This document shows, piece after piece, positions 1 through 36,227 of a stretch of 36,227 nucleotides of DNA. The DNA is from Burkholderiales bacterium (GTDB lineage: Bacteria > Pseudomonadota > Gammaproteobacteria > Burkholderiales > Burkholderiaceae_C). A program made the translations under genes and the position numbers. How positions within the stretch are numbered: the first letter of the stretch is position 1; each line of letters starts with the position of its first letter. The notes under the pieces were generated by a model that worked only from the letters and a program-made list of their open reading frames with translations, made no database searches and was not told where the DNA came from. The stretch spans positions 1-36,227 of the forward strand of contig JAGWTS010000009.1 in assembly GCA_028868875.1 (NCBI GenBank), in the 5' to 3' direction.

Positions 1-991
1 TGCCCTTGATGCCGGGCGCGATGCGCAGGCGGTCGCTGCTGTGGCGCAGGTGGGCAAGGAAGTCGCGGTAGAACAGGTTCTTGCCGTGCTTCTGCAGCCC
101 GATCGCGTTGTACAGCTCGGCGCGCGGCTTGCGCGGCATGAGCGAGCGCAGGAACTGCACATAGGCCGAAGGCACTTCCATCTCGACGAGGAAATACGCC
201 CGCGCGTAGCTGAAGATCATCAGCAGATCGTCTTCGCCGAAAAGCGCCGCGTCGATCACGAGGCCGCCGCGCTCGCCGTGCAGGATGGGCAGCGCAAACG
301 GCGTCTCGACGAAGCCGTTGATGATCTTGCCGACGGCGTAGGCGCCCTTGTTGCGATAGAACAGGCTCGTCAGCACCTGGATCTGGAAATTGGCGCGCGG
401 GCGCAGCGGCCCGAGTTCGGCGTGCATGGCGTCGAGCAGGTCGCCGATGTCGCGCTCGAGGTCCTCGAATTCGCGCTCGAGCTGGAAGTTGTCGATGACG
501 CGGCGCCAGGTCTCGGGCAGCGTCGCCGGCGTCGGGTAGTAGGCGCGGTAGGTCGGCAGCGAAGCCGGCTCGTCGTCCTCGAGGTACTCGGTGCTGACGG
601 CGGGCCGAACGAAGATGAAGTCGTTGCGGAAGTAGCTGCGGTGCAGCAGCTTGGCCGTCACCGAGTTGAAGAAGGTCTCGGCGCACTCGGGCTGATGGTG
701 GTTGGTGAGCAGGCCGATGTAATGCAGCTTGGCCTGCTGCCAGCTGTCCATCGACAGCGCGTCGACCTGGAACTCGTTGCGCAGGCGCTCAACCGCCTCC
801 TGCACGCGCTTGTCGTAGAACTCGATGCGCTCGCGCTGGGCGCGCTGCTGGCCGTGCCAGTCGGCGCGTTCGAAGCGCTGCTTGGCTTCGGCGCTGGTCT
901 GGCGAAACAGCCGGTAGTGCCGGTTGAAGCCTTCGAGCATCGCCTCGGCGATGCCGAAGGCGCGGCTGTCGGTCAGGCGGTGCGGAAACAT
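1..991 (-). CDS. aceK: Isocitrate dehydrogenase kinase/phosphatase (5' part only)
   Basis: AceK reversibly phosphorylates isocitrate dehydrogenase and so sets the split of isocitrate between the TCA cycle and the glyoxylate shunt. The 330 residues visible are the regulatory N-terminal half. Family hallmarks are the block [15 protein letters not shown] (97-111) followed by [14 protein letters not shown] (125-138), and [20 protein letters not shown] (260-279). The reading frame runs off the left edge at APGIKG, just where the ATP-binding loop begins, so the kinase domain is outside the window. The ATG at 991 is chosen because the family similarity starts immediately ([19 protein letters not shown]). 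A hairpin at 1032-1053 separates it from the Kdo hydroxylase gene upstream, so it probably has its own promoter. Identification is firm; completeness cannot be judged. Confidence 0.95.
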
Positions 992-1031
992 CGGTCCTCG
1001 TCCGGGATGCGGCGACGCCCGAGTTTAGGCA

Positions 1032-1053
1032 GCGCCCGCAGTTCAGCGGGCGC
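1032..1053 (-). terminator. Hairpin between Kdo hydroxylase gene and aceK
   Basis: Perfect 8-bp inverted repeat, GCGCCCGC at 1032-1039 and GCGGGCGC at 1046-1053, with a 6-nt loop. It starts about 12 bp past the stop codon of the Kdo hydroxylase gene. The bases that follow on the minus strand are not a good U-tract (TGCCTAAACT), so it could be an intrinsic terminator of modest strength or only an attenuating hairpin. Confidence 0.4.
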
Positions 1054-1064
1054 CGCAAGCGCCG

Positions 1065-2000
1065 TCAGACCGACGCCAGCTTGCGCCCGATGCGGCGTTC
1101 GAGCACGCGCAAGGGCGAGCGCTCGACCTCGAGCATCGCCTGCACCGGCAGGTAGAAGGTCTGCTCGAGCACGAACTGGCCGGCGATCGCAGCGTGCGAA
1201 ACCTGGTCGGTGTAGACGATCCAGGTGGCGCCCGCCGGAAACTCGAAGACGTCCTGCTTGGAGTAGCGCTGGTACTTGGAATCGGCCTTCATGCTGTCGT
1301 GCAGCGCGAGCATGTAGTGGTCGTAGGCGCTGCGCCGGCGCTTGGTGACGCCGAGCAGGCGCAGCGCCGTCGCCGAACCCCAGACCGGGCCATGGATCGA
1401 GCCGACGAAATGCGCGGCAATGGCTTCGAAGGGCTCGCCCAGGCGCCAGCGGCGCGAACGGCCCTCCGGGTTCAGGTTGCTGAACACGCGCATGATGCGC
1501 CGCCCGCCGGTCGGCGACGACGGAAAGCTGTCGACGTGCAGCCGCGTGTCGTCCTTGCGCCAGGAACTGCTGCGCCCGGCCACCTCGAACGGCCGGTAGC
1601 TCGTGCGCCCCGGAACCAGCGCGCCTGCATAGTGCGGCAGCAACCGGCCGAGCAAGGCCTTGCTGGCAGCAGCGTAGCGCCGCGTCATCGCGGCCAGGAC
1701 GGCCTGGTCGGCGTCGTCGGCGGTGCTGCCGCGCAGATGGCCCTTGGCGGGGTCGAAGCTCACGTTCTTGCGCGATCCGGGGCTGCTGCCCTTGACCATC
1801 AAGGCGCGCTCGACATCGCGCAACGGAAACTCCAGTTGCGGCAGCAGCACGACGCCGCCGCGTTCGAGGACGCGGACGGCGTAATCCGGTTCGGGCTGGG
1901 CAAATGGCCCGTTCCATTCGGTGACTGCAAGGCGGCAGACGTCCGGCACGATCGCTTCTTCTCCCTGGCAGGAATCGCCATGGTTGTCATTCTCAATCAT
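1065..2000 (-). CDS. kdoO: Kdo hydroxylase family protein (Fe(II)/2-oxoglutarate dioxygenase)
   Basis: A 311-residue protein of the KdoO family, which hydroxylates C3 of the outer Kdo sugar of lipopolysaccharide to give D-glycero-D-talo-oct-2-ulosonic acid (Ko), using O2, Fe(II) and 2-oxoglutarate. The core block RLHVDSFPSSPTGGRRIMRV (153-172) holds the H155-x-D157 iron motif. H269 in TDQVSHAAIAGQF is the likely third iron ligand and an Arg or Lys nearby would hold 2-oxoglutarate. No signal peptide or membrane segment is seen, in keeping with action at the cytoplasmic face. The ATG at 2000 lies only 13 bp from the carbonic anhydrase stop codon (2014), so the two may be cotranscribed. Family assignment rests on recalled motif similarity; the exact substrate is inferred. 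Confidence 0.8.
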   Translation of the reverse strand: MIENDNHGDSCQGEEAIVPDVCRLAVTEWNGPFAQPEPDYAVRVLERGGVVLLPQLEFPLRDVERALMVKGSSPGSRKNVSFDPAKGHLRGSTADDADQAVLAAMTRRYAAASKALLGRLLPHYAGALVPGRTSYRPFEVAGRSSSWRKDDTRLHVDSFPSSPTGGRRIMRVFSNLNPEGRSRRWRLGEPFEAIAAHFVGSIHGPVWGSATALRLLGVTKRRRSAYDHYMLALHDSMKADSKYQRYSKQDVFEFPAGATWIVYTDQVSHAAIAGQFVLEQTFYLPVQAMLEVERSPLRVLERRIGRKLASV

Positions 2001-2013
2001 TTTTGCAAACGCG

Positions 2014-2673
2014 TCAGGTGTGACGCGCCCTCAGCGCATGCAGGGCCAGTTCATAGGCGGCGCGGACACCGCCCGCCTCCTCGACCGTCATCCTCAGGTC
2101 TTCGAGCAGGCCATTGTGCAGGCCGTAGACCCAGCCGTGGACCACCACCGTCTGGCCCCGCGCCCAGGCGTCCTGGACCACCGTGGTCTCGCACACGTTG
2201 CACGCCTGCTCGAGCACGTTGAGCTCGCACAGCGCGCGCAGCCGGGCCGCGTCGTCGGCCAGGCCGTCGAGCCAGGCCAGGTGCTGGTTGCGCACGTCGT
2301 GGACATGGCGCAACCAGTTGTCTGCGACGCCGATGCGCCGGCCCTGCAGCGCCGCCGTCACGCCGCCGCAGCCGTAATGGCCGACGACCATGATGTGGCG
2401 CACCTCGAGCATGTCGATCGCGAACTGGATCACCGACAAGGCGTTGAGGTCCGAATGGACGACGACGTTGGCGACGTTGCGGTGCACGAACACGTCGCCC
2501 GGCAGCAGCCCCAGGATCTCGTTGGCCGGCACTCGGCTGTCGGCGCAGCCGATCCACAGGTACTGCGGCTTCTGCTGCGCCAGCAGGCGCTGGAAGAAGC
2601 CGGGCTCGCGCGCCTCGGTCGCCGCGGCCCAGGCGCGGTTGCCTTCGAACAGTTCGGAAAGGTCGTGGCTCAT
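2014..2673 (-). CDS. can: Beta-class carbonic anhydrase
   Basis: Interconverts CO2 and bicarbonate in the cytoplasm. The 219-residue length is normal for the plant-type beta class (E. coli Can is 220). Zinc ligands are C43 in IGCADSRVP, H99 and C102 in GHYGCGGV; the D45/R47 dyad in the CADSR motif is present. The ATG at 2673 begins the usual N-terminus (MSHDLSELFEGNRAWA). It follows ivd after about 110 bp and may share a transcript with the Kdo hydroxylase gene downstream. Bicarbonate supply would serve carboxylases such as those of leucine catabolism, but no such carboxylase is in the window. Confidence 0.95.
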   Translation of the reverse strand: MSHDLSELFEGNRAWAAATEAREPGFFQRLLAQQKPQYLWIGCADSRVPANEILGLLPGDVFVHRNVANVVVHSDLNALSVIQFAIDMLEVRHIMVVGHYGCGGVTAALQGRRIGVADNWLRHVHDVRNQHLAWLDGLADDAARLRALCELNVLEQACNVCETTVVQDAWARGQTVVVHGWVYGLHNGLLEDLRMTVEEAGGVRAAYELALHALRARHT

Positions 2674-2785
2674 CTGCGGCGGCCCTGCCTGATGCTGCGA
2701 TGCAGCAGAGTTTACGGGAGGCCGGGGTCGGTCTCGTCGAAGTCGCGCAGCCTGCAGCGCGGGCCGATCAGGGTCGGCAGGCCGG

Positions 2786-3964
2786 TCACATCGTCTCGGC
2801 GAAGAGCTCGCGCCCGATCAGCATGCGCCGGATCTCGCTCGTGCCGGCGCCGATCTCGTAGAGCTTGGCGTCGCGCCAGAGGCGGCCCAGCGGGTAGTCG
2901 TTGATGTAGCCGTTGCCGCCGAAGATCTGGATGCCCTCGCCCGCCATCCAGGTGGCTTTCTCGGCGCACCAGAGGATGACGCTGGCGCAGTCCTTGCGCA
3001 CCTGGCGCACGTGTTCGCTGCCGAGCAGGTCGAGGTTCTTGCCGATCGTGTAGCAGAAGGCGCGCGCCGCCTGAAGCACCGTGTACATGTCGGCGACCTT
3101 GCCCTGGATGAGCTGGAACTCGCCGATGCTCTGGCCGAACTGCTTGCGGTCGTGGATGTAGGGCAGCACGTTGTCCAGCACCGCCTGCATGATGCCGATC
3201 GGCCCGGCGGCGAGCACCGCGCGCTCGTAGTCCAGGCCGCTCATCAGCACCTTCGCGCCGCCGTTGACGGCGCCCAGCACGTTCGCGGCCGGCACCTCGA
3301 CGCCGTCGAACACCATCTCCCCGGTGTGGCTGCCGCGCATGCCGAGCTTGTTCAGCTTCTGCGCGGTGGAAAAGCCCTTCATGCCTTTCTCGACGATGAA
3401 GGCGGTGACGCCGCGCGCGCCCAGTTCGGGCTCGGTCTTGGCGTAGACCACCATCGTGTCGGCGTCGGGGCCGTTGGTGATCCACATCTTGGTGCCGGTG
3501 AGGACGTAGACGCCGCCCTGCTCCACCGCGCGCAGCTTCATGCCGATGACGTCGGAGCCGGCGCCGGGCTCGCTCATCGCCAGGGCCCCGACATGCTCGC
3601 CGCTGACGAGGCGCGGCAGGTACTTGCGCTTCTGCGCCTCGCTGCCGTTGCGCTTGATCTGGTTCACGCACAGGTTGCTGTGCGCGCCGTAGGACAGGCC
3701 GACGCTGGCGCTGGCGCGGCTGATCTCCTCCATCGCCACCATGTGGGCGAGGTAGCCCATCGCGGCGCCGCCGTATTCCTCGGGCACGGTGATGCCGAGC
3801 ACGCCTAAAGCGCCCATCTTGCGCCACAAGTCCATCGGAAACCGGTCGCTGGCGTCGATCTCGGCGGCGCGCGGCGCGATCTCGGCGGCGGCGAAATCGC
3901 GCACGGCGTCGCGCAAGGCGTCGATGTCTTCGCCCAGCAGATAGTCGAGTCCGGGGGTGTTCAT
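2786..3964 (-). CDS. ivd: Isovaleryl-CoA dehydrogenase
   Basis: FAD-dependent acyl-CoA dehydrogenase that oxidises isovaleryl-CoA to 3-methylcrotonyl-CoA in leucine breakdown, passing electrons to electron-transfer flavoprotein. The 392 residues are full length. Acyl-CoA dehydrogenase signatures are [13 protein letters not shown] (126-138) and [20 protein letters not shown] (346-365). The catalytic base is not at the C-terminal position of most family members: E247 in [13 protein letters not shown] occupies the alternative site that marks isovaleryl-CoA dehydrogenases, and the C-terminal site reads AGTSEIRRM with Gly in place of Glu. The start codon overlaps the liuR stop codon by 4 bp (ATGA), so the two are cotranscribed and LiuR probably controls it. 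The usual downstream methylcrotonyl-CoA carboxylase genes are absent here. Confidence 0.95.
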
Positions 3965-4392
3965 GGTTGGGTCTCCTCGAGGTCTTTGGGTTTGCGGCGC
4001 GGCTTGGCGAGCAGCGCGCGGCAGCGCGCCTCATGCTGGGCGATTTCGGCGAGCGTGACCTCGATGTCCTCGCGCTGCTGCTGCAGGTCGCGGCGGTGCG
4101 CGGCGAGCACGGCGAGGAAGGCCTCGAGCTGCGGCGCCTGGTTCGAGCGCGAGTCGTACATCTCGACGAGCTGCTTGATCTCCTGCAGCGACAGCCCGAG
4201 GCGCTTGCCGCGCAGCGTGAGCTTGAGCCGGGTGCGGTCGCGCTGGCTGTAGACGCGGTTGCGCCCGACGCGGGTTGGCGTGATCAGGCCCATGTCTTCG
4301 TAGAAGCGGATCGCGCGCGGCGTCAAGTCGTACTCCTGCGCGAGCTCGGTGATGCTGAACGTTCGTGCGCCCGGGCGCGGTGCCTCGACCAT
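3961..4392 (-). CDS. liuR: MerR-family regulator of branched-chain acyl-CoA catabolism (LiuR type)
   Basis: A 143-residue MerR-type DNA-binding protein. The N-terminal winged helix (about residues 11-80) has the MerR block [20 protein letters not shown] (17-36) and [20 protein letters not shown]; the rest is a long coiled coil (85-130, [20 protein letters not shown]) for dimerisation. There is no metal-binding Cys loop. Fused by a 4-bp overlap to ivd, which is the standard LiuR context; LiuR is known from comparative genomics as a repressor of leucine/isovalerate use. A LiuR-like palindrome lies 14 bp in front of its ATG, suggesting autoregulation, and the same motif occurs in front of icmF. 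Confidence 0.88.
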
Positions 4393-4405
4393 GGTTAGAC
4401 TGCCG

Positions 4406-4421
4406 TTGACGTAAACGTAAA
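4406..4421. promoter_or_regulatory. LiuR-type operator between liuR and the MBL hydrolase gene
   Basis: TTGACGTAAACGTAAA is an imperfect palindrome (arms TTGACGT and ACGTAAA, one mismatch, 2-bp centre). It fills most of the 38-bp gap between the two divergent ATGs, so a bound protein would cover both promoter/start regions. It matches the icmF upstream site (22381-22396) at 13 of 16 positions, or 15 of 16 against its reverse complement. The TTGACGT/ACGT core agrees with the LiuR motif as I recall it; binding by LiuR is inferred. Confidence 0.7.
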
Positions 4422-4430
4422 TGTAAGGCC

Positions 4431-5537
4431 ATGGCGAACGCGCACGAACACCTGCTGCAGTACCCCCTGGGCCCCACGCTGCCGGAGCGCGGATCGACCC
4501 TCGAGATCGCGCCCGGCGTGCGCTGGCTGCGCATGGGCCTGCCGTTCGCGCTGGACCATATCAACCTCTGGCTGCTGCGCGACCGCGACGACGAAGGCCG
4601 CGAAGGCTGGACCGTGGTCGACTGCGGCATCGCCGACGACGCCACCCGCGCCGCCTGGGAAAGCGTCTTCGCCGAAGCGCTCGAAGGCCTGCCGGTGCTG
4701 CGCGTCGTCGTCACCCACATGCACCCGGACCACATCGGGCTGGCGCACTGGCTGTGCGCGCGCTGGAGCGAGCCCGGGCACGAATGCCGGATGTGGATCA
4801 GCGCCACCGACTGGGGCGCGGCGCGCATGGCCAGCGCCACGTCGGGCAGCGTCGGCGGCGACAGCGCGGCCGAATTCTTCGCGCGCCACGGCCTCGTCGA
4901 CCCGGCGTCGCTGGCCGCGGTGCGTGAGCGGCGCGGCTACTACGCCCACCTCGTGCCGCAGGTGCCGGCGCGCATGCGGCGCCTGATGGACGGCATGACG
5001 CTGCGCATCGGCGCGCGAAACTGGACCTGCATCGCCGGCTACGGCCACGCGCCCGAGCACATCGCGCTCGCCGCCGACGGCCTGCTGATCTCGGGCGACA
5101 TGGTGCTGCCGAGCATTTCCACCAACGTGAGCGTGATGGATTTCGAACCCGAATCCGATCCGTTGTCGCTGTACCTGTCCTCGATCGACCGCTATCGCCC
5201 GCTTGCGCCCGACACCCTGGTGCTGCCCAGCCACGGCCGGCCTTTCCGCGGCCTGCACGCACGCATCGACCAGCTTCACGCCCACCACGAGGAGCGCTAC
5301 GCGGCGGTGCTGGCGGCCTGCGCCGAAGGCCCGAAATGCGCGGCCGACCTGCTGCCGGTGCTGTTCAGGCGCCGGCTCGACCTGCACCAGACCACGTTCG
5401 CGATCGGCGAAGCCGTGGCCCATCTGCACGCGCTGGCCGCCAGCGGACGGCTGCGCAGGCTGCAGCCCGAGGATGCGGAGCACGGCGTATGGCGCTTCGA
5501 ACGGGTCGAGGCGGGGGCGGGAGTGGTTGGGAATTGA
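4431..5537 (+). CDS. MBL-fold metallo-hydrolase
   Basis: A 368-residue metallo-beta-lactamase-fold protein. The metal motif THMHPDHIG (95-103) supplies H96, H98, D100 and H101; later ligands fit GYGHAPEH, the Asp in LISGDMVLPS, and LPSHGRPF. The C-terminal 90 residues look like a small helical winged-type domain (RRRLDLHQTTFAIGEAVAHL) seen in many LACTB2-like hydrolases. The substrate is unknown; related proteins include thioesterase-, lactonase- and glyoxalase-II-like enzymes. Divergent to liuR with a shared operator 10 bp before its ATG, so a role in branched-chain acyl-CoA metabolism, for example thioester hydrolysis, is a reasonable guess but not shown. Convergent with the YgjP-type gene. 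Confidence 0.85.
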   Translation: MANAHEHLLQYPLGPTLPERGSTLEIAPGVRWLRMGLPFALDHINLWLLRDRDDEGREGWTVVDCGIADDATRAAWESVFAEALEGLPVLRVVVTHMHPDHIGLAHWLCARWSEPGHECRMWISATDWGAARMASATSGSVGGDSAAEFFARHGLVDPASLAAVRERRGYYAHLVPQVPARMRRLMDGMTLRIGARNWTCIAGYGHAPEHIALAADGLLISGDMVLPSISTNVSVMDFEPESDPLSLYLSSIDRYRPLAPDTLVLPSHGRPFRGLHARIDQLHAHHEERYAAVLAACAEGPKCAADLLPVLFRRRLDLHQTTFAIGEAVAHLHALAASGRLRRLQPEDAEHGVWRFERVEAGAGVVGN

Positions 5538-5561
5538 CGGCAGCTGATCGGAGGGGTCGAC

Positions 5562-5617
5562 GGGCGGACGGCGCCCTTGGGCATTCCGTCCACCGCCCCC
5601 TGCGCCCCGTATCGGGG
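5562..5617. terminator. Hairpins between convergent MBL and YgjP-type genes
   Basis: This convergent gap (5538-5705) holds two stem-loops: GGGCGGACGG (5562-5571) pairing with CCGTCCACCGCCC (5586-5598) with a 3-nt bulge, then CCCCG-TAT-CGGGG (5605-5617). No U-tract follows on either strand, so termination is possible but unproven. Nothing else was recognised in the gap. Confidence 0.35.
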
Positions 5618-5705
5618 TCGCGTCCCTGTGGTCCGCCGGATGACAGCTTGTAGACGCCTAGTGTGCCCATCGGCGGCCAAATGCGCATCATCTGATATAG
5701 GGATA

Positions 5706-6521
5706 TCAATCGAACTTTGGCAACACCTCGTTTCGAAGCGTGCCGCGCGCCTGCTCGAAATCCGGCATGACCGAGCGCACGACGTCCCAGAACGCGGGGC
5801 CGTGGTTCATTTCGCGCAGATGGGCGAGTTCGTGGGCGACGACGTAGTCGATCACCGGCAGCGCGAAATGCACGAGGCGCCAGTTCAGGCGGATCGAGCC
5901 GTCGGCGCTCGCGCTGCCCCAGCGCGTCGCGGCCGAGCTCAGCGCGAGGCGCTTGACGCTCACGCCCAGGCGCTCGGCGAACAGGCGGCAGCGCTCCTCG
6001 AACACCCGCCGCGCCTGGCGCTGAAGCCAGCTCTGCACGGCATCTCGGATCTGCGCCGGCTCGGCGCCGGGCGGCAGCCCCAGGCGCAGGGTCGCGCTCT
6101 CGGCGTGGAGCAGGGCGCCTGCGGACTGGGCATCCAGGCGGATCGCGATGCGCCGGCCGAAGAACGGGATCTCGACCCCGTCGCGCCAGTCGACCCGGGC
6201 TTCGTCGAGGCGGCGCGCGCGTTCGCGCTGTTCGTGCAGCTTGCGCAGGATCCAGGCCGATTTCTCGCGCAAGGCGGCCTCGATCTCGGCCAGCCCGACC
6301 CAGCGCGGCGCGCTCACCGTGAGGCCTTCGGCGCCGACGACGAAACCGATGCTGCGCCGGCGTGCGCGCCGCAGCGCGTAGCCCACCACGTGTTCGCCGA
6401 AGCGGATCTCGCGCCCCGCCTGCGGATGCTTGAAGACGCCCGCGGCCGGCGCCGGAGGCTGCGCCGGCGCGCCGTCGAACAGCGAGAGCTGCAGCGGCTG
6501 GGCGGCGGGCGACAACGGCAT
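5706..6521 (-). CDS. YgjP/SprT-like zinc metallopeptidase (DUF45 family)
   Basis: A 271-residue protein of the YgjP (M48-related, DUF45) family. The zinc motif is H230-E231-L-A-H234 with H240 ten residues after the first histidine, in VVAHELAHLREMNHGPAFWD (227-246), followed by the conserved VVRSVMPDFEQ. Upstream, RLALSSAATRWGSASADGSI (191-210) is the family's second hallmark (TRWGSCS-like, here with Ala for Cys). The first 35 residues are Ala/Pro-rich and not conserved. Physiological substrates are not known. It is the last gene of the minus-strand block that starts at corC, about 40 bp after plsC. Confidence 0.85.
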   Translation of the reverse strand: MPLSPAAQPLQLSLFDGAPAQPPAPAAGVFKHPQAGREIRFGEHVVGYALRRARRRSIGFVVGAEGLTVSAPRWVGLAEIEAALREKSAWILRKLHEQRERARRLDEARVDWRDGVEIPFFGRRIAIRLDAQSAGALLHAESATLRLGLPPGAEPAQIRDAVQSWLQRQARRVFEERCRLFAERLGVSVKRLALSSAATRWGSASADGSIRLNWRLVHFALPVIDYVVAHELAHLREMNHGPAFWDVVRSVMPDFEQARGTLRNEVLPKFD

Positions 6522-6561
6522 GGGCGGCGATTGTAGGAGGCCACCGCCCCAGCCCCGGGGT

Positions 6562-7338
6562 TCAGCTGCCGGGGTCAGCCGCGGCGGCCGCGGCGTAGGC
6601 CTCGGGGTCGAGGCGGCGCATCTCGGCCTCGATCCAGGCCTCGACCTCGCGCATCAGGTCCTCCGAGTTGCGCCCCACGGTAGGAATCGGCTTGCCGATC
6701 GAGACCTCGATCAGCCCCGGGCGCAGCAGGAAGCTCTTGCGCGGCCAGCACTTGGCCGAGCTCGCGGCGATGGGCACGATCGGCACCCCGGCGGCGATGG
6801 CCAGGCGCGAGGCCCCGCTCTTGTAGGTGCCCTGGCCGCCGCGCGGGGTGCGCGTGCCCTCGGGGAACATGATCACCCACACCCCCTGGGCGAACAGCCG
6901 CTTGCCCTGGGCCGCGACGCGGCGCCAGGCTTCTGAGCGGCGGGCGCGGTCGATGTGGATCATGTCCATGCGCGCCATCGCCCAGCCGAAGAACGGGATC
7001 CACAGGAGCTCGCGCTTGAACACGTAGGCCAGCGGATGCGGCATCAGCGTCGGATAGGCGAAGGTCTCCCAGGTCGACTGGTGCTTGGGCGCGAGCAGCA
7101 CCGCGCTCTTGGCGTCGGCCGCGCTCGGCACGTTCTCCAGGCCGTGCACGCGGTAGCGCACGCCGCAGATCCAGCGCGCGCCGAAGATCGCCGCGCGCAG
7201 CCAGCCGACGCAGCTCCAGTAGACCGGCGCACCGCGCGCGAAGACCGAGATCAGCAGCACCGCCAGCGCCCAGGGAACGACGGTGAGCGCCAGCCACAGC
7301 ACGAACAGCGCCGAGCGCAAGCCCCAGACGAGACGCAT
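6562..7338 (-). CDS. plsC: 1-acyl-sn-glycerol-3-phosphate acyltransferase (PlsC family)
   Basis: Transfers an acyl chain to the sn-2 position of lysophosphatidic acid to make phosphatidic acid at the inner membrane. The 258 residues begin with a hydrophobic helix (5-34). The acyltransferase motif I reads KHQSTWET (85-92), that is H86-X4-E91 instead of the textbook HX4D; motif III is FPEGTRTPRG (158-167) and motif IV VPIVPIA (185-191). The ATG at 7338 shares one base with the gmhB stop codon (TGATG), which fixes the start and implies translational coupling. A longer in-frame extension exists upstream but would run through gmhB. Confidence 0.9.
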   Translation of the reverse strand: MRLVWGLRSALFVLWLALTVVPWALAVLLISVFARGAPVYWSCVGWLRAAIFGARWICGVRYRVHGLENVPSAADAKSAVLLAPKHQSTWETFAYPTLMPHPLAYVFKRELLWIPFFGWAMARMDMIHIDRARRSEAWRRVAAQGKRLFAQGVWVIMFPEGTRTPRGGQGTYKSGASRLAIAAGVPIVPIAASSAKCWPRKSFLLRPGLIEVSIGKPIPTVGRNSEDLMREVEAWIEAEMRRLDPEAYAAAAAADPGS

Positions 7339-7934
7339 CAGGAGAGTCCTCCGCTTTCCGAATCGACGACATGGTCGCGCTCGAGCAGGAACTCGGCGAA
7401 GGCCGGCAGATCGGCATGCGCATGGGTGCCGGGCACCTGGGCCAGCATCTCGTGGAGTTGCGAGTCGCCGATGGCGCTGGCGCGCCCGGTCAACACGAGA
7501 TGCGGCTCGCAGCCCGCGGCGCGCGCGGCCAGCAGGTCGCGCAAGGTGTCCCCGACCATCGGCACCTGGCGCAGGTCGACGCCGTAGCGGCGGCCGATGT
7601 CGAGCATCATGCCCGGCATCGGCTTGCGGCAGTTGCAATGCTCCTCGGGCGTGTGCGGGCAGTAGAAGACGGCGTCGACGCGCGCGCCCTGCTGCAGCAG
7701 GCACTGGTTCATGCGCAGGTGCACGGCGTTGATCGAGGACATGTCGATCATGCCGCGGCCGATGCCCGCCTGGTTCGTCGCCACCACCGCATGCCAGCCG
7801 GCATGGTTCAGGCGCGAGACCGCTTCGAGCGCGCCCTTGATCGGCAGCCACTCGTCGGGCGCCTTGACGTGGTCTTCGCGGTATTCGTTGAGGATGCCGT
7901 CACGCCCGAGGATCACGAGCTTGGTCGAGTGCAT
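7338..7934 (-). CDS. gmhB: D-glycero-beta-D-manno-heptose-1,7-bisphosphate 7-phosphatase homologue with altered HAD motif I
   Basis: A 198-residue HAD-IIIA protein. GmhB dephosphorylates heptose-1,7-bisphosphate on the way to ADP-heptose for lipopolysaccharide. Most of the family is recognisable: VVATNQAGIGRG (50-61), the zinc loop C92-P-H94 ... C100-N-C102, CRKPMPGM with K104, and VGDTLRD (127-133) with D129. Motif I, however, reads LVILGRDGILNE (6-17) where the family has DxDGT: the nucleophilic Asp is Gly10 and the Thr is Ile14, while the acid/base D12 remains. The codon is GGG, two changes away from GAC. Either the protein is catalytically weak or it has another function. It lies between glyS (20 bp) and plsC (1-base overlap). 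Confidence 0.85.
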   Translation of the reverse strand: MHSTKLVILGRDGILNEYREDHVKAPDEWLPIKGALEAVSRLNHAGWHAVVATNQAGIGRGMIDMSSINAVHLRMNQCLLQQGARVDAVFYCPHTPEEHCNCRKPMPGMMLDIGRRYGVDLRQVPMVGDTLRDLLAARAAGCEPHLVLTGRASAIGDSQLHEMLAQVPGTHAHADLPAFAEFLLERDHVVDSESGGLS

Positions 7935-7954
7935 GGCAGCCCTTCGCTTCGGGT

Positions 7955-10069
7955 TCAGCCGGCCAGGCGCGACAGGTCGGCGACGCGGTTCATCGCCTGC
8001 TGCAGCGTCCCGAGCAAGGCCAGGCGGTTGCGGCGCAGCGCGGGATCGTCGGCGTTGACCATCACGGCGTCGAAGAAGGCGTCCACCGGCTGCTTGAGCG
8101 CGGCCAGCGCCTGCAGCGAGGCGGTGAAGTCGCCGCGCTCGAAGGCCGCGCTCGCGCCCGGCCCGACCGCGGCCAGCGCCGCGTGCAGCGCCGCCTCGGC
8201 GGGCTCGGCGAGCAAGGCCGCGTCGACCGCGCCGGCGCCCTCGGCCCCCGACTTCCTCAGGATGTTGACGACGCGCTTGTTCGCCGCCGCCAGCGCCGCC
8301 GATTCGGGCAGGGCCGCGAAGGCGCGCACCGCCGCCAGGCGCTTGGGCACGAGGCGGAAATCGGTCGGCGTGCCGAGTTCGAGCACCGCCGCCACCTCGG
8401 CCGTGCTGTAGCCCTGGTCGCGGAACATGACCTTGGCGCGGTCGACGAGGAACGACTCGATCTCGGCCGCAGGCGGGGTGACGAGCCCGGCAAAGGCCTG
8501 CTCCACGAGCGTCATCAGCGCCGCGGTCGGCAGCGCCAGGTCGCGCTCGATCAGGAGCCGGATCACGCCCAGCGCGTGGCGGCGCAAGGCGAACGGGTCC
8601 TTGTCGCCGGTCGGCGCCTGGCCGATGCCGAATAGGCCGCCAAGGGTCTCGAGCTTGTCGGCGAGCGCGACGACCACGCCGACCTCGTTGCGCGGCAGCT
8701 CGTCGCCGGCAAAGCGCGGGCGGTAATGGTCTTCGACCGCCAGCGCCACGGCTTCGCTTTCGCCGTCGTGGCGGGCGTAGTAGCCGCCCATCACGCCTTG
8801 CAGCTCGGGGAATTCGCCGACCATGTCCGACAGCAGGTCGGCCTTGGCGAGCAGCGCGGCGCGGTCGGCCTGCGCCGCGAGCGGCGCGCCGCCCAGCGCC
8901 TGGCCGATGCCGCGCGCAATCCGGCGCACGCGCTCGACGCGCTCGCCCTGGCTGCCGAGCTTGCCGTGGTAGACCACGCGCGCCAGCCCCGGCACGCGCG
9001 ACTCGAGCGACTTCTTGCGGTCCTGCTCGAAGAAGAAGCGGGCGTCGGCCAGGCGCGGGCGCACCACGCGCTCGTTGCCCTGGATCACCCGGCCCGGGTC
9101 CGCCGGACGGATGTTGCTCACGACGAGAAAGCGGTTCGTGAGCCGGCCCTGGGTGTCGAGCAGCGGAAAGTACTTCTGGTTGGCCTTCATCGTCAGGATG
9201 AGGCATTCCTGCGGCACGGCCAGGAACTCGGGCTCGAAGCCGCATTCGAGCACGTTCGGGCGCTCGACCAGCGCCGTCACCTCGTCGAGCAAGGCTTCGT
9301 CCTGGATCGGCCGGGCCCCGGCGCGCGCCGCCGCCGCTTCGAGCTGACGCACGATCTCGGCCCGGCGCTCGGCGAAGCCGGCGATCACCGCGCCCTGGGT
9401 CAGCAACTGCTCGGCGTAGCTGTCGGCGTCGCGCAGGGCGATCGTCGGCACATGCGACTCGAAGCGATGGCCGCGGGTCGTGCGCCCGGAAGTCAACCCG
9501 AGCGCCGTGACGCTCACCACCTCGGCCCCGTGCAAGGCGACGAGCCCGTGCGCCGGGCGCACGAAGTGGACCGTGGTCCAGCCGTCGGCGAGCTGGTAGC
9601 TCATCAGCTTGGGGATCGGCAGCTTGGCGACCGCCTCGGCCAGCGCCTTCTGCAAGCCCTCGGCCAGGCTGGCGCCGGACACGAGCTGGTCGAGGAACAA
9701 GGCCTCGGCCTTGCCGTCGCCCTGGCGCCGCAAGCGCGGCAAGGCGCTCGCATCGCTGCCCAGGGCCGCCAGCTTCTTCAGCAGGGCCGGGGTCGGCGCA
9801 CCGTCGGGCGCCAGGCCCACGGCGACCGGCATGAGCTTGTGGCTCAGCTCGCGGTCGGGGGCCCGGGGCGCGACGCCGGCCACGTGCACCGCAAGCCGGC
9901 GCGGCGTCGCATACGACGTGACCGCGGCATCGGCCGGCGCCAGCCCCTGGTCGCGCAGCGAGGCGGCGAGCAGCGCGGCAAAGGATTCGCCCAGGCGCTT
10001 CAAGGCCTTGGGCGGCAGTTCCTCGACGAAGAGTTCGACGAGCAGGTTCGAGTGGTCCATGGGGGTCAT
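7955..10069 (-). CDS. glyS: Glycine--tRNA ligase beta subunit
   Basis: Beta subunit of the bacterial alpha2beta2 glycyl-tRNA synthetase; it carries most tRNA-recognition parts. About 704 residues, the usual length. The N-terminus [20 protein letters not shown] is the family hallmark, followed by [14 protein letters not shown], and an HD-like middle ([20 protein letters not shown]); the C-terminal domain ends [20 protein letters not shown], with [18 protein letters not shown] as the DALR-type anticodon-binding end. The ATG at 10069 overlaps the glyQ stop by 4 bp (ATGA); MDHSN at 10060 is a possible alternative start. The frame stays open upstream of the ATG but that part lies within glyQ. Confidence 0.96.
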
Positions 10070-10959
10070 GCCTGGGCCTGGACCCAGGCGCGCGGCGCCA
10101 TCGGGAAATCGAGCCGCGCCCGGCTTTCGAGATAGGCCTGGGCGACGGTGCGCGCGAGGTTGCGGATGCGGCCGATGTAGGCCGCGCGTTCGGTCACGCT
10201 GATCGCGCCGCGGGCGTCGAGCAGGTTGAAGGTGTGGGCGGCCTTCAGCAGTTGTTCGTAGGCGGGCAGGGCGAGCTGCTGCGCCATCAGGTGCTTCGAC
10301 TGCTTTTCGTGCGCGCCGAAGGCGTGGAGCAGGAACTCGACATCGCTTTCCTCGAAGTTGTAGCGGCTTTGCTCGACCTCGTTCTGGTGGTAGACGTCGC
10401 GATAGCTCACCCCGGGCGCCCATTCGAGGTCGAACAGGCTTTCCTTGCCCTGGATGTACATCGCCAGCCGCTCCAGGCCGTAGGTGATCTCGCCCGTGAT
10501 CGGCTTGCAGTCGATGCCGCCCACCTGCTGGAAATAGGTGAACTGGGTGACTTCCATGCCGTTGAGCCAGACCTCCCAGCCCAGGCCCCAGCAGCCCAGG
10601 GTCGGGTTCTCCCAGTCGTCCTCGACGAAGCGCACGTCGTTGGTCTTCAGGTCGAACCCCAGCGCTTCCAGGCTGCCCAGGTACAGCTCGAGGATGTTCG
10701 CGGGCGCGGGCTTGAGCACCACCTGGTATTGGTAGTAGTGCTGGAGCCGGTTCGGGTTCTCGCCGTAGCGCCCGTCCTTGGGCCGGCGGCTGGGCTGGAC
10801 ATAGGCCGCGCGCCAGGGCTCGGGGCCGATGGCGCGCAGAAAGGTCGCGGTGTGGCTGGTGCCGGCGCCCACTTCCATGTCGTAGGGCTGGAGCAGGGCG
10901 CAGCCCTGGCGGTCCCAGTACGCCTGGAGCTGGAGGATGATCTGCTGGAACGTGAGCAT
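10066..10959 (-). CDS. glyQ: Glycine--tRNA ligase alpha subunit
   Basis: Catalytic alpha subunit of glycyl-tRNA synthetase; activates glycine with ATP. 297 residues, normal length. Signatures: [20 protein letters not shown] at the start, [20 protein letters not shown], the class II motif [19 protein letters not shown], and [18 protein letters not shown] at 10959 gives the standard N-terminus; a TTG at 10992 would add 11 residues with no family support. The gap to the P450 gene upstream is 35 bp, and it overlaps glyS by 4 bp, so alpha and beta are translationally coupled. Confidence 0.97.
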
Positions 10960-10994
10960 GGACGGCGCCTGGGGATCGCGGAAAACCCGCAAGT

Positions 10995-12437
10995 TTACGG
11001 GCCGGGCCCGGCGCTGCTTCGGCGGCAGGCCAGGCGCAGGCGCAGCCCGACCGGCGCCATCGTCAAGGCCAGCCGTTCCTGCGGCGGCCCGCCGTCGGGA
11101 GTGTCGACGCCGAGGATCTCGAAGCCGGCGAGCAGCATCGCGATCACCGTCTTGATCTCCACCAGCGCCAGGTAGCGCCCCGGGCAGATGCGCGGCCCGG
11201 CGCCGAACGGCATCGCGATGCGCTTGGCCGAGCCGGCGTCGGCGCCGCCGCCTTCGAGCCAGCGCCCCGGGTCGAAGCGCTGCGGGTCGGGGAAATGGCG
11301 CGCGTCGACCGCCGGGGCGCGGAACAGGAACATCACCAGCGCGCCGGCCGGCAACTCGACCCCGGCGATGACGCTCGAGCGCTCGGTCTGCAAGGCCATG
11401 ATCGGCGCCACCGGCTTCAGGCGCATCGTCTCGTGGGCGCAGGCTTCGACGTAGTCGAGTGCGGCCACCTCGTCGATCGACTCCGGCCAGGGCCGGCCGG
11501 CCAGCACCCGGTCGACCTCGGCGCGGGCGCGCGCCAGCGCCTCGGGGTTGCGCGCGAGCAGGTCGATCATCCAGGCCAGGGTGTGGGCGGTCGTGTCCTC
11601 GCCGGCCAGCAGCATCGTCTTCACGTTGCCCGCGAGGTCGCGGTCGGTGATGCCGCTGCCCGGGGTGTCGGCGGCGGCGATCATGGCCTCGATCAGGTTG
11701 CGCGGCTTCTCGCGCAGCGCCGGATCCTGCGCCAGGCGCACGCGCGCCTGGGCGATGAAGCCCTCGACCGCGGCCGCGACCTCGCGCACCGCCGCCGCCA
11801 CCTCACGGTCGGCGCGGCTGAGTCCCAGGCGCCAGAGCTCGAGCGGCGCCAGCGTGCGCCGGAAGATCGCCGGCATCAGCTTGTCCAGGTGCTGCTGGAT
11901 CACGTCGCCTTCGCTCTCGATCGTGTTCGTGTCGACCCCGAAGGCCAGGCCCGAGATCGCGTCGACGGTGTAGCGCATCAGGCTCGTCTGCAGCTCGATC
12001 GCCTCGCCGCCTTCTGCGGCCCGGCGCCAGGCGCCGGCAAACCGCGCCGTGACCTTGGCCAGCGACGGGTAGTAGCTGCGCAGATGGCGCGGGTCGAGCG
12101 CGGCCATCACCATCGGGCGCTGGCGCCGCCAATCGTCGCCGTTGGCCGAGAACACGCCCGAAAAGCCCATCGCCGCGGCCACCGAGACGATGCGCTGGGT
12201 GCGCCCCAGGCCGCCCGGGCGGTCGCGCAGGGCGGCGGCGCAGGCCTCGGGTTCGGCCACGACCATGAATTCGCGCCGCGCCAGGCGCAGGCGGAACAGA
12301 TCGCCGTGCGCGGCGCGCCAGTCTTCGAGCTGCTGGTGAAAGCGCGCCGGCTCGATTTCGAGCAGCTGCCCCAGCAGCGGCAGGCCGCGCGGGCCCGGAA
12401 GATCGCGCAGTTGGCGCGGGGCAAGGGTCGTGCTCAT
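10995..12437 (-). CDS. Cytochrome P450 monooxygenase
   Basis: A 480-residue soluble P450. Motifs in order: proline-rich entry [11 protein letters not shown] (13-23), C-helix DDWRRQR (101-107), I-helix oxygen-activation motif AGEDTTAH (278-285), K-helix ExxR at E336-R339 (HETMRLKP), and the heme loop [17 protein letters not shown] (411-427) with C418 as thiolate ligand. No fused reductase and no ferredoxin gene nearby, so it needs an external electron donor. The architecture and I-helix resemble long-chain/fatty-acid-type P450s, but the substrate cannot be read from sequence. Its ATG overlaps the lnt stop by 4 bp, tying it to the corC-lnt transcript; base composition is like its neighbours. 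Confidence 0.93.
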
Positions 12438-13933
12438 CGATACAGCTCCTGCGACGAACGACGGCGCGCGGCCGCGATCAAGGCCAGCGCCGCCAGGCCC
12501 AGCGGCCAGAGCCCGGCGCGCGCCGCCCACCAGGCGTAAGGCGTGATCCCGATGCGGCCCTGCACGCTGCCGTCCAGGGTCATGCGCGCGTAGACCGGCA
12601 ATTCGGCCGTAACGCGCCCGCGGAAGTCGATGATCGCGGTCGCTCCGGTGTTTGTCGAGCGGATCATCGGACGCTCGAACTCCAGCGCCCGCATGCGCGA
12701 GATGTTCAGGTGCTGGGCCAGGATCTCGGTGTCGCCGAACCAGCCCAGGTTGCTGACGTTGGCGAACAGGGTCGGCGCGCGCGCCGGGTCGGCGAAGCGC
12801 CGTGCCAGCTCTTCGCCGAACAGGTCTTCGTAGCAGATGTTCGGCGCGACGCGTTCTCCGCGCACCGGAAACGAGGGCGGGTTCGCAACGCCGCGCTTGA
12901 AATCGCCGAGCGGGATGTCCATGAGCTCGGTGAACCAGCGGAATCCGGTCGGAATGAACTCGCCGAAGGGCACGAGGTGGTGCTTGTCGTAGCGGTAGCG
13001 CGGCCCGGCGGACAGGCCGGCCACCGAATTCGTGTAGCCATGGTCGTAGTCGCCCAGCGGCACCCCGACCAGCGCCGCCTGGCCGGGCCCGGAAAAACGG
13101 GCGGCCAGCGCCTTCCAGTAGCCGGGGTCGACTTGCTCCAACTGATCCGGCAACAGGGGCACCGCGGTTTCCGGCGCCATCACGAGCTCGCCGCGTGCCG
13201 CCTCGAGCCGGGCCGCGACCCAGTCGAGTTCGGCCGGCATCTTCTCGGCCGCGAACTTGTCGTCCTGCGAGACGTTGGTCTGCAGCAGCGTCACCGTGAG
13301 ACTGCCGCTGGGCCGGCTGAACGACTGCCCGGCGAGTGCCAGCGGCAGCACGACCAGCGCCACGCCCAGCCCCGCCGGCCCCGGCCGGCGCGGCAGGGCC
13401 AGCGCCACCAGCGCCGCGGCGAACGCGCCCCAGGCGCCGATGCCGTAGACGCCGACCCAGGGCGCGAGCGGCGCGAGCGGGCCGTCGACCTGGGCGTAGC
13501 CCGAGGCGACCCAGGGAAAGCCCGTGAAGAGGACGCCGCGCGCCAGTTCGGCGAGGAGCCAGGCGGCGCCGAACAGCAAGGCATCCAGGACCGGCCGACC
13601 GCAGCGCCAGCGTGCGAACGCGGCCATCGCCGCACCCAGGTACAGCGAGAGGGCCGCCGCCAGAGCCAGCACCGCGGCGGCGGCCAGCGGCGCCGCCAGA
13701 TGGCCGTAGCGGTGCATGCTGATGAACAGCCACCAGGTGCCGGCGCCGAGCCAGCCGACCCCGTAGGCCCAGCCGAACAAGGCGGCGCGGCGCGGGGCGG
13801 CGCGGACCGCGCTCGCCGCGAGCAGGCCCGCCCCCGCCAGCGGCAGCGCCCAGGCCGCGGTGTGGACGAAAGCCAGCGTCTGCAGCGCCCCGACGGCCGC
13901 CAGGACGAGCGCCCAGGCGCGCGCGCGCATCAT
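12434..13933 (-). CDS. lnt: Apolipoprotein N-acyltransferase
   Basis: Adds the third acyl chain to the N-terminal cysteine of lipoproteins at the periplasmic face of the inner membrane. 499 residues: an N-terminal bundle of hydrophobic helices (about 5-205), a nitrilase-like catalytic domain (about 212-470) and a final C-terminal helix (WPLGLAALALIAAARRR). The catalytic triad fits E255 (VMAPETAVPLL), K317 (YDKHHLVPFGEF) and C367 (PNICYEDLFGEE), matching E. coli E267/K335/C387. ATGATG at 13933-13928 overlaps the corC stop; the first ATG gives the 4-bp ATGA overlap seen elsewhere in this operon, the second would also be acceptable. Confidence 0.95.
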   Translation of the reverse strand: MMRARAWALVLAAVGALQTLAFVHTAAWALPLAGAGLLAASAVRAAPRRAALFGWAYGVGWLGAGTWWLFISMHRYGHLAAPLAAAAVLALAAALSLYLGAAMAAFARWRCGRPVLDALLFGAAWLLAELARGVLFTGFPWVASGYAQVDGPLAPLAPWVGVYGIGAWGAFAAALVALALPRRPGPAGLGVALVVLPLALAGQSFSRPSGSLTVTLLQTNVSQDDKFAAEKMPAELDWVAARLEAARGELVMAPETAVPLLPDQLEQVDPGYWKALAARFSGPGQAALVGVPLGDYDHGYTNSVAGLSAGPRYRYDKHHLVPFGEFIPTGFRWFTELMDIPLGDFKRGVANPPSFPVRGERVAPNICYEDLFGEELARRFADPARAPTLFANVSNLGWFGDTEILAQHLNISRMRALEFERPMIRSTNTGATAIIDFRGRVTAELPVYARMTLDGSVQGRIGITPYAWWAARAGLWPLGLAALALIAAARRRSSQELYR

Positions 13934-14817
13934 CCGGTGTCGTCGCGGCGGTCGTCGGTCGCGGCGCGCGTGACGCGGAACCAGCGCACCGCGCCGCCCC
14001 GCGTCAGCATCACCGAAAAGCGCAGCCCGGCGATGTCCAGCCACTCGCCGCGCCGCGGCACGCGCCCGAATTCGTGGGCGACGAGGCCGCCGACGGTGTC
14101 GAACCCGTCGGTCGGCAGCTCGACCGCGAAAGCCTCGTTGACGGAGGCGATCGCGACGTCGCCGGCGACGCGCTGGCTGCCGTCGGCGAGCGTGTAGATG
14201 CCGTTCTCGCGGTCGCGGTCGTCGAATTCGTCCTCGATCTCGCCGACGATCTCCTCGAGCACGTCCTCGATCGTGATGAGTCCGGCGGTATTGCCGAATT
14301 CGTCGATCACGATCGCGAGGTGATTGCGATTCGAGCGGAAATCGCGCAGCAACTCGTTCAGCCCCTTGCTCTCGGGAACGAAGACCGCCGGGCGCAGCAG
14401 GGTGCGCAGGTTGAGTTCGGGGGCGCGCTGCAGCTTGAGCAGGTCCTTGGCCATCAGGATGCCGATGACGTTCTCGCGTTCGCGCTCGTAGACCGGAAAA
14501 CGCGAGTGCCCGGTGCGGATCACGCTCTCCAGCAATTCGTCGTAATCGGCGTCGATGTCGAGCAGGTCCATGCGCGGCGCCGCGACCATCACGTCGCCGG
14601 CGCTCATGTCGGCCATGCGCAACACGCCTTCGAGCATGAGCCGCGATTCGGGCTCGATCAGCTCGCGCTGTTCGGCGTCGGCCAGGGTCTTGATCAGCTC
14701 CTCGCGGCTGTCGGGCCCCGGCAGGATGAATTCGATCAGGCGTGCGAGAAAGGTCCGCTTGTCCGTGCCGGTCGCCGAAGCGCCGCGCACGGAACGGCCA
14801 GAGGGAGGTTCGGACAC
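13930..14817 (-). CDS. corC: CorC/HlyC family CBS-domain protein
   Basis: A 295-residue protein of the CorC (YbeX) family found beside lnt in most proteobacteria, linked to magnesium/cobalt homeostasis. A short N-terminal basic segment is followed by two CBS domains (about 67-185; blocks DVMVAAPRMDLLDID and GNTAGLITIEDVLEEIVGEI) and a C-terminal CorC_HlyC transporter-associated domain (about 205-285; GFDTVGGLVAHEFGRVPRRG). No transmembrane DUF21 domain, so it is the soluble form. First gene of the minus-strand operon; its promoter should lie in 14818-14940, shared with the divergent COG0523 gene. Confidence 0.92.
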   Translation of the reverse strand: MSEPPSGRSVRGASATGTDKRTFLARLIEFILPGPDSREELIKTLADAEQRELIEPESRLMLEGVLRMADMSAGDVMVAAPRMDLLDIDADYDELLESVIRTGHSRFPVYERERENVIGILMAKDLLKLQRAPELNLRTLLRPAVFVPESKGLNELLRDFRSNRNHLAIVIDEFGNTAGLITIEDVLEEIVGEIEDEFDDRDRENGIYTLADGSQRVAGDVAIASVNEAFAVELPTDGFDTVGGLVAHEFGRVPRRGEWLDIAGLRFSVMLTRGGAVRWFRVTRAATDDRRDDTG

Positions 14818-14863
14818 GAGGCTCGCGTCGGCAGTGGCAGAGTGCCGAGAATAACCCAGCCGC

Positions 14864-14918
14864 TTGACAGTTCATGGGGCTTGCAAGACAGTCTGCGACC
14901 CCCATATCGCAGGGTCGC
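14864..14918 (+). promoter_or_regulatory. Possible promoter and leader hairpin of the COG0523 GTPase gene
   Basis: A perfect TTGACA (14864-14869) stands 17 bp before GACAGT (14887-14892), a poor -10. Next to it two mutually exclusive stems can form: CTGCG (14893-14897) with CGCAG (14908-14912), or GCGACCC (14895-14901) with GGGTCGC (14912-14918). The hairpins lie 22 bp before the ATG. No Zur-like AT-rich palindrome was seen. Function is inferred only. Confidence 0.35.
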
Positions 14919-14940
14919 TCCCTTCCTCCCGCCGTCCATC

Positions 14941-15987
14941 ATGACCCCAGGCCTCATTCCCGCCACCATCCTCACAGGCTTCCTCGGCAGCGGCAAGACC
15001 ACCTTGCTCAAGCGCGTGCTCACCGAGGCCCACGGCCAGAAGATCGCCGTGATCGAGAACGAATTCGGCGAGGAAAACATCGACAACGACATCCTCGTCG
15101 CGGATTCGGCCGAGCAGATCGTGCAGATGAACAACGGCTGCGTCTGCTGCTCGATCCGCGAAGACCTGCGCTCGACCCTGTCCGACCTGGCGGAGCGCCG
15201 GCGCAAGGGGGAGCTCGACTTCGACCGCGTCGTGATCGAGACCACGGGACTGGCCGATCCCGGCCCGGTGGCGCAGACCTTCTTCATCGACGACGAGATC
15301 GCCGAGAGCTATCTGCTCGACTCGGTGCTCACCCTGGTCGACGCCAAGCACGCCGAAAGCCAGCTCGACAGCCGCCAGGAAGCGCGGCGCCAGGTCGGCT
15401 TCGCCGACCAGATCTTCATCAGCAAGAGCGACCTCGTCGGCGAGGCCGAGGTCGAGGCGCTGGTGCACCGCTTGAAGCACATGAACCCGCGCGCGCCGCA
15501 ACGCAAGGTGCATTTCGGCGAGGTGCCGATCGCCAGCGTCTTCGACCTGAAGGGCTTCAACCTCAATTCCAAGCTCGACATCGACCCCGATTTCCTCGAG
15601 GCCGACGATCACGATCACCACCATCACGATCACGATCACGATCACGAGCACGGCGAGGCCTGCGACCACCCTCACCACCACGCCCACGACGACGACGTGA
15701 AGTCCTTCGTTTTCCGCAGCAAGCGGCCTTTCAGCCCGGCCAAGCTCGAGGATTTCCTGGGCGCCATCGTCCAGGTCTACGGCCCGAAGATGCTGCGCTA
15801 CAAGGGCGTGCTGAACATGAAGGGCAGCGAGCGCAAGGTCGTGTTCCAGGGCGTGCACCAGCTCATGGGCAGCGACCTCGGGCCCAAATGGGCCCCGGGA
15901 GAGGAAAAGATGAGCAAGATGGTGTTCATCGGAATCGACCTGCCGAAGGAAGTCCTGCTGCAGGGTTTGGAGCAATGTCTGGTTTGA
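14941..15987 (+). CDS. CobW/COG0523-family metal-chaperone GTPase
   Basis: A 348-residue G3E-family GTPase (COG0523/ZNG1-like), a class of metal insertases and chaperones. Walker A is GFLGSGKT (13-20); the metal-binding CxCC motif is CVCC (67-70) in NNGCVCCSIREDL; the base-recognition motif reads SKSD (161-164). A His/Asp-rich loop (222-250, with runs such as DHDHHHHDHDHDHEH) sits between the GTPase and C-terminal domains and should bind zinc or another metal. The C-terminal CobW_C domain (about 254-340) follows. ATG at 14941 gives the typical start. The metal is not identified: zinc is most likely given the His-rich loop and lack of cobalamin genes nearby. dksA follows in the same direction after 119 bp. 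Confidence 0.9.
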   Translation: MTPGLIPATILTGFLGSGKTTLLKRVLTEAHGQKIAVIENEFGEENIDNDILVADSAEQIVQMNNGCVCCSIREDLRSTLSDLAERRRKGELDFDRVVIETTGLADPGPVAQTFFIDDEIAESYLLDSVLTLVDAKHAESQLDSRQEARRQVGFADQIFISKSDLVGEAEVEALVHRLKHMNPRAPQRKVHFGEVPIASVFDLKGFNLNSKLDIDPDFLEADDHDHHHHDHDHDHEHGEACDHPHHHAHDDDVKSFVFRSKRPFSPAKLEDFLGAIVQVYGPKMLRYKGVLNMKGSERKVVFQGVHQLMGSDLGPKWAPGEEKMSKMVFIGIDLPKEVLLQGLEQCLV

Positions 15988-16006
15988 TCGCGGCCGTGGC
16001 TACAAT
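15978..16006 (+). promoter_or_regulatory. Candidate sigma-70 promoter of dksA
   Basis: TACAAT at 16001-16006 is a good -10; the hexamer 17 bp upstream (TCTGGT, 15978-15983) is a weak -35 that lies inside the end of the COG0523 gene. The leader of about 95 nt is GC-rich and ends with GAGGGG, a ribosome-binding site before the dksA GTG. Confidence 0.35.
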
Positions 16007-16106
16007 GCCGCGCCTTCGACTCCCCGCAAAGCCGGTGGGGATCACCCCCCCGAGCCGGCGGCGGCCCATCGTCCGTAGTGCGCCCGAATAAGGCGAGGGG
16101 ATCCCC

Positions 16107-16769
16107 GTGAGCAAACCTCCAGCCAAACCAACGGCTGCCCCGAAACCCGCAGCCCGGACGCCCAAGGCGGGCGCGGCGGTCGCCGTCGCGGCCGAAACCT
16201 CCCACGCGCCGGCCCCCGTGGCCGGCAACCGATTCACGGAACGCTTTGCCCCGGCCGTCCGGCCGGCGGCGGCGCAGCACAACGAACTGATGGACGTGAC
16301 CAAGCCCGCCGCCAAGGCGGACCCCAAGATCGCCAATGCCTGGAAGACCAAGTCCGGGCGCGAACTCAGCGAAGAAGAACTGCTCGCCATGCCCGAGGGC
16401 GAGTACATGAACGAGAAGCAGCTCGATTTCTTCCGCGCCCGGCTCCAGGCGCAGAAGGACGATCTGCTGTCCAACGCCGGCGAAACGACGGAACACCTGC
16501 GCGAGGACACCTCGATCGTTCCCGACCCGGCCGACCGCGCGACGATCGAGGAAGAACACGCGCTCGAACTGCGCACGCGCGACCGCGAACGCAAGCTGTT
16601 GAAGAAGATCGCGCAGTCGCTGGCACGCCTGGAAAGCGGCGACTACGGCTATTGCGACGAAACCGGCGAGCCGATCGGCATCGCCCGCTTGCTGGCGCGA
16701 CCGACCGCCACGCTGTCACTCGAAGCGCAGCAGCGGCGCGAAATGAAGCAGAAGATGTTCGGCGATTGA
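16107..16769 (+). CDS. dksA: RNA polymerase-binding transcription factor DksA (cysteine-poor type)
   Basis: DksA enters the RNA polymerase secondary channel and, with ppGpp, adjusts rRNA and amino-acid promoters. 220 residues: an Ala/Pro-rich N-terminal extension (1-75), then the coiled coil (about 100-175) with tip residues D140 and D143 in VPDPADRAT, and the C-terminal domain YGYCDETGEPIGIARLLARP. Of the four zinc cysteines only C183 remains; the others are T186, S204 and A207, so no classic zinc finger can form. This is the form I know from betaproteobacteria. GTG at 16107 follows GAGGGG; ATG at 16290 would remove most of the extension and is the alternative start. Confidence 0.93.
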   Translation: MSKPPAKPTAAPKPAARTPKAGAAVAVAAETSHAPAPVAGNRFTERFAPAVRPAAAQHNELMDVTKPAAKADPKIANAWKTKSGRELSEEELLAMPEGEYMNEKQLDFFRARLQAQKDDLLSNAGETTEHLREDTSIVPDPADRATIEEEHALELRTRDRERKLLKKIAQSLARLESGDYGYCDETGEPIGIARLLARPTATLSLEAQQRREMKQKMFGD

Positions 16770-16849
16770 CGTGGTTCCCGTCCGGCGCGCGGCATTTGTT
16801 GTCGCAGACTGAAACCAGCGACGGCACGGGGCCAGAGTACATTTGACCG

Positions 16850-18562
16850 ATGGCAGAGAACGAAAGCTTCTTCCGCAAGGTAGTGCGCTTCGTCGCGAAC
16901 CCGGCCACCGACTGGACCGACCTGAGCGCGCGCCAGGAAGACAACCGCGACCTCGAGATCGAGAAATCCGAGCTCAAGGCGATGATCGAGCGCAAGCGCC
17001 GCAACGATTTCGTGCGCAAGCGCGAATTCGACATGCTGCGCAAGGTGCGGCGCGAAGGCCTTTCTCCCGAGCAGCTGGCCGCGCTCGGAGGCTTGTCGCG
17101 CCTGGACGATTCCGAAGCACGCCTCATCGATACCAACACCGCCCGGCCCGACGGCGTCAAGCAAAAGATCGACGAGATCGAACAGCAGATGGTGGGCGAC
17201 GGAATCGCCTCGGGGGTGCGGCGCCCGCCACCGCCGCCGCCGCGCAGCCGCCCGGGCTCGTTCAGCACCACGCCGATCAGCCCCTTGCCGCCGGCACAGC
17301 CGCTGCCTCCGCGCGAACTCGCCCCCCCTTCCCAGCCGGCGCCGATGCAGATGGCCGGCGGCTTGCCGCCGCTGGCGCCGCTGAACGAAGCGTCGATCGG
17401 CGAGCCGGCCAACCCCGGCGCGGCGGATTTCGGCCGGCCTTTCGCGGTCGAGGTGAGCGAAGTCCAGCACGACCCCGAGCTCGACGAACCCGTCATCGCC
17501 TTCGCCAACGCCGATTTCAGCCAATGCGAGCAGGCGCTGCGCCAGATGACCTCACCCGGCGGCAGCCGCTCGCAGCACGCCGAAACCTGGCTCGTGCTGT
17601 TCGACCTGTACCGCGCCACCGGCCAGCAGCCGAACTTCGAAAGCCTGGCGCTCGAATACGCGCACCAGTTCGGCTGGTCGGCACCGCAGTGGTATTCGCT
17701 GCCCAAGCTCGTCGCCGACGCCGTCGCCGAGGACGAACCCCGGATGGCGACTTCCTCCAGCGCTTCGCGCCTGATGGGCGAAGTCGGCTGGGTCTGCCCC
17801 GACATGCTCGACATCGACGCCGTCGGCCGCCTGCGCTCGCTGACGCTGCAGATGCCCCTGCCCTGGATCTTCGATTGGGGCGGCCTGCACAGCATCGACG
17901 CCGAGGCGGCGATGCAGCTCTCGATGCTGTTCCGGCTCTGGGCCGGACAGGCCCTGGAAATGCGATGGGTGGCGGGCGACCGGCTGTTCTCGGTCCTGAG
18001 CGAGGCGGCCCCCACCGGCGTGCGCGACGCCGATCCGGCCTTCTGGCTCACGCGCCTGGACGCCTTGCGCCTGGCCAACCGGGCCGACCAGTTCGACGAG
18101 GCCGCCATCGACTACTGCGTCACCTACGAGGTGTCGCCGCCCTCGTGGGAGCCCGCGCGCTGCAAGGTCCACGTCAGCGGCGCGTCGATGTCGACGCGCC
18201 AGCCCTCGATGTCGGTGATGAGCGGGGTGTCGACCTCGTTCCACGAATCGACGCTGCTCGACGAGCCCGGCGGCCAGATCGAGCAGGCCCATGTCGAGCT
18301 CTCGGGACAGCTCGTGGGCGACATCAGCGCGACGCTGGCTGCGCTCGATGGCCAGCTCGGCTCCTCGACGATCGTCGACGTGTCCTGCGCGCGCCTGATC
18401 CGGGTCGACTTCATCGCCGCCGGCGATCTGCTCAACTGGGTGCTGGCCAAGCGCAGCCAGAACCGCTCGGTGCAGTTCACCGACGCCCACCGCCTCGTCG
18501 CGCTGTTCTTCGGCGCGATGGGCATCAACGAGCACGCCAAAGTGCAGGTGCGCAAGGTATGA
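16850..18562 (+). CDS. STAS-domain protein with Pro-rich linker
   Basis: A 570-residue cytosolic protein without signal peptide or membrane segments. Regions: a charged helical N-terminus (1-115, rich in E/K/R), a proline-rich linker (124-165, PPPPPPRSRPG), a middle domain, and a C-terminal STAS domain (about 482-570; VELSGQLVGDIS, then IVDVSCARLIRVDFIAAGDL). The segment at about 335-390 (IFDWGGLHSIDAEAAMQLSM and GDRLFSVLSEAAP) follows the same strand-helix-strand-helix pattern and looks like a second, diverged STAS domain. Domains of this type act in anti-sigma antagonists and in MlaB-like lipid transport partners; no partner is evident here. Gene order dksA-STAS-hslVU is known to me from related Burkholderiales but the function is not established. 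Confidence 0.8.
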   Translation: MAENESFFRKVVRFVANPATDWTDLSARQEDNRDLEIEKSELKAMIERKRRNDFVRKREFDMLRKVRREGLSPEQLAALGGLSRLDDSEARLIDTNTARPDGVKQKIDEIEQQMVGDGIASGVRRPPPPPPRSRPGSFSTTPISPLPPAQPLPPRELAPPSQPAPMQMAGGLPPLAPLNEASIGEPANPGAADFGRPFAVEVSEVQHDPELDEPVIAFANADFSQCEQALRQMTSPGGSRSQHAETWLVLFDLYRATGQQPNFESLALEYAHQFGWSAPQWYSLPKLVADAVAEDEPRMATSSSASRLMGEVGWVCPDMLDIDAVGRLRSLTLQMPLPWIFDWGGLHSIDAEAAMQLSMLFRLWAGQALEMRWVAGDRLFSVLSEAAPTGVRDADPAFWLTRLDALRLANRADQFDEAAIDYCVTYEVSPPSWEPARCKVHVSGASMSTRQPSMSVMSGVSTSFHESTLLDEPGGQIEQAHVELSGQLVGDISATLAALDGQLGSSTIVDVSCARLIRVDFIAAGDLLNWVLAKRSQNRSVQFTDAHRLVALFFGAMGINEHAKVQVRKV

Positions 18563-18637
18563 AAGGGCCCCCCTCCCCCAAAGCGCCATCGGCGCTCCCC
18601 CCAGGGGCGGCGCGGGCCCCTTCGTGGCCCTGGGGGG
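18563..18637. repeat. GC-rich palindromic intergenic element
   Basis: Begins right at the stop codon of the STAS gene. It contains AGCGCC-ATC-GGCGCT (18582-18596), then a perfect 10-bp inverted repeat CCCCCCAGGG (18597-18606) and CCCTGGGGGG (18628-18637) enclosing a further GGGCC/GGCCC pairing. The layout resembles dispersed REP-like palindromes common in Burkholderiales intergenic regions. It may also act as a terminator before hslV. Only one copy is in the window. Confidence 0.55.
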
Positions 18638-18752
18638 CACCGCCAGCGGACCTGCAGAGCCGGATCCGCGGCGGTTGCTGGTTCGGCTGACCAGCCCGCC
18701 AAAGGGTACGCCAGCGCCGGACGTTCAGCCGGGCCATTGCCTGAACCAACCT

Positions 18753-18781
18753 CTTGCAACCGGGCTTGCAGGCCCCCAACT
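18753..18781 (+). promoter_or_regulatory. Heat-shock (sigma-32-like) promoter candidate for hslVU
   Basis: CTTGCA (18753-18758), 15 bp, then CCCCAACT (18774-18781), against the sigma-32 consensus CTTGAA and CCCCATnT. The expected transcription start would lie only a few bases before the hslV ATG at 18791, which would make the mRNA nearly leaderless; no Shine-Dalgarno sequence is visible, which is consistent. hslVU is a classical sigma-32 operon. Confidence 0.35.
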
Positions 18782-18790
18782 CCGAGCCTC

Positions 18791-19336
18791 ATGGAAAGTT
18801 ATCACGGCACGACCATTCTCAGCGTGCGTCGCGGGCCGGTGGTCGCCCTCGGCGGCGACGGCCAGGTGACGCTGGGCCAGATCGTCGTGAAGTCGAGCGC
18901 ACGCAAGGTGCGCAAGCTCTATCGCGACCAGGTGCTGGCAGGATTCGCCGGCGCCACTGCCGACGCCTTCACCTTGTTCGAACGCTTCGAGGCCAAGCTC
19001 GAGAAGCACCAGGGCCACCTCGCGCGCGCCGCGATCGAGCTCACCAAGGACTGGCGCACCGACCGCGTGCTGCGCCGGCTCGAGGCGATGCTGGCGGTGG
19101 CGGACAGGGAAACCTCGCTCATCATCACCGGCAACGGCGACGTGCTCGAGCCCGAGTTCGGCATCGTGGCCATCGGCTCGGGCGGGGCCTACGCCCAGGC
19201 CGCGGCGCGCGCCCTCGTCGAACACACCGAGATGACGCCGGCCCAGGTCGTCAAGCGCTCGCTCGAGATCGCCGGCGACATCTGCATCTACACCAACCAG
19301 CAGCACATCGTCGAGACGCTGGGCGAGCCCTCATGA
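18791..19336 (+). CDS. hslV: ATP-dependent protease subunit HslV
   Basis: Proteolytic threonine peptidase that forms a double hexamer and works with HslU to degrade misfolded proteins after heat shock. 181 residues. The N-terminus [14 protein letters not shown] shows a six-residue propeptide whose removal exposes the catalytic T7 (TTILSVRR, as in E. coli TTIVSVRR). Other family blocks: [36 protein letters not shown] and [19 protein letters not shown] at 18791 is chosen because it gives this propeptide; the frame is open 54 bp further upstream without similarity. Its stop codon overlaps the hslU start (ATGA). Confidence 0.96.
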
Positions 19337-20652
19337 CCCAATCGATGACCCCGCAGGAGATCGTCTCCGAACTCGACCGCTTCATCGTCGGCCAGCAAGG
19401 CGCCAAGCGCGCCGTCGCCATCGCCTTGCGCAACCGCTGGCGGCGCCAGCAGGTCGACGAGAAGTTGCGCGGCGAGATCACGCCCAAGAACATCCTGATG
19501 ATCGGCCCGACCGGGGTCGGCAAGACCGAGATCGCGCGCCGTCTCGCGCGCCTGGCCGACGCCCCCTTCGTCAAGGTCGAGGCGACCAAGTTCACCGAGG
19601 TGGGCTACGTCGGCAAGGACGTCGACACGATCGTGCGCGACCTGATGGAGGTGGCGGTCAAGCAGGAGCGCGAGCGCCAGATGCGCTTGCAGCGCGCCAA
19701 GGCCGAGGACGCGGCCGAGGAGCGCGTGCTCGACATCCTCGTGCCGCCGCCGCGCGGCGAAACTCCCGCGACCGAAAGCACGGCGCGCCAGGTCATGCGC
19801 AAGCGCCTGCGCGAGGGCGGCCTTGCCGACAAGGAGATCGACGTCGATGTCGCCGAGGCCAAGCCCTCGCTCGAAATCCTGGGCCCGCAAGGCATGGAGG
19901 AGATGGCCGAGCAGTTGAAGGGCCTGTTCTCCCAGATGGGCCAGACCCGGCACAAGCAGCGGCGCATGAAGGTCGGCGAGGCGCTCGAGCGGCTCACCGA
20001 GGAGGAAGCCGGCAAGCTCGTCAACGAGGACGAGATCCGCGCCGCCGCGCTCGCCAACGCCGAAGGCAACGGCATCGTCTTCATCGACGAGATCGACAAG
20101 GTGGCCTCGCGCAGCGAGCACGGCGGCGCCGACGTGAGCCGCCAGGGCGTGCAGCGCGACCTGCTGCCGCTGGTGGAAGGCACGGCCGTCACCACCAAGT
20201 ACGGCATCGTCAAGACCGACCACATCCTCTTCATCGCCAGCGGCGCCTTCCACCTCGCCAAGCCGAGCGACCTGATCCCCGAGCTGCAAGGGCGCTTCCC
20301 GATCCGGGTCGAACTCGGCTCGCTCAGCGTCGAGGATTTCGAGGCCATCCTCACCAGCACCCACGCCAGCCTCGTCAAGCAGTACCAGGCCTTGCTCGCG
20401 ACCGAAGGCGTCACCCTCGAGATCACCCCCGACGGCGTGCGCCGGCTCGCGCAGATCGCGTTCGAAGTCAACGAGCGCACCGAGAACATCGGCGCCCGGC
20501 GCCTGGCGACGGTGATGGAGCGGCTGCTCGACGAGGTCAGCTTCGACGCCCCGAACCTGGGCGGCAAGACCGTGTCGCTGGACGCCGCGGCGGTCGACGC
20601 CCGCCTGGGCGAGCTGGCGAAGAACGAGGATCTCTCGCGCTACATCCTCTGA
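19333..20652 (+). CDS. hslU: ATP-dependent protease ATPase subunit HslU
   Basis: AAA+ unfoldase that feeds substrates to HslV. 439 residues. N-terminal [20 protein letters not shown], Walker A GPTGVGKT (58-65), pore motif GYVG in [15 protein letters not shown], an inserted I-domain (about 105-225) rich in charged coils, Walker B VFIDEID (about 249-255), sensor block [20 protein letters not shown] and the C-terminal tail EDLSRYIL that docks into HslV. Translationally coupled to hslV by a 4-bp overlap. Confidence 0.97.
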
Positions 20653-20730
20653 CCCCGGGCGCAGCGGCCTGCCTCGGGCCCGCTTGTCGCAGGTCAAGCG
20701 CCGCGCGCAGCACCCCGTTACGCTGTTGCG

Positions 20731-21561
20731 GTGAATCGAAGTGAAGTCTCCCGCGCCCCCGCTCCCTGGGGCCTGCGCCATGCGGCCGAGGCAGGCGCCG
20801 CGCGCGTCGAGCGCCTGTGGCGCGCACCGCTGCTGCTGGCGCTGCTGCTGACGATCCCGGCGTTCTATGTCGAGCTGATCGATGCCCGGCCGCCGCTGGC
20901 GGCGCCGCTGGCCTACGCGGTGGCAGCGCTGGCGGTGGCCGCGGCGCTCGGGCAGACGGCGCGGCGCTCGACGCGGCCGCTGCAGCATCTGCGCGGCAAC
21001 CCGATCGACGCGATGCTCTGCGTCGGCCTCCTGGCCGGAGCCCTGCTGCCGCCGAGCCAGGGCTCGCAAACGGCGCTCGGACTGCGCCTGGGGGTTTCGG
21101 CGCTGGTGCTGTTGCGCCTGGTCTGGACCACGCGCCACCTCGTCACGCGCGGCGGCGTGGCCTACCTGCTGCTGCTGGCGCTGGCGGTGCTTTTTCTCTG
21201 CGGCGCCGGCTTCTGGTGGCTCGAACCCAGCGTGCACAGCCTGGGCGACGGCGTCTGGCTCGCGTTCACGACCGCGGCCACCGTGGGCTATGGCGACGTC
21301 GTGCCGACCTCGACGGCGGCCAAGATCTTCGCCGTCTTCGTCGTCCTGCTCGGGCTGGGCGTGCTGACGACGGTGACGGCGGCGATCGCCGCCACCTGGG
21401 TCGAGACCGAGGAGCGGCGCGCCCAGCGCGAACTGCTGCGCCGGCTCAGCAACCAGCTCGATTCGGTGCGCGCCGAACTCGCCGCCTTGCGCGCCGAAAC
21501 CCGCTCGGCCGCCTTGCTCCAGGCCGAGAGGCGCGAAAAATCAAAGCGCCAGCCGATGTGA
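20731..21561 (+). CDS. Potassium channel protein (ion-channel pore domain)
   Basis: A 276-residue inner-membrane protein. Hydrophobic segments at about 32-52, 58-76, 93-107, 117-132 and 143-160, then the pore loop with a complete K+ selectivity filter TVGYGD (184-189) in [20 protein letters not shown], and the inner helix (about 198-224). The C-terminus (226-270) is a charged coiled coil, probably for oligomerisation. No S4-like row of regularly spaced arginines and no RCK/TrkA domain, so voltage or nucleotide gating is not evident. GTG at 20731 is the assumed start because no ATG is available in frame before the first helix. Its last 21 bases overlap the end of coaX on the opposite strand. 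Confidence 0.85.
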
Positions 21562-22308
21562 CTGCATCACCAGCAGGCCGTCGAAGATCAGGGTGTCGAC
21601 GGTTTCGAAGCGCAGGTCGGTGATCGGTGCGAGCTTGACCGCGGCGCCCCCGGTCATCAACAGCAGCGGCTCGACGCCGGTGCGCTGAATCAGCTTGCGA
21701 TGCTGGCGCTCGATCGCCCCGGCCAGGGCGTTGGCGCCGCCGCTCATCAAGGCGTCGCTGGTGTTGGTCGGGAAGTCGACCACTTCGCCGGTCGGCACCT
21801 TGAGGCCGGCCGTTCCCATCTCGAGGGCGCGCAGCATCAGGCCGAAACCCGGCAGGATGAGGCCGCCGAGGAAGCGCCCCTCGGTATCGATCGCGTCGAC
21901 CGTGACTGCGGTGCCGACCATGACGACGAGCGCCGGACGCGCCACGCCGCTGGCGCAGGCGCGGGCCCGGGCGCCGATCAGCGAGACCCAGCGGTCCGCG
22001 CCGAGCCGGCTCGGGTGCTCGTAGCCGTTGCTGACCCCGGCTTCGTGCAGCGAAGGGACGACCCAGCGCGGCTCGACGTCCCACTGCTCCATCTGTTCCT
22101 CGACCCGCCGGCGCACGACCTGGCCGGCGACGACGCTGCCGAGCATGCTGTGCGGTGGCGCCAGCGTCGCCCAGTCGGTCTCGGCGAGCGAGTCGATGGT
22201 CTCTAGAAAGACTGCACCTTGGGCCAGCAGCGCGGCGCCGGGCCGTGGCTGGGCGTACAGCGCCCATTTCAGGCGCGTGTTGCCGACGTCGATGGCGAGA
22301 AAGGACAT
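21541..22308 (-). CDS. coaX: Type III pantothenate kinase
   Basis: Phosphorylates pantothenate in the first step of coenzyme A synthesis; the type III enzyme is not inhibited by CoA. 255 residues with the ASKHA fold: phosphate-1 motif DVGNTRLKW (7-15), GADRW (103-107), [10 protein letters not shown] (132-141), then [18 protein letters not shown] at 22308 gives the canonical [11 protein letters not shown] start; an ATG at 22374 would add 22 unrelated residues. birA, its frequent partner, is not in the window. It is divergent from icmF across 112 bp and convergent with the channel gene. Confidence 0.93.
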
Positions 22309-22380
22309 GCGATCCCCGGAGTCTGGGCCGCGATGGTAACCACGGTCGCGCCGGCCGGCCATCGGTGGCATCATCCACAG

Positions 22381-22402
22381 TTGACGTTTACGTCAACGTC
22401 AA
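22381..22402. promoter_or_regulatory. LiuR-type operator upstream of icmF
   Basis: TTGACGTTTACGTCAA (22381-22396) has perfect 7-bp arms TTGACGT/ACGTCAA around a TT centre, followed directly by a further half-site CGTCAA (22397-22402). It lies 24 bp before the icmF ATG. The reverse complement, TTGACGTAAACGTCAA, equals the liuR-MBL site at 4406-4421 except for one base. Control of icmF by LiuR is inferred from this match. Confidence 0.75.
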
Positions 22403-22420
22403 TTCAAACCGGATGCCGTC

Positions 22421-25400
22421 ATGACCGACCTCTCCGCCGAATTCAAAGCCCTGGCCGACTACCGCCCGAAGCACAAGGTGCGCTTCGTCACCGCCGCCAG
22501 CCTCTTCGACGGCCACGACGCCGCGATCAACATCATGCGGCGCATCCTGCAGAGCATGGGCTGCGAGGTGATCCACCTCGGCCACAACCGCTCGGTCGAC
22601 GAGGTGGTCACGGCGGCGCTGCAGGAAGATGCGCAGGGCATCGCGCTCAGCAGCTACCAGGGCGGCCACGTCGAGTACTTCAAGTACATGGTCGACCTGT
22701 TGCGCGAGCGCGGCGGCGAGAACATCCAGGTCTTCGGCGGCGGGGGCGGCGTCATCGTGCCGGCCGAGATCCGCGAGTTGCAGGGCTACGGCGTGGCCCG
22801 CATCTACAGCCCCGAAGACGGCCAGCGCATGGGGCTGGCCGGGATGATCGGCGAGATGGTGATGCGCTGCGACAAGGACTTCTCCGCCGCGGCGCCGAAA
22901 GACCCGAATACGCTCCTGGGACACGGCGACGCCGCCTGGCGCGCCCTGGCACAGGCGATCACGGCGCTGGAAAACGGCAGCGCCGACGCGGCATTCAGGG
23001 CGGCGCTGGCCGAGGCCGCGGCAAGGCGCCCCATCCCCGTGCTCGGCATCACCGGCACCGGCGGTGCGGGCAAGAGCAGCCTCACCGACGAGCTCATCCG
23101 GCGCCTGCGCCTGGACCAGGGCGACCAGTTGCACGTGGCCGTCATCAGCATCGACCCGAGCCGGCGCAAGAGTGGCGGCGCCCTGCTCGGCGACCGCATC
23201 CGCATGAACGCCATCGGCCCTTGGAGCGCCGGGCCGCGCGTGTTCATGCGCAGCCTGGCCACGCGCGACTTCGGCAGCGAGATCAGCCAGGCCCTGCCCG
23301 ACGTGCTGCTCGCCTGCAAGGCCGCTGGGTTCGACCTCGTCGTCGTCGAGACCTCGGGCATCGGCCAGGGCGACGCCGCGATCGTGCCGCTCGTCGATGT
23401 CCCGGTCTACGTGATGACGCCCGAGTTCGGCGCCGCGAGCCAGCTCGAGAAGATCGACATGCTCGACTTCGCCGAGTTCGTCGCCATCAACAAGTTCGAC
23501 CGCAAGGGCGCTGCCGACGCCTGGCGCGACGTGGCCAAGCAGGTCCAGCGCAACAAGGAAGCCTGGGGCAAGAAGCCGGAGGAGATGCCGGTCTTCGGCA
23601 CCATGGCGAGCCGCTTCAACGACGACGGCGTCACCGCGCTTTACCAGGCCTTGCTGCCGCGGCTCGCGGCGCTGGGCCTGGCGCTGGCGCCGGGCCGCCT
23701 GCCCGCGGTCGCGACCCGCCACAGCACGCACCAGGTGCCGATCGTGCCGCCGGCGCGCGTGCGCTACCTGGCCGAGATCGCCGAGGGCGTGCGCGCCTAC
23801 AAAAAGCGCGCGATCGAGCAGTCGCGCCTGGCGCGCCAAGTGCAGCAATTGCGCGCCAGCGCCGAGATGCTCGCCGGTTCGAAATGCGAGCCCGCCCCGG
23901 CGCTCGAAACCCTCGCCGCCGAGCGCGAATCGCGCCTGGACGCCGCCAGCCGCAAGCTGCTCGCGATGTGGCCCGAGATGCAGCGCGCCTACGCCGGCGA
24001 CGACTACGTCGTGAAGATCCGCGACAAGGAGATCCGCACCCGGCTCGTGCACACCACGCTCTCGGGCAGCAAGATCCGCAAGGTCGCCTTGCCTGCCTAC
24101 GAAGACCAGGGCGAGATCCTGAAGTGGCTGCTGCTCGAGAACGTGCCGGGCTCCTTTCCCTACGTTGCCGGCACCTTCGCCTTCAAGCGCGAAGGCGAGG
24201 ACCCGACGCGCATGTTCGCCGGCGAAGGCGACGCCTTCCGCACGAACCGCCGCTTCAAGATGGTGAGCGAAGGGATGGCGGCCAAGCGCCTGTCGACCGC
24301 CTTCGACTCCGTCACGCTCTACGGCAACGACCCCGATCCGCGCCCCGACATCTACGGCAAGGTGGGCAACTCGGGCGTCAGCATCGCGACCCTCGACGAT
24401 CTGAAGGTGCTGTATTCGGGGTTCGACCTCACGAACCCGGCGACCAGCGTCAGCATGACGATCAACGGCCCGGCGCCTTCGATCCTGGCGATGTTCATGA
24501 ACGCCGCGATCGACCAGAACCTCGAGAAGTTCAGCACCGACAACGGCCGCGAGCCGACCGACGACGAGGCGCAGAAGATCCGCGCCTGGACCCTGGCCAA
24601 CGTGCGCGGCACGGTGCAGGCCGACATCCTGAAGGAAGACCAGGGCCAGAACACCTGCATCTTCAGCACTGAGTTCAGCCTCAAAGTCATGGGCGACATC
24701 GCCGAGTACTTCGTCCACCATGACGTGCGCAACTTCTATTCGGTCAGCATCTCGGGCTACCACATCGCCGAGGCCGGGGCCAACCCCATCAGCCAGCTCG
24801 CGTTCACGCTCAGCAACGGCTTCACCTTCGTCGAAGCCTATCTGGCGCGCGGCATGCACATCGACGACTTCGCGCCCAACCTCAGCTTCTTCTTCAGCAA
24901 CGGCATGGACCCCGAGTACACCGTGCTCGGCCGCGTCGCGCGCCGCATCTGGGCGGTCGCGATGCGCGAGCGCTACGGCGCCAACGACCGCAGCCAGAAG
25001 CTCAAATACCACGTCCAGACCAGCGGCCGCAGCCTGCACGCGCAGGAGATCGCCTTCAACGACATCCGCACCACGCTGCAGGCGCTGATCGCGATCTACG
25101 ACAACTGCAACAGCCTGCACACCAACGCCTACGACGAGGCGATCACGACGCCGACCGAGGAAAGCGTGCGCCGGGCGATGGCGATCCAGCTCATCATCAA
25201 CCGCGAATGGGGGCTGGCGAAGAACGAGAACCCGAACCAGGGGGCCTTCGTGATCGACGAGCTGACCGAACTCGTCGAAGAAGCGGTGCTCGCCGAATTC
25301 GAACGAATTGCCGAACGTGGCGGCGTCCTCGGGGCGATGGAGACCGGCTACCAGCGCGGCAAGATCCAGGAAGAAAGCATGCATTACGAGATGCAGAAGC

Positions 25401-25705
25401 ACACCGGCGAGTACCCCATCGTCGGCGTCAACACCTTCCGCAACCCGCATGGCGACCCGGTTCCCGAAAGCATCGAGCTCGCGCGCTCGACCGACGAAGA
25501 AAAGCAGAGCCAGCTCGCCCGGCTGCGCGACTTCCACACCCGCCATGCGGGCGCAGCGCCGGCGATGCTGGCGCGGCTGCAGCAGGCGGTGATCGAGAAC
25601 CGCAACGTCTTCGAGGTGCTGATGGACGCCGTGCGCTGCTGCAGCCTGGGCCAGATCACGAACGCGCTGTTCGAGGTCGGCGGCCAGTACCGGCGCAGCA
25701 TGTGA
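22421..25705 (+). CDS. icmF: Fused isobutyryl-CoA mutase IcmF
   Basis: Adenosylcobalamin-dependent acyl-CoA mutase with its own G-protein chaperone in one chain; the family interconverts isobutyryl- and butyryl-CoA and more slowly isovaleryl- and pivalyl-CoA. 1094 residues, equal to known IcmFs. Order: B12-binding domain (about 18-150) with DGHD (30-33; H32 the cobalt ligand) and the GGGGG loop (106-110); MeaB-like GTPase (about 205-420) with Walker A GTGGAGKS (212-219) and NKFD (357-360); linker; substrate TIM barrel (about 530-1094) with [12 protein letters not shown] (579-590), where Phe replaces the Tyr typical of methylmalonyl-CoA mutase, and [13 protein letters not shown] (776-788). A LiuR-like operator precedes it. 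Confidence 0.96.
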
Positions 25706-25758
25706 GGCGGTGGCGCGCCTAAACTGGGCGTGCCACCCTCTTCACAGGAGTCTCTCCC

Positions 25759-26712
25759 ATGCAGTTGCGCCCCCTCGGTCGCTCGGGCCTGATGGCCGCC
25801 CCGCTCGCCTTCGGCGGAAACGTCTTCGGCTGGACCGCCGACGAGGCCACTTCGTTCTCGCTGCTCGACGCCTTCGTCGACGCCGGCTTCAACCTCGTCG
25901 ACACCGCCGACGTCTATTCGCGCTGGGCTCCCGGCCATGTCGGCGGCGAGTCCGAGGCCGTGATCGGCCGTTGGCTGGCGAAGAGCGGACGCCGCGACCA
26001 GGTCCTGATCGCGACCAAGGTCGGCAAGGACATGGGTGGCGACCAGGTCGGGCTCTCGCGGCGCTGGATCCGCCAAGGCGTCGAGGACTCGCTGCGCCGC
26101 CTCCAGACCGACCGCATCGACCTTTATCAGTCGCACGACGACGATGCGAAGACGCCGCTCGAAGAAACGCTCGCCGCCTATGCCGAGCTGATCAAAGAGG
26201 GCAAGGTGCGCGCGATCGGCGCGTCCAACTACAGCGCGCCGCGCCTGGCCGAAGCCCTGGCGACGAGCGCGCGCCTGGGCCTGCCGCGCTACGAGACCTT
26301 GCAGCCGCTCTTCAACCTCGCCGACCGCGCACCGTACGAAGCCGAGCTCGAGCCGCTGTGCCGGGCCGAAGGGCTGGGGGTGATCAACTTCTTCGCGCTG
26401 GCCAAAGGTTTCCTCACCGGCAAGTACCGAAGCGAAGCCGACCTGGGCCAAAGCCCGCGTGGGGCCGGCGTCAAGGAATACCTGAACCCGCGCGGGCTGA
26501 AGATCCTGGCAGCGCTCGACGAAGCGGCGCAGCGCCTCAACGCCACCCCGGCCCAGGTCGCGCTGGCCTGGCAGATGGCGCGCCCGGGGATCACCGCGCC
26601 GATCGCGAGCGCGACCTCGACCGCGCAGTTCGCCGAGATCGCTGCCGCCGCGCGCCTCGGGCTGGACACGGCGACGATCGCGGCACTCGACCGCGCCAGC
26701 GCCTGGTCCTGA
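25759..26712 (+). CDS. Aldo/keto reductase
   Basis: A 317-residue NAD(P)H-dependent reductase with the AKR (beta/alpha)8 barrel. The catalytic tetrad is D48 and Y53 (NLVDTADVYSRW), K87 (IATKVGKD) and H126 (DLYQSHDDD). A C-terminal cofactor block PIASATSTAQFAEI fits the family. AGGAG lies 10 bp before the ATG. It resembles the YajO/Tas-like subgroup that reduces small aldehydes and ketones; the substrate is unknown. It starts 53 bp after icmF and may be cotranscribed with it. Confidence 0.9.
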   Translation: MQLRPLGRSGLMAAPLAFGGNVFGWTADEATSFSLLDAFVDAGFNLVDTADVYSRWAPGHVGGESEAVIGRWLAKSGRRDQVLIATKVGKDMGGDQVGLSRRWIRQGVEDSLRRLQTDRIDLYQSHDDDAKTPLEETLAAYAELIKEGKVRAIGASNYSAPRLAEALATSARLGLPRYETLQPLFNLADRAPYEAELEPLCRAEGLGVINFFALAKGFLTGKYRSEADLGQSPRGAGVKEYLNPRGLKILAALDEAAQRLNATPAQVALAWQMARPGITAPIASATSTAQFAEIAAAARLGLDTATIAALDRASAWS

Positions 26713-26781
26713 AGCGGCGGCCGGCGGCGTCATGGCGGCGCGTCACAATGCCCTGCAAGTTCAGCGAGTCCGCAGTCGACC

Positions 26782-28263
26782 ATGGCCAATTCCCCGCCTT
26801 TCATCGCCCCTGCCCGCTTCGACGATGCGGTCGCCGCATTCGAGCGCGTGCGCGAGATCTACGACGGCGGCATCACCCACCTGCGGGCGCAACTGCAGCG
26901 CTTCGTCGCCGGCGAAGACGTCGGAACCCATGTCCGCGCCTGCTATCCCTTCGTGCGCGTGCAGACGAGCACGGTCGCGCGTGCCGACTCGCGCCTGAGC
27001 TACGGCTTCGTCTCGGGCCCTGGCGTCTACGACACGACGCTGACGCGCCCGGACCTGTTCGCTGACTACTACCGCGAGCAGTTCGCGCTGCTGCGGCGCA
27101 ACCACGGCGTCGCGATCGAGGTCGGCACCAGTACGCAACCCATTCCGGTGCATTTCTCGTTCGCCGAGAACGACCACATCGAGGGCACGATGAGCGCCGA
27201 GCGCCGGCTCGCGCTGCGCGACCGCTTCGACCTCCCCGACCTCGGCGCGATGGACGACGGCATCGCCAACGGCACGCGCGAATTCCGCGCCGGCGAAGCC
27301 CAGCCGCTGTCGCTGTTCACGGCGCCGCGCGTCGACTATTCGCTGCACCGCCTGCGCCACTACACCGGCACCGCGCCCGAGCATTTCCAGAACTTCGTGC
27401 TCTTCACGAACTACCAGTTCTACATCGACGAGTTCGTCCGTCTCGGCCACGAGACGATGGACGATGGCGACTCGCCCTACACCGTCTTCGTCGAGCCCGG
27501 CAACGTCCTGCGCCGGCGCCACGGCCTCGCGCCCGAGGCGGGCGACACGCTCGGCAGCGCCCCGCCGCGCATGCCGCAGATGCCGGCCTACCACCTCGTG
27601 CGGCCCGACCGCGCCGGCATCACGATGGTCAACATCGGCGTCGGCCCGGCCAACGCCAAGACCATCACCGACCACATCGCCGTGCTGCGGCCCCATGCCT
27701 GGCTCATGCTCGGCCATTGCGCGGGGCTGCGCAACGGCCAGGAGCTCGGCGACTACGTGCTCGCCCACGGTTACGTGCGCGAGGACCATGTGCTCGACGA
27801 GGATCTGCCGCTGTGGGTGCCGATTCCGCCCCTGGCCGAAGTCCAGCTCGCGCTCGAACAGGCGGTGGCCGACGTGACCCGGCTCTCGGGCTACGAGCTG
27901 AAGAAGATCATGCGCACCGGTACCGTCGCCAGCACCGACAACCGCAACTGGGAGCTGCTGCCGCAGCGCACGCCCGAGCGCCGCTTCAGCCAGAGCCGGG
28001 CCGTGGCGCTGGACATGGAGAGCGCCACCATCGCCGCCAACGGCTTTCGCTTTCGCGTGCCCTACGGCACCCTTCTCTGCGTGAGCGACAAGCCGCTGCA
28101 CGGCGAGATCAAGCTGCCCGGCATGGCCAACCACTTCTACCGCGAGCGCGTCGACCAGCACCTGCGCATCGGCATGCGCGCGATCGAACTGCTGCGCCAG
28201 GAGCGCCCGGGCCGGCTGCACAGCCGCAAGCTGCGCAGCTTCGCCGAGGTGGCGTTCCAGTAA
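26782..28263 (+). CDS. amn: AMP nucleosidase
   Basis: Hydrolyses AMP to adenine and ribose 5-phosphate, helping to regulate the adenylate pool. 493 residues, near the 484 of E. coli Amn. An N-terminal regulatory domain (about 1-180; ACYPFVRVQTSTVARADSR and SRLSYGFVSGPGVY) precedes a nucleoside-phosphorylase-like catalytic domain (about 250-493) with GVGPANAKTITDH, MLGHCAGLRNGQELGDYVLA and ALDMESATIAANGFRFRVPY. ATG at 26782 gives the family N-terminus. No clear ribosome-binding site is seen. Confidence 0.94.
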   Translation: MANSPPFIAPARFDDAVAAFERVREIYDGGITHLRAQLQRFVAGEDVGTHVRACYPFVRVQTSTVARADSRLSYGFVSGPGVYDTTLTRPDLFADYYREQFALLRRNHGVAIEVGTSTQPIPVHFSFAENDHIEGTMSAERRLALRDRFDLPDLGAMDDGIANGTREFRAGEAQPLSLFTAPRVDYSLHRLRHYTGTAPEHFQNFVLFTNYQFYIDEFVRLGHETMDDGDSPYTVFVEPGNVLRRRHGLAPEAGDTLGSAPPRMPQMPAYHLVRPDRAGITMVNIGVGPANAKTITDHIAVLRPHAWLMLGHCAGLRNGQELGDYVLAHGYVREDHVLDEDLPLWVPIPPLAEVQLALEQAVADVTRLSGYELKKIMRTGTVASTDNRNWELLPQRTPERRFSQSRAVALDMESATIAANGFRFRVPYGTLLCVSDKPLHGEIKLPGMANHFYRERVDQHLRIGMRAIELLRQERPGRLHSRKLRSFAEVAFQ

Positions 28264-28535
28264 CTTCCCGGGCCGCAGCGCAGGGCCGGGCGCCCCGCCC
28301 GCTTGCGCGCACCTAACCATTTTCGTGAACGCCATGCAGGAGTTCACGTCGCCCCGGTCGCGCTTGCCCCCCGCGCTGTGATCCTGCCCCCGTGCTGCCG
28401 ATAGCCTTCGGGCTGTCATGCCGCGGTGCGCCCTTGCGCCGGCTGCGGCGCAGAGCGGGCGCATTCGAGCTGTGGCGCACGATTTCGTCACCCTTGCCCC
28501 AAGCCGGCGGCGCCCGGCTGCCCATCGCCCTTTTC
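28264..28535. other. Non-coding gap between amn and the GGDEF-EAL gene
   Basis: 272 bp with no convincing gene. It holds a perfect 7-bp inverted repeat CGTGAAC (28324-28330) / GTTCACG (28342-28348) with an 11-bp spacer, which could be an operator. A GTG at 28392 in frame with the downstream gene would extend it by 48 Arg/Ala-rich residues; the ATG at 28536 is preferred. Confidence 0.4.
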
Positions 28536-30620
28536 ATGACCCTCGAGCTGCAGCCGTTGGCGAATCCCGTGTTGTGGCTGGGCTTGAGCGGTCTTGCTGC
28601 GGCCTTGTCCGCGCTGCTCGCCCTGACCTGGATCGAACTGGTTCCTCGCGGCCAGCCGCTGGCGGCCTTTGCGCGCCTCGCCGGCAGCGGCGCCGGGCTC
28701 GCGACCGGGCTGTGGTGTGTCCACGCGACGCTGTCGATACTCCATGCACCCAGCGCGAACCGCCACTACGACGTGCGCCTCGAAGCGGCGTTCTGGCTCG
28801 GCTGCGCGCTGTTCGCCACCGCGGCCTTGCAGCGCCTGGACAGCCAGCGCCGCCGGCTCGGACTGGCTGCGGCGGCGGCGCTCGGTGCCGCCGCCTGTCT
28901 GCTCCACCTCGCGCTGGCCGGAGCGCAGTCGTCGCCGCACGCCGGCTGGCAGCAATACCGGCTGAGTTCGGGCGCGGTCGTGGGCACCGCGGTGATCGCC
29001 TGCGCCTTCGTGCTGATGCGCAGCGCCTGCCGCGACCACCACGCGACCTGGGCCGTCCGCCGCTGGACGACGGTGATCGCCTGGGTCGGCATGCTGCTCT
29101 TCGGTTTCGCCGTGGCCTCGTCCGCCCTGCCCGCCCCCGAGGCCGTGACGACCGCGCCGCGGCCGGTCGCGATCACCGCCTTCGGCGCGCTCGCCACCAC
29201 CGCCTTCCTCGCGCTGCTGACCACGCTGATGCGGCTGCAGCTGCGCACCACCTGGGCCAAGCTGCACCTGGTGCGCCGGCGCGGCGAGGACGCCGCGATC
29301 GACCCCTTGACGCGGCTCGCCAACCGCCATCGCTTCGAGTCGCTGCTGGCCGAGGAAGCCGCCGCGGCCGATCGCAGCGGCGGCAGCTTCGCCCTGCTGA
29401 TCGTCGGCCTGGACGGCTGCAAGGTCATCAACCGCAGCTACGGCTACCTGCAGGGCGACGCCGCGATCCGCGAGCTGGCGCAGCGCCTGCGCGCGCGCCT
29501 GCGGCCGCACACCCTGGCGCGGCTGGCGGGCGACCAGTTCCTGGTGCTGCTGCCCGGGCCGGCCGATGCGGCGGCGGCGGCCGCCCTCGCGGCCGACCTG
29601 CTGGCCGCCGTCAGGCGCCCTTTCGACGTCGACGGCCGCGACCTGCCGCTCACGGCCTCGATCGGCATCGCGCTCTACCCCGAGCACGGCGGCGCCGGCA
29701 CCCTGATCGCCCACGCCGAGGCGGCAATGTCGCTGGCCAAGGGGGCGGGCGGGGCCAGCCATGCCTTCTTCGACGCCCATCTCATCGACCAGGGGCGGAT
29801 GCGCTCGGAGCTGCTGCGCGAACTGCGCGTGGCGCTGGCCGAGGGCCAGCTCGGACTGTTCTACCAGCCCAAGATCGATGCGACGAGCGGCAGCGTCACG
29901 GGGGTCGAGGCCCTGGTGCGCTGGCACCATCCGGTGCGCGGTCTCATCAGCCCCGGGGTCTTCGTTCCGCTGGCCGAGCGCTACGGCCTGATCGACGAGA
30001 TGGGGCGCTGGATCATCGACGAGGTCTGCCGCCAGATCCGCTCCTGGCGCGCCGACGGGCTGAACATGCGGGTGTCCGTGAACCTCTCGGCGCGGCAGCT
30101 GCGCCATCCGGAACTCGTGCGCTGGATCACCGCGGCGCTCGAGCGCCACCGCGTCGAGCCGGAAATGCTCACCTGCGAGATCACCGAGTCGCTGGCGATG
30201 GAGGAAGCCGCGGTCACGCTGCAGGCGCTGGACCGGCTCGACCGGATCGGCATCCCGCTGTCGATCGATGACTTCGGCACCGGCCACTCCAGCCTTTCGT
30301 ACCTGCGCCAGCTGCCGGCGCGCGAGCTGAAGATCGACCGCAGCTTCGTGATGGACCTCGAGTCCAGCGAGGAGGCGCGCAAGGTGGCCTCGGCCGTGAT
30401 CAACCTCGCCAAGGCGCTGGAGCTGAAGGTGGTCGCCGAAGGCGTCGAGACGCCGGGCCAGAACGAGATCCTGAGGCGCCTGGGCTGCGACGAGCTGCAG
30501 GGCTTCCTGTTCGCGCGGCCGATGTCGGCGCGCTCGCTCGCGCGCTGGGCCGCCGCCTGCGCGGGGCCGGGCCTTCCAGAAGCCGCGCCCTTGCCGTTCC
30601 AGGCCACGCAAGGTCTGTAG
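28536..30620 (+). CDS. Membrane GGDEF-EAL protein with degenerate GGDEF site
   Basis: A 694-residue cyclic-di-GMP signalling protein. The N-terminal 240 residues hold about seven hydrophobic helices; GLWCVHATLSILHAP (58-72) and LLHLALAGA (122-130) look like worn copies of MHYT repeats (GxWxMHFxGM), so this may be a diverged MHYT sensor. The GGDEF domain (about 245-410) has AGDQF (331-335) in place of GG[DE]EF and no RxxD inhibitory site, so diguanylate cyclase activity is unlikely. The EAL domain (about 425-680) keeps GVEALVRW (456-463), NLSARQL, DDFGTGHSSLSYL, KIDRSF, VVAEGVET and QGFLFARP, so it should be an active phosphodiesterase. Start chosen at the ATG that directly precedes the first helix. 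Confidence 0.88.
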   Translation: MTLELQPLANPVLWLGLSGLAAALSALLALTWIELVPRGQPLAAFARLAGSGAGLATGLWCVHATLSILHAPSANRHYDVRLEAAFWLGCALFATAALQRLDSQRRRLGLAAAAALGAAACLLHLALAGAQSSPHAGWQQYRLSSGAVVGTAVIACAFVLMRSACRDHHATWAVRRWTTVIAWVGMLLFGFAVASSALPAPEAVTTAPRPVAITAFGALATTAFLALLTTLMRLQLRTTWAKLHLVRRRGEDAAIDPLTRLANRHRFESLLAEEAAAADRSGGSFALLIVGLDGCKVINRSYGYLQGDAAIRELAQRLRARLRPHTLARLAGDQFLVLLPGPADAAAAAALAADLLAAVRRPFDVDGRDLPLTASIGIALYPEHGGAGTLIAHAEAAMSLAKGAGGASHAFFDAHLIDQGRMRSELLRELRVALAEGQLGLFYQPKIDATSGSVTGVEALVRWHHPVRGLISPGVFVPLAERYGLIDEMGRWIIDEVCRQIRSWRADGLNMRVSVNLSARQLRHPELVRWITAALERHRVEPEMLTCEITESLAMEEAAVTLQALDRLDRIGIPLSIDDFGTGHSSLSYLRQLPARELKIDRSFVMDLESSEEARKVASAVINLAKALELKVVAEGVETPGQNEILRRLGCDELQGFLFARPMSARSLARWAAACAGPGLPEAAPLPFQATQGL

Positions 30621-30621
30621 C

Positions 30622-30641
30622 AGGCCCGCGGAGCCGGGCCT
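30622..30641 (+). terminator. Hairpin after the GGDEF-EAL gene
   Basis: AGGCCCG (30622-30628) pairs with CGGGCCT (30635-30641), one base after the stop codon. No U-tract follows, so this is a weak intrinsic-terminator candidate. Confidence 0.35.
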
Positions 30642-30683
30642 CCTCGCCCATCGCACCTTGTGGTGGCATCTTGACCGCCGGGG

Positions 30684-30712
30684 TTGTGCGCGCGGCGCCG
30701 ATCCCTTAATCT
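30684..30712 (+). promoter_or_regulatory. Candidate sigma-70 promoter of the EF-G-like gene
   Basis: TTGTGC (30684-30689), 17 bp, TAATCT (30707-30712). The spacing is ideal and both boxes match the consensus moderately. It lies 71 bp before the ATG, which has AAGGAG 9 bp upstream. Confidence 0.35.
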
Positions 30713-30783
30713 GGTCCGGCCCGAACCACCCACCATTCATCGCGGGGGCCACGCTGCAGCCGCCGCGCCAAGGAGTCCGCAAC

Positions 30784-32844
30784 ATGCCAAGCCCATCCAA
30801 CGGCGCCAGCGCCGCGACCGAATCGATCCGCACGCTGGCGCTGGTCGGCGCGTCCGCTGCAGGCAAGACCTGCCTCGCCGAAGCCCTGTTGCTGCAAGCC
30901 GGTGCCATCGGCACGGCAGGCAGCCTGGAGCGCGGCACCACGGTCAGCGACTGGGATCCGCTCGAGAAGCGGATGCAGCACTCGCTCAACGCGAGCGTGA
31001 TGCACCTCGACCACGCCGGTTGCCGCCTGCACTTCATCGACACCCCGGGCGGCCCCGACTTCCTGGGCCAGAGCCTGCCGGCGCTGGAAGCGGTGGAAAC
31101 CGCCGCCGTCGTCATCAACGCCGCCATCGGAATCGAGCCGATGGCGCTGCGCATGATGGAGTACGCGGCATCGCGCCACCTCGACCGCTTGATCATCGTC
31201 AACAAGATCGATGCCCAGGGCGTCGACCTCGCGGCGCTGCTCGGGCAGATCCAGGCGGCATTCGGCAAGGAATGCCTGCCGCTGAACCTGCCCGACGCCA
31301 GTGCGACGCGCGTCGTCGACTGCTTCTACAACCGCGAAGGCCACAGCGATTTCGGCTCGGTCGACAGCGCCCACCGGGCCTTGGTCGAGCAGGTGGTCGA
31401 GGTCGATGCCGCGTTCGTCGACCGTTACCTGAGCGACGGCGACGTGGAGGCCTCCGAACTGCACGCGCCGCTCGAACAGGCGCTGCGCGAAGGCCATCTG
31501 ATTCCCGTCTGCTTCGTCTCGGCGCGCAGCGGCGCAGGGGTCGCGGAACTGCTCGACGTGATCGTCAAGCTCCTGCCCAACCCGAACGAAGGCAACCCTC
31601 CCGATTTCCTGAAGGGCGAGGGCTCGGAGGCCGCGCCCATGCAGGCCCGCCCGGACCCCTCGCTGCACGTGCTGGCCCATGTCTTCAAGGTCAGCGTCGA
31701 TCCCTACGTCGGCAAGCTCGGCATCTTCCGCGTCCACCAGGGCACGCTCACCCGGGACAGCCAGCTCTTCATCGGCGACGGACGCAAGCCCTTCAAGGTG
31801 GGGCATTTGCTCATGCTCCAGGGCAAGGAGCACGTGGAGGTGCAGCGCGCGCAGCCGGGCGACATCGTCGCGGTTGCCAAGGTCGACGACATCCACTTCG
31901 ACGCCGTGCTCCACGACGCGGCCGAAGACGACCACATCCACCTCCTGCCGCTGGACTTTCCCGTGCCGGTGCACGGGCTCGCGATCGAACCCAAGCGGCG
32001 CGGCGACGAACAGCGAATGTGGGAGATCCTGGGCAAGCTCGTCGACGAGGACCCCTGCCTCAAGGTGGAGCACGTCGCGACCACGAACGAGACCATCGTC
32101 TACGGACTGGGTGAGTTGCATCTTCGGATGCTTCTCGAACGCCTGCGCGAGGTCTACAAGTTCGAGGTCCATACGCGGCCGCCGCGCATCGCCTATCGCG
32201 AAACCATCACGGCGGTCGCCGAAGGCCACCACCGCCACAAGAAGCAGACCGGGGGCGCCGGGCAGTTCGGCGAGGTCTTCCTGCGCGTCGAGCCGCTCGA
32301 ACGCGGCGCCGGGTTCGAGTTCGTCGATGCCGTCAAGGGCGGCGTGATACCGGGTCAGTTCATTCCCGCGGTCGAGAAGGGCGTGCGCGAAGTGCTTGCT
32401 CTGGGCGCCATCGCCGGCTATCCCGTGGTCGACGTGCGCGTCACGGTGCACGACGGCAAGCACCACAGCGTCGACAGCAAGGAAATCGCCTTCGTCACGG
32501 CGGGCCGCAAGGCCTTCATGGCGGCGATCCGCGAAGCGCGACCCATCATTCTCGAGCCCATCGTCCACGTCGAGATCACCGCACCCGATTCGTCGATGGG
32601 CGACATTACGGGCGACCTCTCGTCCAAGCGCGGCCTCGTCAACGGCACCACCAACGGAGCGGCGGCAACGATGATCGTGCGCGGCCAGGTGCCCTTGTCC
32701 GAACTCTCGGGCTACCAATCGCGCTTGAACGCGATGACCAGCGGCCAGGGTCGCTACACGATCGAGCTCTCGCATTACGAGCCGGTTCCGCCATCGGTCC
32801 AGGCCACCCTTGTCGGCCAGCATCAGGTCAAGGACGATGAGTAG
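30784..32844 (+). CDS. Elongation factor G-like GTPase (EF-G paralogue)
   Basis: A 686-residue translational GTPase-fold protein of the EF-G2/FusA2-like group, distinct from the housekeeping EF-G. G1 is GASAAGKT (22-29); switch I reads RGTTVSDWDP instead of the EF-G form; G3 is DTPGGPDF (86-93) where EF-G has DTPGHVDF, so the catalytic His is Gly90; G4 is NKID (140-143). Domains II-V follow, with domain IV block KQTGGAGQFGEVFLRVEP and domain V ITAPDSSMGDITGDLSSKRG. AAGGAG precedes the ATG. It is not next to str operon genes. Similar proteins have been proposed as ribosome rescue, recycling or stress factors; its role here is unknown. The altered G3 suggests slow GTP hydrolysis. Confidence 0.9.
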   Translation: MPSPSNGASAATESIRTLALVGASAAGKTCLAEALLLQAGAIGTAGSLERGTTVSDWDPLEKRMQHSLNASVMHLDHAGCRLHFIDTPGGPDFLGQSLPALEAVETAAVVINAAIGIEPMALRMMEYAASRHLDRLIIVNKIDAQGVDLAALLGQIQAAFGKECLPLNLPDASATRVVDCFYNREGHSDFGSVDSAHRALVEQVVEVDAAFVDRYLSDGDVEASELHAPLEQALREGHLIPVCFVSARSGAGVAELLDVIVKLLPNPNEGNPPDFLKGEGSEAAPMQARPDPSLHVLAHVFKVSVDPYVGKLGIFRVHQGTLTRDSQLFIGDGRKPFKVGHLLMLQGKEHVEVQRAQPGDIVAVAKVDDIHFDAVLHDAAEDDHIHLLPLDFPVPVHGLAIEPKRRGDEQRMWEILGKLVDEDPCLKVEHVATTNETIVYGLGELHLRMLLERLREVYKFEVHTRPPRIAYRETITAVAEGHHRHKKQTGGAGQFGEVFLRVEPLERGAGFEFVDAVKGGVIPGQFIPAVEKGVREVLALGAIAGYPVVDVRVTVHDGKHHSVDSKEIAFVTAGRKAFMAAIREARPIILEPIVHVEITAPDSSMGDITGDLSSKRGLVNGTTNGAAATMIVRGQVPLSELSGYQSRLNAMTSGQGRYTIELSHYEPVPPSVQATLVGQHQVKDDE

Positions 32845-33051
32845 AGATCGCCTCCCAAGTGAGGGGTTTCGGCCGCTGAGATTGTGGCTGTCGAAGGGGG
32901 CCAGCCGGAAGCGGAACCATCGGGTTCTACCGCCGCGGCGCCCCGTCGTTACGGAGTGACGGCCTTCGGGCCGGCTTCGCTCCCTGCAGCCGCCCGGAAG
33001 GCAGCTGGTGCTTTGCGCCCAAGGCCTGTCAGCGGCATCCCGACTCCCCGG

Positions 33052-33363
33052 GCTTCGATTCCGGCCCTCTTTGCCATCACGACCGACACCCTCGTCTTCC
33101 TGACCTCGAACATCTTCGCGGTCCTCGGTCTGCGCGCGCTGTACTTCCTGCTTGCGGCGATGGCTGAGAAGTTTCACAAGCTCGGCTCCAGCCTGGCGCT
33201 GGTGCTTATCTTCGTCGGCGCGAAGAGGCCGCTAGCCGGGGTCCCCGGATTTCCGGCCGCGGTGGCCTCGGGGGTCGTGTTTGCCGTGGTTGCGGCCTCG
33301 ATGATCGGGAGCGGGCTCTGCGCACCGCCTGGCGCGAGCAGGCCCCGGTCGCGGCGGCGGTAG
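33052..33363 (+). pseudogene. TerC-family membrane protein remnant (C-terminal third)
   Basis: The segment from SIPALFAITTDTLVFLTSNI through FAVLGLRALYFLLAA and LALVLIFVGAKRPLAG matches the C-terminal part of TerC/Alx integral membrane proteins, where the start corresponds to the conserved DSIPA block. Two to three membrane helices are kept, but the N-terminal two thirds with the metal-site helices are missing. The frame continues upstream to a GTG at 32884, but residues encoded by 32884-33051 show no TerC similarity and look like random GC-rich translation. The remaining frame has no internal stop. The 210 bp before it (32845-33051) hold nothing I recognise. Confidence 0.7.
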
Positions 33364-33434
33364 GTCGCCGGGTGGGGCGGCGGCGCAGGCCCTGACGCCG
33401 GGGCTCCCGAATCGGCCGGTCTCGTTCGGGCGAT

Positions 33435-33462
33435 TCAAGCCCACCGCGCGCGCTGCCGATAA
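33435..33462 (+). promoter_or_regulatory. FliA (sigma-28)-like promoter candidate before the HDOD gene
   Basis: GCCGATAA (33455-33462) is the exact sigma-28 -10 octamer. TCAAG (33435-33439) is a -35-like element found in pseudomonad FliA promoters, but the 15-bp gap is one base longer than usual. It ends 21 bp before the ATG at 33484, leaving room for a short leader with AAGGAT as ribosome-binding site. Confidence 0.4.
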
Positions 33463-33483
33463 TCGGAAGGCAAGGATCCGCCA

Positions 33484-34329
33484 ATGCCCGCCGCCCCATT
33501 CATCGAACAAGCACCCGCTGGCGTCTCCGGCTGGGCGGCCTGCTTTGCCCCCGCAGACCTTCCGGTGCTCGCTGAGACGGCATCCAGTCTCGAGGCCTTC
33601 CGGGCCAATGAGGACGAGGTCGATGCCCGCGTGCTCGCCGAGTTGATTTCAGCGGACCCGCTGCTGACGATCAAGGTGCTGGCTCATGTGGCCGATCTCC
33701 AGCGCCGGCGCGCCGCCGAAGGTCGCGGTGACACGGAGACCGTGACGGCCGCCCTCGTCCTCCTGGGCATCGGCCCCTTCTTCCGCGCCTTCGGTCCCCA
33801 GCCGACGGTCGAGGAGGCGCTGGCCGATCGACCGGAGGCCCTCGACGGGTTCCGCGCCGTGCTTCGACGCAGCCATCGGGCCGCAAATTTCGCCATCGCC
33901 TTCGCGGTTCACCGGATGGACCAGGACGCGGCTGTGATCCACGAAGCGGCGCTGCTGCACGACTTTGCCGAGTTGCTGCTCTGGGTGCGTGCACCCTCGC
34001 TGGCGTTGGCGATCGCAGCGCGCCAGCAGGACGAGCCCGGGCTGCGCAGCGCGGCGATCCAGCGCGAGCTGCTGCACATGGAGTTGGCCGACCTCCAGCA
34101 AGCCTTGATGCTGCGCTGGCGCTTGCCTGAGCTGCTGGTGAAGATCAGCGACGAGCGCCATGCCGATTCGGACCAGGTTCGCAACGTGCTCATCGCGATC
34201 CGGGTGGCTCGCCACAGTTCTCGTGGCTGGGACAACGCAGCGCTCCCGGACGATGTCGCCGAGGTGGCCGCCCTGCTACATCTAGGCGAAGCGCCTACCT
34301 TGAACCTGCTGCACGACATAGACGCGTGA
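33484..34329 (+). CDS. HDOD-domain protein
   Basis: A 281-residue protein consisting almost entirely of an HDOD domain (about 25-225), a non-hydrolytic HD relative common in signal transduction. Family features: LPVLAETASSLEAFRANEDE, then LAELISADPLLTIKVLAHVA (the ADP-L-T-KVL block), and VIHEAALLHDFAELLLWVRA (155-174) where HD keeps a His-Asp pair. No fused receiver, EAL or GGDEF domain. AAGGAT precedes the ATG by 7 bp. HDOD proteins often modulate c-di-GMP signalling, motility or stress responses; a FliA-like promoter supports a motility link. Convergent with the hydrolase gene across 31 bp. Confidence 0.85.
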   Translation: MPAAPFIEQAPAGVSGWAACFAPADLPVLAETASSLEAFRANEDEVDARVLAELISADPLLTIKVLAHVADLQRRRAAEGRGDTETVTAALVLLGIGPFFRAFGPQPTVEEALADRPEALDGFRAVLRRSHRAANFAIAFAVHRMDQDAAVIHEAALLHDFAELLLWVRAPSLALAIAARQQDEPGLRSAAIQRELLHMELADLQQALMLRWRLPELLVKISDERHADSDQVRNVLIAIRVARHSSRGWDNAALPDDVAEVAALLHLGEAPTLNLLHDIDA

Positions 34330-34360
34330 CTCGCGTTCGGGTTGCCTGCGCGGCCGGTGG

Positions 34361-35254
34361 TCAGGCCAGCGCGTTCAGCACTTCGGCCCAGGGCTCCTGG
34401 CGAGCGGTCATCTGAACATGGGCCACCCCGCCGAGGTGGCGGTTGTCCGCCCCTTGCAAAGTGGCGGTCGAGAGCGGAAACACGATCTGGTCGCAATTTC
34501 CGTGGAAGCAGACGAACCTGCTGGCACGGGCAGGTGGCTCTCGTTGCTCCAGCGCGCGGAGCCAGTTCGATCCACGCCGCATCTGGCGTGCGTTCGTCGT
34601 CGCTCCGAAGCGGGCGAGCCAGGTTCCGTGATGGGGAGTTGCTATCGTCACGGCACGATGAATCCGGTGGTCGTCGGCGGAGTTCGCCCACCAGCAGCGC
34701 AGGGCAAGGCCCCCCATGCTGTGGGCGACTACGACGGGGGCAAGCCGGGTCGCCTGCTCGAGTCGGCGGATGGCCTGTTCGATCGCCGGCACATAGTCGT
34801 CGATCGAGCCGAAGGCGGGTTCGAGATCGAGGGCGACGTAGGGGATTCCGAGTTGCCGCAATCGACATAACCAGGGATTCCACAGGCCTCGGTTGCAGAT
34901 CAGACCGTGGATCAAGAGCAAGCCACGCCGACCATGCGCGTGCGCTGGGAGATGGTCAGGCCAGCGCCGGCTCCAAAAGGGCTGGCGCCAGCAGAAGACG
35001 ATCGGGGCGAAACAGAATTCGCCCCACATGGCGCGCAAGAGTTCAAGTCGCTTCGGGCCTGGGTTCGAGGCCTCGCGGGGATGGCTGACCATGAGTGCGA
35101 ATTCGATGGCGAGAAAGGTCCCGTATCCACCGAGAATGGCCGCGGTGGCGATCAATGCCCAGCCGGGCCGGTCGGCTTGCCAGCCCAGCATCAAGCCTGC
35201 CACCGACAGGAAGCAAAGGAGCAATGTGCACAGGCGCTGCAGTCTGGCGATCAT
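34361..35254 (-). CDS. Membrane-anchored alpha/beta hydrolase (lipase-like)
   Basis: A 297-residue protein with two N-terminal hydrophobic helices (about 7-24 and 32-56) and an alpha/beta-hydrolase domain. The oxyanion block is GLLLIHGLICNRGLW (111-125); the nucleophile elbow is AHSMGG (177-182) with S179; D255 (GNCDQIVFP) and H279 (GVAHVQM) complete a triad. The block TIATPHHGTWLARF fits triacylglycerol-lipase and PGAP1-like esterases. No lipase foldase gene is nearby. ATG at 35254 puts the first helix at the N-terminus; an in-frame ATG at 35290 is possible. Divergent from the next gene with 78 bp between starts. Confidence 0.85.
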   Translation of the reverse strand: MIARLQRLCTLLLCFLSVAGLMLGWQADRPGWALIATAAILGGYGTFLAIEFALMVSHPREASNPGPKRLELLRAMWGEFCFAPIVFCWRQPFWSRRWPDHLPAHAHGRRGLLLIHGLICNRGLWNPWLCRLRQLGIPYVALDLEPAFGSIDDYVPAIEQAIRRLEQATRLAPVVVAHSMGGLALRCWWANSADDHRIHRAVTIATPHHGTWLARFGATTNARQMRRGSNWLRALEQREPPARASRFVCFHGNCDQIVFPLSTATLQGADNRHLGGVAHVQMTARQEPWAEVLNALA

Positions 35255-35332
35255 CGCGGGCGAGCATAGCCTCGTACGCGCGCGCTCCATGTGGGCCTTC
35301 GACGTTGGCTCGTCGCCCGAGTCGGAATCGTC

Positions 35333-36061
35333 GTGACGCCCGAAGCGCGCGAGATCTTCGGCAACCTGGAACGGGTCGCGAAGGAGCGTGCGTCCCGGGA
35401 ATCCGATCAGACGCTCCTGGCCGGCACGCTCGCGGTCAAACGCTACCAGCGTGCCCGATTCGAGAAGACCTACGGCGACCTGTTGGTCGAGCCTCGCTAT
35501 CGCGCTGCCGCGCGCTTCTTCCTCGAGGAACTGTATGGGCCGCAGGACTTCCGGGAGCGCGATGCGCAGTTCGCAAGGATCGTCTCGCCGCTGGTCGGGA
35601 TGTTTCCTCAGGAGGTTGTCATTACCGTCCTCGCGCTGTCGGAACTGCACGCGCTGTCGGAGGAACTGGATACGCGTATGGGACGTGCCTTGTCCGGGAC
35701 TGCGCTAAATGGATCAGCCTATGCGCTCGGGTGGCAATCGGTCGGGCGTGCACCGGATCGTCGGCATCAGTTTGAACTATTGGCGGCTGTCGGACATGCG
35801 CTCGATGGCTACACGAGAAACCCGCTGTTGCGCCAGGCGCTGCGCCTGATGCGAGGGCCGGCTCGCGCTGCGGGTCTCGGCGCATTGCAGCGGTTTCTCG
35901 AATCTGGTTTCGAGAGTTTTCGAAGCATGGGCGGTGCATCGCGCTTTCTCGAACTCATCACGGCTCGGGAAACAAGACTCGCCGCGCGGTTGTTCGAAGC
36001 CGATACTGCAGCGTTGGCTGACGGAACGGCGTCCGTTCTCGCCGAATTGCCCTTCGAATAG
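35333..36061 (+). CDS. Conserved hypothetical protein (FFLxELYGPQDF family)
   Basis: A 242-residue soluble, mostly helical protein with no signal peptide or membrane segment. The strongest block is RYRAAARFFLEELYGPQDF followed by RERDAQFARIVSPLVGMFP, then ALSELHALSEELDTRMG; I recall similar proteins annotated only as hypothetical in betaproteobacteria. GTG at 35333 (GTG ACG CCC) is preferred; a GTG at 35291 would add 14 residues and leave no gap to the alternative start of the divergent hydrolase. It ends 24 bp before the terminator shared with the rRNA operon. Function unknown; the divergent lipase-like gene is its only clear context. Confidence 0.75.
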   Translation: MTPEAREIFGNLERVAKERASRESDQTLLAGTLAVKRYQRARFEKTYGDLLVEPRYRAAARFFLEELYGPQDFRERDAQFARIVSPLVGMFPQEVVITVLALSELHALSEELDTRMGRALSGTALNGSAYALGWQSVGRAPDRRHQFELLAAVGHALDGYTRNPLLRQALRLMRGPARAAGLGALQRFLESGFESFRSMGGASRFLELITARETRLAARLFEADTAALADGTASVLAELPFE

Positions 36062-36084
36062 CAATTGTGTGCGGACACAAAGGC

Positions 36085-36116
36085 GAAGGGCCCGATTCGT
36101 GAGAACCGGGCCCTTC
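36085..36116. terminator. Bidirectional terminator between the hypothetical gene and the rRNA operon
   Basis: GAAGGGCCCGATT (36085-36097) pairs with AACCGGGCCCTTC (36104-36116), 13-bp arms with one G-T pair and a 6-nt loop. On the minus strand it lies 9 bp past the 5S gene and is followed by GCCTTTGT, a short T-rich tract. On the plus strand it follows the hypothetical gene by 23 bp. It can end transcripts from both sides. Confidence 0.8.
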
Positions 36117-36125
36117 TGGGGAAAT

Positions 36126-36227
36126 AGCCTGACGATGTCCTACTTTCACACGGGAGTCCGCACTATCATCGGCGCAAAGGCGTTTCACTGTCCTGTTCGG
36201 GATGGGAAGGAGTGGGACCACCTTGCT
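36126..36227 (-). rRNA. rrf: 5S ribosomal RNA (3' part)
   Basis: The reverse complement reads as a betaproteobacterial 5S rRNA: GGTGGTCCCACTCCTTCCCA, then CCCGAACAGGACAGTGAAAC, GCCTTTGCGCCGATGATAGT, and the 3' end CTACTTTC-type block closing in CATCGTCAGGC. About 10-15 nt at the 5' end lie beyond the right edge. 23S and 16S genes are expected further right, so this is the distal end of an rrn operon pointing into the window. Confidence 0.95.

Follow-up and report, generated by a model that had tools for sequence, protein, structure and literature searches.

The window, by which we mean the whole stretch of 36,227 nucleotides that was analysed, contains two divergent gene pairs about 18 kb apart, and each intergenic gap holds a predicted operator of the regulator LiuR. 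The features are as follows.

2786..3964, minus strand: ivd, acyl-CoA dehydrogenase, second gene of the liuR-ivd operon (PF02771/PF00441/PF02770)
3961..4392, minus strand: liuR, MerR-family regulator, 143 aa (PF13411/PF09278/PF00376 over cut-off)
4406..4421, no strand: predicted LiuR operator 1, between the divergent genes liuR and MBL, with a degenerate third unit on to about 4426
4431..5537, plus strand: MBL-fold hydrolase, 368 aa, divergent from liuR (PF00753 and PF21221)
21541..22308, minus strand: coaX, type III pantothenate kinase, divergent from icmF (PF03309, 154.8 bits)
22381..22402, no strand: predicted LiuR operator 2, a 22-bp near-palindrome of two overlapping 16-mers, with a -35-like TTGACG
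22421..25705, plus strand: icmF, fused isobutyryl-CoA mutase / G-protein chaperone, 1094 aa (NF045497, 1937.8 bits against a cut-off of 1500)

The liuR product is very probably a LiuR-type MerR regulator. It possesses both the MerR N-terminal HTH and the MerR DNA-binding region, its gene overlaps the acyl-CoA dehydrogenase gene ivd by 4 bases and so lies beside liu/ivd catabolic genes, and operators tied to the presence of the regulator stand before branched-chain amino acid catabolic operons. It was the only full-length match in the window's genome at E 0.001, and its homologues, among the 120 listed, carried generic MerR names only. Because all NCBIfam matches of the ivd product fell under their cut-offs, its probable isovaleryl specificity is taken from context; three proteins adjoining LiuR sites in other genomes were 72–89% identical to it. 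Relatives of the MBL hydrolase (53–69% identity) adjoined LiuR sites at five other places, and its solved relatives 6ao1, 5u8o and 5i0p are labelled just as beta-lactamase domain protein or Zn-dependent hydrolase.

A preliminary description of this DNA had reported one motif near liuR-ivd and before icmF. Both 16-mers (4406–4421 and 22381–22396) are present and differ by a single base once the second is reverse-complemented, which confirms the report. Its wording that they form the same 7-2-7 palindrome was half right, as 22381–22396 is perfect but 4406–4421 has one arm mismatch. The window contained seven matches to TTGACGTTTACGTCAA (at most three mismatches, both strands), compared with an average of 0.04 across 100 dinucleotide-shuffled sequences; the recurrence of the motif is real and far above chance. 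Operator 1 lies 13 bases from the liuR start (4392, minus strand) and 9 bases from the MBL start (4431, plus strand), and this position in the gap, together with the overlap of ivd with liuR, suggests that this single site acts on both liuR-ivd and the divergent MBL gene. Between the end of operator 2 and the icmF ATG (22421) there are 18 bases, and the operator is 72 bases from the probable coaX start (22308, in an ORF that extends to 22374).

The preliminary description had also proposed a whole-genome scan as a check. Across the genome of 5.7 Mb, exact matches to the 16-mer pattern occurred at three places (control, 0), namely the liuR/MBL gap, icmF and a liuB-type cluster on contig C194, all with branched-chain acyl-CoA genes downstream. 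The third site (C194:6917-6938), overlooked by that description, is directly 5' of the liuB-type gene of a leucine cluster, and its 22-mer is the reverse complement of the icmF 22-mer. Looser matches in this genome were taken as chance, with 7 forward matches against 4 for a reversed-pattern control at up to one mismatch and 35 against 41 at up to two; the two places added at one mismatch (C35:30157 and C433:10342) are within reading frames. Within the window, one of the seven TTGACGTTTACGTCAA matches, at 31553, is unrelated.

We then compared the distribution of motif and regulator in 250 genomes of the order. The motif was present in 83 of 90 LiuR-positive genomes and in 11 of 160 LiuR-negative ones. 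Motif matches outnumbered reversed-pattern controls 226 to 6 in the former and stood at 18 to 19 in the latter. In 14 genomes, selected by the analyst out of 50 icmF genomes, there were 67 matches against 1 control, and the neighbouring genes were icmF, liuR, MBL, ivd, liuB, ETF, SDR and thioesterase genes. From this co-occurrence, LiuR is very probably the reader of the operator.

Sites before icmF followed the same pattern. In the order sample, 32 of 45 icmF genes in LiuR-positive genomes had a site 5' of the gene, compared with 1 of 16 in LiuR-negative genomes (P = 1.2e-5, Fisher test). This survey covered 61 genes from 60 genomes (both G182 copies and one G187 copy), comprising all of the 47 genomes with LiuR and IcmF except G000, G076 and G266 and all of the 20 with IcmF and no LiuR except G089, G150, G190 and G296, and included one region (G159) with 142 bp upstream only. 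Twelve of the 45 genes had no site with up to two mismatches within the 1.1–1.5 kb examined, and the site in G099 was 1,048 bp upstream only. When one mismatch was allowed, sites preceded icmF at 33 of the 61 genes and at 40 of 74 loci of the named sample, leaving 34 of the 74 without one (74 of 80 loci were used, six with less than 200 bp upstream being dropped). LiuR was tested for 50 of these 80 loci; it was found in 31/31 icmF genomes with a site and in 11/19 without (P = 1.4e-4), where a LiuR call required at least 100 bits or, in G011, a gene cut short by the end of its contig, and G003, at 87 bits, was scored as LiuR-absent. The sole LiuR-negative genome with an icmF site (G102) is 84% complete.

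The full operator is a 22-bp palindrome, TTGACGTTTACGTAAACGTCAA, longer than the 16-mer of the preliminary description. TAnnnT occurred exactly 17 bp past TTGACG in 40% of 73 icmF promoters, against a background of 0.2%, and no promoter had it at 19 or 20 bp; it was also elevated at 12 bp (15%) and 15 bp (7%), partly inside the operator itself. The site register was picked by fit to the 22-mer, and offsets above 35 served as the background. The window's own icmF promoter has no TAnnnT 17 bp past TTGACG. The overlap of the operator with a TTGACG-17 bp-TAnnnT promoter fits a repressor. As a member of the MerR family whose best solved-structure match is CueR (43.6 bits), LiuR might instead be a classical activator that distorts a spacer of 19–20 bp between -35 and -10. 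The icmF promoters did not have that spacer, and the available part of PMC3223726 terms LiuR a repressor, of isoleucine, leucine and valine utilisation, which makes activation very improbable.

The icmF product combines a B12 domain, a MeaB-like G domain and a mutase domain in one chain (PF02310, PF03308, PF01642) and belongs to the same fused enzyme family as IcmF of Cupriavidus metallidurans (4xc6, 1920.7 bits). If 4xc6 carries a 20-residue tag, F598 and Q742 of the C. metallidurans enzyme correspond in the alignment to F599 and Q743 of the window protein. We take these two to be the specificity positions of isobutyryl-CoA mutase, a meaning that reportedly goes back to Jost 2015. By motif search, Q was found in 80/80 icmF loci and F in 77/80, the other three not being resolved. 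With both residues kept, the evidence points to the window IcmF as an isobutyryl-CoA mutase. LiuR could also control an IcmF with a role in leucine metabolism, either converting isovaleryl-CoA to pivalyl-CoA and back or enabling pivalate use. That interconversion is ascribed to IcmF in the accessible text of PMC10481361 and PMC9974510, and the same regulon holds ivd and the liuB cluster. The conserved F and Q nevertheless speak for isobutyryl-CoA, and a leucine role would not predict exclusion with a valine-branch enzyme, which is what we observed; we consider it very unlikely.

Valine is usually degraded by oxidation through 3-hydroxyisobutyrate, which needs no B12 and yields propionyl-CoA, and the mmsA-mmsB (MMSDH-HIBADH) branch that does this is chemically distinct from IcmF. 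In the 90 LiuR-positive genomes, IcmF alone was present in 47, 3-hydroxyisobutyrate dehydrogenase (HIBADH) alone in 33, both in none and neither in 10. Counted by genus, the figures were 30, 20, 0 and 3, and with poor assemblies removed the genome counts were 43, 33, 0 and 8. The sample is one order, with kinship known as family and genus labels, and the genome sets, coordinate lists and poor-assembly list were compiled by hand. The window's genome itself had no HIBADH over the cut-off and no PF16113 match at E 1e-50. HIBADH and IcmF occurred together in four of the 50 genomes of the named sample, three of them with an icmF site, and in G134; under a loose definition of HIBADH, a relative was found in 11 of the 47 LiuR-positive IcmF genomes. 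Two other candidate markers of the valine branch were tried. PF16113, to which the preceding hydrolase belongs, was rejected because it is kept in 20/47 of these genomes, and MMSDH, kept in 38/47, was not diagnostic, being present in 145 of the 250.

Part of the HIBADH operons also carry the operator. A LiuR site lay upstream of HIBADH in 14 of 33 LiuR-positive regions, compared with 0 of 6 LiuR-negative regions (P = 0.07 taken alone), in a survey of 10–19 kb regions from 39 of 44 HIBADH genomes (33/33 LiuR-positive, 6/11 LiuR-negative). The position of mmsA was checked in 11 of the 14 site-bearing regions, and in 10 of these the site was upstream of the mmsA match at a distance of 62–262 bp. 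The remaining 19 of the 33 regions had no LiuR site, including the four of the window's own family.

The exclusion might reflect shared ancestry or lifestyle (for instance B12 supply) rather than replacement, with icmF being just another LiuR target. The sample of one order, in which most families are uniform, leaves room for this, as do the lack of exclusion in LiuR-negative genomes and the four named-sample genomes with both genes. Yet both states occur within three families, no LiuR-positive genus mixes them, and a permutation within families gave P = 0.00095 for the exclusion in LiuR-positive genomes. The exclusion also persisted without the poor assemblies, and HIBADH operons share the LiuR site. 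We consider common descent or lifestyle an unlikely explanation.

We propose that icmF takes the valine place in the LiuR regulon, converting isobutyryl-CoA to butyryl-CoA, and give this a probability of about 0.7. Acting as a repressor of branched-chain amino acid catabolism, the MerR-family protein LiuR would bind the 22-bp palindrome as a dimer and cover the -35 hexamer together with the greater part of the promoter spacer. It would release the DNA as leucine or valine degradation products build up, and its targets (liuR-ivd, the MBL gene, the liuB cluster, icmF) would be switched on jointly. The usual path via 3-hydroxyisobutyrate (HIBADH/mmsB) would be replaced on the valine branch by IcmF, which would turn isobutyryl-CoA into n-butyryl-CoA for ordinary beta-oxidation to acetyl-CoA. 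Binding, inducer, repression and direction of flux in this scheme are what we infer from sequence. In LiuR-regulon genomes of this order in general, Burkholderiales judging by the closest named relatives, IcmF is rather probably an enzyme of valine catabolism that depends on B12 and has been repeatedly swapped with the 3-hydroxyisobutyrate branch within the same regulon.

The preliminary description had gone further, with one regulator controlling ivd, the MBL hydrolase and icmF and routing isovaleryl-, isobutyryl- or pivalyl-CoA among them according to supply. Its first part is supported by the shared LiuR operator and by the motif before branched-chain genes in relatives; enrichment before branched-chain acyl-CoA genes was the outcome on which that claim depended, and it was found. 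The routing part did not hold up. The operator is common to these genes and, in the available portions of PMC10481361 and PMC9974510, IcmF accepts several acyl-CoAs, but a shared repressor implies joint induction rather than routing and we saw no site feature that distinguishes ligands. The near-exclusive presence of IcmF or HIBADH in LiuR genomes and the F/Q residues point instead to valine-derived isobutyryl-CoA, and supply-dependent routing is highly improbable.

The MerR-family LiuR regulon is known from Shewanella and other Proteobacteria (PMC3223726 and PMC5343134, in the parts available), and the window resembles it in having a MerR protein adjoining ivd and operators before liu/ivd operons. 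The Shewanella regulon as given in the accessible part of PMC3223726 (ldh, liu, ivd, bkd, gltBD, thrABC, aceBA) does not contain icmF, whereas that of the window has icmF and the MBL hydrolase; the word "mutase" is absent from the PMC3223726 text. The ILV box of Rhodospirillum rubrum is similar, with a LiuR box before liuR, ivd and liu clusters, but there an isobutyryl-CoA mutase was sought and judged unlikely by the authors, in the excerpts of PMC7238569, and in the window one stands under the operator. In Streptomyces albus, L-valine strongly induces the gene of another isobutyryl-CoA mutase, and conversion of isobutyryl-CoA to butyryl-CoA was proposed as a by-pass in valine catabolism, the role we propose for the window icmF. 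The S. albus mutase feeds ethylmalonyl-CoA and polyketides, and the available text of PMC8176718 mentions neither LiuR nor loss of HIBADH.

Control of icmF by LiuR was not found in the accessible parts of PMC5343134, PMC7238569, PMC10481361, PMC9974510, PMC3223726, PMC9023270, PMC3562072, PMC3840689 and PMC8176718, and a search for papers joining isobutyryl-CoA mutase, 3-hydroxyisobutyrate dehydrogenase and valine yielded none. What is available of PMC10481361 and PMC9974510 says little about the place of IcmF in metabolism; "physiological", "operon" and "valine" are absent from the main text of PMC10481361, and the window icmF is given a proposed regulatory and metabolic setting. Much work has gone into IcmF, both into its enzymology and into its use as a model of B12 delivery, and the LiuR operator and the exclusion with HIBADH would give it a metabolic job. 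Two catabolic branches with different products and vitamin needs look like interchangeable modules under one regulator. If this is true, IcmF gains a physiological role and growth of these bacteria on valine is predicted to depend on B12. Knowing the complete 22-bp LiuR operator, which lies over a -35/17 bp/-10 promoter, should also make more targets predictable in other genomes. The genes liuR and icmF themselves lay at most 60 kb apart in 13 of 47 genomes.

Two copies of a 16-bp palindrome, starting at 4406 beside liuR and at 22381 before icmF, had been noted in the preliminary description, and we found both there. At up to three mismatches, the window contained seven matches over the two strands together, whereas 100 shuffled sequences averaged 0.04. 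The genome-wide scan that had been proposed (5,709,157 bases in 571 contigs, downstream genes listed) located TTKACGTNNACGTMAA exactly at three places: C550:4406 and C550:22381-22402, on the contig of the window, and C194:6917-6938, on another contig and absent from the preliminary description. The reversed pattern, a control for chance motif matches, had no exact match in the whole genome. At the third place, a 536-amino acid carboxyl transferase gene starts 36 bases after the site, and frames farther on match Pfam families of enoyl-CoA hydratase, of biotin carboxylase that carries the methylcrotonyl-CoA carboxylase BT domain (PF21139) and of HMGL-like enzymes; by these matches it is a liuB-type leucine cluster. 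The 22-mer there reads as the exact reverse complement of the one at icmF. The full operator spans 22 bp: its consensus, TTGACGTTTACGTAAACGTCAA, is perfectly palindromic, and conservation continues beyond the 16-mer in 41 icmF upstream regions (the window and 40 loci). The original 7-2-7 palindrome is thus real but only part of a 22-bp operator, and the observation is confirmed and strengthened.

Genes around the two predicted operators of the window
2786-3964, ivd, overlapping the end of liuR
3961-4392, minus strand, liuR, flanking the first site (4406-4421)
4431-5537, plus strand, MBL-fold gene, on the other flank of the first site
14941-15987 (start inferred), CobW-domain GTPase (PF02492 and PF07683), possibly serving B12 or zinc, between liuR and icmF
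21541-22308, minus strand, coaX (type III pantothenate kinase), divergent from icmF, the second site lying in their common gap
22421-25705, icmF, the second site (22381-22402) lying between it and coaX

The IcmF protein scored 1937.8 bits with its equivalog model (cut-off 1500), and its best solved relative was the IcmF structure 4xc6, from C. metallidurans. Because the operator lies in the gap shared by coaX and icmF, it could also touch CoA synthesis; a coaX relative is divergent from icmF at one other locus (L145) too. Three solved relatives of the MBL-fold protein score above 440 bits, and their names give no specific function. The protein recurs at LiuR sites, which suggests that it is an acyl-CoA-related hydrolase.

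Judging by its distribution, this motif is very probably read by LiuR. Among 250 genomes of the window's order, of which 67 have IcmF and 90 LiuR, the exact motif occurred in 83 of the 90 with LiuR and 11 of the 160 without (P = 6 × 10−45). Matches to the motif and to the reversed pattern numbered 226 and 6 with LiuR, and 18 and 19 without, so that the motif is at chance level outside LiuR genomes. Fourteen chosen genomes held 67 motif matches and one control match, and the sole LiuR-less genome among them had no motif match. We clustered the neighbours of 51 places (48 in 13 genomes plus our three, own genes counted); they were icmF (9), liuR (9), a 252-amino acid short-chain dehydrogenase (9), MBL (6), methylcrotonyl-CoA carboxylase beta type (5), hotdog thioesterase (5), ivd (3, each 72-89% identical to the window ivd), ETF (3), nitroreductase (2), coaX (2), one unnamed pair and singles, some of which may be spurious frames of the crude gene calls. 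The motif is therefore enriched before branched-chain genes, as one regulator for both sites had implied. The portions consulted of PMC3223726, PMC5343134 and PMC7238569 describe the same branched-chain amino acid set as the LiuR regulon; here icmF and the MBL gene are added to it. The hotdog thioesterase (roughly 150-160 amino acids) lies directly at LiuR sites in five genomes (L126, 1954-2427; L121, L138, L147 and L163), and could also belong to the regulon.

The site before icmF tracked the regulator in both samples, which may overlap by a few genomes. Of 80 named loci retrieved for their similarity to IcmF, 74 had enough upstream DNA, and 40 of these carried a site (at most one mismatch, within 300 bp). 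LiuR was present in 31 of 31 genomes with an icmF site (in one case incomplete, at the end of a contig) versus 11 of 19 without (50 genomes tested, P = 1.4 × 10−4). In the order sample (at most one mismatch, within 450 bp of the icmF match), 32 of 45 icmF genes in LiuR genomes had a site versus 1 of 16 in the others (P = 1.2 × 10−5). For one more of the 45 genes (in G099) the exact site lay 1,048 bp ahead of icmF, and 12 had none in the 1.1-1.5 kb examined. The distance between liuR and icmF was below 60 kb in 13 of 47 genomes. We consider it very likely, with a probability of about 0.9, that LiuR is linked to icmF.

Classical MerR activators act on promoters with 19 and 20 bp spacing. Among 73 distinct icmF promoters, TAnnnT never stood 19 or 20 bp after the operator's TTGACG; it stood exactly 17 bp past it in 40% (background 0.2%), with lesser peaks at 12 bp (15%) and 15 bp (7%), at least partly inside the operator. 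The operator thus covers the −35 element of an ordinary promoter and the greater part of its spacer, a position that fits repression by occlusion; LiuR is termed a repressor in the part of PMC3223726 consulted. In the window itself, TAnnnT is missing at 17 bp from the icmF promoter, whose −10 element is therefore weak or lies elsewhere.

Across the 90 LiuR genomes of the order sample, IcmF and 3-hydroxyisobutyrate dehydrogenase (HIBADH, of the valine branch; TIGR01692 over cut-off) excluded each other: 47 had IcmF only, 33 HIBADH only, none both and 10 neither (P = 4.5 × 10−16). HIBADH scores split cleanly, with positives at 329.7 bits or more and all others at 237.7 or less. The counts were 30, 20, 0 and 3 at genus level, and 43, 33, 0 and 8 with poor assemblies removed. 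Three families contained both states (within-family permutation, P = 0.00095); these family- and genus-level tests remove shared ancestry only in part. Counting any HIBADH relative at E 1e-60 gave 11 with both, 36 with IcmF only, 35 with HIBADH only and 8 with neither (P = 3 × 10−8). The exclusion is not absolute. HIBADH was over the cut-off in 4 of 50 icmF genomes of the named sample (G011, G024, G029 and G038), three of which have the icmF site. Among LiuR-less genomes of the order sample the exclusion was not seen, and one (G134) has IcmF and HIBADH together. PF16113, the family of the hydrolase preceding HIBADH, was kept in 20 of the 47 genomes with LiuR and IcmF, and the mmsA product (MMSDH) in 38. 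MMSDH is present in the window genome, whereas neither HIBADH (over the cut-off) nor PF16113 (at E 1e-50) is. In three order-sample genomes (G240, G223 and G095), relatives of HIBADH that score about 206-222 bits and so miss the cut-off lie next to or near MMSDH, possibly a second HIBADH subtype in LiuR-less genomes.

In work by Jost in 2015, residues F598 and Q742 (C. metallidurans numbering) reportedly mark isobutyryl-CoA mutases. The aligned window residues are F and Q, and a motif search across the 80 named loci found Q in all 80 and F in 77, the other three not being assigned. IcmF converts isobutyryl-/n-butyryl-CoA and also pivalyl-/isovaleryl-CoA, according to the parts consulted of PMC10481361 and PMC9974510. 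The consulted part of PMC8176718 reports an isobutyryl-CoA mutase gene of Streptomyces albus up about 5 log2 units with valine and proposes a by-pass from isobutyryl-CoA to butyryl-CoA, a precedent for the chemistry ascribed to IcmF. A role of IcmF in valine breakdown is, on balance, probable. The LiuR regulator, the IcmF enzyme and the Streptomyces by-pass are already known; the LiuR-icmF pairing and the HIBADH exclusion were not found in the literature examined, which comprised parts of papers, with RegPrecise, supplementary tables and closed papers outside its scope.

The usual valine operon also carried LiuR sites. A site (at most one mismatch) lay upstream of HIBADH in 14 of 33 LiuR genomes versus 0 of 6 without LiuR (P = 0.07), with no control match in those regions; in 10 of 11 checked it was 62-262 bp ahead of the mmsA match. 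The other 19 of 33 regions, including the four of the window's family, had none. To judge from these sites and those before icmF, the usual valine operon seems to be under LiuR control in part of the genomes, and icmF in the others. Finally, one locus (L164, contig C190, 1-400) held a second MerR relative that is truncated where the contig ends (57% over 35 amino acids), and a two-mismatch site at 367-382 preceding a divergent 304-amino acid frame; the two may represent a LiuR paralogue and its related operator.
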